Below the pieces are notes generated by a model. That model ran no database searches and had not been told where the DNA came from. It saw only the letters and a list, made by a program, of their open reading frames with translations. From Akkermansiaceae bacterium (GTDB lineage: Bacteria > Verrucomicrobiota > Verrucomicrobiia > Verrucomicrobiales > Akkermansiaceae), in the NCBI GenBank assembly GCA_947491475.1, contig CANLKN010000014.1, forward strand, positions 1 to 52,318: a stretch of DNA of 52,318 nt. The letters are read 5' to 3'. A program made the translations under genes and the position numbers. The first letter of the stretch is position 1; each line of letters begins with the position of its first letter. Of this stretch, positions 1-52,318 are shown in pieces.

Positions 1-3000
1 GTGTGGATGACGGAAGCATAGCCCATCTGGGCGCGGATGCCGGCGGCGATCAGATCGTCGGGAGCGGGTGCGCCCGCGATGCCCAAGCCGCCTTGGGGGA
101 TGATGTTTCGAAACAGGGTGTAATCCAAAACGCCGCCCGCCGACAGGCCATCAAAAACCGGATGCTGCGGCGCAAAGGTATCGCTGCGGTAATATCCACC
201 GACGACATCGATACCGGCCAGCCATCCTTTGGTCACGAGCGGCAGGAAGCCCAGGGGCTGGTCGCCCCGCGCGAAGACCGCCGGGGACAGGAACACGACA
301 GTGGACCCGCGGGCCATGCGTTGCGCGAGTTCACGGAAGGCCGCCAAATCCCCGCCACCAGTGCCGACCAGAATCAATTCGCGCTGGCTTGGAGGCTGTC
401 CGTCAAAGGGCCGGAAGCGGATTTTCTGCGTGGTGAGCCATTGGGCGAGTCCCGGGTCGTTGCCCCACAACACGACTTCCCGCTCCACTGGCGGCATCGC
501 GGCGGTATCGAAAACGTTGAATGTGATCTCCCCGCCCGTGGCAACCGCGCCGCGCTCGAAGTTGACAATGAACTTGTAGGTGCCCGCCGGGCCGCTCACC
601 GGAACATCGCGTGAAAATACTTCTTTGACGAACGGTTGCTCGATGGAACCGGCCGGAATGGTTAGATCCAACCTTTCTTCGAGAACCCGCCGTCCGTCGG
701 GCGCGACGACTTGGATGTGAACCGGATATTCCCCGGCACGCAGCGCATCAAAGTTTGAAAGGATAGCTTCGAGTTTCACCTTCCCGCCACTGAAGATGCT
801 CGCAGGTTCCGCGAACAGGCACCAGCGCAGCGGCGCGGTGAGATCACTCTGCAAATCCACGACGCCGGGCTTGAACTCGCGGAAGTTGTTGAGCAGGCCG
901 ACGCCATTGAAATCCGAGTCCACCAACGCACAAAAGTAATGGCCCGCGAGAAACGGGTTCGAGCGTAGCGCGTTGCCGGCCACGCGGCGCAGCTTGACCA
1001 TGTTATGCTCGCTGTTGGTGAAATAATCCTCGGGCGTCGTCCAGATCCGGCCGAGATCCCATTTCTTCCAATCGGCCATGAACTGGTCGAGCTTGTCGCG
1101 ATAGTAGCGGGCGTCATCCGTATATTCCGCGCCCATCTGCTCGTAGTGACGGGCGAAGCGCGGCAGGTTGACCGCGCAGGCCGAGCCGATTTCGGAGATC
1201 ACGATCTTGCGGCCCTCGGCGCGCTCTCCGAGTTTGCGCATCTGCTGGATCTCGGTCGCCGTGTAAGGCACAAGCGGATAAACATGCATGTCCCCTTTGA
1301 TTGGAAACTGGTTGCCGGACATCGCGCCGAAGTCCTGCCACCAGTTGGTATAACTTGGCTTGCCAGGCCCTTCCGCACCCATCAGGAACTGCCAGTCCAT
1401 CGCTCTGGGATTGCTTGTTGAGGCCTGACCGAACTGCATGTCGAATCCGCCGCTGTTGAGTGAAACGAAGCGGGTGTTATCGAGAAACTTCACGAGGGGC
1501 AGCGACTGCACGGCATGTTCGAACACCGGCGCTTCTTCTGCCGCTCCGGCCATTCCGGATTCGTTGAGCAGGGTCCAGATGACAATGCTGGGATGGTTGC
1601 GGTCGCGGCGGATCACCCCGCCGATCGAGGCATCGAATCGGCGGGCCATCTCGGGTCCGGGAGCAATCCGGTGTGCACCATAGTGTTCTTGCTGAACCAG
1701 AATCCCCATCTCATCAAACAGATCCATGTCGCGAGCGCGCAGGCCTCCCCAGATCACGCGAATCAAATTAAGCCCCATCGCTTTGGCCGCCACAAGATCG
1801 CGCCGCAAATAATCGGTGCCCGGCGGCACGCGGAACCCGACCGGGAAATGCGGGAGAATGAGCGCTCCCTGAAGATAGATTCTTTTGCCATTCAGGCGGA
1901 ACGACTCGTTTTCAAATCGGAAATCCCGGAACCCGAAACGCGTCGATTTTTCGTCAAACGACTCTGAATCCTTCGCCGCCGCTGTGACGGTCACACGATA
2001 TAGGAAAGGATCATCCAGATTCCACAGACGATGTTGGGGAACCTGCAAGCTGGCCCGCACCAGAGTATCACCGGGCGGCAGATCCGGAGTTAATAAAATG
2101 GCGGTGAGCGTTTCCCCGTTCGTTGGGGGTGCCACGCTAACCCGGATGTTGCCTGCGATTGTTTTGTCAGAGGCATTGCGCAGGTTGAGGTCGATGGTCA
2201 CCTCGCCGGTTTTCCAATCAGGTTTGGCGAAAACATTTTCCACGCGCACGGTTGGAGTGGCCAGCAGCTCGACCGAATCCACAATACCGCCCACGTTGTA
2301 AACCGAGCCGGGTGTGAGCGGATAACCTTTGATGCCCCGTGGCGTGTCTCCAAGGCCGATGCCATCAATGGGCTCCACCGTGGGGTTCAGCACGCGCACG
2401 GCGAGCAGGTTCTTGCCGCCGGGTTTGACCGCATCGGTCACATCAAATTCAAACGGAGACTCTGCCCCCTCGTGTTGGCCGACTTTCACCTCATTGACCC
2501 AGACCTCGGCCATGTAATCGACCGCGAGGAAACGCAGGATGAAACGCCCGTTTTCATGCGGGTTCGCCACAACATCAAACTCGCGCCAATACCATGCCAC
2601 TCCATGATAGCTTGGAAAGACATCCTGGATGATCCACGGCACCTTGGTCGGCTTCGCATCGGGTTGCGGGGCGTTGAACCACTTTTCCTCGCGCCCGACA
2701 TTCTTTGGATCAGTGGCGATTTTCCACATATCTCCATCGAGAGAGAGCGTCGTTGTCGGCTGAGAGCCCAATGAAACCGTCTTGGCGGCGGGTGCGGATT
2801 TTCCTGCAGCCCCACCGAGAACGGCAAAAGTGACTGTGGCCGGTGCCATGGGATTTTCGCCGGCTGACCCTGCGATGGAGGGTTGGCAGGTCAGGCGGTA
2901 GTAGCCCTCCGGCAATGGCAGGCGCAGCGTCTGCTTGAAGCCGCCTTTGGAAGTCAACTCCCCCGGTGGAATGGCGACGGGTTTTCCGGCATGATCCACA

Positions 3001-4379
3001 CATTCGAACGTTGTCTTGATCACACCCTCCGCCGCCGAGCCATCGCCAAAGCCCACCTCGATGACCGGCGGATTTTCGGAGTTGAAAATCCGCCCCGGCG
3101 TGACGGTGCTCAGGCGCACCTTCGAGTTGTTGGCCAGCGCCTCGAACTTCTGTTCCGGAGTGACCTCCGGTTTGATTTCGCCCAATGCCCGATCCCATAT
3201 GCGAAACCCGGAGATGCTTCCGTTGAAACAGCGCACCTCATCCTCAAAGCCAAGGCCGATGCGCAATGCGAGCGGACTGGCGCTGACCGGAACGCTTGCG
3301 GTGATGCTATCCACCAACACGCCATTGAGGTGGAATTTCAGATCCTTTGGCGATTTGGTGATGGCAACGTGCTGCCAGCGGTCTGCGGTCAGTCGGACCG
3401 GCTTGGTCGAGATCCACCCGCCCGCGCCATTGCTGAAGGTAAAGGCATACTCGTTTGTCTTGGCCGCATTCTGCTGGAGCACGAAGCCCAGGCCGGCTGA
3501 GGTTTGGTTGCCGAAGATGTCGGCATAAGGTGCCTGCTTGGCGGCGGGCCTCACCCAGCATTCGATCATGAACTCATTGCCAAGTGCGGGAAGGTTGGGA
3601 TCCGCTTCCACCCAGTCGCCAACGCCATCGAACACCAAGCCCGCCCTGCCCTCCAGAACTTCAAAACGGGGATTGCCATGCAATGTTCCATGAAGGTTGC
3701 GTCCGGAGCTGTCCTTTGCATCGGCAGCAAAGGAATACTCCAGCATCAGGCGCGGCTTGAGCAATTCCGGGTCGGTGGGGGCAATGCGCACAGACAGTGC
3801 GATGGCGTCATGACCGGGCCCGTCCTCCCAGGCGGAAACCGAGAAATCCAGCGTGTCCTGCGCGGCCAACACCAACATGCCATCGGAAAACTTCAATGAG
3901 TCCGCCGCCGGAATTTCCTTTCCGCCGAGAAGGATTTGCTGATCCGGCTTGCCCAGTTGCTTGATGACAAAAGGTGCAACCTTGGCACCGGGATCCAAGC
4001 GCCTGAAAGCGGCCGCGACATCGTAGGTGCCGGCAGAGGGAGCGACCCAGCGCACAGTCACCACATCCTCAGGCACCTCGCCCGGGTGCAGAACAATTTC
4101 GCCAGGTGCCACATCAAAGCCCGGCCCCGCAAGCGCCGCGTCCGTCGTGTTCTTCGCAACAAACGGGAACCTTCCAGCCGCCCAGCCATTGAGCCCTGAC
4201 ACATCCAGAATATCCTTCGCCGCCGGCAATGGCGTGAGAGTCGTGCCTCCATAGTTGCTGAACCCGTAAAACCACGGGCCATTCGGATTTTTGTCCGTGC
4301 TGAAATCCTTCGCAAGGTCCCAGGTTTCGGCTGATAGAAGGGAGGGAGCCAACATGGCGGTGAGTAAGAATATTTTCAT
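1..4379 (-). CDS. Secreted LamG-GH2 glycoside hydrolase, paralogue 1 (C-terminus beyond window)
   Basis: This is a very large secreted glycosidase, read from an ATG at 4379 and still open at base 1. About 1459 codons are visible, and comparison with its paralogues suggests about 63 residues are missing. The order is a signal peptide (MKIFLLTAMLAPSLLSAET), an N-terminal beta-rich domain with a GPWFYGFSNYGG motif, a LamG/concanavalin-like domain (LVFDGVGDWVEAD), a linker, then GH2 sugar-binding, immunoglobulin-like and TIM-barrel domains and a C-terminal domain. The acid/base Glu is E940 (VIWTLLNES) and the nucleophile Glu is E1063 (VISEIGS). The frame is the same at the start, middle and window edge, so no frameshift is evident. 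The LamG and C-terminal parts most resemble the paralogue at 17205-21281. GH2 membership is firm, but the substrate (beta-galactoside, glucuronide or mannoside) cannot be read from the sequence. Confidence 0.85.
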   Translation of the reverse strand, partial: MKIFLLTAMLAPSLLSAETWDLAKDFSTDKNPNGPWFYGFSNYGGTTLTPLPAAKDILDVSGLNGWAAGRFPFVAKNTTDAALAGPGFDVAPGEIVLHPGEVPEDVVTVRWVAPSAGTYDVAAAFRRLDPGAKVAPFVIKQLGKPDQQILLGGKEIPAADSLKFSDGMLVLAAQDTLDFSVSAWEDGPGHDAIALSVRIAPTDPELLKPRLMLEYSFAADAKDSSGRNLHGTLHGNPRFEVLEGRAGLVFDGVGDWVEADPNLPALGNEFMIECWVRPAAKQAPYADIFGNQTSAGLGFVLQQNAAKTNEYAFTFSNGAGGWISTKPVRLTADRWQHVAITKSPKDLKFHLNGVLVDSITASVPVSASPLALRIGLGFEDEVRCFNGSISGFRIWDRALGEIKPEVTPEQKFEALANNSKVRLSTVTPGRIFNSENPPVIEVGFGDGSAAEGVIKTTFECVDHAGKPVAIPPGELTSKGGFKQTLRLPLPEGYYRLTCQPSIAGSAGENPMAPATVTFAVLGGAAGKSAPAAKTVSLGSQPTTTLSLDGDMWKIATDPKNVGREEKWFNAPQPDAKPTKVPWIIQDVFPSYHGVAWYWREFDVVANPHENGRFILRFLAVDYMAEVWVNEVKVGQHEGAESPFEFDVTDAVKPGGKNLLAVRVLNPTVEPIDGIGLGDTPRGIKGYPLTPGSVYNVGGIVDSVELLATPTVRVENVFAKPDWKTGEVTIDLNLRNASDKTIAGNIRVSVAPPTNGETLTAILLTPDLPPGDTLVRASLQVPQHRLWNLDDPFLYRVTVTAAAKDSESFDEKSTRFGFRDFRFENESFRLNGKRIYLQGALILPHFPVGFRVPPGTDYLRRDLVAAKAMGLNLIRVIWGGLRARDMDLFDEMGILVQQEHYGAHRIAPGPEMARRFDASIGGVIRRDRNHPSIVIWTLLNESGMAGAAEEAPVFEHAVQSLPLVKFLDNTRFVSLNSGGFDMQFGQASTSNPRAMDWQFLMGAEGPGKPSYTNWWQDFGAMSGNQFPIKGDMHVYPLVPYTATEIQQMRKLGERAEGRKIVISEIGSACAVNLPRFARHYEQMGAEYTDDARYYRDKLDQFMADWKKWDLGRIWTTPEDYFTNSEHNMVKLRRVAGNALRSNPFLAGHYFCALVDSDFNGVGLLNNFREFKPGVVDLQSDLTAPLRWCLFAEPASIFSGGKVKLEAILSNFDALRAGEYPVHIQVVAPDGRRVLEERLDLTIPAGSIEQPFVKEVFSRDVPVSGPAGTYKFIVNFERGAVATGGEITFNVFDTAAMPPVEREVVLWGNDPGLAQWLTTQKIRFRPFDGQPPSQRELILVGTGGGDLAAFRELAQRMARGSTVVFLSPAVFARGDQPLGFLPLVTKGWLAGIDVVGGYYRSDTFAPQHPVFDGLSAGGVLDYTLFRNIIPQGGLGIAGAPAPDDLIAAGIRAQMGYASVIH

Positions 4380-4474
4380 GGCTTGGTTCTGATGGGTATT
4401 GCGTTTGGCGGGGCGTTCCTGAAACAGGAGATGGGCCGGTTGGGAGTAATTGGGAATGAGTGGTGATGCTTTTT

Positions 4475-5941
4475 TCAGCGACGCAGTTCGATGCGGCGCA
4501 CATCGGCAGTGCCATCGGTGGCGGGCAGGCGCAGGCGTAGTTGTTTCATGGCACCCCGGTAGGCTGGGTTTTCGGAGAGTTTCAGGATGTGTGTGTGCGG
4601 TTGGCCGTCGCCCGGCACGGTGAGGGGGATGATGATGGGCGGGGCGCAGGGGAAGGTTTTTTTCTTTTGGGCGGTTTCTTCGATGATGGTGGGACTGGCC
4701 ACCTCCCACGCGGGAAAGTCAGTGAGGTCGGCGGGTTCAAAGGGCTGGATCTCCACGTCCACCTGCGTGGTGGGCGTCGCTGAAGTGAAAGCGGCTTCAA
4801 TCTCCAGGATCGGCGCGTCGGCGGCCTGCCAGTGAATTTCATCGGAAATCATCGCGCCACGCGGAGCGGCTTTGTGGGTGATCTTGAGGCCGTTCCGGAT
4901 CGGCCAACCCGCATCGCTGGCGTTTTCATAGATCCAGCCAAGGCGCTCGTTGGTGAACTTCCACGCGAGTGCCTTGCGCGGCTGCATGCTGGCATGGGCG
5001 CGGATCTCATCGAGCGTGCCGACGACGATGTGCGTGCTGTAGCTTAGGTCGATATTGTGATCGAGGATGCGCATGGCACCGGCTGAGAGGTAGCCGGCCT
5101 GGTCGTCCTGCGGGCCGCCTTTGCCTTTGAGTTCATTGCCGCCGGCGAAGCCGCCGACAAAGGAGCAGGTGTCCGGCTGGAACAGGCCCACGCCCCAGTC
5201 TTCTTCATCCACCAGCGCGGCCCAGTGCTCCGGCGCATGCCATGTGGCCCAGGCGCTGGTGGGCCAGCCCTTCACCTCGGTTTTTCCCACCACCGTGGTC
5301 AGCGGTGCCTGGGTGAAAGGGGCATCGCCGAGGTAGCTGACGAGGCGATACCACGGGCCGTTGGTGTAGAGCGCGGGCATCTCCTGGTTGCAGGCCGGAT
5401 ACTGGGTCTTGTCGAGACGGCGATTGATGATGCGGCCCTGCATTTCCACCACGTTGTCGCCCACGAGCCGGTAGGTGGTTTCGAAGTCGCAGTCCGCCGG
5501 GAGATTGGCATGGGCGAACTGCATGGGGATGCAGCGCACGCGCATAAAGTCCTGCCCGCGTTCGAACCCGGTGGTCTGTGAGGGCACTCGCGCCACACTT
5601 CCAGCTTGGATGGGATTCCACCCCAGTCCTGCCCAGGCGGGCTCCGGCGTTTCGCCATTCGGCCCGATGAAGGGTTTCGGCCCCGAGTAAAACGAAAGCT
5701 GAATCTGGCGGCCCCAGTCAAAGCTGTTGATCATGTTGCCGCTCTTGCGCCGCTTGTCTTCCAGATAAGTGACCGCGCCGCCTGCCCCGAGGTGGATGCC
5801 GAGCTTGAGCCGGTCGTTTTCCAGATAACGCATGGGTTCCGCTGCGATGGACGCCGGATCGAGTGGTACGGACGGCGGCTCTGCGGCCAAGAGAGGACCG
5901 CATGCGGTGATGATAGCGAGGATGATCGTGCGAGGTGACAT
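4475..5941 (-). CDS. Unrecognised secreted 488-residue protein of the GH locus
   Basis: I do not recognise this family with certainty. The protein begins with a signal peptide (MSPRTIILAIITACGPLLAAE) and has no membrane segment after it. Its body is rich in Trp, Tyr and Gly, with distinctive strings such as NMINSFDWGRQIQLSFYSG, AWAGLGWNPIQAG and FMRVRCIPMQFA. Residues such as DCDFETTYRLVGDNVVEMQG look like a beta-sandwich of the kind seen in galactose-mutarotase-like or polysaccharide-acting proteins. It lies between two GH2 genes, 89 bp after one and 95 bp before the next, on the same strand. It is therefore probably a secreted carbohydrate-active protein of the same pathway, either an enzyme of an unassigned family or a binding protein. 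Function is inferred from context only. Confidence 0.8.
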   Translation of the reverse strand: MSPRTIILAIITACGPLLAAEPPSVPLDPASIAAEPMRYLENDRLKLGIHLGAGGAVTYLEDKRRKSGNMINSFDWGRQIQLSFYSGPKPFIGPNGETPEPAWAGLGWNPIQAGSVARVPSQTTGFERGQDFMRVRCIPMQFAHANLPADCDFETTYRLVGDNVVEMQGRIINRRLDKTQYPACNQEMPALYTNGPWYRLVSYLGDAPFTQAPLTTVVGKTEVKGWPTSAWATWHAPEHWAALVDEEDWGVGLFQPDTCSFVGGFAGGNELKGKGGPQDDQAGYLSAGAMRILDHNIDLSYSTHIVVGTLDEIRAHASMQPRKALAWKFTNERLGWIYENASDAGWPIRNGLKITHKAAPRGAMISDEIHWQAADAPILEIEAAFTSATPTTQVDVEIQPFEPADLTDFPAWEVASPTIIEETAQKKKTFPCAPPIIIPLTVPGDGQPHTHILKLSENPAYRGAMKQLRLRLPATDGTADVRRIELRR

Positions 5942-6030
5942 GGGGTGGCGTTGATGAGCAATGAGCGGGGGTGTGAGGCTACCGTCTTCGGAGTGGTTAC
6001 ATCTATTCAGGATAATCTTCCATCAGCGCT

Positions 6031-9000
6031 TCATTCGTATCCGATCGCTTTGAGTTGCTGATCGAAATCCGCTGGCAACTCCGCCAGTGGCTGGTCGAGA
6101 TCGCGGGCCGCGTAGTTGAGCATGTTGCGCAGGAGACGCTCGGCGGCAGGATCGGTGCCGAGGTTTTCGAGGATTTGGAGATTGTTGAGAATGAAGCGGC
6201 CGGCACCGAGTTTGTAAACGCCCACGTGAAGGCCGGAGGCATAATCGAGACTGGCATTGATCGCGCCCGACACCGCCTCGTCTGGTGGTTGAATGTTCAT
6301 CATGACTGTTTCGTAGGGGATGAGGTTCTTATAGTAAGCCATGTTCATGATTCCACCGGCTGGCATTCCGGCAAAAATGGGATGGTTTTTTGCCCAATCG
6401 TCCTTGCGGTAGTATCCGACGCAACAGTTGATGTCGGCTTGAAATCCCTTTCTTGCGAAGGGAGCGAAATCCAGGTTGAGAAGAGGCCTGACAAATGGCG
6501 CAAGCGGTCCATCAACCCCAGGTGGCTTGCTCTTGTTATGAAACACGTCCGCCGACAGAAATACGGCGGAGGAGCCCTGCGCGATCCGGCTGGCAAGCTC
6601 GGTGAATTCCGCCAGCGTGCCTGTGCCGAATGCTTTTGTTGAAACGAGGATGAGTTCGCGAGTTCCGGCAACTCCCGCCACGTAGGGACGTGACTTGATC
6701 CCATTTGCTCCCAGCCATTGGGAAAGCGGTGCATCCTCGCCCCACAGGACGGCCTCAATGGGCACGGGCGGCATGTCCGTCTTTCTGGTTACATGAAATG
6801 TTTGCCGGTCCGCCTTCGCGTAGCCGCCCTTCTCCAACGTGGCAAGAAACTGATAGGCGCCGGATGGGCCGTCGATGAATACCTCTTCACTTAGCACCGG
6901 AGTAACGAATGGCGAACCCTCGATCTCCCTAATCCGCATCTCGACCTGTTTTTCAAAGACCATGCGGTTCTGAGGGTCAAGCACCTGAAAGCGGACGGGG
7001 TAAGTTCCCGCCGTAAGGATTCCATCGTTTGAGAGCAGTGCCTCCAGTTTGATTTTCTTGCCACTGTAGAGCTGGGCCGGTTCGGCGAACAAGGACCAGC
7101 GAAGCGGTGCGTTTGCATTCGTCATCGCATCGAAATTCCCGGTTTTCACATCCCTGAAAAACGTGATGACTCCGACGCCATCGATTGCATGGTCGTGCAT
7201 GGCACAGATGAAAAGAGCTGTGAGAGTTGGATTCGCTCGAAAGGCATTGGCAAGGTCGATTCGAATTTTCGCGAGGTTCTCCCAACTGTCGTTGAAGAAT
7301 TCCTCCGGCCGGGCCCACGTTTCGGAAAGGTTCCACTTTTCCCAATCCGTCATGAACTGGTCGAGTTTTGCCTGTGCCCAAAGCGCATCCGGCGCGTCGG
7401 CTGCGCCCATTTGTTCGAAATTCCGGACAGTGTTGATCAGGTGGTTGGAGGAACCGGTTCCACTCTCGGTGATTAAGAGGGGTGCCGTGGAGCCGACGGT
7501 CCGGATATTGTCTGCAACCACCTTGGTGAGCGGCAAGGGCTGGTAGAGGTGGGAATCGTTCAGTAGGGAATCCCAGGTGTTTGATCCGGCATTGCTCAGG
7601 TTGTTGGTGTTGGGGGATATGTTTAGATCCGATACTTTGTTGTCCGTTGTAGCGACTGCATGGCTCATCCCACTGTTGAGAAGGGCAATCCGCGTGCTGT
7701 CCACATGTCTCACCAGCGGCAGCATGTCCTTTGCAAGGGCGAGCATGTCCCCTTGGGCCGTTTCATTGAGCAGCCCCCACACCACAATACTCGGGTGGTT
7801 ACGGTCGCGCGCAAAGGTTTCCGCCCACGTATTGATCCACCGCTGGCGCTTCTGGCTGTCCATGGCATGGAGCGCATGGCTGTTCTCCCCGAAACCTCCA
7901 GCAATCGCCGGCACGGGTGCGACGGAATTCAAGCCCTCTCGAAACACCAGGACACCCATTTCGTCATACAAGTCCAACAATTCCGTCGGCATGACTCCGA
8001 TCACGTGCCTGACGGCATTGAAGCCCATGGCTTTGAGATTGGTGACTTCTCGCCGAAGAAGTTCTTTGTCCACGATGGAAAACTTCCCTGGAAAACAAGG
8101 CACCGTGATCACGGCCCGCAGCATCAGCTTCTTTCCATTCAAGGCGAAGGCATCCTTTTCGAAACGAAACTCGCGCAAACCGAATCTCACGGAAGCTTCA
8201 TGAATCGCCGGGGAGTCAGATTGCCGCACGCCGACTTGCAGAGTGTATAAAAAAGGATTCTCCAAGTCCCAGAGCACAGGGTTTTCGATTTTCAGCGTGG
8301 TGGTGATGATGTTGACACCGGGTTCGAGTTTTCTATCTTCGGAGACTTGGGAAGCCGAGGTTCCTCCCAGTGTTGGTCTAGCGGTATAGTTTATCCGGGC
8401 AGTTGCTGCGGCCTCATTGGTGTTCACGACCGTGGCGTCGATTTCAACTTCCCCGGTTTTGATGTTTGGACGAGCAAAGATGTCCCGGACGAAAACGGAA
8501 GGCGTGATCTCCAAAGCGACGGACGCTGTAATTCCGCCATCGTTATAGAAATACCCGGGCGTGTAGCTGTTGGTCTTATAACCCACAGGCACATTAGCCA
8601 GTGAGAGACCGTCGATGGGAGTGGTCGTGACGTTGAGAACCCGGACGGCAAGCCGGTTGGTTTCACCGGGTTTGATGACTTGCGTCGCATCCACCTCGAA
8701 GGGACTTTCAATGCCTTCGTGAGTCATCAGGTGCATCCCGTTTACCCAGACGTCGGCCTTGTAATCGACCGTTTGAAATTTGATCAGGTATCTGCCGTTC
8801 TTATTGGGATTCAAAGGGGCCTGGAAATCAAGCCAATACCATGCCACTCCGTGATAATCGCGGAACACGGATTGGATATTGCCAGGCACCGTCGCGGGCT
8901 TGGCCTCCTTCACTGGTGCTTGGAACCATTTCTCCGCGACGCCGATGTTTCCAGGATCGGGGGCGAGAAGCCAGTTCGCGCCGTCTAGTGGAAACGTCTG

Positions 9001-10080
9001 CTTGGTTTGTGAGTTCGCCGCCGCAGGCTTTGATGCAGATTCGGCGAGGACCGAGAAGTGGAGCGTGGATGCCTTGAGGGTGGCGTTCTTCATTGGCACG
9101 GTGGGTTGAGAGGTAAGGCTGTAGAAACCTGGCGGCAATGTGAGACGGAGGCTTTGCTTGAAACCATTTGCCGCAGTCAACTCCACCGTTGGGATCATCG
9201 TCTTTTCGCCAGCCAAGTTCACGCATTCGAAGTTCACTTGGATTCCCCCGGATGCTGTATCGAGTGCTCCATCTCCGGTGCCGACTTCGATCACCGGTGG
9301 ATTCGCCGGGTCGAAAATCCTGGATGCCGTCGCAGCCGTTAGACTCACGCTGGTATTGTTTGCCATGGCCTCTGCCTTTTGTTCAGCCGTCACCTCCGGG
9401 TGGATTTTATCCAAGGCCCGATTCCAAATGCGGAATTCCGAGATGGCTCCCCGGAAACAGCGGTCTTCAAGCGGAAAGCCCAGCCCGATCCGAAAGCTCG
9501 ATGGACGTGGGACGACTGGCGAGGTCGCCGGGACGGTATCCATCCGCTCGCCGTTCAGGTAGAATGACAGATCCCGCGGCGTTTTTACGATGGCGATATG
9601 TTGCCAGCGATCCGCTGCCAACTGGATCGGTTTGGTGGCAATGAAACCACCCGCACCAGTGCCATAGCTAAAAGCATAGCGGTTCGGGCTGCCTCCGTCT
9701 TGCTGGAGCACGACTCCCAGGGCTTCGCCCGTCACGCTGTTTTCGTGGTTGCCGAAGATGTTCGCATTGACGGCCTGTTGCGCGGCGGGCTTGACCCAGC
9801 ATTCGATCGTGAACTCATCACCCAGCGCGGGCAGATTTGCAGCGGCCTCTACCCAGTCACCGACACCATCAAATACGAGTCCGGCTCGTCCTTCCACGTC
9901 TGCGAAGGCCGGATTCCCATGCACCTTGCCATGAAAGTTCCCGCCCGAGGTATCGTTCACATCTTTTGCGAGCGGGTATTCGAGCAAAAGGCCGTCACGG
10001 TTCAGCGGCGTGTGGTCGGCGGCTACGGCCGGGCCACACGCAATGGCAAAAGCAATGAGCATTGAAAGGAGATGTTTCAT
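6031..10080 (-). CDS. Secreted LamG-GH2 glycoside hydrolase, paralogue 2 (most divergent)
   Basis: This 1349-residue protein starts with a signal peptide (MKHLLSMLIAFAIACGPAVAA) and goes directly into a LamG domain (about residues 25-240, LVFDGVGDWVEAA). It lacks the N-terminal domain of paralogues 1, 3 and 6. The GH2 sugar-binding, Ig-like and TIM-barrel domains follow. The acid/base is E773 (VVWGLLNETAQGD) and the nucleophile E872 (LLITESGTGS). It is the outlier of the set: the barrel has IGVMPTELLDLYDEMG where the others have a GGLR-type segment ending DLDLFDE, and the nucleophile is followed by SNHLINTV instead of NLPR. The C-terminal domain and its ending IGYE are conserved. It is separated by 37 bp from the gene upstream, so it may be translated independently of the coupled block. 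A distinct substrate is likely. Confidence 0.88.
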   Translation of the reverse strand: MKHLLSMLIAFAIACGPAVAADHTPLNRDGLLLEYPLAKDVNDTSGGNFHGKVHGNPAFADVEGRAGLVFDGVGDWVEAAANLPALGDEFTIECWVKPAAQQAVNANIFGNHENSVTGEALGVVLQQDGGSPNRYAFSYGTGAGGFIATKPIQLAADRWQHIAIVKTPRDLSFYLNGERMDTVPATSPVVPRPSSFRIGLGFPLEDRCFRGAISEFRIWNRALDKIHPEVTAEQKAEAMANNTSVSLTAATASRIFDPANPPVIEVGTGDGALDTASGGIQVNFECVNLAGEKTMIPTVELTAANGFKQSLRLTLPPGFYSLTSQPTVPMKNATLKASTLHFSVLAESASKPAAANSQTKQTFPLDGANWLLAPDPGNIGVAEKWFQAPVKEAKPATVPGNIQSVFRDYHGVAWYWLDFQAPLNPNKNGRYLIKFQTVDYKADVWVNGMHLMTHEGIESPFEVDATQVIKPGETNRLAVRVLNVTTTPIDGLSLANVPVGYKTNSYTPGYFYNDGGITASVALEITPSVFVRDIFARPNIKTGEVEIDATVVNTNEAAATARINYTARPTLGGTSASQVSEDRKLEPGVNIITTTLKIENPVLWDLENPFLYTLQVGVRQSDSPAIHEASVRFGLREFRFEKDAFALNGKKLMLRAVITVPCFPGKFSIVDKELLRREVTNLKAMGFNAVRHVIGVMPTELLDLYDEMGVLVFREGLNSVAPVPAIAGGFGENSHALHAMDSQKRQRWINTWAETFARDRNHPSIVVWGLLNETAQGDMLALAKDMLPLVRHVDSTRIALLNSGMSHAVATTDNKVSDLNISPNTNNLSNAGSNTWDSLLNDSHLYQPLPLTKVVADNIRTVGSTAPLLITESGTGSSNHLINTVRNFEQMGAADAPDALWAQAKLDQFMTDWEKWNLSETWARPEEFFNDSWENLAKIRIDLANAFRANPTLTALFICAMHDHAIDGVGVITFFRDVKTGNFDAMTNANAPLRWSLFAEPAQLYSGKKIKLEALLSNDGILTAGTYPVRFQVLDPQNRMVFEKQVEMRIREIEGSPFVTPVLSEEVFIDGPSGAYQFLATLEKGGYAKADRQTFHVTRKTDMPPVPIEAVLWGEDAPLSQWLGANGIKSRPYVAGVAGTRELILVSTKAFGTGTLAEFTELASRIAQGSSAVFLSADVFHNKSKPPGVDGPLAPFVRPLLNLDFAPFARKGFQADINCCVGYYRKDDWAKNHPIFAGMPAGGIMNMAYYKNLIPYETVMMNIQPPDEAVSGAINASLDYASGLHVGVYKLGAGRFILNNLQILENLGTDPAAERLLRNMLNYAARDLDQPLAELPADFDQQLKAIGYE

Positions 10081-10117
10081 GATTGTGTGATGATCGATGT
10101 TTTAAGAACTGTATTTC

Positions 10118-13100
10118 TTAATATCCGATAGTCTTTAGTTGCGCGGAAAACACGGCCGGATCGATAACGGTGGGCTTCTCAATAGTGGGTGCGGCGTAGT
10201 TGAGGAGATTGCGGAGCAGAATTTCTGCGACTGGGTCTTTGCCGAGTTGCTCGCGAATGTGCAGGGTATTGAAGACGAAGCGTCCGGCACCGAAAACGTA
10301 GGCTGCGGTCTGAACGTTCGAGGAGTATCCAAACTGCGCGCGAATCCCACCGACCATCAGGTCATCAGGCATTTCCGCTCCGGTGATCCCCCAACCCCCA
10401 ATGGAAATCAGATTTCGGTAGAAGGTGTAATCCATGATCCCGCCAGCCGGCATTCCGGCAAAGATCGGATGCTTCGCTGCGAAAGTATCGCCCCGGAAAT
10501 AGCCATTGGCTTCAATGGATCCCCACGTTCCCTTTTTAGCGAGCGGCAGGAGGCCCAATGGTTGATCGCCCTGCGCAAAAACGGACGGCGATAAAAAAAT
10601 GACCGTCGAACCGGTTGACATCCGCTCGGCAAGTTCACGAAAGGCGGCGAGATCGCCTCCGACGTTTCCTACTAAAATCAGTTCGCGGTGGTCAGGGGTT
10701 GCGGACGAAAAGGGTCGGGTGCGAATATTGTTCGCAGCGAGCCACTCGGCCAACCCATCGTCCTTGCCCCATAACACTACCTCGCTGGCGACAGCCTGCA
10801 TGTCAGCGGGATTGAAAACTTGGAAAGCGATCTCTCCACCCGTGGCCGCAGCACCCCGCTCGAAGTAAACCAGGAATTTGTAGGCACCTGTCGGTCCCGC
10901 GATTGGCACGTCCTTTGAGAACACCGGGCTTACCAGCGGCGGTTCGTTCGTGGCCGACGGTGCGGGGATGTTCACTGTCAACTTCTCCTCGAAGATCCTG
11001 CTACCATCCGGTGCGACGACCTCCACAGTCACCGGATAATCGCCGGGCGACAGCGCATCCAGATTCGACAAGACGGCTTCCAGTTTCACCGTAGAACCGC
11101 TGTAGATATTCATTGGTTCGGCGAAGAGACACCAGCGAACGGGTGCGGTGAGATCGTTCTGCAACTCCACGACAGCGGGTTTGAACTCACGAAAATTGTT
11201 GAGCAGGCCGATTCCGTCGAAATCCGAATCAGGAAGTGCGCAAAAGGTGTAACCCGCCAGGTGCGGATTGGCTCGCAGAGCATTCCCCGCCTCACGTCGC
11301 AATTTTACCATATTCAGTTCGCTGTTGAGGAAGAAATCCTCGGGGCGGGTCCAGATGCGACCGAGATCCCACTTTTTCCAATCAGCCATGAAAGCGTCGA
11401 GTTGGACACGGTAATATCGGGCATCGTCGGCATATTCGGCTCCCATTTGCTCATAGTGCCTGGCAAACTGCGGCAGATTCACCGCACAACCGTTGCCGGT
11501 TTCGGAGAGTAGGATTTTGCGACCATTGGCCCGGATTCCAAGGTCCCGAAGCTGCCGAATTCCCGAAGCGGTGAGCGGCACGCTCGGGTAGAGATGCTGG
11601 TCCGGTTTGATGTCGAATTGGTTGTTGAGCATTGCAACATAGTCGGCATTCCAATTGTTTCCCGCAGGAGGTTTGCCTGGCGCTTCACTGCCCATAAGGT
11701 ATTGCCATTCCACGGCGCCTGGGTTGCTCAATGAGCCCTGACTGAACTGCATGTCGAACCCACCGCTAGCGAGTAAGACGAGGCGCGTATCATCCAGAAA
11801 CTTCACCAACGGCAAAGACTGCACGCCATGGCGAAACTGTGGGCCATCCCACATTTCGTTCATCAGACACCACATGACGATGCTCGGATGGTTGCGATCG
11901 CGGCGAATCACTCCGGAGATGGAATCGTCGAATCGACGCCCGAGTTCCGGCGTCGGGGTCATTCGGGTAGCACCGTAATGCTCCTGCTGCACCAAAATGC
12001 CCATTTCATCAAAGAGGTCCAGATCACGCGCCCGCAAGCCGCCCCAGATGATGCGGATGGTATTGAGTCCCATTGCCTTGGCTGCCACCAGATCGCGTCG
12101 CAGATACCCTTCGTCGGGTGGTAAGCGAAACCCGACGGGATAATGTGGCAGGATCAGCGCTCCCTGTATGTAGATGCGTTTGCCGTTCAGACGAAAAGCG
12201 TCGTTCTCGTAGCGAAAATCCCGAAATCCGCAGCGTGTGGACTTTTCGTCGAAAGATGGCGAACCTTCGACCGCCACAGTGGCGGTGACACGGTAGAGAA
12301 ACGGGTCCTCCAACTGCCAGAGGCGGTGCTGATTCACCTGCAGCTGGGCGCGCACCACGGAATCTCCCGGCGATAGCTCCGGGTTTAATATAATAGTGTC
12401 CAATGTCTCCCCGTTCTGAGCGGGAGCAACGCTGAAGCGAACGAAGCTTTTTACTGGCTTCGATGAAGCGTTGCGGACGTTGACTTCGAGGTCGATCCCT
12501 CCGGTTTTCCAATTCGGTTTGGCGTAAATGTTTTCCACGCGCAGGACAGGAGTTGCGAGCAATTCGACGGAATCCACGATCCCTCCCACGTTGTAAATCT
12601 GACCTGGTGTCACCGGGTAGGTTTTACAGACGTGTGGTGTGGCCTCCAGCGCGATCCCATCGTTTCCCTCTTTCGTAGGATTCAACACTCGCACGGCCAA
12701 ACGGTTGCTTTCACCGGGTTTGACCGAGTCGGTGACGTCAAATTCGAACGGGGCTTCCGCGCCCTCATGCTGGCCAACTCGAACTCCATTCACCCACACT
12801 TCCGCCAGATAATCCACGGCTACAAACCGCAAAATATAACGTCCCTGAGCGTGGGGATTGGAGGGCGCAACAAAGTCTCGCCAATACCATGCGACGCCGT
12901 GGTAATTCGAAAACACGTCCTGAATGATCCACGGCACCTTGGTTTTCTTCGCATCCGGCTGAGGAGCATTGAACCATCCCTGCTCGCGGCCGACGTTCTT
13001 CGGATCGATGGCGATCAGCCAGTCATCGCCATCGAGCGTGGTGACGAGTGTGGGTTGGGAACCGATTGGCGACTCTGCCGGACGACTGGCTGGCTGGGCT

Positions 13101-14677
13101 GCCGCCGCATCGCCGAGCACGGAAAACGCGAGGGTGGCCGGGCTCATATCCCGCACGCCGTTTGGTCCGGTAAGCGTCGGGCGACAGGTCAATCGGTAAA
13201 AACCGGCTGGCAAATCCAGCTTGAAGGTCGAGGCAAATTGGTTTTCCGCATTTAGCTCCAAGCCAGGCACCGGAAAGGATTTGCCGGTACGAGCCACACA
13301 CTCAAATGTTGTGCTGATGGGAGGCCCATCCACGGCACCAAAGCTGACCTTGATAGCGGGAGGATTCGCAGCCTTGAAAATGCGCGATGGTTCCCGGGCA
13401 TCGAGTCGCACGCTGGTGTTGTTGACCAACGCCTCGAACCGCTGCTCTGCCGTGACCTGCGGATTGATGTCAGCCAGCGCGCGATTCCAGATTTTCATGC
13501 CGGAGAGCGCCCCTCGGAAACAGCGGTCTTCCGTCTCGAAGCCGAGGCCCAAGCGGAAGTTCATCGGGCCTTGCACGACAGCGTGCGCGGCGGGCACTGA
13601 ATCTAACAAAACGCCATTCAGGAAAAACTTCAGGTCCTTGGGAGATTTGACAATCGCGACATGCTGCCAGCGTTCGGCGGCGAATTGGATCGGCTTGGTG
13701 GATGTCCAAGCGCCAGCGCCGTTGCCCATCACAAAGGCAAAGCGGTTCGTGTTGCCGCCGTCCTGCTGGAGCACCATGCCGGTGGCTCCGCCACCGTGGT
13801 TGCCCATGATATTCGCGTTGACGGATTGTTGCGCATCCGGTCGCACCCAGCCTTCGATGGTGAATTCTTTCTTTAATTCGGGAAGTGCCGTCCCGGTGTC
13901 CACCCAATCTCCGGTGCCATCAAATACGAGTGCGTTCCTGCCATCGACCGCAGCGAAGACCGGGTTGCCATGCACGATAACTTCCCGGCTCTGACCTGCG
14001 AGATCCTTTGCATCCGTCTCTAACGGAAAATCGAGGAGGACGCGCGGCTTGGCCAACTCCGGGTCGGCGGTTGCGATCCGCACGTCGAGGCCGGTGGCGT
14101 CGTTGCCCGGCCCGTGAGCCGCCCACACGGCAAAATCCAGCGTGTCCTTCGCGGCCATTGAAAGCAATGGCTCGGAAAACTCCACATCGGCACCCGGCGT
14201 TACGTCCCGACCAGGCATCAGGATTTCCTGATCCGGCTTGCCGAGTTGTTTGATGACAAAGCTCGTCGTGCTGGTCACGGGATCAAGTCGCTTGAGCGTG
14301 GCGTTCACCTGATAGATCCCATCGGCTGGCGCGACCCATCGCACATACACCACATCCGCAGGTGCGGCTAATCCCGGGTGCAGAACGACTTCGCCCGCCG
14401 GGACGGAAAATCCCGCTGCGCCCACGGCAGCAGCCGTCGTGTTCTTAGCGATAAACGGGAAAGTCCCGGCTTCCGCAGCCCAGCCATTGAGTCCGGGCAC
14501 CGCGAGGATGTCCTTTGCCGCAGGCAATGGCGCAAGGGTTCTGCCTCCGTAGGTGCTGTATCCGTAGAACCATGGACCACTCGGATTTTTATCCGTGCTG
14601 AAATCCTTTGCGAGATCCCAGGTTTCGGCTGATAGAAGGGAGGGAGCCACTATGACCGCGAGCAGGAGTTTTCTCAT
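10118..14677 (-). CDS. Secreted LamG-GH2 glycoside hydrolase, paralogue 3
   Basis: This 1519-residue secreted enzyme has a signal peptide (MRKLLLAVIVAPSLLSAET), an N-terminal beta-rich domain to about residue 210 (GPWFYGYSTYGG, then a GHGPGNDATGLD-like end), a LamG domain to about 410, a linker and the GH2 core. The acid/base is E941 (IVMWCLMNEMWDG) and the nucleophile E1059 (KILLSETGNG). Its start overlaps the alpha-galactosidase stop by ATGA (14674-14677). The N-terminal and LamG halves are strikingly similar to paralogue 6 at 25024-29658, while the catalytic half is clearly less similar, which points to module exchange or gene conversion. The protein ends in IGY without the final Glu found in most paralogues. 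Confidence 0.88.
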   Translation of the reverse strand: MRKLLLAVIVAPSLLSAETWDLAKDFSTDKNPSGPWFYGYSTYGGRTLAPLPAAKDILAVPGLNGWAAEAGTFPFIAKNTTAAAVGAAGFSVPAGEVVLHPGLAAPADVVYVRWVAPADGIYQVNATLKRLDPVTSTTSFVIKQLGKPDQEILMPGRDVTPGADVEFSEPLLSMAAKDTLDFAVWAAHGPGNDATGLDVRIATADPELAKPRVLLDFPLETDAKDLAGQSREVIVHGNPVFAAVDGRNALVFDGTGDWVDTGTALPELKKEFTIEGWVRPDAQQSVNANIMGNHGGGATGMVLQQDGGNTNRFAFVMGNGAGAWTSTKPIQFAAERWQHVAIVKSPKDLKFFLNGVLLDSVPAAHAVVQGPMNFRLGLGFETEDRCFRGALSGMKIWNRALADINPQVTAEQRFEALVNNTSVRLDAREPSRIFKAANPPAIKVSFGAVDGPPISTTFECVARTGKSFPVPGLELNAENQFASTFKLDLPAGFYRLTCRPTLTGPNGVRDMSPATLAFSVLGDAAAAQPASRPAESPIGSQPTLVTTLDGDDWLIAIDPKNVGREQGWFNAPQPDAKKTKVPWIIQDVFSNYHGVAWYWRDFVAPSNPHAQGRYILRFVAVDYLAEVWVNGVRVGQHEGAEAPFEFDVTDSVKPGESNRLAVRVLNPTKEGNDGIALEATPHVCKTYPVTPGQIYNVGGIVDSVELLATPVLRVENIYAKPNWKTGGIDLEVNVRNASSKPVKSFVRFSVAPAQNGETLDTIILNPELSPGDSVVRAQLQVNQHRLWQLEDPFLYRVTATVAVEGSPSFDEKSTRCGFRDFRYENDAFRLNGKRIYIQGALILPHYPVGFRLPPDEGYLRRDLVAAKAMGLNTIRIIWGGLRARDLDLFDEMGILVQQEHYGATRMTPTPELGRRFDDSISGVIRRDRNHPSIVMWCLMNEMWDGPQFRHGVQSLPLVKFLDDTRLVLLASGGFDMQFSQGSLSNPGAVEWQYLMGSEAPGKPPAGNNWNADYVAMLNNQFDIKPDQHLYPSVPLTASGIRQLRDLGIRANGRKILLSETGNGCAVNLPQFARHYEQMGAEYADDARYYRVQLDAFMADWKKWDLGRIWTRPEDFFLNSELNMVKLRREAGNALRANPHLAGYTFCALPDSDFDGIGLLNNFREFKPAVVELQNDLTAPVRWCLFAEPMNIYSGSTVKLEAVLSNLDALSPGDYPVTVEVVAPDGSRIFEEKLTVNIPAPSATNEPPLVSPVFSKDVPIAGPTGAYKFLVYFERGAAATGGEIAFQVFNPADMQAVASEVVLWGKDDGLAEWLAANNIRTRPFSSATPDHRELILVGNVGGDLAAFRELAERMSTGSTVIFLSPSVFAQGDQPLGLLPLAKKGTWGSIEANGYFRGDTFAAKHPIFAGMPAGGIMDYTFYRNLISIGGWGITGAEMPDDLMVGGIRAQFGYSSNVQTAAYVFGAGRFVFNTLHIREQLGKDPVAEILLRNLLNYAAPTIEKPTVIDPAVFSAQLKTIGY

Positions 14678-17208
14678 GGATGGATCTTTATGTATTCCAG
14701 CACGACCGAGCCGGGCATTTCCGCGATTTCAAGACTCAGCCGCTGGAGTTCGGTGCCTTTCAATTGGAACGGTGCCTCCGGCTTGGAGCCCACCGAGCGG
14801 GTGACTTCGTAGGTGGCTGCGGGATCGATGCTCTTCAGTTCGCACTGAATGGCGGTGAAGGGGGATTTGTGACGGCGGAATCCGATCACAGCTCCTTCGT
14901 GAGTCTCGGGAAGGTGGTATTGCATCACCGTCCAGTCGCGCGGATCGGTGGTGACATCCGATAGCGGATAAAAGTCACCCATGTAATATTTCCGCAGGCG
15001 TTTGCCTTCGACGATCGCGTCGCGAAGTTGCTCGCGCGGATAATCGGCGGGCCGGGTATCCTCGCAGAAGGCGATGCCGCCATTGAACCCGCTGCGGAAA
15101 TGATAGGGGCTGGCTCCCATCTGGCCGCTCACGCTGAATGGCAGGTAGCGGTTGAGTCCGGCGGTCATGACCTGGTTGCGGAGCGCGGCCTCATCGTAGT
15201 CCTTCCGCAGGAGCGGCTCGATGGTGTAGTCGGTGCGCCACAACGTGATGGCGCGGCAAACGGTTTCCAGATCCACGCGCATGCCACCGCTTGCGCAGTT
15301 GTCGATATCCAGCCCGGGATATTCCGCGCGCAGTTCATCCCACATCTGATAGAGTCCCTCGACGTAGCGGATTTCCGATATGCCGACTCGGTCCGGGTTC
15401 TTCCGGTTGGCTGCCTGCCAGAAGGGCAGAGGATCGATGTTGTAGTCGAAGCGGAGAACTTCGATGCCGTATTCCTTGATGGCGGCCTTAAAATAGCGAG
15501 TCATGAATTCCCGCGCATCCGGATTTCCGAGATCATACAAATCGCCAAGTCCACCATGCGGCGTTTCGGTCTTCAGCACCCATTCCGGGTGCTCCCGGTC
15601 AATCGCCGTGCCGGCCACCACGCGCTCGGGTTCGAACCATAGCAGGAATTTGAGGCCCTTCTCATGAACGGCATCTGTCACCGGCTTCAAACCACGAGGA
15701 AAACGCAGCGGATCGCTCACCCGATCAAGCGGGAAACCATAATTTCCAATTCCCGCCGGGAAGCCATCGCGATGCCAATAGGCGTCGAGCCAGAACGCCT
15801 CGAAGCCAAGCCCGTCAAGCGCCGCGAGATGGGAAAGCGTGGAGGCTTCATCGGTGGCATTGAGTTCATAAAACGAAGTGCTGAGATGTGCGATGGGCGG
15901 AAAGACCGGCTTGCCATCGCGCTGCGGAATGATGTGTGCGAGCATCGTGCGGCGGAATTGGTTGTGCGCCTCGTCGGCATTCCCGCCCTGCCAGTAAACC
16001 TGCAGGATGCGCGGGCTGCGGATGCTTTCTCCTGGCTGGAGACTCGCGTGCAGGAATTCCATGCCGGCTTCGATCCGCATGCCGTTCGCAAGGGATGCCA
16101 CCGAGCCGTTCCATTGGCCGGACCAACCGACGGCGGTAATGACACCACCATCACCCCAGTCCACGGTGAAAAACGGACTATCAACTTTCGCTGGGCGTCC
16201 TCCATTAGCACCGAACGCAACTTGCGTGCCGGGCGCGATTTCCTGTTCGATCGGTTGCCATGATCCCGCCTCGTGGTGGCAGCCACGCACACGGCGCAGT
16301 GTCACCGGCTTTCCAAGCGGCGGTGCCAGACTGACATCCACGGCGCGCACTTTTTCGAGAATCGGTGTGGGCTTTGAACCGTTGTTGGAAAAATTGAGCG
16401 TCCAGTCCACACCCGGCGTGTCGCGGTAAATCGTGGCCACGGCCTTGACCACCAGCCCGGTTTCCGGGTCGGCGAAACTCAGAGTCCGGACGGTGCGCGT
16501 CGCGTCCGGCTGTTCGTCCTTGGTTTCACATTTCCATGTGGGCAGCAGTTCGGCAGACGGCTTGCCGCCATAGACAAATGAGAATGGGATTCCTGCAACC
16601 GGGCCGCCCTGTTTGGCCAGTTCGTCCAGCAGCAGTGTGGTGCCATCCTCCAGTTCTACGCGCGGATCGCACCAGTTCGCCTGATCCCAGGAGCGACCAT
16701 CACCGCCGTCATCCACGGTGAGATCGAGCGTCTTCGCGCCGTCCAGCGGCACGTCGATGCTTTGCCGGCTGCCGGGCCGCAGCACGTCGGAGACAAACAC
16801 CTCCTTGTCACCGGCGGCGACGCGGAAACGCACCGAGGCGACCTGCCCGTCCGCGTTCCGGTCCACGCCGATGTCCGCCAGCAAGCGCCGCGCGGGCTTT
16901 TCCAGCGTGACTCGCATCGTTACCTTTGCGTTCAGGCCGAAACCGCGCGTGTAAGTCTTTTCCGCGAGTCTTAGCGGCTGGCCGGTCACCGATTGGTTGA
17001 GCATCATCCGCGCGTTGGCTGGATCGTCGTTATGAATCACCGTCAACTGGTTCCGCTGCACCCAGGCCGACGGGGACGAGAACGCCTGTGCAGCCCAGCG
17101 CGCGTTCAGAGCGCGCGCGTCGATGTCGGCATCAGGCGCGGCCATGGCGTGGCCGCCCAGCGCGGCGAGGATGGTCAGAATTGCTGCTTTGGTTCGTGTG
17201 GTTTTCAT
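14674..17208 (-). CDS. Secreted NPCBM-GH36 family alpha-galactosidase
   Basis: The product is predicted to remove terminal alpha-linked galactose from oligo- or polysaccharides outside the cytoplasm. It has 844 residues with a signal peptide (MKTTRTKAAILTILAALGG). An NPCBM-like domain follows (about residues 45-190; TYTRGFGLNAKVTMR and VDDGGDGRSWDQANW are visible), then a beta-domain and the GH-D clan barrel. Family motifs are LKFLLWFEPERV, LRFDYNIDP with the predicted nucleophile D588, IDNCASGGMRVDLET, and WRTDYTIEP with the predicted acid/base D660. The 72-residue spacing of the two Asp fits GH36. Both ends overlap neighbouring GH2 genes by ATGA (17205-17208 and 14674-14677), so it is coupled to them. 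It is the only enzyme here whose substrate type can be stated with some confidence. Confidence 0.9.
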   Translation of the reverse strand: MKTTRTKAAILTILAALGGHAMAAPDADIDARALNARWAAQAFSSPSAWVQRNQLTVIHNDDPANARMMLNQSVTGQPLRLAEKTYTRGFGLNAKVTMRVTLEKPARRLLADIGVDRNADGQVASVRFRVAAGDKEVFVSDVLRPGSRQSIDVPLDGAKTLDLTVDDGGDGRSWDQANWCDPRVELEDGTTLLLDELAKQGGPVAGIPFSFVYGGKPSAELLPTWKCETKDEQPDATRTVRTLSFADPETGLVVKAVATIYRDTPGVDWTLNFSNNGSKPTPILEKVRAVDVSLAPPLGKPVTLRRVRGCHHEAGSWQPIEQEIAPGTQVAFGANGGRPAKVDSPFFTVDWGDGGVITAVGWSGQWNGSVASLANGMRIEAGMEFLHASLQPGESIRSPRILQVYWQGGNADEAHNQFRRTMLAHIIPQRDGKPVFPPIAHLSTSFYELNATDEASTLSHLAALDGLGFEAFWLDAYWHRDGFPAGIGNYGFPLDRVSDPLRFPRGLKPVTDAVHEKGLKFLLWFEPERVVAGTAIDREHPEWVLKTETPHGGLGDLYDLGNPDAREFMTRYFKAAIKEYGIEVLRFDYNIDPLPFWQAANRKNPDRVGISEIRYVEGLYQMWDELRAEYPGLDIDNCASGGMRVDLETVCRAITLWRTDYTIEPLLRKDYDEAALRNQVMTAGLNRYLPFSVSGQMGASPYHFRSGFNGGIAFCEDTRPADYPREQLRDAIVEGKRLRKYYMGDFYPLSDVTTDPRDWTVMQYHLPETHEGAVIGFRRHKSPFTAIQCELKSIDPAATYEVTRSVGSKPEAPFQLKGTELQRLSLEIAEMPGSVVLEYIKIHP

Positions 17209-20200
17209 TCGTATCCGATCACTTTGAGTTGTTGGTCGAAATCGGCGGGCAATTCGGCCACCGGCTTGTCGATATCGCGCGCGGCGTAGTTGAGCATGTT
17301 GCGCAGCAGGAGCTCCGCGACCGGATCGGTGCCAAGGTTTTCGCGGATCTTCAGCGTGTTGAAGATAAAGCGGCCCGCGCCAAAGTTGTAGGAAGCAGTC
17401 TGGATGACCGAGGCGTAGCCAAACTGCGCGCGGATGGCTGCGGCGATCAGGTCGTCCGGCACAGGAGCGCCCGCGAGGCCATACCCTCCCTGCGGAATGA
17501 TGTTTCGATAGAAGGTATAATCGAGAATGCCCTGCGCGGGGAGTCCGGCAAAGACCGGATGCGGCAGCGCAAACGTATCGCCGCGATAGTAGCCCGCACA
17601 GACATCGATCCAGGTCAGCGGCCCCTTGGTGGCGAGCGGCAGGAACGCCAGGGGCTGGTCGCCACGCGCAAAGACAGCCGGGGACAGGAACACGACCGCA
17701 GACCCGCGGGCCATGCGTTGCGCCAGTTCACGGAAGGCCGCCAAGTCCCCGCCGCCAGTGCCCACCAAAATCAATTCGCGCTGGGCGGGCGCGGCCGACG
17801 AGTATGGACGGGAGCGGATCTTGTGATCGGCAAGCCACTTGGCCAAACCCTCGTCATTGCCCCACAGCACGACTTCCCGATCCACAGCAGGCATGTCAGC
17901 GAGGTTAAAGACGTTGAACGGGATCGCCCCGCCCGTCGCCGCCGCGCCGCGCTCGAACTGGACGAGGAACTTGTATGCGCCGGTCGGGCCGCTCACCGGC
18001 ACTTCACGCGAGAATACCTCCCGCACCAGCGGCGGTTCGCCCGACGTTTTCGGATCGGGCACGTCGAGGGTGATTTTCTCCTCGAGCATCCGTCGGCCAT
18101 CGGGCGCGACGACTTCGATGCGGACCGGATAGCTTCCGGGGCGCAATGCATCGAGGTTCGAGAGGACCGCCTCCAGTTTTAATTTCCCGCCGCTGGAAAT
18201 GTTCACCGGCTCGGCGAACAGGCACCAGCGCACCGGCGCGGTCACATCGTTTTGAAGTTCCACCACGCCGGGCTTGAACTCGCGGAAGTTGTTCAGCAGC
18301 CCGCAGCCGTTGAAATCGGAATCCGGCAGCGCGCAGAATTGATAACCCGCCAGATACGGATTCGCCCGCAGGGCATTGCTGCTCTCGAGGCGCAGTTTGA
18401 CCATGTTGCGCTCGCTGTCGGTGAAGTAATCTTCGGGGCTGGTCCAGATGCGGCCGAGATTCCATTTTTCCCAGTCGCCCATGAACTGCTCAAGCTTGTC
18501 GCGGTAGTAAACCGCATCGTCCGCACCGGCAGCCCCCATCTGCTCATAATGCCGGGCAAGTCGCGGCAGGTTGACGGCACAACCGGCACCACTCTCGCTG
18601 ATCACAATCTTTCGTCCTGGCAATGCGTGCTTGCCCAAGGTGCGCATCAGTTCGATTTGCACGGCGGTAAACGGCACCGGCTGGTAGGGATGGACGTCCG
18701 CTTTGATCGGACCCAGGTTGTTCCACATCGGGCCGCAACCATCGGGATAGTTGAAAGTGGGGCCATCCGGGGACTCGCTCCCCATCAGGCATTGCCAGCC
18801 GGTCGCGCCCGGATTGCTGAGCGACCCTTGGGAAAGCTGCAGGTCGAGGCCGCCGCTGGCAAGCCAGACCAAGCGCGTGTCATCCAAATACTTCACCAGC
18901 GGCAGCGTCTGCACCGCGTGGCTGAACAGGGGGCCGGGCCACTGCTCGTTGAGCAGACACCAAATAACAATACTCGGATGATTGCGATCACGGCGGATGA
19001 CCCCGGAGAACGATGCGTCGAATCGGCGAGGCAGTTCCGGCGATGGGACGATCTGAATGGCCCCGTAATGCTCTTGCTGGACCAAAATGCCCAGTTCATC
19101 GAAAAGATCGAGGTCCCTTGCCCGCAGGCCGCCCCAGATCACGCGAATGGTGTTCAACCCCATTGCCTTCGCCGCCACAAGGTCGCGCCGCAGATAGTCT
19201 TCGCGCGGCGGAAGACGAAAGCCGACCGGGTAATGCGGCAGGAGGACCACGCCCTGCATATAAATGCGTTTGCCATTCAGGCGGAAGGCGTCGTTCTCGT
19301 AGCGGAAGTCCCGGAAGCCGCAGCGGGTGGTCTTCTCATCGACTGACGGAGATCCGGCCACTCCGGCTTGGGCGGCGACGCGGTAGAGAAAAGGATCCTC
19401 CAAGTCCCACAGCCGGGGCTGGGCGACGACCAGCGAGGCGCGCACCACCGTGTCGCCCGGCGGCAACTCCTGTGTGAGCAGGGCGACATTGAGCGTCTCG
19501 CCACTGTTGGCCGACCCGACGGCAAAACGCACAGCGGTCGGGAGCGGTTTGTTTCCGGCATTGCGGAGGCTGGCCTCAATCTGAATGCGCCCGGTTTTCC
19601 AATCGGGCTTCACATACAGGTTTTCCACCCGCACCACGGGCGTTGCCAGCAGTTCAACCGTGTCCACGATGCCACCGACATTGTAGGTCTTCCCTGGCGT
19701 GATGGGGGAGAACCTCAAATTGTTAGGAATTTCACTCCGTTTGATGCCATCCACGCCATCTTCCGTAGGGTTGAGCACGCGGACGGCAAGTCGATTGGTC
19801 ATGCCGGGCTTGAGCGCATCCGTCACGTCGAACTCAAAGGGATCCTCGGAGCCTTCGTGCTGGCCGATGCGCACGCCGTTGACCCACACCTCGGCCAGAT
19901 GATCCACCGCCCAAAAGCGCAGGACAAAACGCCCTTGGTCATGCGGGTTGGCCGGCGCTGTGAACTCCTTCCAATACCATGCCACGCCATGATAATTCGG
20001 AAAGACATCCTGGATGATCCACGGCACCTTGGTCGGCTTGGCCTCGGGACGCGGGGCGTTGAACCACTGCTCCGTGCGGCCAATATTATTGGGATCGGTA
20101 GCGAGCAGCCACCCTTCGCCATCGAGCGATGTCACGAGCGTCGGCTGCGCTCCGAGCGTTGCCGTCTTGGGCGCGGGCACAGCCAATGGTTCCCCGCCGT

Positions 20201-21281
20201 CGTCATTCAGAACGGCGAAGCTGAGTGTCGCGGGTTGCAGGGGTCGGTCGCCGAGCGGGCCGGTGATCGTGGGCTTGCAGGTGAGCCGATAGTAACCCGC
20301 CGGCAGCGGCAGGCGCAGCGTCTGCTTGAAGCCGCCTGCGGAAGTCAATTCCACCGGCGCGACGGCGGGCGTCTTGCCGGTCAGGTCCACGCATTCAAAG
20401 GCGGCCCTGCTCGCGACATCGCTTTTCCCGATCGCCCCGTCCCCGAAGCTCACTTCGATGGCTGGCTGGTCGGGAAGTTTGAAGATCCGGTCCGGAGACG
20501 CGGCGCTCAGACGCGCGCTGGCATTATTCGCCCAGGCCTCCAACTTCTGTTCCGGCGTAACCTCTGGCAGGATTTCGCTCAACGCCCGATTCCAAATGCG
20601 AAACCCGGAGAGGGCCCCGTTGAAGCATCGCCCTTCGTCCTCAAAGCCCAGCCCGACGCGAAAAGTCAGCGGACTGGGGGCGACCGGCACGGTTGCGGCG
20701 ATGCTCTCCAACAGCACGCCGTTGAGGAAGACCTTGAGTTCTTCCGGCGATTTCACAATCGCGACATGCTGCCATTGCCCGGCCACCAGCTTGATCGGCT
20801 TGGTGTTGATCCATCCGCCCGATGAAGACGGAATCGCCAGCAATTGCGCTCCATCCGCGCCGATGCGGTAGCTGAACGCGTAGCAATTGGTATTGCCCGC
20901 GTCCTGCTGGAGCACCAAGCCCCCGCCGGACGTATGGTTGCCAAAGATGTTCGCATTCGCAGCTTGTTGCGCGGCGGGCCTCACCCAGCACTCGATGGTG
21001 AACTCGTTGCTCAGCGCGGGCAGCTTGGCATCGGCTTCCACCCAGTCGCCGACGCCGTCGAACACCAAACCGGCCCGCCCGTCCAAAGCCTCGAAGCGGG
21101 GATTGCCATGCAACGTGCCGTGAAGGTTTTGCCCGGAACTGTCGCTCGCATCCTTATCTAATCGATATTCGAGAAGCAAGCCGTCGGCCGGTGGCGTTGG
21201 CGGAACCGGGGTGGTCTCCGCGGCCAAGGCGGAGACGGCGAGCGCGGCAAGGATTGTCAGTCTGGCGAGGGTGGTTTTCAT
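17205..21281 (-). CDS. Secreted LamG-GH2 glycoside hydrolase, paralogue 4
   Basis: This 1358-residue protein has a signal peptide (MKTTLARLTILAALAVSALA) followed straight away by a LamG domain (about 30-250, LVFDGVGDWVEAD). A linker, GH2 sugar-binding domain, Ig-like domain (YNVGGIVDTVELLATP) and TIM barrel follow. The acid/base is E779 (VIWCLLNEQWPG) and the nucleophile E896 (KIVISESGAG). The final 225 residues form the conserved C-terminal domain ending in IGYE. Its start overlaps paralogue 5 by ATGA (21278-21281) and its stop overlaps the alpha-galactosidase start (17205-17208). Its loop between the two glutamates carries a unique FNYPDGCGPMWNN segment, unlike any neighbour, which suggests its own substrate preference. 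Confidence 0.88.
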   Translation of the reverse strand: MKTTLARLTILAALAVSALAAETTPVPPTPPADGLLLEYRLDKDASDSSGQNLHGTLHGNPRFEALDGRAGLVFDGVGDWVEADAKLPALSNEFTIECWVRPAAQQAANANIFGNHTSGGGLVLQQDAGNTNCYAFSYRIGADGAQLLAIPSSSGGWINTKPIKLVAGQWQHVAIVKSPEELKVFLNGVLLESIAATVPVAPSPLTFRVGLGFEDEGRCFNGALSGFRIWNRALSEILPEVTPEQKLEAWANNASARLSAASPDRIFKLPDQPAIEVSFGDGAIGKSDVASRAAFECVDLTGKTPAVAPVELTSAGGFKQTLRLPLPAGYYRLTCKPTITGPLGDRPLQPATLSFAVLNDDGGEPLAVPAPKTATLGAQPTLVTSLDGEGWLLATDPNNIGRTEQWFNAPRPEAKPTKVPWIIQDVFPNYHGVAWYWKEFTAPANPHDQGRFVLRFWAVDHLAEVWVNGVRIGQHEGSEDPFEFDVTDALKPGMTNRLAVRVLNPTEDGVDGIKRSEIPNNLRFSPITPGKTYNVGGIVDTVELLATPVVRVENLYVKPDWKTGRIQIEASLRNAGNKPLPTAVRFAVGSANSGETLNVALLTQELPPGDTVVRASLVVAQPRLWDLEDPFLYRVAAQAGVAGSPSVDEKTTRCGFRDFRYENDAFRLNGKRIYMQGVVLLPHYPVGFRLPPREDYLRRDLVAAKAMGLNTIRVIWGGLRARDLDLFDELGILVQQEHYGAIQIVPSPELPRRFDASFSGVIRRDRNHPSIVIWCLLNEQWPGPLFSHAVQTLPLVKYLDDTRLVWLASGGLDLQLSQGSLSNPGATGWQCLMGSESPDGPTFNYPDGCGPMWNNLGPIKADVHPYQPVPFTAVQIELMRTLGKHALPGRKIVISESGAGCAVNLPRLARHYEQMGAAGADDAVYYRDKLEQFMGDWEKWNLGRIWTSPEDYFTDSERNMVKLRLESSNALRANPYLAGYQFCALPDSDFNGCGLLNNFREFKPGVVELQNDVTAPVRWCLFAEPVNISSGGKLKLEAVLSNLDALRPGSYPVRIEVVAPDGRRMLEEKITLDVPDPKTSGEPPLVREVFSREVPVSGPTGAYKFLVQFERGAAATGGAIPFNVFNLADMPAVDREVVLWGNDEGLAKWLADHKIRSRPYSSAAPAQRELILVGTGGGDLAAFRELAQRMARGSAVVFLSPAVFARGDQPLAFLPLATKGPLTWIDVCAGYYRGDTFALPHPVFAGLPAQGILDYTFYRNIIPQGGYGLAGAPVPDDLIAAAIRAQFGYASVIQTASYNFGAGRFIFNTLKIRENLGTDPVAELLLRNMLNYAARDIDKPVAELPADFDQQLKVIGYE

Positions 21282-24200
21282 TCGTATCCGATGGCTTTGA
21301 GTTGTTGCAGAAAATCAGCGGGCAGATCAACTGGGGCTTTGTCGAGATCGCTCGCGGCGTAGTTGAGCAAATTGCGAAGTATCAACTCCGCGACCGGATC
21401 TTTGCCGAGTTCATCGCGGATGCGCAGGGTGTTGAAAACAAAACGTCCGGCTCCGAATGGGTAGGATGCCATTTGCACCACCGAACCGTAGCCGACCTGC
21501 GCGCGGATGCCGCCGACGATCAACTCATCGGGAACGGTCGCATCCTTCAAGCCGATGCCACCTTGCGTGATGATGTTGCGGAAAATGGTATAGTCGAGGA
21601 TGCCGCCGGATGGCAGGCCATCGAAGACCGGATGCTTCGCGGCAAAGGTGTCCCCGCGATAGTAGCCGCCGGAGTCGCTGGGAGTGAGCGTGCCTTTGTT
21701 GGCCAGCGGCAGGGCCGCCAATTGCCGGCTCTCCACTGCCACGTTTGCAAAACCGCCGAGCAGTCCCGCACCACCCACTGCCATCTGATCCGGCGAGAAG
21801 ACCGATGGAGTCAAAAAGATAACCGTCGATCCGCGGGCCATCCGCGTGGCCAGCGCTTTGAACGCGGCGGCGTCGCCGCTGCCATTCCCGACAAGGATCA
21901 ACTCCCGCTTGTCGGTTTCCACCGGAGTGAAGGGACGCGTGCGGATGCCATGATCCGCCAGCCAGGCGGCCAGTTCATTGTCCTTTCCCCATAACACCAC
22001 TTCCGTGTTAACTGCCGGCATCGCCTTGGCATCGAAGACTTGGAACGTGATTTTCTCCCCGGCGGCGGCGACGCCTTGTTTGAACTCGACGATGAACTTG
22101 TAGGTGCCAGTAGGGCCATCGATTTTCACTTCTTTGGAAAGCACTGGATGCACGAACTCCGGACGCTCCTCCCACGTGGGGATCTTGACGACGAGATCCT
22201 CTTCAAAAACCCGGCGGCCATCCGGCGCGACGACCATCGCACGCGCCGCATGATCTCCCGGCGGCAGGACATCCAGATTCGAAAGCACGGCCTCAAGCTT
22301 CACCGTGGAGCCGCTGTATAGGTTCACCGGCCCGGCAAACAAGGACCAGCGCACCGGAGCGGTGAGATCGTTCTGAAGCTCGACGACGCCTGGTTTATAC
22401 TCGCGGAAAAGATTGAGCAGGCCGACGCCGTTGAAATCCGAGTCCGGCCCGGCGCAGAAGAGATACCCCGCAAGGTGCGGATTTGCGCGAAGCGCATTGC
22501 CGGTTTCACGGCGGAGTTTGAGCATGTTCCGTTCGCTGGCGACGAAGAAATCCTCGGGACGGGTCCAGATGCGATTGAGTTTCCATGCTTCCCAATCAGT
22601 TAGAAATTCATCCAGCCGGGCCCGATAATAACGGGCGTCCTCGGCGTGAGTGGCTCCCATTTGTTCATAAAGACGGGCGAAACGCGGAAGGTTCACCGCA
22701 CAACCGGTGCCGATCTCGCTGATGACGATCTTGCGTCCGGGAGCGGTGGAGCCAAGCGTGCGCATGCGTTCGATCTCCGCGGCGGTGTGGGGGATGGACT
22801 GATAGGGATGCAGGTCGGCTTTGGCCGGACCAGTGCCGCCAACCATCGCGACGTAGGCGGGCCACGTGAAGGGGATCTTCGGACCATCCGGATTTTCGTT
22901 GCCCATAAGGTGCTGCCATTCCTTCGCTCCCGGATTGCTCAACGAGCCTTGCGAGAGATCGAGGTCGAACCCGCCGCTGTTGAGCCAATAGACGCGCGTG
23001 TCATCCAATTGCTTCAACATAGGCAGCGAGTCAACGGCATGGCGGAATTGCTGGCCATCGAGTATCTCGTTCAGCACACCCCAGATCACGATGCTGGGAT
23101 GATTCCGATCGCGGCGAATGACTCCGCCGATGGAGTCATCGAACCGGCGGGGCATCGCGGGGCCGTCCGTCATGTGAACCGCGCCGTAATGCTCCTGTTG
23201 AACCAAGATGCCGAGTTCATCGAACACGTCGAGATCCCGCGCCCGGAGGCCGCCCCAAATGATGCGGCAGATGTTCAACCCCATCGCCTTCCACGCCACC
23301 ACATCGCGGCGCAGGTAGTCTTCATTTGGTGAAACCCGAAAACCGACCGGATACATCGGCAGCATCAGCGCGCCTTGCAGATAGATGCGCTTGCCATTGA
23401 GTTGAAAGGAGCCGTCCTCGTAGCGGAAATCGCGGAAGCCGCAGCGCGTTGACCTTTCATCGATGGAAGGCGAACCCGCGACGTTGGCAAGAACGCTCAC
23501 GCGATAGAGAAACGGATCGTCCAGCGACCAAAGCCGCCACTGGGGAACCATCAACTCTCCGACGACGATCGTGTCGCCCGGAGGTGCTTCGGATTCGAGA
23601 ACGATGGCCTGAATCGTCTCTCCTTCCTTGGCCGGAGCGATGGCCATCCGCGTCAAAACCTTGAGCGGATTTTTACCGGCATTGCGCAGGGTGGCCACTA
23701 CCTGCGCGCGGCCGGTTTTCCAATCCGGGATGACATGAAGATTCTCCACTCGCACGGACGGGACGGCCAGCAGTTCGACCGAGTCCACGATGCCGCCGAC
23801 ATTGTAAATCGTCGCCGCCCGGAGCGGATAGGTTTTTGCGCTCCGTGGGACGTCGCCCAATGAAATGCCGTCGATGGGTTCATTGGTTGGATTCAACACG
23901 CGGACTGCGAGGAGATTGGCCTGGCCGGGTTTCACGGCATCGGTCACATCCAGTTCAAAGGGAGCCTCCGGCCCCTCGTGCTGGCCGACGCGGATGCCAT
24001 TGACCCATACCTCGGCAAGGGAATCGACCGCGAGAAAACGCATGATATATCGGCCATCCGCATGAGGATTTGCAGGCGCGGTGAACACCCGCCAATACCA
24101 GGCGACGCCGTGATATTCCGGAAAAACATCCTGGATGATCCACGGCACCTTGGTGGGTTTCGCATCCGCAGTCGGTGCGTTGAACCATTGTTGCTCGCGT

Positions 24201-25027
24201 CCCGTGTTTTGTGGATCGGTGGCGATTTTCCAATCATTGCCATCGAGATTCAGAGTCACTGCGGGTTGCGAGCCGTGGGGGGCGTCCTTTGGCGGCACGA
24301 CCTGAACGGTAAGTGCAGGGACAGCGGCAAGGGGCTGGGAAATTTGAATGGAAAGCCCGATGGCATCTTTATCGGGACCGTTCTCACCGGCCCATATGAG
24401 GAAATCGAGTGTTTCGTTTTCCTGGAGATCCAACGCCGACACTTCACGCATATAAGCTCCATCGGCGGGGATGCCTTTTCCATCGAATAAAATCGTTTGC
24501 TGCGGCGTGCCGAAATTGCGCAGCACATAGATCATCGCACTGGCCTCCGGGTGCAGGCGGATCGCCGAAACATCCACGCCATAAGCGGCGGAAGCCGGTG
24601 CCGTCCAGCGCACACAGGCGACATCCGCCTCCCCGATATGGCCGGATTGACCCTCCGCATACCCGGGGTGCACGAGCACGCTGCCTGGCGGGACGGCAAA
24701 TCCATAGATGCCCACGGGACCAGTGGATGCATTCCGTGCGATCAGCGGAGCATTTGCAGGATGATCCTTGGCTGCCCAGCCACGCAGTCCCGCGAGACCA
24801 AGAAGATCTTGGGCCGGTGAGAGCGGGTTGAAAGTTGGTGATCCATAGGTGCTAAACCCGAAACTCCATGTTCGGTCATTTGCTTCATGGGCGGGGAAAT
24901 CCCGGGCCAGATTCCAGTCCGTTTTGTTTTCACCGTTTGCACAGTGAATCATCATGAGAAAAGGACACAATATGCGGATCCAGAGCTTAGGCATACTTTT
25001 CACGAGCAGGTGTGTGATGGCTCTCAT
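21278..25027 (-). CDS. Secreted GH2 glycoside hydrolase lacking LamG, paralogue 5
   Basis: This 1249-residue member keeps the N-terminal beta-rich domain (about 37-235, WSFGFSTYGSPTF) but passes directly from it to the GH2 sugar-binding domain near residue 265, so the LamG domain is absent. The acid/base is E654 (VIWGVLNEILDG) and the nucleophile E771 (KIVISEIGTG). The chosen ATG at 25027 overlaps the stop of paralogue 6 by ATGA. It gives a long n-region before the hydrophobic stretch; an internal Met at residue 12 (MPKLWIRILCPFLMMI) would give a more normal signal peptide and is the alternative start. The C-terminal domain has an extra segment (ALATRMARG to VAVESRQLAALPLANKG is longer than in the paralogues) and ends in IGYE. 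Confidence 0.86.
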   Translation of the reverse strand: MRAITHLLVKSMPKLWIRILCPFLMMIHCANGENKTDWNLARDFPAHEANDRTWSFGFSTYGSPTFNPLSPAQDLLGLAGLRGWAAKDHPANAPLIARNASTGPVGIYGFAVPPGSVLVHPGYAEGQSGHIGEADVACVRWTAPASAAYGVDVSAIRLHPEASAMIYVLRNFGTPQQTILFDGKGIPADGAYMREVSALDLQENETLDFLIWAGENGPDKDAIGLSIQISQPLAAVPALTVQVVPPKDAPHGSQPAVTLNLDGNDWKIATDPQNTGREQQWFNAPTADAKPTKVPWIIQDVFPEYHGVAWYWRVFTAPANPHADGRYIMRFLAVDSLAEVWVNGIRVGQHEGPEAPFELDVTDAVKPGQANLLAVRVLNPTNEPIDGISLGDVPRSAKTYPLRAATIYNVGGIVDSVELLAVPSVRVENLHVIPDWKTGRAQVVATLRNAGKNPLKVLTRMAIAPAKEGETIQAIVLESEAPPGDTIVVGELMVPQWRLWSLDDPFLYRVSVLANVAGSPSIDERSTRCGFRDFRYEDGSFQLNGKRIYLQGALMLPMYPVGFRVSPNEDYLRRDVVAWKAMGLNICRIIWGGLRARDLDVFDELGILVQQEHYGAVHMTDGPAMPRRFDDSIGGVIRRDRNHPSIVIWGVLNEILDGQQFRHAVDSLPMLKQLDDTRVYWLNSGGFDLDLSQGSLSNPGAKEWQHLMGNENPDGPKIPFTWPAYVAMVGGTGPAKADLHPYQSIPHTAAEIERMRTLGSTAPGRKIVISEIGTGCAVNLPRFARLYEQMGATHAEDARYYRARLDEFLTDWEAWKLNRIWTRPEDFFVASERNMLKLRRETGNALRANPHLAGYLFCAGPDSDFNGVGLLNLFREYKPGVVELQNDLTAPVRWSLFAGPVNLYSGSTVKLEAVLSNLDVLPPGDHAARAMVVAPDGRRVFEEDLVVKIPTWEERPEFVHPVLSKEVKIDGPTGTYKFIVEFKQGVAAAGEKITFQVFDAKAMPAVNTEVVLWGKDNELAAWLADHGIRTRPFTPVETDKRELILVGNGSGDAAAFKALATRMARGSTVIFLTPSVFSPDQMAVGGAGLLGGFANVAVESRQLAALPLANKGTLTPSDSGGYYRGDTFAAKHPVFDGLPSGGILDYTIFRNIITQGGIGLKDATVPDELIVGGIRAQVGYGSVVQMASYPFGAGRFVFNTLRIRDELGKDPVAELILRNLLNYAASDLDKAPVDLPADFLQQLKAIGYE

Positions 25028-28000
25028 TCGTATCCGATGGCTTTGAGCTGTTGGTCGAAATCCGCAGGCAGAGGGGCAGGAGATTTACCGGCATCAGGCG
25101 CGGAAAATTTCAGCAAATTGCGAAGCAGCAACTCGGCCACCGGATCCTTGCCGAGGTTTTCGCGGATCTTCAGCGTGTTGAAGACGAACTTGCCCGCGCC
25201 GAATCGGAACGCGGCGGTTTGCACGTTCGAGCCATAGCCCATTTGGGCACGGATGCCGCCAACGATCAGATCGTCCGGTGCCTCGATGCCCGACAATCCC
25301 GGGCTCCCATGGCCAATGATGTTGCGATAGAGCGTGTAGTCGAGGATTCCGCGTCCGGGCAACCCGTCGAAAATCGGATGACCGGTTCCAAAAGTATCAC
25401 CCCTGTAGTAGCCGCCAGCGAGATCGAGAATTCCGAGCGTTCCCTTGGTTTTCAGCGGGAGCCAGCCCAGAGGTTGGTCCGCGCGGGCAAAGACCGCCGG
25501 GGACAGGAAGATCACGGTCGAGCCGGTGGCGATGCGTCGCGCAAGATCCTGAAAGGCGGGCAGATCACCTCCGCCATTCCCGACCAAGATAACTTCGCGT
25601 TTAGAGCTCTCGCCGGGCACATAAGGTCGGGTGCGGATTCCATGTGTTGCCAGCCATGCCGCCAGTTCAGGATCGGCTCCCCAGGGCACGATTTCCCCAT
25701 CGACTTCAGGCATCTCGGCCGCATCAAAAACCCGGAAGCTTGTCTCGCCGCCCGAGGCCACGGCGCCACTCTCGAAACCAACCCGCACCTGATAGATTCC
25801 GGATGGGGAATGGACCGGCAGGTCTTTGGTGAAAAGGGGGCGGACCCATGGCGGTTCCCCGTCTTTGGGCTGTGGCGGAACGTTCACGTTCAGTAATTCG
25901 TCGAGCATCCGCGTGCCATCGGGAGCGGACACCTCAACACGCACGGGATAATCACCGGCAGGCAGGGCGTCGAGATTGGATAGCACGACGTCGATCTTCA
26001 CGGTTCCACCGCGATAGATATTCACCGGATCCACAAACAGCGACCATCGCACCGGGGCCGTGAGATCCTGCTGAAGGTCCACCACGCCGGGTTTGAACTC
26101 GCGGAAAAGGGTTAGCATCCCGACGCCGTTGAAATCGGAATCGGTGAGCGCGCAGAAGTAAGAGCCTGCGAGGTGCGGATTTCCGCGCAGGGCATTGCCG
26201 GTTTCCCGGCGGAGGTTCAGCATGTTCCGCTCGCTGTTGCGGAAGAAGTCTTCCGGCTGGCTCCAGACTCGGGAGAGTTTCCATGCATCCCAATCGGCCA
26301 TGAACTTGTCGAGTTTGTCGCGAAAATACACGGCATCGTCGGCACCGGTTGCTCCCATCTGCTCATAGTGGCGCATGACCCGCGGCAGGTTGATCGCGCT
26401 GCCGGTGCCGATCTCGGTGATCAGGATCTTGCGGTCCGGAGCCACGGAGCCGAGTGTGCGCATGCGCTGGATCTCGGCGGCGGTGTGGGGAACGTTCTGG
26501 TAGGCGTGGATATCGGCCTTGATGTCGCCCTTGTTATCCTGCATTGACATATAATCCCATGGCCAGACGAGTTCGGGGCCGTCGGGCCGTTCGCTGCCCA
26601 TCAAGTGCTGCCATGTGGTGGCACCCGGATTGCTGAGCGAACCGATGTGCATTTGCAGATCAAAGCCGCCGCTGTTGAGGAAGTAGGGGCGGGTGTCGTC
26701 GAGGGATTTTACGAGCGGAAGGATTTGCACCCCATGACGATATTGCGGGCCGTCCCAGATTTCATTCATCACGCCCCACATGACGATGCTCGGGTGGTTG
26801 CGGTCGCGGCGGACCATGCCGGAAATGGAGGCGTCGAACCTGCGCCCAAGCTCCGGGGAGGGAGCCATGTGAATGCCGCCGAAGTGCTCCTGCTGGACCA
26901 TGATTCCCAACTCATCGAAGAGATCGAGGTCGCGGGACCGCAAGCCGCCCCAGATGAGGCGGATCATGTTCAGACCCATCGCCTTCGCAGCCACGAGGTC
27001 GCGGCGCATGAACTCCTCGCGCGGAGACACGCGATGACCAATCGGGTAGTGCGGGAGGATGAGTGCGCCCTGCAAATAGATGCGCTTGCCGTTCAGGCGG
27101 AAGGCATTGTTTTCAAAACGGAAATCCCGGAATCCGCAGCGTGTGGATTTTTCATCGAACGATGGTGAACCCGCTGCCGCGACCTGCACGCTCACGCGGT
27201 AGAGGAATGGATCTTCCGGACTCCAGAGGCGGACATCCGGCGCTGTCACTTCGCCCTCGATCCGCGTGTCTCCCGGCGGAATCTCGCGTTGATACGCGGC
27301 GGCATCGAGTCCTTCGCCACCGAGGGCAGGAGAGATCGTGAAGCGTGTTGTCACCTTGACCGCGCGGTCGGAAGCATTTCGCAAGTTTGCCTCGATGCGG
27401 ACGCGACCGGTTTTCCAATCCGGTTTGACGGAGATGTTTTCCACGCGGACTGATGGCACTGCGAGAAGTTCGACCGAGTCCACGATGCCGCCGACATTGT
27501 AGATGGTGCCCGGGCTGAGCGGATAGTGTTTCGCGCTGCGGGCCGTGTAGCCGAGCGCGATGCCATCGATCGGCTCGTGGGTCGGGTTGAGCACGCGCAC
27601 GGCGAGTTGGTTGTTGGCTCCGGGCTTGATGGCAGCCGTCACATCAAACTCAAAAGGATCCACAGAGCCTTCGTGCTGGCCGACTTTCTGCCCATTTACC
27701 CACACCTCTGCAAAATAATCCACCATCTGAAACCTGAGAATATACCGGCCTCCGGCAGCTGTATTCTTGGGTGCGGAAAACTCCCGCCAATACCATGCGA
27801 CGCCGTGGTAGTTGGGGAAAATGTCCTGGATGATCCATGGCACTTTGGTGGGCTTGGCATCCGCAGTCGGGCCGTTGAACCACTTTTCTTCACGTCCGAC
27901 ATTTTTGGGATCAGTGGCGATTTTCCATGCCTCTCCATCGAGCGATGTCACTAGCGTTGCCAGCGTGCCTATTTCCGAGGCCTCGACCGGTGTGCCTGCT

Positions 28001-29658
28001 GTGATGTGCCCCGCCGAATCGCCGAGCACGGAAAACGTGAGGGTGACCGGGCTCAGATCCCGCATGCCGTTTGGTCCGGTGACCGACGGGCGGCTGGTGA
28101 GCCGGTAATATCCGCTTGGCAAATCCAGCTTGAAGGTCGAAGCAAATTGGTTCTTCGCATTAAGCTCCAAGCCGGGGACCGGAAAGGATTTGCCGGTATC
28201 ATCCACGCAATCGAAGGTGGAGCGGATCGGAGGCCCGTCCACTGCGGCAAAGCTGGCCTTGATGGACGGAGGATTCGCGGCATTGAAAATACGCGAGGGA
28301 TCCAGAGCTTCGAGGCTCACGCTGGAATTGTTGACCAGCGCCTCGAACCGCTGCTCCGCCGTGACCTGTGGCTCGATGGCAGTCAGCGCGCGATTCCAGA
28401 TTTTCAGACCGGAAAGCGCGCCACGGAAGAAACGGTCTTGTGACTCAAAGCCCTGCCCGATGCGGAAGTTCACCGGGCCTTGCACGACGCCGTGCGCGGC
28501 CGGCACCGCATCCACCAAAACGCCGTTCAGGTAAAACTTCAGATTCTTGGCTGATTTGACAATTGCGACATGTTGCCAGCGATCAGCGGCGAGTTGAATC
28601 GGCTTGGTGGATGTCCATGCTCCAGCGCCATTGCCCATCACGAAAGCAAAGCGGTTCGTGTTGCCGCCGTCCTGCTGGAGCACCATGCCGGTGCCTCCGG
28701 CACCGTGGTTGCCAAAGATATCCGCGTTGACCGTTTGCTGCGCATCCGGCCGCACCCAGCCTTCGATGGTGAATTCCTTCCTCAACTCGGGAAGAGCCGT
28801 CCCGGTGTCCAACCAATCTCCGGTGCCATCAAAAACGAGGGCGTTCCTGCCATCGACCGCCGCGAAGACCGGGTTGCCATGCACGATCACTTCCCGGCTC
28901 GCACCCGCGAGATCCTTTGCATCCGCACCTAACGGAAAATCGATGAGCACGCGCGGTTTCGCCAGTTCCGGATCAGCGGGTGCGATTTGCACGGCGAGGC
29001 CGGTGGCATCATTGCCCGGCCCGTGCGCCGCCCACACCGCAAAATCCAGCGTGTCCTTTGCGGCCATCGAAAGCAAGGGCTCGGAAAACTCCACTCCGGC
29101 ACCCGGCGGCACATCCCTTCCCGGCATCAGGATTTCCTGATCCGGCTTGCCGAGCTGCCTGATGACAAAACCCGTGGTGCTGGCCGCGGGATCAAGTCTC
29201 CTGAGCGCGGCGTTCACCTGATAGATCCCATCGGCAGGCGCGACCCATCGCACATACACCACATCCGATGCATCGGTGCGTCCGACCGCAGGTGCGGCAA
29301 ACCCGGGATGCACCACAACCTCGCCCGCAGGAACGGTGAACCCCGACGCCCCCGCGGGAGCATTGGTCATGTTCTTCGCAACAAACGGGAAAGTCCCGGC
29401 TTCCACTGCCCAGCCATTGAGCCCGGGCACCGTGAGGATGTCCTTCGCCGCAGGCAATGGCGTGAGGGTTCTTCCTCCATAAGTGCTGAATCCATAGAAC
29501 CACGGACCATTCGGATTTTGTTCGGCGCTGAAATCCGCGGACAAGTTCCACGATCCCGCTTTTTCCGCCGCGTTTGAGAGGGTCGAGGCGGACAGCAAGA
29601 GAAGCGCTAGTTTCAAAAAGCGGCGGGACTTCTTCGGTGATTCCTTCCAGACACTCAT
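25024..29658 (-). CDS. Secreted LamG-GH2 glycoside hydrolase, paralogue 6 (first gene of the operon)
   Basis: At 1544 residues this is the longest complete member. It has a basic n-region and hydrophobic signal (RRFLKLALLLLSASTLSNA), an N-terminal domain at about 37-226, a LamG domain at about 237-430, a linker to about 560, GH2 sugar-binding and Ig-like domains, and a TIM barrel beginning near 850. The acid/base is E966 (IVMWGVMNEIWDG) and the nucleophile E1082 (KILITEIGTG). The final 225 residues are the shared C-terminal domain with ending IGYE. No coding sequence on this strand lies between it and the divergent gltX, so the operon promoter should be in 29659-29953. No strong Shine-Dalgarno precedes the ATG, as elsewhere in this window. 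Confidence 0.88.
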   Translation of the reverse strand: MSVWKESPKKSRRFLKLALLLLSASTLSNAAEKAGSWNLSADFSAEQNPNGPWFYGFSTYGGRTLTPLPAAKDILTVPGLNGWAVEAGTFPFVAKNMTNAPAGASGFTVPAGEVVVHPGFAAPAVGRTDASDVVYVRWVAPADGIYQVNAALRRLDPAASTTGFVIRQLGKPDQEILMPGRDVPPGAGVEFSEPLLSMAAKDTLDFAVWAAHGPGNDATGLAVQIAPADPELAKPRVLIDFPLGADAKDLAGASREVIVHGNPVFAAVDGRNALVFDGTGDWLDTGTALPELRKEFTIEGWVRPDAQQTVNADIFGNHGAGGTGMVLQQDGGNTNRFAFVMGNGAGAWTSTKPIQLAADRWQHVAIVKSAKNLKFYLNGVLVDAVPAAHGVVQGPVNFRIGQGFESQDRFFRGALSGLKIWNRALTAIEPQVTAEQRFEALVNNSSVSLEALDPSRIFNAANPPSIKASFAAVDGPPIRSTFDCVDDTGKSFPVPGLELNAKNQFASTFKLDLPSGYYRLTSRPSVTGPNGMRDLSPVTLTFSVLGDSAGHITAGTPVEASEIGTLATLVTSLDGEAWKIATDPKNVGREEKWFNGPTADAKPTKVPWIIQDIFPNYHGVAWYWREFSAPKNTAAGGRYILRFQMVDYFAEVWVNGQKVGQHEGSVDPFEFDVTAAIKPGANNQLAVRVLNPTHEPIDGIALGYTARSAKHYPLSPGTIYNVGGIVDSVELLAVPSVRVENISVKPDWKTGRVRIEANLRNASDRAVKVTTRFTISPALGGEGLDAAAYQREIPPGDTRIEGEVTAPDVRLWSPEDPFLYRVSVQVAAAGSPSFDEKSTRCGFRDFRFENNAFRLNGKRIYLQGALILPHYPIGHRVSPREEFMRRDLVAAKAMGLNMIRLIWGGLRSRDLDLFDELGIMVQQEHFGGIHMAPSPELGRRFDASISGMVRRDRNHPSIVMWGVMNEIWDGPQYRHGVQILPLVKSLDDTRPYFLNSGGFDLQMHIGSLSNPGATTWQHLMGSERPDGPELVWPWDYMSMQDNKGDIKADIHAYQNVPHTAAEIQRMRTLGSVAPDRKILITEIGTGSAINLPRVMRHYEQMGATGADDAVYFRDKLDKFMADWDAWKLSRVWSQPEDFFRNSERNMLNLRRETGNALRGNPHLAGSYFCALTDSDFNGVGMLTLFREFKPGVVDLQQDLTAPVRWSLFVDPVNIYRGGTVKIDVVLSNLDALPAGDYPVRVEVSAPDGTRMLDELLNVNVPPQPKDGEPPWVRPLFTKDLPVHSPSGIYQVRVGFESGAVASGGETSFRVFDAAEMPEVDGEIVPWGADPELAAWLATHGIRTRPYVPGESSKREVILVGNGGGDLPAFQDLARRIATGSTVIFLSPAVFARADQPLGWLPLKTKGTLGILDLAGGYYRGDTFGTGHPIFDGLPGRGILDYTLYRNIIGHGSPGLSGIEAPDDLIVGGIRAQMGYGSNVQTAAFRFGAGKFVFNTLKIRENLGKDPVAELLLRNLLKFSAPDAGKSPAPLPADFDQQLKAIGYE

Positions 29659-29795
29659 TATGAAAACGATACTGGAGACCGGCCTTCTTTCTTACTATCT
29701 GTTTTAAGTCTGAAAACCCATGGAAAAGCTTCCGCTGCGCCAAATATGGATTCCGGGGCCGTCTGGTGATTTGTCGATTTTTAACTGCTACTGAA

Positions 29796-29816
29796 AAACC
29801 GGATCATTCCCGGTTT
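29796..29816. repeat. Inverted repeat AAACCGG-N7-CCGGTTT
   Basis: Seven-base arms (29796-29802 and 29810-29816) are perfectly complementary around a 7-nt spacer. Read on the minus strand the right arm runs into a TTTTT tract, so it could act as a short terminator or attenuator in an extended GH-operon leader. It could equally be an operator. No function is proven. Confidence 0.45.
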
Positions 29817-29828
29817 CCTCAGTGGTTC

Positions 29829-29843
29829 CCAGTGAATCATTGG
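29829..29843. promoter_or_regulatory. Imperfect palindrome CCAGTGAATCATTGG, possible operator
   Basis: Each half-site matches the other at six of seven positions around a central A. It lies 186 bp upstream of the first GH2 gene and 111 bp upstream of gltX. The size and symmetry fit a dimeric repressor or activator site, but no cognate regulator gene is in the window. Confidence 0.3.
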
Positions 29844-29953
29844 TTTTCAAAGCGGGTGTTCCAGTATGAAGTGTCTTCAGTATCCATGATCCTTTCGTGA
29901 AATTTTGTGTTTTTCGTGGTTCATATTCCTGATTTTGGCCTTAAACCACGCGC

Positions 29954-31261
29954 ATGTCTATCCGCACTCGTTTCGCTCCTTCGCCCACCGGCTATCTTCA
30001 TGTCGGCGGTGCCCGCACCGCGCTTTTCAGCTGGCTCTTCGCCCGCAATCACGGCGGAGCGTTTATCTTGCGCGTTGAGGACACCGACGAGGCCCGCAAC
30101 ACGGAGGAGGCGCGGCAGGCGATCTTCGACGGCATGTCGTGGCTCGGCCTCGACTGGGATGAGGGCCCGGACAAGGGTGGAAATTTCGGCCCGTATTTCC
30201 AAAGCGAGCGCAGGGACATCTATGATAAGTGGTTTGAGAAACTCGCGGCCGCCGACCGCGTCTATCAGGACGCTGGCGCGTGGCGTTTCCGCTTCGAACG
30301 CAAGCCGGTGACGATGAATGATCTCGTCTGCGGCGAGGTCACCATTGACTATCGCGATGAATCGAACACTCCGGATATGGTGGTGAAACGTTCGGACGGG
30401 AGTTATGTGTTTCATTTCGTGAACGTGGTGGACGATTTGGAAATGGAGATCACCCATGTGATCCGCGGCGAGGATCATTTGATGAATACGCCCAAACATT
30501 TGCAGCTCATCGAGGCTTTAAGTGGCACAGCTCCGCAATACGCGCACATTCCACTGATCCTCAATCCGGACGGCTCCAAGATGTCGAAGCGCGATGCCGG
30601 AGCGGCCGTGGGCGATTATCCGCGCCAAGGCTTTTTGCCGGGCGCGGTGGTGAATTTCATCTCGTTGTTAGGTTGGAATCCGAAGACCGATGAGGAGATC
30701 TTTACGATGGATGAATTGGTGGGGCGCTTCTCGCTGGAAAACGTCAACCGTGCGCCAGCCCGCTTTGATTTCGAGAAATGCAAGTGGGTGAACCAGCAGC
30801 ATCTGATGAAGCTGGGGATCGAGGATTTCGCCGTGGCCGCGAAGCCGTTTGTGCAGGATGCCAATCTGCCGATCAGTGAAAATTACACGGCAGTCATTGC
30901 GGCGGTGAAGGAAAAGGTGCGGACACTGGGCGAGGTGCCGGCAGCTGTGGATTTCCTGATGCAGGATGAATTTTCCTATGATGATGAAGCCGTCGCCAAG
31001 GCGCGGGGAAATGCCGCGGCAAATGGATTGTTGGTGGAACTCGCGTGCGGCTTTGATGCGATCACCGATTGGTCGGCGGATGCGGCGAAGGCAGTGCTCA
31101 GCGAGGTGGCCAAAGCCGCAGGTGCCAAGCCGGGCCAGTTGATGTTTCCCCTGCGTGTCGCGCTTTCGGGCCGCGGCCATGGTCCCGACCTCAGTGATAT
31201 CCTCAACCTGTTGGGAAAAGACCGGTGTGCCAGGCGCGTGCGGAGGTTTGCGGGAATGTGA
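29954..31261 (+). CDS. gltX: Glutamyl-tRNA synthetase
   Basis: The enzyme charges tRNA-Glu with glutamate in the cytoplasm, a class I aminoacyl-tRNA synthetase reaction. The 435-residue product has the ATP-binding HIGH-type motif as HVGG at residues 16-19 within RFAPSPTGYLHVGGARTA, and the KMSKS-type loop as KMSKR at 209-213. FILRVEDTD and VIRGEDHL are further family motifs. The length is slightly below the usual 460-490 residues, with a shortened anticodon-binding end. The ATG at 29954 puts the signature at the expected distance from the N-terminus. Whether it also charges tRNA-Gln cannot be told; no gatCAB genes are nearby. It is divergent from the GH operon. Confidence 0.96.
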   Translation: MSIRTRFAPSPTGYLHVGGARTALFSWLFARNHGGAFILRVEDTDEARNTEEARQAIFDGMSWLGLDWDEGPDKGGNFGPYFQSERRDIYDKWFEKLAAADRVYQDAGAWRFRFERKPVTMNDLVCGEVTIDYRDESNTPDMVVKRSDGSYVFHFVNVVDDLEMEITHVIRGEDHLMNTPKHLQLIEALSGTAPQYAHIPLILNPDGSKMSKRDAGAAVGDYPRQGFLPGAVVNFISLLGWNPKTDEEIFTMDELVGRFSLENVNRAPARFDFEKCKWVNQQHLMKLGIEDFAVAAKPFVQDANLPISENYTAVIAAVKEKVRTLGEVPAAVDFLMQDEFSYDDEAVAKARGNAAANGLLVELACGFDAITDWSADAAKAVLSEVAKAAGAKPGQLMFPLRVALSGRGHGPDLSDILNLLGKDRCARRVRRFAGM

Positions 31262-31391
31262 CCGGACACAGGAGATGAATGATGAACAGCCATAGATCTG
31301 GATTTTTTCATGCGGGAGGCCTTGACCTTGCGCGTGTTGGGGAAATAGGGTCCGCCCGGTTTTCCTCCGTCACGCACCAGACTTCTGCCAC

Positions 31392-32570
31392 ATGAACATC
31401 CACGAATACCAGGCCAAGGAACTTTTCGACCGCTTCGGCGTGCCAAGCCCCAAGGGAAAAGTCGCATCCACACCCAAGGAAGCTTTTGACGCCGCCAAGT
31501 GGCTGGCCGTTAAAAACCTGGTGGTCAAGGCTCAGGTCCACGCTGGCGGTCGTGGCAAAGGGGTATTCAAGAGCGGCTTCAAAGGTGGAGTGCATCTTGT
31601 GAAATCCCCCGATGAGGTGCGTGATCTGGCTGGCAAAATGCTCGGCGAGGTGCTCGTCACCAAACAAACCGGCGAGGACGGCCGGCTCGTCCGCAAGGTG
31701 ATGGTGACCGAGTCCGTGGACATCAAAAACGAGCTTTACCTGGCCATCCTGCTGGACCGCCAATCCTGCCAACCGGTCATCATCGTTTCCACCGAAGGCG
31801 GCATGGACATCGAAGAGGTCGCCGAAAAATCACCAGAGAGAATCCTCCGCGAGTTTGTCAATCCGCTCGCCGGCCTGCAGGCCTATCAGGTCCGCAAGCT
31901 TTGCCAAAACCTCGGCCTCACCACCACCGCGCGCCAGTTCGGCCGCTTGCTCCACTCGCTCTACAAACTGTTCATCGACTGCGATTGCTCGATGGTCGAG
32001 ATCAACCCGGTGGTCATCACCACCGACGACCACGTCTATGCGCTCGATGCGAAGTTCAATTTCGATGACAACGCGCTTTACCGCCATCCGGAAATCCAGG
32101 CGATGCGCGACAAGGACGAAGAGGACCCACGCGAGGTGGCCGCTTCGGAATATGATCTCAACTACATCGGTCTCGATGGAAACATTGCCTGCCTCGTGAA
32201 CGGCGCGGGCCTTGCCATGGCCACCATGGACATCATCAAGCACCACGGCGGCGATCCGGCGAACTTCCTCGACGTCGGCGGCGGTGCCTCCAAGGAGCAG
32301 GTGGCCGCAGCATTCAAGATCATCCTCGGCGATCCCAAGGTGCAGGGAATTTTCATCAACATCTTCGGCGGCATCATGGACTGCAATGTCGTCGCCGAGG
32401 GAGTCGTCGCCGCAGCCAAGGAAACCGGCCTTTCATTGCCGCTCGTCGTGCGCCTTGAAGGCAACAACGTCGATGCCGGCAAGGCCACCCTCGCCGCCTC
32501 CGGCCTCAACATCGTCTCTGCCGATGGCATGGACGACGGCGCGAAGAAGATCGTCGCCGCAGTTCAATAA
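31392..32570 (+). CDS. sucC: Succinyl-CoA synthetase subunit beta (ADP-forming type)
   Basis: This is the nucleotide-binding ATP-grasp subunit of succinyl-CoA synthetase, the substrate-level phosphorylation step of the TCA cycle. It starts with the diagnostic [18 protein letters not shown], then has [15 protein letters not shown] (ATP-grasp), [19 protein letters not shown] and [12 protein letters not shown]. At 392 residues it is full length. sucD follows after 44 bp and they form the usual alpha-beta pair. A weak possible promoter (TTGACC at 31322 and TAGGGT at 31346, 18-bp spacing) lies upstream. Confidence 0.97.
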
Positions 32571-32579
32571 CTCTTTTCG

Positions 32580-32600
32580 GATCACTGATCACTGATCACT
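32580..32600 (+). repeat. Three tandem copies of GATCACT between sucC and sucD
   Basis: Three perfect 7-bp units occupy half of the 44-bp sucC-sucD spacer. Three units do not change any reading frame. A copy-number change would alter only the spacing to the sucD start, which has no clear Shine-Dalgarno. Confidence 0.7.
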
Positions 32601-32614
32601 CACCACTTCTTAAA

Positions 32615-33511
32615 ATGGCCATCCTCATCGACGAAAACACCAAGGTCCTCGTGCAGGGCATCACCGGCGCCTTCGGTGCGCGTCACACCAAACTCTCGCT
32701 CGAATACGGCACCCAAATCGTTGGTGGCGTCACTCCCACCAAGGGCGGACAGATTTTTGAAAACACGGTGCCTATTTTCGACACAGTCGGAGAAGCCGTG
32801 AAGGAAACGGGAGCCACCGCCTCCGCGATTTTCGTGCCGCCGGCCTTCGCTGCCGATGCCATTCTCGAAGCCGCCGATGCCGGGGTGAAGCTTATCGTCT
32901 GCATCACCGAGGGCATCCCGGTCATGGACATGATGCGCGTGAAAGCCATGCTTGCCGGATCGAAGTCCCGCCTTGTGGGTCCGAATTGCCCGGGGCTCGT
33001 CACACCCGGCCGAGGCGAGCACAGCCATGGCGGTTGCCGCATCGGCATCGCACCTGGATACATTCACAAGCGCGGCAACGTCGGCGTGGTTTCACGTTCC
33101 GGCACACTCACCTATGAGGCCGTCTGGCAGCTCACCCAACTCGGCTATGGCCAGAGCACCTGCGTCGGCATCGGCGGTGATCCGATCAACGGCACCTCGC
33201 ACAAGGATGTTTTGGAAATGTTCAACGACGATCCGGAAACCGAAGTCATCATCATGATCGGCGAGATCGGCGGCAATGCCGAGGTTGAGGCAGCTCGCTG
33301 GGCCAAGGAGCATTGCAAAAAGCCGATTGCCGGCTTCATCGCCGGGGCCACCGCGCCTCCGGGGCGCCGCATGGGACACGCCGGTGCCATCGTCGGCGGT
33401 GAGGAAGACACCGCCCAGGCCAAGAAGAAGATTCTCGCTGATTGCGGCATCGCTGTGGCTGAAACACCGGGCGTGATGGCGAAGACACTGCTTGAGCGCT
33501 GGGGAAAGTGA
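32615..33511 (+). CDS. sucD: Succinyl-CoA synthetase subunit alpha
   Basis: This CoA-binding subunit carries the phosphorylated active-site histidine of succinyl-CoA synthetase. The 298-residue sequence shows the family start [15 protein letters not shown], the CoA-domain [25 protein letters not shown], and the active-site segment [11 protein letters not shown] with H255. Length is normal (about 290). It pairs with sucC immediately upstream. The gene is convergent with nuoF; the 159-bp space between their stops has no recognisable intrinsic terminator. Confidence 0.97.
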
Positions 33512-33670
33512 TTTGGTAAATTGCGCCCCTTTCTCCCCGGACGGCATGTGATTTTTCGCAAGGCCAATCAGGACATCGAGGCCGGGAAACTCATCGAGCT
33601 CTCAATCGACTCCAGTCGCGCCCGAACTCGGAATGCGAAAAGGAGGAGGCAGTAATTAGCATCGTGGCAA

Positions 33671-35071
<1,401 letters not shown>

Positions 35072-35076
35072 GGAAA

Positions 35077-35478
35077 TCAGTCGATGGAGGGAATGGCCTC
35101 CAGCATGAGGCCGTGCGGGACGAAGCGTTGGAAATCCCTGATGTTGCGGGTGGCGACGACCTCGCGTTTGGCGAGGGCTGCCGCGGCGATCATGCAGTCC
35201 GCATGCGAGCCACGGCGACGCCCGGTGATGTGAAACAGGCGAGATGCCAATTCCGCCTGTTCCTCATCGAATGGGCGGATGCCTCCCTCCAGGACCGCGC
35301 GCACGGCGTCCTTCTGGCTGTGGGAGTGCGGGCCGTTGAGAAACTCGGACCAAGCGACCGATGAGGCGGTGAGGACCCTGCCCTCCGACAACCATTCGCG
35401 GATGAGAGGCACCTGCGGCGAATGCGCGGTGACGATGTCGATCAGGATGTTGGTATCGAGATGAATCACGCTTCCCAC
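35077..35478 (-). CDS. vapC: PIN-domain ribonuclease toxin, VapC type
   Basis: The product is a predicted metal-dependent endoribonuclease toxin of a type II toxin-antitoxin pair. The 133-residue protein has the four acidic residues of PIN domains: D8 (LDTNILID), E45 (SEFLNG), D94 (HADCMIAAAA) and D115 (TRNIRDFQRF). Its ATG at 35478 overlaps the vapB stop by 13 bp, the coupling expected of such pairs. It sits inside the nuo cluster with nuoF only 5 bp downstream, an unusual place for a toxin gene. Confidence 0.9.
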   Translation of the reverse strand: MGSVIHLDTNILIDIVTAHSPQVPLIREWLSEGRVLTASSVAWSEFLNGPHSHSQKDAVRAVLEGGIRPFDEEQAELASRLFHITGRRRGSHADCMIAAAALAKREVVATRNIRDFQRFVPHGLMLEAIPSID

Positions 35479-35756
35479 CAGTATTTTTTGGCGTTTCGCT
35501 CGGCGACCATGGCACTGCGGTAAGTGGCGGCCTCATCTGCGGCAAGCCCGCCGCCGTTTTGGAGCCAATCCAAGGCCTCCAAGGGCTTGGGGGCACTGGC
35601 TTGCCGGTCCGAACGTTCCTTCATCTCGCGCACGGCGCGGCGGATCACCTCGGCCTTCGAGGTGTGCATGCGTTCGCTGAGTTCATCCAAGGCGTGAATG
35701 GTCCAGCCATCCAAGGCCATGCTTGTGCGGGTCAGTCTGTAAGTGGTTTCGCTCAT
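35466..35756 (-). CDS. vapB: Ribbon-helix-helix antitoxin, VapB type
   Basis: This is the predicted antitoxin and autoregulator for the downstream VapC. The ATG at 35756 gives 96 residues that begin MSETTYRLTRTSMALDGWT, a short beta strand followed by helices (LDELSERMHTSKAEVIRRAV), as in ribbon-helix-helix repressors. The C-terminal half would wrap the toxin. The reading frame is open for a further 84 codons upstream, but those codons are antisense-like sequence within nuoE, so the internal ATG is preferred. It lies 44 bp after nuoE, a space that could hold its own promoter and operator. Confidence 0.82.
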   Translation of the reverse strand: MSETTYRLTRTSMALDGWTIHALDELSERMHTSKAEVIRRAVREMKERSDRQASAPKPLEALDWLQNGGGLAADEAATYRSAMVAERNAKKYWWEA

Positions 35757-35800
35757 GTGGTAATTAATGCCGTAATGAATTACCGGGTGCAAGTTTTTTT

Positions 35801-36382
35801 TCAACCGACCGGATATTTCGCCAGCAGTTCTTCGGCCTTGCCGGCGGCGACGGCTTCGTGGAAATCGTCGTTGACCATACAAACCGGAGCGGTGCCGCAG
35901 GAGGCGAGACACTCGGCGAATTCGACTGAAAAATTGCCGCATGGAGAAACGGCCACCGGGTGATGATGGGAATCCATTTGCGAGCGGTCGATGCCGGTGA
36001 GCTCGCACAACCGCTCCATCAACTCATAGGATCCGCCCATGGCGCAGGACAGGGTGCGGCAGACACGGATGTGGAATTTGCCCGGCGCGGTCTGGCGGAA
36101 GCCGGGATAAAAAGTGACGACTTCGAGCACCTTGATCGGTTCGAGATCGAGTTTGCGTGCCACCCATTCGATGGCGGGGGCGGAGATGTAGCCGAACTTG
36201 TGCTGGACGATGTGGAGCAGTGGCAGGGTGGCCGAGCGCTTGTTTTCGGGATAATGTGATATGCGCTCGTCCGCCTCGGTTTCGAGTTCCGGCGTGACTT
36301 CAAACGGCGGGAAAAACTTCGTGCCGGGCGTCTCGTGCGAGGCGACGTTTTCTTCAAGATGGGAAAAGGACATGGTTGTCAC
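35801..36382 (-). CDS. nuoE: NADH-quinone oxidoreductase subunit E
   Basis: This is the 24-kDa-type subunit of complex I carrying the off-pathway [2Fe-2S] cluster N1a. Its 193 residues show the thioredoxin-like ferredoxin signature with ligands C108 and C113 (VCRTLSCAMGG) and C158 and C162 (CLASCGTAPVC). The helical N-terminal part (LPLLHIVQHKFGYIS) is also typical. A second possible ATG three codons in (MSFSHLEEN) cannot be excluded. It lies 27 bp downstream of a thioredoxin-like gene and is followed by vapBC. Confidence 0.95.
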   Translation of the reverse strand: MTTMSFSHLEENVASHETPGTKFFPPFEVTPELETEADERISHYPENKRSATLPLLHIVQHKFGYISAPAIEWVARKLDLEPIKVLEVVTFYPGFRQTAPGKFHIRVCRTLSCAMGGSYELMERLCELTGIDRSQMDSHHHPVAVSPCGNFSVEFAECLASCGTAPVCMVNDDFHEAVAAGKAEELLAKYPVG

Positions 36383-36409
36383 GTGGAGGTTTCCGAAAGG
36401 ATTTACGAT

Positions 36410-37126
36410 TCATTCGGTCAGCAGGGTTTCCAGATGTTCCATGACGGAGGTGGGGCCGACGTATTTATCACCTTCGTAGCTGGTTTTAATCAGTTTGCCT
36501 TCAATGTCGCAAAGAACCAGATTGGGGATGCCGCTGCCGGGATGGTTGAACTCCTTGCGGAATTTCTCCACCTTGGAGAGCTTGAGATGCGGCCAAGGCA
36601 TTTGCTTGTCTCGCGCGTATTTCTCCATTGAGTCCTCATCTCGATCACTGCTGATCAGAATCACTTCGAAGGCATCGCTTTTTTTCTCATTGTAAAACTC
36701 GACCAGCGAGGGAGTGAATTTCTGGCAGGGACCGCACCAGGATGCAGTGTAATAAAACATATAATACTTTGCGGGCTTCTTCAGTTCCCTGAATGACTTG
36801 AGCGACTTGCCGCTCAGTTTCACCAGATTGCCGTCGAGAATCTTGTCGAACGCGCTCTCGGGACCGGAGTCGGCCGCTGCGGCCTCAGCTTCGGGCTGCC
36901 ATTCCTCCAACAGCTTGGCGTCGTCCTCGCTGAGCACGGATGCCTTGAGTTTCACCTTGCGTCCGTCGCGCATCTTGAACTCGCCGGTTTTTTCGCCATC
37001 CGCATCAGCTACGGAGATGAGCTCGAGATCCGCCGTCTTGCCGTCGCTGCGGGTCCATGTGCGGAATTCGCCAAAGGCGGAAAGGGTGAAAAATCCAGCC
37101 AGCAGGAGTTGAAGTGTGGTTTTCAT
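36410..37126 (-). CDS. Secreted SHD1-thioredoxin-like protein
   Basis: This is a predicted exported thiol-disulfide protein. From the ATG at 37126 it has 238 residues: a signal peptide (MKTTLQLLLAGFFTLSAFG), an SHD1-type small beta domain (about 21-76, FRTWTRSDGKTADLELI and ASVLSEDDAKLL), an acidic linker, and a thioredoxin/tryparedoxin-like domain with WCGPC at 130-134 and a cis-Pro-like GSGIPNLVL. An upstream in-frame ATG at 37153 would overlap the nuoD stop by ATGA and add nine residues; the signal peptide favours the later start. It lies between nuoD and nuoE, which suggests co-expression with complex I, but a direct role there is inference. Confidence 0.85.
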   Translation of the reverse strand: MKTTLQLLLAGFFTLSAFGEFRTWTRSDGKTADLELISVADADGEKTGEFKMRDGRKVKLKASVLSEDDAKLLEEWQPEAEAAAADSGPESAFDKILDGNLVKLSGKSLKSFRELKKPAKYYMFYYTASWCGPCQKFTPSLVEFYNEKKSDAFEVILISSDRDEDSMEKYARDKQMPWPHLKLSKVEKFRKEFNHPGSGIPNLVLCDIEGKLIKTSYEGDKYVGPTSVMEHLETLLTE

Positions 37127-37149
37127 GGCAAGTGTGCTTGAGGGTGGAA

Positions 37150-38409
37150 TCATCGGTCGCACTCGCCCATCACGAAATCGAGCGAGCCGAGAATGGCGGG
37201 GATGTCGGAAACCATGTGGCCCGGCAGCAGGCGTGAGGTGATGGACAAGTTGCAGAACGAGGGGCTGCGGATTTTGAGGCGGTAGGGAACTCCGCCGCCC
37301 TTGGAGTGGATGTAGAATCCGAGCTCTCCCTTGGGGTTTTCCGCGGCGAAATAAACCTCGCCGACCGGTGCGTCGATGCCCTGGGTGGCGACGATGAAAT
37401 GATGGATGAGTTCCTCCATCGACATCATCACGCGTTCCTTGTCCGGCAGCATGCTTTTCGCCGCACCGATATTGACCGGGCCGGCGGGCATCGTATCGAG
37501 CACTTGGCGACAGATTTTCACCGACTGGCGCATTTCCTCCACCCGGATCTGATAGCGGGCGTAACAATCGCCTTCTTCCGCGATGGGCACGTCGAACTGA
37601 TAGTTCTCGTATCCGAGGTAGGGGCTGTCCTTGCGCAGGTCGCGCGGCACGCCGGAGGCGCGGAGGTTCGGGCCGGTGAGGCCCCAGGCAATGGCGGATT
37701 CGCGGCTGATCACGCCGACATCGACCATCCGGTCGAGGAAGATTTTGTTCTTATCAAGCAGCTTGCAGATTTCCCCGATGGCCACTTCGCACTCGGTGAG
37801 AAATTTGCGCACGGCGGCCTCGAATCCTGGCGGCATGTCGCGGAGTTGGCCGCCGGCACGGGTATAGGAAGTGGTGAAACGTGCGCCGGTGAGCTGTTCG
37901 CAGAGGTTGTGGACTTTTTCCCGCTCCACCATGGTGTAGAGGAAAACCGTCATCGCGCCCACGTCCATGGCACAGACGCCCACGCCGAGCATATGGGAGG
38001 AAAGGCGGGCGAGTTCGCAGCAGAGAACGCGCAGGGCCTGGCCGCGCGGCGGCAGCGTCCAGTCCATGAGTTTCTCCACGGCGCAGGCATAAGCCACGTT
38101 GTTGGCGAGCGGTGCGAGATAATCCAGGCGGTCCGTGTAGGGCACAAACTGGTTGTAGTGCATGTTTTCGGCGATCTTTTCATCGCCGCGGTGAAGAAAA
38201 CCGACATCCGGCTCCGCTTTGGCGATGACCTCGCCGTCGAGTTCTAAAACGAGACGCAGCACGCCGTGGGTAGCCGGGTGGGAGGGCCCCATGTTGAGCA
38301 CCATGCGCTCGCCGACCAGGTCGTCGGTCTCCGCGTGGTAGCTTTCCGCAGCGCTTGCGGCGCGGGCGATGGTGTCTGGCGTTTCGATTTCGGTGGTGGA
38401 ATTACTCAT
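37150..38409 (-). CDS. nuoD: NADH-quinone oxidoreductase subunit D
   Basis: This is the 49-kDa-type subunit of complex I that lines the quinone pocket. Starting at ATG 38409 gives 419 residues, normal for the family. Motifs are VLNMGPSHPATHGVLR near the start, DVGFLHRGDEKIAEN, YTDRLDYLAPLANNVAY, and the C-terminal DIPAILGSLDFVMGECDR. The frame stays open for 102 codons further upstream, but that part overlaps the preceding ATPase gene in another frame and does not look like nuoD. No nuoC or nuoB precedes it here, so the complex I genes are split. Confidence 0.95.
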   Translation of the reverse strand: MSNSTTEIETPDTIARAASAAESYHAETDDLVGERMVLNMGPSHPATHGVLRLVLELDGEVIAKAEPDVGFLHRGDEKIAENMHYNQFVPYTDRLDYLAPLANNVAYACAVEKLMDWTLPPRGQALRVLCCELARLSSHMLGVGVCAMDVGAMTVFLYTMVEREKVHNLCEQLTGARFTTSYTRAGGQLRDMPPGFEAAVRKFLTECEVAIGEICKLLDKNKIFLDRMVDVGVISRESAIAWGLTGPNLRASGVPRDLRKDSPYLGYENYQFDVPIAEEGDCYARYQIRVEEMRQSVKICRQVLDTMPAGPVNIGAAKSMLPDKERVMMSMEELIHHFIVATQGIDAPVGEVYFAAENPKGELGFYIHSKGGGVPYRLKIRSPSFCNLSITSRLLPGHMVSDIPAILGSLDFVMGECDR

Positions 38410-38503
38410 GCCGTTGCCGCACGAATAAGCACCCAAAGCCCTCCCTGCCGCAAGGGGTTTGTGATTTTTTTCATGCTGTGCCGCGGTCGTCGCGCTCGCG
38501 GAA

Positions 38504-39784
38504 TTAGCGCGGCAAAACATCCACGCGTTGGGCATCCGGTGGGTTTCCAGCAGTGACTGATTCGTGGGACCGGACTGGCTGCCGGGGCAGTTCTGATTCT
38601 TCGGCAAACCCCTCCATCCGGGGGGGATCCGGCGCGGGCGCGGGAGGGACATCACGTTTTGCGGGAACGACCGCCACCGCAGCCTCGGCTGTTTGCCAGG
38701 CCAGAGCGGCTTCACGGATCAATCCTCGGGCGTGCTTTCCGGCGTTTTTGCGGTCGATCCAAGCCAGCAACTGGCGGCCCAGCCCCGGCGCTCGGGATTC
38801 CAGCAGGGCCACCATTTCCTCCTCGGTCAGCGGCTCCAGATCCACCACCACCTCGGAGAGGCGGTCGTTGAGTCCACTGCTGAGGCGGGGCAGGAACGCG
38901 CTTTCCCAGACGTCGAGATTGAGCGAGAGGATCGCATCGAAGCGTTCGGTGGCTTGGCGCAGGCTGCTGAGAAAGGCGGCCAGCTTGAGGGCCGCGTTTT
39001 CATCGCAGGAAAACCCATCCAGTTCATCGGCCACCAGCACGACGCGGGTCAGCAATGTGAGCATGCCCAACAGTGCCGCCAAGCGCTCCATCCGCACGCC
39101 GTCAGCCGCTTGGCCGCCGTGCACCGCGTCGGTGATCGCCCTGAGGCGCATTGGACTGTCCGCAGGGGTCGCCGCGAAGCGGAAAAAGAGATCCACCCAG
39201 TAGGCAATTTCGCGCACTGGGAGGTCGCAGCGCAGCGCCAATTCCAGACTGAGCCGTTGGCCGAGCACCTCGAAGTTCTCGCGCGCCCAGTGCGCGGTGG
39301 CTGCATTCGGATGGTGGAAATCGAAGGTCTCGATCGGGCGGGTGCGCAGCGCGGAGATTGCAGCCTCGCGGTCCTGGCAGGGCACTTCTCCCGAATTCAC
39401 CAGCGGTTGCAGGGCGGCGGCAAACAAACGCCGCGATACCAGATCGAGCATGCAGAGCCCGCCGGATGCGGGCAGTTGGCGCAATAAACGCTGCACGATG
39501 TCATCGGTCACCGTGGAGGCATCGATCTGGCAGCCGAAGGCCGCGTGCAGCGGGATGAACACGTGGCTTGCTCCGAGTTGGTGCTGGATGCGTGAAAGCA
39601 AGTGGGTTTTTCCATGCCCGGCACGCGGTGCGCGCAGCAAAATACAGCGCCCCGGTTTCTCCACCGGTATGGATAAAATCCCATGCAGTGCCTCATAGGC
39701 CCGGCGGTTCACAGATGCCGCATGGGCTGCGGGCGGGCGCCCGAGTGATTCGAAAAGCAACTGGAAGGGATGTTCGCTGGCCAT
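38504..39784 (-). CDS. P-loop (AAA-like) ATPase with a variant Walker A
   Basis: The 426-residue protein is predicted to be a cytoplasmic ATPase of unknown role. The Walker A region at residues 52-60 reads APRAGHGKT, with Ala where the first Gly normally sits, preceded by a strand (CILLR). Walker B is VVLVADELDGF with D253 and E254. The segment LRQATERFDAILSLNLDVWESAF resembles sensor-1 regions of AAA/ORC-like ATPases. The last 70 residues are Pro- and Ala-rich and probably disordered. I cannot assign a family member name. It stands upstream of nuoD on the same strand with a 94-bp gap. Confidence 0.75.
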   Translation of the reverse strand: MASEHPFQLLFESLGRPPAAHAASVNRRAYEALHGILSIPVEKPGRCILLRAPRAGHGKTHLLSRIQHQLGASHVFIPLHAAFGCQIDASTVTDDIVQRLLRQLPASGGLCMLDLVSRRLFAAALQPLVNSGEVPCQDREAAISALRTRPIETFDFHHPNAATAHWARENFEVLGQRLSLELALRCDLPVREIAYWVDLFFRFAATPADSPMRLRAITDAVHGGQAADGVRMERLAALLGMLTLLTRVVLVADELDGFSCDENAALKLAAFLSSLRQATERFDAILSLNLDVWESAFLPRLSSGLNDRLSEVVVDLEPLTEEEMVALLESRAPGLGRQLLAWIDRKNAGKHARGLIREAALAWQTAEAAVAVVPAKRDVPPAPAPDPPRMEGFAEESELPRQPVRSHESVTAGNPPDAQRVDVLPR

Positions 39785-39903
39785 GGTTCTCAGTCGTTAG
39801 ACTTGAGTGAAGCTGGCGGGCTTTTTGCGGCTTCACAAGTGCGCAGCCACCCACGCTGCGGATTCCTTCTGGCAATTCGCCGGTCCTCTGCTTGGATTCC
39901 GCC

Positions 39904-40413
39904 ATGCAGTCCTATCTCGTCATGACCGTGCTCGGCAGCGACCGCCCGGGCCTTGTGAGATCCCTCGCCGATGCCGTGGCAAAACACGGCGGCAACTGGC
40001 TGGAAAGCCGCATGGCGCGCCTGGCCGGCCAATTTGCCGGAATCGTGCGCATCGAGTGCGAGTCCGCCGCCGTCGATGCATTACTGCGTGAACTGGAATC
40101 TCCCGGCATTCCTGGCTTGACCATCCATGCCGTGCGCGAGTCCGCCGGAAATCCACCCAGCCGCCGCACCCTCGGCGTGGAGGTCGTTGGCAATGACCGC
40201 CCCGGCATCGTGCGCGAACTCACCGCCGCGATCGCCAATGCCGGTGGCAACGTCGAGGAACTCACCACCGGCCTGGAAAGCGCGCCGATGAGCGGTCACC
40301 CGATGTTCCGTGCAAAAGGCGTGATTTCCATCCCGGAAAACGCCGAACCCTCCACTCTCACCGCCGCCATCGAGACCCTCGGCGGCGATCTCACCGTGGA
40401 CATCACGGTTTAA
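39904..40413 (+). CDS. Tandem ACT-domain protein (GcvR-like)
   Basis: This 169-residue protein consists of two ACT domains (about residues 4-75 and 85-165), each beginning with a GxDRPG ligand-site motif (LGSDRPGLVRSLADAV and VGNDRPGIVRELTAAI). The layout matches GcvR-type regulators, which sense amino acids and act through protein contacts. The ATG at 39904 is preferred to a TTG four codons earlier. Its TAA stop shares bases with the TAA of the convergent permease gene (TTAA at 40410-40413). A role in glycine-cleavage control is possible, but no gcv genes are nearby. Confidence 0.85.
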   Translation: MQSYLVMTVLGSDRPGLVRSLADAVAKHGGNWLESRMARLAGQFAGIVRIECESAAVDALLRELESPGIPGLTIHAVRESAGNPPSRRTLGVEVVGNDRPGIVRELTAAIANAGGNVEELTTGLESAPMSGHPMFRAKGVISIPENAEPSTLTAAIETLGGDLTVDITV

Positions 40414-42251
40414 AACGGCCAGATGATCGGGATCAGCAGGCAGGAGATGATCCAGCAGATGATGTTCAGCGGAATGCCGACGCGCAGGAAGTCGGAAAAT
40501 TTGAAACCGCCGGGACCATACACCATCATGTGTGTCTGATAACCCATCGGGAGCGCGAAGGCGGTGGATGCGGCCACCGTCACCGCCATCACAAAGGGCC
40601 AGTGGCTCACCCCAAGGCTGTGGGCCAGAGTCACGACGATGGGCACCATCATCACCGCCGTGGCGTTGTTGGAAAGCACCTCGGTGAGCAGCACCGTCAG
40701 CAGGAAAACGCTCCACAGCAGAACCAGGGGCAGCCAGTCCGGGGCGACGAAGCCCTGTGCCATCATCACCATGCCCTCGGCCAGCCACTTCGCGGTGCCT
40801 GTGGACTGCATCGCCATTCCCAGGCCTAACAATCCGTAGAGCATCAGCAGCACCTGCCAGTCGATGCTGGCGTATGCCTCGCGTGGGGTGACGATTTTCG
40901 ACCACAGCAAAACCAGCGCGCCGACCATCGCCGCGTAGTGGATCGGAATCTTCGGGATGATGGGAAACATGCCATTCTTGCCACCCAGCACATCCGTCAG
41001 GGTGGCGACGAGAACCACGCCGATCAGCACAGCCCATGCGACCCATGCGTGGTGCTGGGGCTTCTTGTTTTCCGTCGCCACCGGCACATCCTCAGGTGCG
41101 TCCGTCAGGACGAAGTCACGGGTGGCTTCGAGGGCTTCCAGATTGTTCTGCGGGGTGATGGCCAGCAGGGTGTCGCCGATTTCCAGCGGGATTTCTGCGA
41201 GTTGATGGGTGATGTTCACCCCGTTCCGGTGGACGGCCATGACCACGCAATTGTAGTGCTGGCGGAAGTCCGCGGCCGCCAGTGTCTGCCCGGCGAGCGA
41301 GGATTCATCGCGGATGACGAGTTCGGTCACCACGCCCTCGATGGTGGAAAGCAGGTTGGCCCCGATCTCGGAAAACAACTCGTCGGACTTGCCCTTGCGG
41401 CCCGCGCGACCGTGCAGGGCGATCAGGAAACGGTCGTTCTTTTCCACCGTCAGAGTGTTGAGTGCGTGCATTTCGCGCGCGCCCTGGCGGCGGACTTCCA
41501 TGATGTGGATGTCCTTTCCGCGCTCGAAAAGCGGCGTTTCCCGCAGCGACCGGCCGACCAGCGGGGAGTTCTCGCCGATCAGGATGTGATAGAGCGGCGT
41601 CGTGCGGTCCTTGATTTCCAGGCTGCCGGAAATGGTCGTGCGTGAGGGGATCAGCTTCGGCCCGAAGATCGTGAGATAAGCAATGCCGGCGATGGCCAGC
41701 GGAATGCCGACGGGCGCGAGCTGGAACATCGACATCGGCTCCAGTTTCATCTCCTTAAGCGTGCCGTTGACGAGGATGTTGGTGGAAGTGCCGATGAGCG
41801 TGCAGACGCCGCCGAGGATGGAGCAATACGAGAGCGGCATCAGCAGCCGTGAGGGCGCGATTTCCTTCGAGCGGGCGAAGCCGAGCGTCACTGGCAGCAG
41901 GATCGCCACAATGGCGGTGTTGTTCATCCAAGCACTGAAAAAGGCGGCGAGCACCGAGAATCCGAGGATCGCCCAGCGGGTGTTGCTTGGCAGTCGGTCG
42001 CGCAGCACGCGGCCGATGTGGTCCACCGCCCCGGATGCCTCCAGCGCTCCGCCGATCACGAACAGCGAGGCGATGGCAAGCGGCGCCTCGTTCTTGAAAA
42101 CATCCGTCATCTTCGACGGATCGATCAAACCGAGTGCGACCACCGCGCAGAGCACGGTCAGCGCGATCACATCGGGAGCCGCCCATTCGCGAATGAACGC
42201 GATGAGTGTGATGACGATGAGCGCCAGGGTGAGTGCGATGGGCCAATCCAT
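40410..42251 (-). CDS. SLC13 (DASS) family permease with two TrkA_C domains
   Basis: This is a predicted inner-membrane anion or dicarboxylate/sulfate transporter. The 613 residues comprise an N-terminal membrane half (with MNNTAIVAILLPV and the signature ILGGVCTLIGTSTNILVNG), a cytoplasmic insert of two TrkA_C/RCK_C domains (about 205-290 and 300-385), and a C-terminal membrane half with LSNNATAVMMVPIVVTLA. Two Asn-Asn/Thr re-entrant motifs, one per half, fit the inverted-repeat fold of the family. The substrate cannot be deduced. It is convergent with the ACT-domain gene, the stops overlapping by four bases. Confidence 0.92.
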   Translation of the reverse strand: MDWPIALTLALIVITLIAFIREWAAPDVIALTVLCAVVALGLIDPSKMTDVFKNEAPLAIASLFVIGGALEASGAVDHIGRVLRDRLPSNTRWAILGFSVLAAFFSAWMNNTAIVAILLPVTLGFARSKEIAPSRLLMPLSYCSILGGVCTLIGTSTNILVNGTLKEMKLEPMSMFQLAPVGIPLAIAGIAYLTIFGPKLIPSRTTISGSLEIKDRTTPLYHILIGENSPLVGRSLRETPLFERGKDIHIMEVRRQGAREMHALNTLTVEKNDRFLIALHGRAGRKGKSDELFSEIGANLLSTIEGVVTELVIRDESSLAGQTLAAADFRQHYNCVVMAVHRNGVNITHQLAEIPLEIGDTLLAITPQNNLEALEATRDFVLTDAPEDVPVATENKKPQHHAWVAWAVLIGVVLVATLTDVLGGKNGMFPIIPKIPIHYAAMVGALVLLWSKIVTPREAYASIDWQVLLMLYGLLGLGMAMQSTGTAKWLAEGMVMMAQGFVAPDWLPLVLLWSVFLLTVLLTEVLSNNATAVMMVPIVVTLAHSLGVSHWPFVMAVTVAASTAFALPMGYQTHMMVYGPGGFKFSDFLRVGIPLNIICWIISCLLIPIIWPF

Positions 42252-42365
42252 GACGAGGTTCCCGTGCGGGGCGCGGATGCCTTGAACCGCCCGAAGCCGT
42301 TTGGCAAGACCGCGATCAATGTTTAGCGTTTCATGTTTAAAGTTTCATGCACCATATTCCATCCC

Positions 42366-42605
42366 ATGCCCCGTCCGTGGATTTCCACCAACCTTGCCAT
42401 CTCCGCCGATGGGAAAATCGACTCCACCGCCAGCCGCCCGTCCGGCTGGACCTCCCGCGACGACCACGCCCGCCTCTTGAAACTCCGTGAGTCCGCCGAC
42501 GCCTTGATCGTCGGCTGCGGCACCTCGGAGGCTGATCGCATGACGCTCATCGTTCAGCCTCGATCCTCCTCACTGCGCAGAGGACTGGAATTCTCCGCCT
42601 GTTAG
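42366..42605 (+). pseudogene. Truncated RibD-type reductase remnant
   Basis: The first 60 residues from ATG 42366 match the N-terminus of RibD C-terminal (dihydrofolate-reductase-like) reductases of riboflavin biosynthesis: WISTNLAISADGKI, then GWTSRDDHARLLKLRESADA and GCGTSEADRMTL. After about base 42550 the similarity stops and the last 20 codons read through the end of the convergent folC. The usual enzyme has over 200 residues, so about two thirds is missing. This looks like a deletion junction. A short stand-alone protein cannot be excluded. Confidence 0.65.
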
Positions 42606-43787
42606 ATAGGCGCGCGCCTCGCCGACGAGAAAAAGCGAACCGGCCACAAGAATCGGTTCTTGATGAGTTTTCGCGGCGGTGAATGCGGCCACGAAGTGAT
42701 CATATCTTCCGTGCGGAGGAGCGCCCGGGGGCAGGCATGCAGCCAGCTCGTCCGGCGGCACGGTGCGCGGCGTATCCACCGGACAGAGCAGGATGCGCGC
42801 GGCCAGGGGAGCGAGGATTTCAAGGATGCCAGCGATGTCCTTGGCGGCCACCGCGCTGAAAATGAGTGTGGGCTTTGCGGCGGGAAACATCATCCGCCAT
42901 GTCTGCGCAAGGACGGCAGCGGAGTGCGGGTTGTGCGCACCGTCGAGAATGACGCCGGGTTGGATTTCCTCGAAGCGCCCGGGCCAGCTCAATTTGGACA
43001 AGCCGTAGCGTATGATTTCCTCGCGCAGCGGCAGGCCGGCGGCGTGCAGTGCGGCCACCGCCAGCGCCGCATTCCATTGCTGATGCCTGCCGGCCAGCGC
43101 GAGCGGATAGCCTAACAGCGGCTCTTCCACAAACATCAGCGGTGCGCGCGTTTCGTTGGCGTGTTGTTCCAGAACCTCCCTCGCGCCAGGCTCCTGCGGC
43201 GCAGAGATCGCCGGTTTTCCCGCGACGAAAATCCCGGCTTTCTCGGCGGCGATTTTCTCTATCGTATCGCCCAGCCATTGCATGTGATCCAGCCCGATGG
43301 GTGTGATCACGCAGACATCGGCGGGCACCGCAGTGGTGGCATCGAACCGGCCGCCCATGCCGGTTTCCAAAACAATCAACTCGCAGCCGCACTCGCGGAA
43401 CCAGCGCATGGCCAGCACAAGCGTGATCTCGAAAAACGTGGGATGCGTCTCCATCCGCTCGCTGATAGTCCGCAGCTCGCTGAGCATCGCGGCGCAGTTT
43501 TCCTCCGGAATTTGCCGGCCGGACACCTGGATGCGCTCGCGGAAATCGATCAAATGTGGCGAGGTGAACAAGCCGCTGCGACGGCCACAGGCGCGCGCGA
43601 TGCTGTCGATCATCGCACAAGTGCTGCCCTTGCCGTTGGTGCCCGCCACGTGGATCACCTGCGTGCCATGCGCCGGGAATGCGAGGTATTCGCGCAAAAG
43701 GCGGCGCGCTCCGTCGAGCCCGAGTTTGATCCCGAACATCTGGGTGGAAAACAACCACTCGATGGCTTCGCGGTAGTGCATGCTCAA
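42570..43787 (-). CDS. folC: Folylpolyglutamate synthase / dihydrofolate synthase
   Basis: This cytoplasmic Mur-ligase-like enzyme adds glutamate to folates or dihydropteroate. The 405 residues have the P-loop AGTNGKGST at 48-56, the flanking SGLFTSPHLIDFRERI, the metal-site region ETGMGGRFDATTAV, LDHMQWLGDTIEKIAAEKAGI, and the C-terminal VILDGAHNPHSAAVL. Length is normal. The start could be either of two Met codons (MSMHYREAI or MHYREAI). The DUF2062 gene ends only 1 bp upstream, so the two are probably co-transcribed. Confidence 0.95.
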   Translation of the reverse strand: MSMHYREAIEWLFSTQMFGIKLGLDGARRLLREYLAFPAHGTQVIHVAGTNGKGSTCAMIDSIARACGRRSGLFTSPHLIDFRERIQVSGRQIPEENCAAMLSELRTISERMETHPTFFEITLVLAMRWFRECGCELIVLETGMGGRFDATTAVPADVCVITPIGLDHMQWLGDTIEKIAAEKAGIFVAGKPAISAPQEPGAREVLEQHANETRAPLMFVEEPLLGYPLALAGRHQQWNAALAVAALHAAGLPLREEIIRYGLSKLSWPGRFEEIQPGVILDGAHNPHSAAVLAQTWRMMFPAAKPTLIFSAVAAKDIAGILEILAPLAARILLCPVDTPRTVPPDELAACLPPGAPPHGRYDHFVAAFTAAKTHQEPILVAGSLFLVGEARAYLTGGEFQSSAQ

Positions 43788-43788
43788 A

Positions 43789-44340
43789 TCAGGTTCCGCA
43801 GCCCGGGGGGACCGGTTTCCGACGGCGCACCGGCAGGTGCTGTGGCATGACGGCCGAGAACAAGTGCACCAGCGGATAGGCGCAAAGCGCCAGCACCACG
43901 CCGGAGGTGATCATGCCGAGAATGAAGCTCGCCGCGTTCAGATACCCGACGCCGGGCACTTCGAACTGAACTTTGGTTAAAAAATCCGGCATCGGCACCA
44001 GCAGCTTGTCGCGCAGCCATTGGCCGAGCGCGAACTGGCAATAAAGCACCGGCGGCGTGGTGATCGGGTTGGTGATCCAACAACCGGCGACGGCGAAGGG
44101 GATATTGGCACGGAAACGCATCGCAAACAGCACCGCCGGGATCATTTGAAAAGGCATCAGCATCATTGCGAAAAACAAGCCAATCGCCAGACCGGTGGCC
44201 ACGGTGTCGCGGCAGGGGATCCACAGGGCACGGTTGGCGATCGGCTTGGAAATCGCCTGCCACCATGGGCGGTCGCGCAAACGGCGGTGCCGCAGCGACT
44301 TGAGCGTCTGGCGGACCAGCCTTAGGTAGCGTTTTTTCAT
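43789..44340 (-). CDS. DUF2062 family membrane protein
   Basis: This 183-residue membrane protein matches the DUF2062 family by its layout: a basic N-terminus, an amphipathic stretch with IPCRDTVATGLAIGLFF, then MMLMPFQMIPAVLFAMRF, FAVAGCWITNPITTPPVLY and a further hydrophobic helix (ASFILGMITSGVVLALCAYP). The GCWITNPITTPP motif is characteristic of the family. Its function is unknown; members are often found near glycosyltransferases or folate genes. It immediately precedes folC on the same strand. Confidence 0.85.
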   Translation of the reverse strand: MKKRYLRLVRQTLKSLRHRRLRDRPWWQAISKPIANRALWIPCRDTVATGLAIGLFFAMMLMPFQMIPAVLFAMRFRANIPFAVAGCWITNPITTPPVLYCQFALGQWLRDKLLVPMPDFLTKVQFEVPGVGYLNAASFILGMITSGVVLALCAYPLVHLFSAVMPQHLPVRRRKPVPPGCGT

Positions 44341-44431
44341 GCGGGATTCGGAAAGACGCGCGGAACATCCTCTGCATGAGTCTCACAATCAACCGCAAAC
44401 ACCGCAAATTGGCGTGCTTGCGGGCAGCGGT

Positions 44432-44453
44432 GGCAGGCATGATTGCGCCTGCC
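44432..44453. repeat. Inverted repeat GGCAGGC-N8-GCCTGCC
   Basis: Perfect 7-bp arms around an 8-nt loop lie in the space between the end of the thrombospondin-repeat gene and the DUF2062 start. It could mark the transcript end of the secreted-protein pair, but neither strand has a U-tract after it. Confidence 0.4.
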
Positions 44454-44534
44454 CATGTATCACGCAATCCAACACTGCAGGCCTGGCGCTGGAGGTATTC
44501 CCGTATGATACGATTCCGCGGGGTTCCGCCATGC

Positions 44535-45344
44535 TCAATGGGGTTTCAGGGTGAAGAAACCTTTCGGGCTGCCGGCGACAGGTTCGTTGATGCTTTGCAC
44601 GGTGGGTTGGGTGCCGGCATCGATTTGTTCGATAACATGCCAATCCTTCAAGTCCTCGGAAAACAGCACGTCATAGCTCACATGCGCGAGCGCGGTGAAC
44701 TGGATCTTGTGCGGCGCACCTTCAGGTTGCAGTTGGATTTCCGGCTCGGAAGCACTGACGATGAACTGCGGATCACTGACACCATTCTCATCACTGTCGG
44801 TGGAAATCGGATCGAGATCGACCGCGATCTCCGTGCCGTCTCGGAGCCCGTCGCCATCGCTGTCGGGCAGCAAGAGATCGCTGCCGGAACTCACCTCATC
44901 AGAGTCTGAGAGTCCGTCGTCATCGCTGTCTGCAATGAGCGGATCGGTGCTGGAATCATTGACCTCACTATGGTCTGAGAGTCCGTCATCATCGCTATCG
45001 GGATCCAGCGGGTTGGTGCCGAGATCGGTTTCCTCCTGTTCGGGTATGCCATCTCCGTCGCTATCATCGTTGAAAGGATCGGTTTCCTGAAACAACTCAT
45101 CGCCGTCCGGAATGCCGTCCAAGTCCGTGTCAGGATCGAGGGGAAATGTGCCGCTGGCTTTTTCCTGTCCGTCGATGACTCCGTCGCCATCGGAATCGTC
45201 ATTGAATGGGTCGGTGCCGAGGGTGGCCTCTTCGATGTCGAACAAGCCGTCGGAGTCGGAGTCCTGGGGCTCGTTTTGCGCATGTGCAGGTGATGCCAAG
45301 AGGGCCAGAATGGCGAAAACGTTGGGAAATGAAGGTGTCTTCAT
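44535..45344 (-). CDS. Secreted thrombospondin type 3 repeat protein
   Basis: This 269-residue secreted protein has a signal peptide (MKTPSFPNVFAILALLASPAHA) and eight calcium-binding DxDxDGxxD-type repeats between about residues 27 and 185 (for example DSDGDGVIDGQE, DSDDDGLSDHSE, with DSDENGVSD as the last). The C-terminal part (SYDVLFSEDLKDWHVIEQI ... GSPKGFFTLK) is a beta-domain commonly seen at the end of exported verrucomicrobial proteins. It should be rigid and calcium-dependent outside the cell. It follows the 604-residue secreted protein by 32 bp, so the two are probably made together. Confidence 0.88.
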   Translation of the reverse strand: MKTPSFPNVFAILALLASPAHAQNEPQDSDSDGLFDIEEATLGTDPFNDDSDGDGVIDGQEKASGTFPLDPDTDLDGIPDGDELFQETDPFNDDSDGDGIPEQEETDLGTNPLDPDSDDDGLSDHSEVNDSSTDPLIADSDDDGLSDSDEVSSGSDLLLPDSDGDGLRDGTEIAVDLDPISTDSDENGVSDPQFIVSASEPEIQLQPEGAPHKIQFTALAHVSYDVLFSEDLKDWHVIEQIDAGTQPTVQSINEPVAGSPKGFFTLKPH

Positions 45345-45376
45345 GATGGTAGAACGGTTGAGGCTGAAGTCATCGC

Positions 45377-47191
45377 TTAGTTGGCAAGAATGATGGCATG
45401 AGCGGCTCCCGCGTGGCCGCGGAAGATGATGTTCGGGCTGAGCGTGCCGGAAGAATCCGGCAATGTGGCGATGGCTTGGCCTCGACTGTAGGTGCCTTGG
45501 TCAGGCTGGGTGAGAGTGAAGTTGCTGAAAGTGGTTGGGGAGCCTCCCATGCTGGTGAAGGTGGTGAGTCCGCTCTGGGCCCAAACTTGCAAGGCGTAGC
45601 CCGTTGCCGCTGATGCCACCACCAGCACTTGGCGTTGGGCGGCAGTCGGAGCGGGCGCGGTGATGTTGGCCCCCAGGGTGGCCTTGAACAGAACATCGCC
45701 ATTGCGGCTGACACTGAAGCGGTGACCGGACGTGCCGACATTGGTCCCAAAGGCCGCAATTTCATCCGTGCCGCCGGACCACGGCATGAGCGGCGTAATG
45801 CCCGGCACATTGGTGGCGATGGGAACGAGCGATCCCGCGACGATAGCACCTCCACTGATGTCACAGCTGTAAATAGCCCGTTTTTGCGGCATGCTTGCCG
45901 GGAGTAAATTGGCTCCGAAGATGATCCTGGAAATGCTGGGATTCGTCGGGTCCTCAGTCACGTGCAGGGCATAGAAAGTGTCAAAAATATAGCCTGGAAT
46001 ACCGGGTGCGGAGGCACCGCCGTGGGTGATATAGGTGCCAGTGGGAGGAAAGGACATCTGACGGCACCAAAGACTGGGCTGGGCAATGATGCCCGAATTG
46101 GGAGCGGTGCGCATGTTGGTCATTTGCCATGCGATGGCATCCTTGGTGCCGCCGAATGCTGAGCGGATGTTCAGCGCCATGAGTGAGGAATGGACCACAC
46201 CAAAGAAGTTGGCACCCATGCCGTTCGGGCCACAGGCGTTGCCCTGGCGCATCACAATCGCCTGCCCAAAGGACGGGTCTTCAATGCGGATATGCGGGCG
46301 TTTGAAAGGGGTCGCCACATTATCGATGCAATGGGCGGCCACTACGCCGGATTCGCTGATCGAAGGGCTGCCCAAGCGGCCAACGGCACCTTGCGCAGCC
46401 ATCCATAATCCGCCTAGTCCCGTGGGCGTGTTGGAGGCCACAAACCAATTGGTGGTAAGAAAGGAGCTGAGCGGATTCATCGGGGCTCCGGTGCCGCCGG
46501 GGAATTGGAAGCGGTTGATCCTCTGGGCAGGTGCGGCCAACCATTGCTCGCGCGCGGCGATATTCATGCACTGGTCATCCATCACTCCCGGCTGGCGGGC
46601 GGTCATGGGCAGACTGGAATGAGCCGCACCAAGACTGAGCATGCCGCTGTCTGAGGTGGCGATTCCTTCGCGGAAGACTAATCCTCCGGCATTGCTAAAG
46701 GTTTGGCAGGCCAGGATGCCGTTGCTGGAGATTTGCAAACGTTCGACCGAGGGATTGGTCAGGACGGATCCGGCCGCAAGTTGAAGGGGGGTCAGATTGC
46801 CAAGGCTATTCCCACCGAGCGGCGAGCCCTCGACCAAATAGGGAAGGGTGGCCGCTGGCGAACCGGTCAAACTGTAGCCCGGACCATTGCTGAAAACTGC
46901 CTCGTCATTCGCGGCGGTGATTCCAAAGACGAGATTGACTCTGGCGGGGAACGCAAAAAGGCGGTCGTTCCAGGTGTTTTGGGCGATGACCGGCAGACCG
47001 AGGTAGCGATACCAAGTCGCGAGGCCTGGGGGTAGTCCCGGCCAGCCGAAAATGCCTGCGGTGGAAGGCGGTGGCAGGGTATCGGCGACGTTCTGGATAG
47101 TCACTGTCATCTTGGGAGGCAGGGGTGGCGCTGCCATGGCTGCGGTGGATGCCAAGCTGAGGGCGAGGGCGGGGAGGCTGGTGTTTTTCAT
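45377..47191 (-). CDS. Unrecognised secreted 604-residue protein
   Basis: I do not recognise this protein. It has a clear signal peptide (MKNTSLPALALSLASTAAMA) followed by a Gly-, Asn- and Ser-rich beta-type sequence without repeats or membrane segments. Scattered Cys residues (ILACQTF, DDQCMNI, AAHCIDN, NACGPNG, LWCRQM, YSCDISG) could form disulfides. Recurrent phrases such as SSNGILACQTFSNAGGLVFREG and ISESGVVAAHCIDN suggest a beta-propeller-like repeat, which is inference. It leads the pair with the thrombospondin-repeat gene and is divergent from rpoN, sharing its 5' region. Confidence 0.8.
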   Translation of the reverse strand: MKNTSLPALALSLASTAAMAAPPLPPKMTVTIQNVADTLPPPSTAGIFGWPGLPPGLATWYRYLGLPVIAQNTWNDRLFAFPARVNLVFGITAANDEAVFSNGPGYSLTGSPAATLPYLVEGSPLGGNSLGNLTPLQLAAGSVLTNPSVERLQISSNGILACQTFSNAGGLVFREGIATSDSGMLSLGAAHSSLPMTARQPGVMDDQCMNIAAREQWLAAPAQRINRFQFPGGTGAPMNPLSSFLTTNWFVASNTPTGLGGLWMAAQGAVGRLGSPSISESGVVAAHCIDNVATPFKRPHIRIEDPSFGQAIVMRQGNACGPNGMGANFFGVVHSSLMALNIRSAFGGTKDAIAWQMTNMRTAPNSGIIAQPSLWCRQMSFPPTGTYITHGGASAPGIPGYIFDTFYALHVTEDPTNPSISRIIFGANLLPASMPQKRAIYSCDISGGAIVAGSLVPIATNVPGITPLMPWSGGTDEIAAFGTNVGTSGHRFSVSRNGDVLFKATLGANITAPAPTAAQRQVLVVASAATGYALQVWAQSGLTTFTSMGGSPTTFSNFTLTQPDQGTYSRGQAIATLPDSSGTLSPNIIFRGHAGAAHAIILAN

Positions 47192-47311
47192 GGCGTTGGA
47201 TCGATGGATGGATTTTTTCGATTGGTTCGACGGGTGGATTTTGACTCGTGCTTAATACCTTCCGGCACTATGCATAACATATCTTTTACTACGCGTATTT
47301 TTGCACGCCAA

Positions 47312-47330
47312 GAAAAATCTAGGATTTTTC
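47312..47330. promoter_or_regulatory. Perfect inverted repeat, possible activator site for rpoN
   Basis: The arms GAAAAATC and GATTTTTC flank a central TAG with full symmetry. Relative to the +1 predicted from the sigma-54 promoter (about 47409) it spans about -97 to -79, within the range used by sigma-54 enhancer-binding proteins. It lies about 120 bp upstream of the divergent secreted-protein gene, so it could serve either gene. Confidence 0.4.
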
Positions 47331-47382
47331 GGGATCTATTGAGCACCCAAGCTTACGCGGGTATTTAAAAAAAAGTTTTTGA

Positions 47383-47398
47383 TGGCATGAATTTTGCT
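47383..47398 (+). promoter_or_regulatory. Sigma-54 promoter upstream of rpoN
   Basis: The sequence TGGCATGAATTTTGCT matches the sigma-54 consensus TGGCACG-N4-TTGCW at every defined position except one C-to-T. The invariant GG and GC are ten bases apart. It is preceded by an A/T-rich stretch. The predicted start, about 12 bases past the GC, leaves a 5' leader of about 45 nt before the rpoN ATG at 47454. Confidence 0.65.
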
Positions 47399-47453
47399 TC
47401 TCTATTGCTCCATTCATCCTAGCTTGGCAGAGGCAAGCCGATTGCCGTGCCCC

Positions 47454-48884
47454 ATGGCGGACCTCTCGTTCCATCAATCGCTCACTCAGCAGCAGACGCT
47501 CGCGCCGCAGATGCGCAAGAGTTTGGAGATTCTGCAAGCGGGCACCATGGAGCTTTCGCAATTGATCACCCAGGCGCTGGAGACCAATCCGGTGCTGGAG
47601 GATGTGACCGAGTCAATCTCGCTCGATGAGGATGGCCCGGATGCCGAGGAGGCGGATTCGCTCGATTACCTCAATCAAACTGATGACGACTGGCGCGACC
47701 GCTCGATCATGGAGGGGAAATCTTCGCCGTGGACCCAAGAGGACGAGGAGAGGCGGCAGCGGGTTTACGACTCGATCGTCGCGCCCGTCACCTTGCAGCA
47801 GCACTTGAAGCAGCAACTCGATCTTTCGATGGTGGATCCGCCGGTGCGCGAGGCGGCGCAGGTGTTATTGGGAAATCTCGATGACCGGGGTTTTCTTGAT
47901 CTGCCTGCCAAGGACCTGGCGCTGAGGCATGGAATCAAGTCCGCGCACATGAGGGCGGCTTTGAGTTTGATCCAGTCCTTCGATCCCGCCGGAGTCGGTG
48001 CAACCGGCATCGCGGAATCGCTGCTGCTGCAGCTCGAGCGTGGAAGTGGCACGGACACCATCGAATACAAGATCGTGCGCGATCACCTGGAGGATCTCGC
48101 CCGCAAGCGCCAGCCGCAGATCGCCCGGGCGCTGGGCACCAGCATCGAGCGCATCGCCGAGGCCGCCGAGCGCATCGGCCGCCTCACTCCCAATCCCGGC
48201 GGCGATTTCAATCCTACCGGAAATCCCTACATCCTGCCCGATGTCGTAATCGAAAAAGACGATGAAGGAAACTTGCTTGCCAATCTCACCGGCGAACATC
48301 TGCCCCAGCTGCGAATCAATGATTTCTACAAGGACATGATTGGCAAAACCGGCGTCGATGCCAAGGCGCGGCAGTTCCTGCGCGATCAGATCCGCGATGG
48401 GCGCAGTCTGATCCGTGCGGTCTCGCTGCGTCAGGAAACCATCCTCGCCATCGCCCACAAGCTCATCGAGCACCAGCCGGAATTCTTCAGGAAAGGCCCG
48501 CGATTCCTGCGTCCGCTGACGATGAACGACATTGCCGACGAGCTTGGCATGCACGCCACCACCGTCTCGCGGGCGGTGGCGGGCAAATACATTCTCACGC
48601 CGCAGGGGCTAATGGAAATGCGCGCGTTTTTCGCCACTGGGTATCAGACCGAGGATGGCACCGAGGTTTCCAATGCCGGTGTGCGTGAGGCAATCCAGCA
48701 GTTGGTGGCTGCGGAAAATCCGGCCAAGCCGATGTCCGACGAGGCACTGATGAAGGCACTGGCCGGGCAAGGCATCAGCGTTGCGCGCCGAACCATCGCG
48801 AAATACCGCGAGCAACTCAACATCCTGCCATCCCACCTGCGGAAAACCTTCCAAGCACCAGGCCCGCGCGACAAATCCCGATAA
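47454..48884 (+). CDS. rpoN: RNA polymerase sigma-54 factor
   Basis: Sigma-54 directs RNA polymerase to -24/-12 promoters that need an ATP-driven activator. The chosen ATG gives 476 residues that begin with the Gln-rich region I (FHQSLTQQQTLAPQMRKSLEIL), then an acidic region II (about 50-90), core-binding domain, helix-turn-helix (MNDIADELGMHATTVSRAV) and the RpoN box ARRTIAKYRE from residue 444. The frame is open 20 codons further upstream, but those codons run into the sigma-54 promoter at 47383-47398 and carry no family sequence. A sigma-54-type promoter directly upstream suggests autoregulation. Confidence 0.96.
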   Translation: MADLSFHQSLTQQQTLAPQMRKSLEILQAGTMELSQLITQALETNPVLEDVTESISLDEDGPDAEEADSLDYLNQTDDDWRDRSIMEGKSSPWTQEDEERRQRVYDSIVAPVTLQQHLKQQLDLSMVDPPVREAAQVLLGNLDDRGFLDLPAKDLALRHGIKSAHMRAALSLIQSFDPAGVGATGIAESLLLQLERGSGTDTIEYKIVRDHLEDLARKRQPQIARALGTSIERIAEAAERIGRLTPNPGGDFNPTGNPYILPDVVIEKDDEGNLLANLTGEHLPQLRINDFYKDMIGKTGVDAKARQFLRDQIRDGRSLIRAVSLRQETILAIAHKLIEHQPEFFRKGPRFLRPLTMNDIADELGMHATTVSRAVAGKYILTPQGLMEMRAFFATGYQTEDGTEVSNAGVREAIQQLVAAENPAKPMSDEALMKALAGQGISVARRTIAKYREQLNILPSHLRKTFQAPGPRDKSR

Positions 48885-48979
48885 TTTGCCAGCGGGACGC
48901 TTCAGCAAAAGAATGTCAAATGCCATCGGCTTCATCAGCGCTTGATCGCGGCGGAGCTGGCGTTTAGGGCTGCTGGCCG

Positions 48980-50632
48980 ATGTCCGCCTCGTCCTTTGCC
49001 ACTCCCTCGCCCGCGCTGCAGCGCGAGGTGGACCGCCGCCGCTCGTTTGCGATCATTTCCCATCCGGACGCCGGCAAGACCACGCTCACCGAGAAATTCC
49101 TGCTCTACGGCGGTGCCTTGCAACTCGCGGGCAGCGTGACGGCGCGCAAAAACCAGCGCGCCACCACCTCGGACTGGATGGAGCTCGAAAAACAACGCGG
49201 CATCTCGGTTTCCTCCACCGTCCTGCAGTTCGAATACAAGGACTGCGTGGTCAACATCCTCGACACCCCGGGCCACAAGGACTTCTCCGAGGATACCTAC
49301 CGCGTTCTAACAGCCGTGGACGCCGCGGTGATGGTGGTGGACGCCGGCAAGGGAATCGAAAGCCAGACGCGCAAACTCTTCGAGGTCTGCCGCCGCCGCG
49401 GCGTGCCGATCTTCACCTTCATGAACAAGATGGACCGCCCGGCGCGGCCATCGCTGGATCTGTTGGACGAACTGGAAAACGTGCTCGGCATCCACGCGTT
49501 TCCCGTCAACTGGCCGCTTGGCGATGGTCCGCGCTTCAAGGGCGTCTATGACCGCGAGAACAAGCAGGTGCATCTGTTCCAACGCACCGTGCACGGCTCC
49601 TACCGCGCGCCGGTGGCGGTGACCGGCATTGAGGACGAGAGCGTAAAGGAAGCGGTGGAGGAAGGGACTTACCGGCAGGTTTGCGACGAGTTGGAGTTGT
49701 TGGAAGGTGCGGGTGCGGACTTCGATGTGAGCAAGGTGCTGGCCGGCGAGCTCACGCCGGTGTTTTTCGGCAGCGCGGCCAACAACTTCGGTGTGCAGCT
49801 TTTGTTGGATAGATTCCTGGACCTCGCGCCGCCGCCGCTGCCGCGCCAGAGCGACGGCATCACCATTGATCCCGCATCCGAGGAATTCTCCGCCTTTGTT
49901 TTCAAGATCCAGGCGAACATGAACCCGAAACACCGCGACCGCGTGGCTTTCGTGCGCATCGTTTCCGGAAAATTCGAGCGCGACATGAACGTGCTCAACA
50001 CGCGCAGCGGCGAGAAGATGCGCCTTGGAAACTCCCAGCGCCTCTTCGCCCGCGAACGCGAAACCGTGGACGATGCCTACGCCGGCGATGTCGTCGGCCT
50101 CGTCGGTAACTACGATCTGCTCATTGGCGATACGCTCGCCTCCCAGTCCGGCGTGACCTTTCATGAGATCCCGCGTTTCGCGCCCGAGTGTTTTTCCTAC
50201 CTCCACAACAAGAGCACCGCGAAATACAAACGCTTCCGCGACGGCCTCCAGCAACTCCTCAAGGAAGGCGTGGCCAGCGAGTTCCAACTGCTCGATGCCG
50301 GACCCACTTCGGTCCCGCTGTTAGGTGCGGTCGGCCCGCTGCAGTTTGAGGTCCTGCAATACCGGCTCGAAGGCGAATACGCCGCGGAAACCCGGCTTGA
50401 GCAGGCAAACTGGAACCTCGCCCGCTGGCTCAAGCCGAAGGATGGCGACCCGCTCGCCCCCGATGCGCGGCCATCACTCTCACTCGGAACCGCGCTCGCC
50501 CGCGATTCGAACGGCTGGCTCGTCGCTCTGCTGCCCAGCGAATGGGCGCTCAAAACCTTCGCGGATAAAAACGGGGACTGGATCATTTCCGACCAGCCGT
50601 TTCCGCCGCCGGTGGCGGTGGCGGTGAAGTAG
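48980..50632 (+). CDS. prfC: Peptide chain release factor 3
   Basis: RF3 is a GTPase that recycles RF1 and RF2 after translation termination. The 550 residues contain the G1 motif HPDAGKTT at 28-35, the switch region RGISVSSTVLQFEY, LDTPGHKDFSEDTYR (G3) and FMNKMDRPARPSLDLLDE (G4), which are specific for RF3 rather than EF-G. The C-terminal domain III has GAVGPLQFEVLQYRLEGEY. Length is typical (about 530). It starts 95 bp after rpoN on the same strand. Confidence 0.96.
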   Translation: MSASSFATPSPALQREVDRRRSFAIISHPDAGKTTLTEKFLLYGGALQLAGSVTARKNQRATTSDWMELEKQRGISVSSTVLQFEYKDCVVNILDTPGHKDFSEDTYRVLTAVDAAVMVVDAGKGIESQTRKLFEVCRRRGVPIFTFMNKMDRPARPSLDLLDELENVLGIHAFPVNWPLGDGPRFKGVYDRENKQVHLFQRTVHGSYRAPVAVTGIEDESVKEAVEEGTYRQVCDELELLEGAGADFDVSKVLAGELTPVFFGSAANNFGVQLLLDRFLDLAPPPLPRQSDGITIDPASEEFSAFVFKIQANMNPKHRDRVAFVRIVSGKFERDMNVLNTRSGEKMRLGNSQRLFARERETVDDAYAGDVVGLVGNYDLLIGDTLASQSGVTFHEIPRFAPECFSYLHNKSTAKYKRFRDGLQQLLKEGVASEFQLLDAGPTSVPLLGAVGPLQFEVLQYRLEGEYAAETRLEQANWNLARWLKPKDGDPLAPDARPSLSLGTALARDSNGWLVALLPSEWALKTFADKNGDWIISDQPFPPPVAVAVK

Positions 50633-50696
50633 GCGGGGATGGGGTGTGGCGGGGATGGGGTTGACCTGCAACGCGGGCCGCTAGCCTGAGTCGGCA

Positions 50697-50810
50697 ATGG
50701 CACTGCATCCGCTTTTCCGCTACGATTTCCTCTACGTCGATGAAGACGGTTTCCGGAAACACGAACCCGTGAAGGAAAACAACGGACGGACAAGGTATAC
50801 ATCACTCTGA
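50697..50810 (+). other. Small ORF or ATPase-gene start fragment
   Basis: A 37-codon frame from ATG 50697 reads MALHPLFRYDFLYVDEDGFR and ends at 50810. Its composition looks like real coding sequence. In the next frame, from about 50777 on, the ATPase-like fragment begins, so the two may be parts of one gene joined by a frameshift, or unrelated pieces. I do not recognise the family. Confidence 0.3.
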
Positions 50811-51098
50811 CCGCGAGTGGAATTCACGAAGACGTTCCTTGGACCTGCTCGCTCGAATTCTACTTCGCGAACGAGGAGTCGTTTTACTGCCGCCTTAAAG
50901 AACCTGCGAATGGAACTCTTCCAGACGCGCTGCGTCACCATCCGGTCGTGTTCCTGCCTCCCATGTCCGGGCTGGCCGAGCGCGAACACCGCAAGGAACC
51001 GGGGGAAATCGGTGTGTTGATCGGCGAAGGTCAGACCGCTCAGGTTTTAAGAAATCTCTGCTGGCAATTGTATTCCAAGGAAGACAAGAACCTATGGC
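50777..51098 (+). pseudogene. Fragment of an AAA-type ATPase
   Basis: About 105 codons without a stop encode VYITLTASGIHEDVPWTC, then FANEESFYCRL, VVFLPPMSGLAEREHRKEPG and EIGVLIGEGQTAQVLRNLC. From memory, these phrases belong to the middle of large SMC/RecF-like AAA ATPases. There is no Walker A, no proper start and no C-terminal Walker B part. The fragment ends where the first REP-like element begins. I take it to be a remnant of a gene destroyed by later insertions and deletions. The family assignment is tentative. Confidence 0.45.
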
Positions 51099-51133
51099 AC
51101 AGGCTTCGCGTTTTGCAGAGCCGCTACAGCGGC
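51099..51133 (-). repeat. REP-like element copy 1
   Basis: Read on the minus strand: a 14-bp palindrome GCCGCTGTAGCGGC, a short A-rich spacer, then CGCGAAGCCTG. It has the same layout as copies 2 and 3 but is inverted relative to them. It marks the junction between the ATPase fragment and the reverse-transcriptase fragment. Confidence 0.6.
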
Positions 51134-51319
51134 CTACCGCGAAGTGCTGGAACTGGACGCGTGGATGAGAAGGCGAGCGAGGTTATACTATTGGACTGCC
51201 CCGGCGCGATAGCGCCTCATTGAATGCGAAGCCACGCCGCAGATCCCGACGCAGGAGGGATGAAAATCTGGATAAAACTACACTACGGGGACAAGTCACG
51301 GCCTGTCCCCGTCGTCTGA
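51132..51319 (+). pseudogene. Group II intron reverse transcriptase, C-terminal remnant
   Basis: Two pieces of an intron-encoded reverse transcriptase/maturase are visible. The first, 51132-51212, encodes LELDAWMRRRARLYYW and then stops; it resembles the maturase-domain segment before the Trp-Lys-rich end. The second, 51260-51319, encodes MKIWIKLHYGDKSRPVPVV followed by two stops, resembling the extreme C-terminus. Between them the expected 50-60 residues are replaced by a REP-like element and short sequence. The catalytic domains are absent from this window. The position directly before an intron domain V supports the identification. Confidence 0.55.
51203..51233 (+). repeat. REP-like element copy 2
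   Basis: A palindrome GGCGCGATAGCGCC is followed by a 9-nt spacer and GCGAAGCC. It lies exactly at the break in the reverse-transcriptase fragment. The palindrome arms differ from copies 1 and 3 by compensating changes, as in a structure conserved as a hairpin. Confidence 0.55.
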
Positions 51320-51320
51320 T

Positions 51321-51468
51321 AGGAACCGCCGGATGCAATGCCCTGCCGCTTTAGCGGCCTGGAAAAACTCGCGAAGCCTGACTGCATGGACGGAGGCACG
51401 GAGTCAAACCCGCACGTCCGGTGGTGTGGGAGGGGTGACGGGCGCAATCCCATCACCTCGACCCGATT
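51321..51468 (+). ncRNA. Group II intron 3' end (domains V and VI), interrupted
   Basis: The domain V stem is recognisable as ACCGCCGGATGC (51325-51336) and its partner CCCGCACGTCCGGTGGTG (51409-51426). These would normally be separated by about four bases but here are 72 bases apart. Domain VI follows as GGTGACGGG / TCCCATCACC (434-457 in the 51-kb block), and the intron ends near CCCGATT at 51468. It sits directly after the reverse-transcriptase stop codons, as expected. With domain V split by copy 3 of the REP-like element, it is probably inactive. Confidence 0.55.
51345..51378 (+). repeat. REP-like element copy 3 inside intron domain V
   Basis: The palindrome GCCGCTTTAGCGGC is followed by a 12-nt A-rich spacer and GCGAAGCC, then TG as in copy 1. 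It lies in the apical loop of the intron domain V hairpin and explains most of the extra bases there. Confidence 0.6.
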
Positions 51469-52084
51469 GGACTTCTTCTGTATGTCTGAGGTTTTTGCGT
51501 TTGGTCCAAAATAAAATCGCGCCGATAGGGATTGAAAAGCTCAGAATCCAGGGCGCGTAGATGCTTGCCGCAAGAGCCCCGGAACCAAATAACTGGCAAT
51601 GCAAAATCTGGTAGCCGACCTGTCCTGTCGACCAATTCAAGGAGAACTGAACGAATCCAAAGATGATGAAAATGATCCACAGCCACTTTCTTTTTTTTAT
51701 TTTTGTCCGCGCACACGCCACCAGTGATACTAGAATGAAAAGCGGGACGATCGTGCAGGCGGCCAGAAATAGATAGTGAATGAATCCTTTATCTTTTAAA
51801 GTGAACCTATGGGTTTCTTGCAATGATCGGTCCATGGGGTTGTAGACATTCAGTCCTAAAATTTCATCACTGCCATTGTCCAATGTCCGAAAAGCGACAT
51901 TCACTAAGACCCACTTGTCTTTGTATCCGTATTGATAAGTCAAATTGTATAGAGTCGGACCTCCGTTGAAGCTGTTGCTGTTGTAGCCGACTAGGTCCAC
52001 TTCCGAAGGTTTTTCTTTACCCAGCATTCCCCTCATCTTATTGAGGATGTCATCAGTAATTTGTGCTTTGAGCCGTGGATCCAA
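51404..52084 (-). CDS. Membrane protein gene with damaged ends
   Basis: The 226-residue frame from a TTG codon at 52084 encodes a soluble N-terminal part (DPRLKAQITDDILNKMRGML, similar in feel to DUF3887-type domains) and three to four hydrophobic segments (YLFLAACTIVPLFILVSLVA, WLWIIFIIFGFVQFSL, IYAPWILSFSIPIGAILFW). Plausible coding sequence continues in frame upstream to about 52260 (KEAKATRYIHQLIDGEYEG, and CSKTDGVGTPSDQP like a lipoprotein start), but there is no ATG or GTG before a stop at 52262. The last 20 or so residues are encoded by the reverse complement of the intron 3' end. The gene is probably truncated at both ends. I do not recognise the family. Confidence 0.5.
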   Translation of the reverse strand: MDPRLKAQITDDILNKMRGMLGKEKPSEVDLVGYNSNSFNGGPTLYNLTYQYGYKDKWVLVNVAFRTLDNGSDEILGLNVYNPMDRSLQETHRFTLKDKGFIHYLFLAACTIVPLFILVSLVACARTKIKKRKWLWIIFIIFGFVQFSLNWSTGQVGYQILHCQLFGSGALAASIYAPWILSFSIPIGAILFWTKRKNLRHTEEVQSGRGDGIAPVTPPTPPDVRV

Positions 52085-52221
52085 GGAGTTCTTTATCCCC
52101 TCGTATTCTCCGTCAATGAGTTGATGAATATAGCGCGTTGCTTTCGCCTCCTTCGAATCGTCAGCAAAGGGCCGCGGATTTTTTCCCGTTAAAGTGTTAG
52201 AGTGAGGTGGTGCTGGTTGAT

Positions 52222-52250
52222 CGGACGGTGTTCCAACACCGTCTGTTTTT
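52222..52250 (+). terminator. Intrinsic-terminator-like hairpin with T5 tract
   Basis: Nine-base arms GACGGTGTT (52224-52232) and AACACCGTC (52235-52243) form a strong hairpin, extended by a G-T and a C-G pair, directly followed by TTTTT. On the plus strand it would end transcripts coming from the decayed region, or attenuate the gene that may start at 52279. Confidence 0.5.
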
Positions 52251-52278
52251 GAACAAACGTTTCAAACCAACCAACACT

Positions 52279-52318
52279 ATGAAGAGCAATATCGGTATTT
52301 TGGCCCCGCTGCAAGCGG
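52279..52318 (+). CDS. Possible start of a rightward gene (cut by window end)
   Basis: An ATG at 52279 opens a frame reading MKSNIGILAPLQA to the window edge. It follows the hairpin at 52222-52250 by 28 bases. Thirteen codons are too few to identify a product. Confidence 0.25.
   Translation, partial: MKSNIGILAPLQA

Follow-up and report, generated by a model that had tools for sequence, protein, structure and literature searches.

Six tandem giant GH2 paralogues and a GH36 enzyme form a probable operon in an Akkermansiaceae genome

Results

A row of eight genes on one strand

The window, the whole 52,318-nucleotide stretch analysed here, is contig C14 of a 3.89 Mb Akkermansiaceae genome assembled in 182 contigs. 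Among eight named genomes, its RF3 is nearest to that of an Akkermansiaceae MAG, at 65%, with four others at 58-63%. Eight genes on its minus strand follow one another in the transcription order g6, g5, g4, GH36, g3, g2, an unnamed 488-aa protein and g1. Their positions, and those of two domains discussed below, are as follows.

25024..29658, minus strand: g6, first gene; 1544 aa; signal-like N-terminus, unnamed module, LamG, GH2 core and unnamed C-terminal domain
21278..25027, minus strand: g5; 1249 aa; GH2 with the N-terminal module, without LamG
17205..21281, minus strand: g4; 1358 aa; LamG-GH2
17208..17894, minus strand: C-terminal domain of g4; no Pfam or NCBIfam match; counterpart in all six GH2 proteins (that of g1 ends on contig C147)
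14674..17208, minus strand: Melibiase-type GH36 of 844 aa with an NPCBM domain; its two catalytic Asp align with those of 2xn0
10118..14677, minus strand: g3; 1519 aa; module-LamG-GH2
14033..14620, minus strand: N-terminal module of g3; unmatched in Pfam and NCBIfam; g1, g5 and g6 carry it at the N-terminus as well
6031..10080, minus strand: g2, the most divergent paralogue; 1349 aa; LamG-GH2
4475..5941, minus strand: unnamed-family protein, secreted-looking; 488 aa; AlphaFold model like GH174 endo-1,3-fucanases, with an extra strand-rich C-terminal part
3..4379 (contig edge), minus strand: g1; module-LamG-GH2; 1459 aa lie in the window, and contig C147 supplies the final 64 and the stop

This layout confirms what a sequence-only reading of the same DNA had described, namely six giant GH2 genes on one strand with only a GH36 gene and an unknown, secreted-looking protein between them. 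Four junctions in the row are 4-nt overlaps and the other three are gaps of 37, 89 and 95 nt, and the eight genes are probably one operon. All eight proteins begin with a hydrophobic, Sec-signal-like stretch, as judged by hydropathy alone, from which we infer that the set is extracellular, as had been claimed.

We found no transporter, sulfatase or regulator among the eight genes, and the locus lacks the SusC/SusD pair of a Bacteroidota-type PUL, again in line with the sequence-only reading. However, the only SusD model used, PF07980, matched neither the window proteins scanned nor any other protein of the genome, and the missing SusC/D is therefore not special to the GH2 locus. TonB plug domains gave five matches in the genome, none of them on the window contig.

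On the right, the row is flanked by gltX on the opposite strand and then by sucC, sucD and nuo genes, with rpoN on the contig as well. On the left, the sequence-only reading had proposed to extend the contig; contig C147 starts with the same 149 exact nucleotides as the end of C14, supplies the missing residues and stop of g1, and carries no further GH2 beyond it. A purine nucleoside phosphorylase gene follows on the same strand about 200 nt past g1, and behind it lie a protein with weak glycosidase matches, a metallophosphatase and a tRNA-thiolation-type gene. Because C147 completes g1 and then continues with these other genes, the GH2-GH36 row ends with g1. Two minor features of C147 may be recorded here. 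The weakly matching protein (1340-3373, 678 aa) hits GH42M, GH29 and GHL6, all below cut-off. At about 339-461, right behind g1, lies a frame of 40 codons that is joined to it by the same ATGA overlap; it opens with MKTT like g4 and GH36, then meets a stop, and is perhaps the relic of one more gene.

Six diverged copies of a single GH2 subfamily

Matches to PF02837 (GH2_N), PF00703 (GH2) and PF02836 (GH2_C) exceed the Pfam cut-off in all six GH2 proteins, which share the family architecture of an N-terminal jelly roll, an Ig-like domain and a TIM barrel. Around this core, Laminin_G_3 (LamG) is present in every copy except g5, and a module of about 190 residues stands at the N-terminus of g1, g3, g5 and g6. 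The C-terminal region is common to the six, and that of g6 has one weak Pfam match below cut-off. Pairwise identities range from 42.7 to 70.1%, or from 58.5 to 70.1% with g2 left out, a similarity well above chance and yet a divergence too great for an assembly duplicate.

We placed the copies in a GH2 tree of 32 rows, in which g2 was flagged because of its unusual composition, as were three distant rows because of their long branches. Five window copies (g1 and g3-g6), a further copy on contig C167 of the same genome and one Victivallales protein form a clade with 100/100 support. Within it, the six same-genome copies exclude the Victivallales protein (91/93), and g2 branches next outside the whole clade (93/92); neither of these two nodes was starred by the program. 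The six window proteins thus belong to a single GH2 subfamily, which supports the view of them as one set of paralogues. Rough dN/dS values among g1, g3-g6 and the C167 copy, taken over the GH2 core and C-terminus, lie between 0.08 and 0.21 with dS of 1.27-3.17, near saturation, and indicate that the copies are under purifying selection.

These values bear on whether the copies are simply redundant, duplication having served to make more of one exo-glycosidase without any sharing out of tasks. The uniform GH2 architecture and the purifying selection would suit such a reading, and tandems within an operon are a simple route to higher dose. Against this, the copies are only 43-70% identical with dS near saturation, which argues that they have been kept apart for long, and the appended modules vary from copy to copy. 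We consider plain redundancy unlikely.

Catalytic residues are kept and specificity marks are missing

All six proteins retain an acid/base glutamate in an NE motif and a nucleophile glutamate in an [ST]ExG motif, aligned with E413/E504 of E. coli UidA and E462/E538 of LacZ (Met counted), which we take to be the catalytic pairs of those enzymes. In an AlphaFold model of g6 (pLDDT 88.9, 20-row alignment) the two glutamates lie where barrel strands 4 and 7, as we count them, come to an end. The earlier claims that every copy keeps both glutamates and that none looks dead hold on this evidence; with both residues kept and purifying selection acting, we rejected dead or binding-only copies.

The residues that would point to a particular sugar are a different matter. 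The NxK carboxylate loop, presumably a mark of GH2 beta-glucuronidases, falls in a gap in the nine family rows aligned with UidA; a second MAFFT mode placed the end of UidA elsewhere, evidently wrongly, and NxK was absent there too. The His of the SHYP motif of UidA and LacZ has no counterpart in any of the 23 family rows viewed of 32 aligned, where the stretch reads IWGG or similar, and HMMER alignment pairs the same stretches. Additionally, the Tyr that follows the nucleophile is replaced by Ile, Ser or Thr in the six window copies, the C167 copy and the Victivallales protein (8/8), as against its presence in 20 of the 24 other rows, the remaining four having His, Phe, Ala or Gly. We assume this Tyr and the SHYP His to be active-site marks of LacZ-type beta-galactosidases. 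The loss of the Tyr is common to g2 and the other copies and so probably predates the duplications; beside an intact nucleophile it looks like a shift of specificity rather than decay.

With both of these marks missing, specificity cannot be read from the sequence, and the GH2 enzymes by themselves show no apparent galactose signature. None of the five GH2 proteins scanned with NCBIfam (g6 left out) reached an equivalog cut-off, the best model being GalA at 121-149 bits against a required 900. The best PDB match of g6 by sequence is a beta-D-galactofuranosidase; by structure it comes closest to beta-glucuronidases, with 20-25% identity, in a search dominated by residues 6-744 that barely covered the C-terminal GH2 domain. 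A Phocaeicola plebeius GH2 protein whose PDB title names no function, 8u01, aligned with the g6 model over 778 residues (model range 10-963 of 985; Z 21.9, rmsd 3.9) at 18% identity.

A GH36 enzyme with both catalytic aspartates recurs near this GH2 type

The GH36 protein matches PF02065 (Melibiase) above cut-off and carries an NPCBM domain. Its RFDYN and WRTD motifs align with WDMN and WASD of 2xn0, whose aspartates we take to be the nucleophile and acid/base, respectively. NCBIfam gives a single match, to a beta-L-arabinopyranosidase model and far short of the cut-off, and the target may accordingly be either alpha-galactose or beta-L-arabinopyranose. Of the loci read in other genomes, 23 in all, five (3/8 and 2/15; one of them weak, 24% identity) have a GH36 gene close to this GH2 type, a recurrent companionship; none was found in the other 18, some of which are short contigs and one of which, L096, holds fragments only.

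The sequence-only reading had named a galactose-bearing heteropolysaccharide as the likely target. The GH36 enzyme, with both aspartates and its recurrence, keeps this plausible; the GH2 enzymes lend it no help, as they miss the beta-galactosidase and beta-glucuronidase marks. The same absence would be expected if the target were not galactose-based, the GH2 enzymes acting on some other beta-glycoside (a mannoside, uronide, glucosaminide or furanoside) and GH36 just trimming a side chain. The galactofuranosidase and beta-glucuronidase matches of g6 would also fit, as would the R-x-IWGG stretch, which may resemble that of GH2 beta-mannosidases. The recurrence of GH36 near this GH2 type tells against a non-galactose target, as does a sister locus in the same genome with three GH36 genes and GalM, and we hold it to be fairly unlikely.

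The 488-aa protein resembles GH174 in fold

No Pfam or NCBIfam model matched the 488-aa protein even at E 10, and 29 of the 386 other genomes sampled from the phylum have a homologue at E<=1e-10. The best VIA-align matches of its AlphaFold model (pLDDT 85.1, 13-row alignment) are the GH174 endo-1,3-fucanases 8jd7 and 9k1g (Z 23.7, rmsd 3.9, 269 aligned; Z 22.3, rmsd 3.2, 256 aligned), followed by a GH38 at Z 17.8; Foldseek ranks GH38 first and GH174 second. The GH174 matches span residues to about 330, and the strand-rich remainder is barely covered. A profile of 13 homologues retrieved no GH174 chain at E<=10. The 13-row alignment has D75, E154 and E187 unchanged in every row; for the GH174 enzyme Fun174A, PMC11943901 lists D119, E120 and E218.

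Eight genomic contexts of homologues were inspected, with ten proteins scanned against Pfam and the rest judged by eye. One homologue sits beside GH78 and a sugar transporter (genome G138), another beside sulfatases (G265) and a third near a class II aldolase and GH127 (G175); in the other five contexts, some of them short, we recognised no CAZyme. Since the fold match comes without a sequence match and the contexts are mixed, an endo-acting hydrolase is a lead suggested by the model. A bolder proposal would make the protein the founder of a new GH family, GH174-like in fold and cleaving the main chain of a deoxyhexose-rich glycan, with the six GH2 enzymes as a new subfamily whose sugar-binding site has changed and whose members divide the side chains among them by specificity; we put this forward as speculative and, taken as a whole, fairly unlikely.

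Restricted distribution and a likely horizontal gain

Among 58 relatives (36 of the same genus and 22 of the same order), none gave a GH2 match at E<=1e-60 (best candidates, at most 9 per genome). When 386 other genomes were drawn from across the phylum, 16 passed the same threshold, and all but two of these 16 belong to other classes (best candidates, at most 2 per genome). Against named genomes, g6 as a single query found no match, and an alignment query found at least 582 relatives; the best 80 of these were kept, and 15 of their loci were read for gene content. Across the named genomes found, the subfamily is scattered among Armatimonadota, Hydrogenedentota, Planctomycetota, Acidobacteriota, Poribacteria and others.

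The closest named locus among the matches listed is contig L096 of the Victivallales MAG isolate Loclat_bin-09902, 58% identical to g4 in amino acids and 71% in nucleotides over 2.9 kb. It shares with the window's genome a LamG-GH2, the GH36, there reduced to fragments, and another GH2 that groups with a GH2 on contig C19 (tree 100/99); unlike the window, the 26.7 kb read there has a single LamG-GH2 belonging to this clade. Its positions 3570-3669 are a 100-bp remnant of the 5' end of the window GH36 (86% nt identity), apparently a decayed copy of the same cassette. The simplest reading of these sequences would be horizontal exchange of a GH36-GH2 cassette, and the locus was likely gained in this way and then duplicated locally. 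Donor and transfer direction rest on MAG bins, and the resemblance of L096 may come from misbinning of one MAG contig. GC3 is 0.65-0.78 in the eight genes versus 0.71-0.83 in nine neighbours, a weak difference and no proof of transfer.

The same facts could be taken to mean that the cluster came from another organism through binning or assembly. The closest relatives found lie outside the genus, and in ten same-genus gltX neighbourhoods (15-17 kb) no flanking gene is common, the other flank query proteins from the window and C147 being absent at E<=1e-15. Yet the cluster is contiguous with rpoN, gltX, sucCD and nuo genes, and gltX itself has its ten best matches within the genus at 81-84% identity. 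The GC3 of the row, though lower, overlaps that of its neighbours, and three more contigs from this bin hold sister copies (C167, C79 and, more distant, C19). We regard an artefact as very improbable.

Sister loci in the same genome

Contig C167 carries a GntR/FCD regulator and the seventh LamG-GH2 copy, cut at its 3' end, and C79 starts with the tail of an eighth, distinct from that of C167. Directly behind this tail, C79 has a 2214-aa open frame (710-7351) with two GH78 rhamnosidase units. The C19 locus, whose GH2 copies are more distant than those of C167 and C79, comprises three GH2 barrel matches and one further GH2_N protein, a rhamnosidase-type protein, GH106, three GH36 (one 82% aa identical to that of the window), a sulfatase, GH43, GalM and a propeller-type sensor kinase. 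The genome totals are 18 GH2 barrel matches, 26 rhamnosidase-type 6-hairpin matches, many of them weak, and 31 sulfatase matches, all but one above cut-off and some of them split. The lack of sulfatases noted by the sequence-only reading therefore applies to the eight genes and not to the genome, which has one in the C19 locus itself.

Separately, a 187-bp stretch at window positions 51477-51663 is 76% identical to C79 7430-7616, just past the GH78 frame.

Discussion

Our preferred reading, to which we assign a probability of about 0.55, is that the row is one operon for the extracellular breakdown of a heteropolysaccharide, probably with galactose in both anomers and a deoxyhexose (rhamnose or fucose). 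The bacterium would export all eight proteins, and LamG and the other modules would keep the GH2 enzymes bound to the glycan. All six of these enzymes would act as retaining exo-glycosidases by the usual two-glutamate mechanism, each taking different beta-linked side or end residues, while GH36 would take off alpha-galactose (or beta-L-arabinopyranose) and the 488-aa protein may cut the backbone. The GH36-GH2 cassette probably arrived horizontally, tandem duplication then enlarging the locus. The C19 locus, with its closely similar GH36 and its GH106, GH43 and sulfatase, favours a target that contains galactose and deoxyhexose.

Loci of related composition are known. PMC8857213 describes Verrucomicrobiota MAGs in which sulfatases, GH36 and GH2 surround rhamnosidases, in PUL-like loci of diatom-bloom Verrucomicrobiota whose GH36 and GH2 enzymes are called likely galactosidases; putative sugar transporters are proposed in place of SusCD in some. 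In contrast to these loci, the window row has six tandem GH2, all but g5 with LamG, and lacks sulfatase, rhamnosidase and transporter genes. Freshwater Verrucomicrobia MAGs are rich in GH2, GH29, GH78, GH95 and GH106, with GH2, GH78 and GH106 among their ten most abundant families according to PMC5615132, a family profile similar to that of the window's genome; these MAGs have TonB-linked CUT loci, whereas the window contig gave no TonB plug match. The row is thus an extreme yet understandable form of the polysaccharide-degrading clusters known from Verrucomicrobiota-type bacteria.

While GH2 and GH36 around rhamnosidases were already on record for this phylum, no report of the size of the tandem, the change beside the nucleophile or the GH174-like companion came up in the literature searched. 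Titles and abstracts, a search with most subscription journals outside it, gave no published tandem GH2-GH36 LamG cluster from Verrucomicrobia. With six copies of one probable exo-glycosidase, long diverged but still side by side in one row, the locus offers a natural test of dose versus division of labour. The GH2 subfamily, whose specificity is not predictable from the members compared, is a direct bench target for the microbial turnover of complex polysaccharides, as is the family of the 488-aa protein, with its known fold and no Pfam or NCBIfam match.

A permuted module elsewhere in the subfamily

The N-terminal module of the GH2 proteins also occurs in another position. In 11 of 19 GH2 rows tested (L064, L065, L066, L095, two of L096, L097, L098, L101, L102 and L035) it sits inside the TIM barrel, between the acid/base and the nucleophile. 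There its head follows its body, a circular permutation relative to the N-terminal module of g1, g3, g5 and g6; in L102 the head is marginal. A head-first copy, its order judged by eye, is a separate protein on contig C46 of the same genome.
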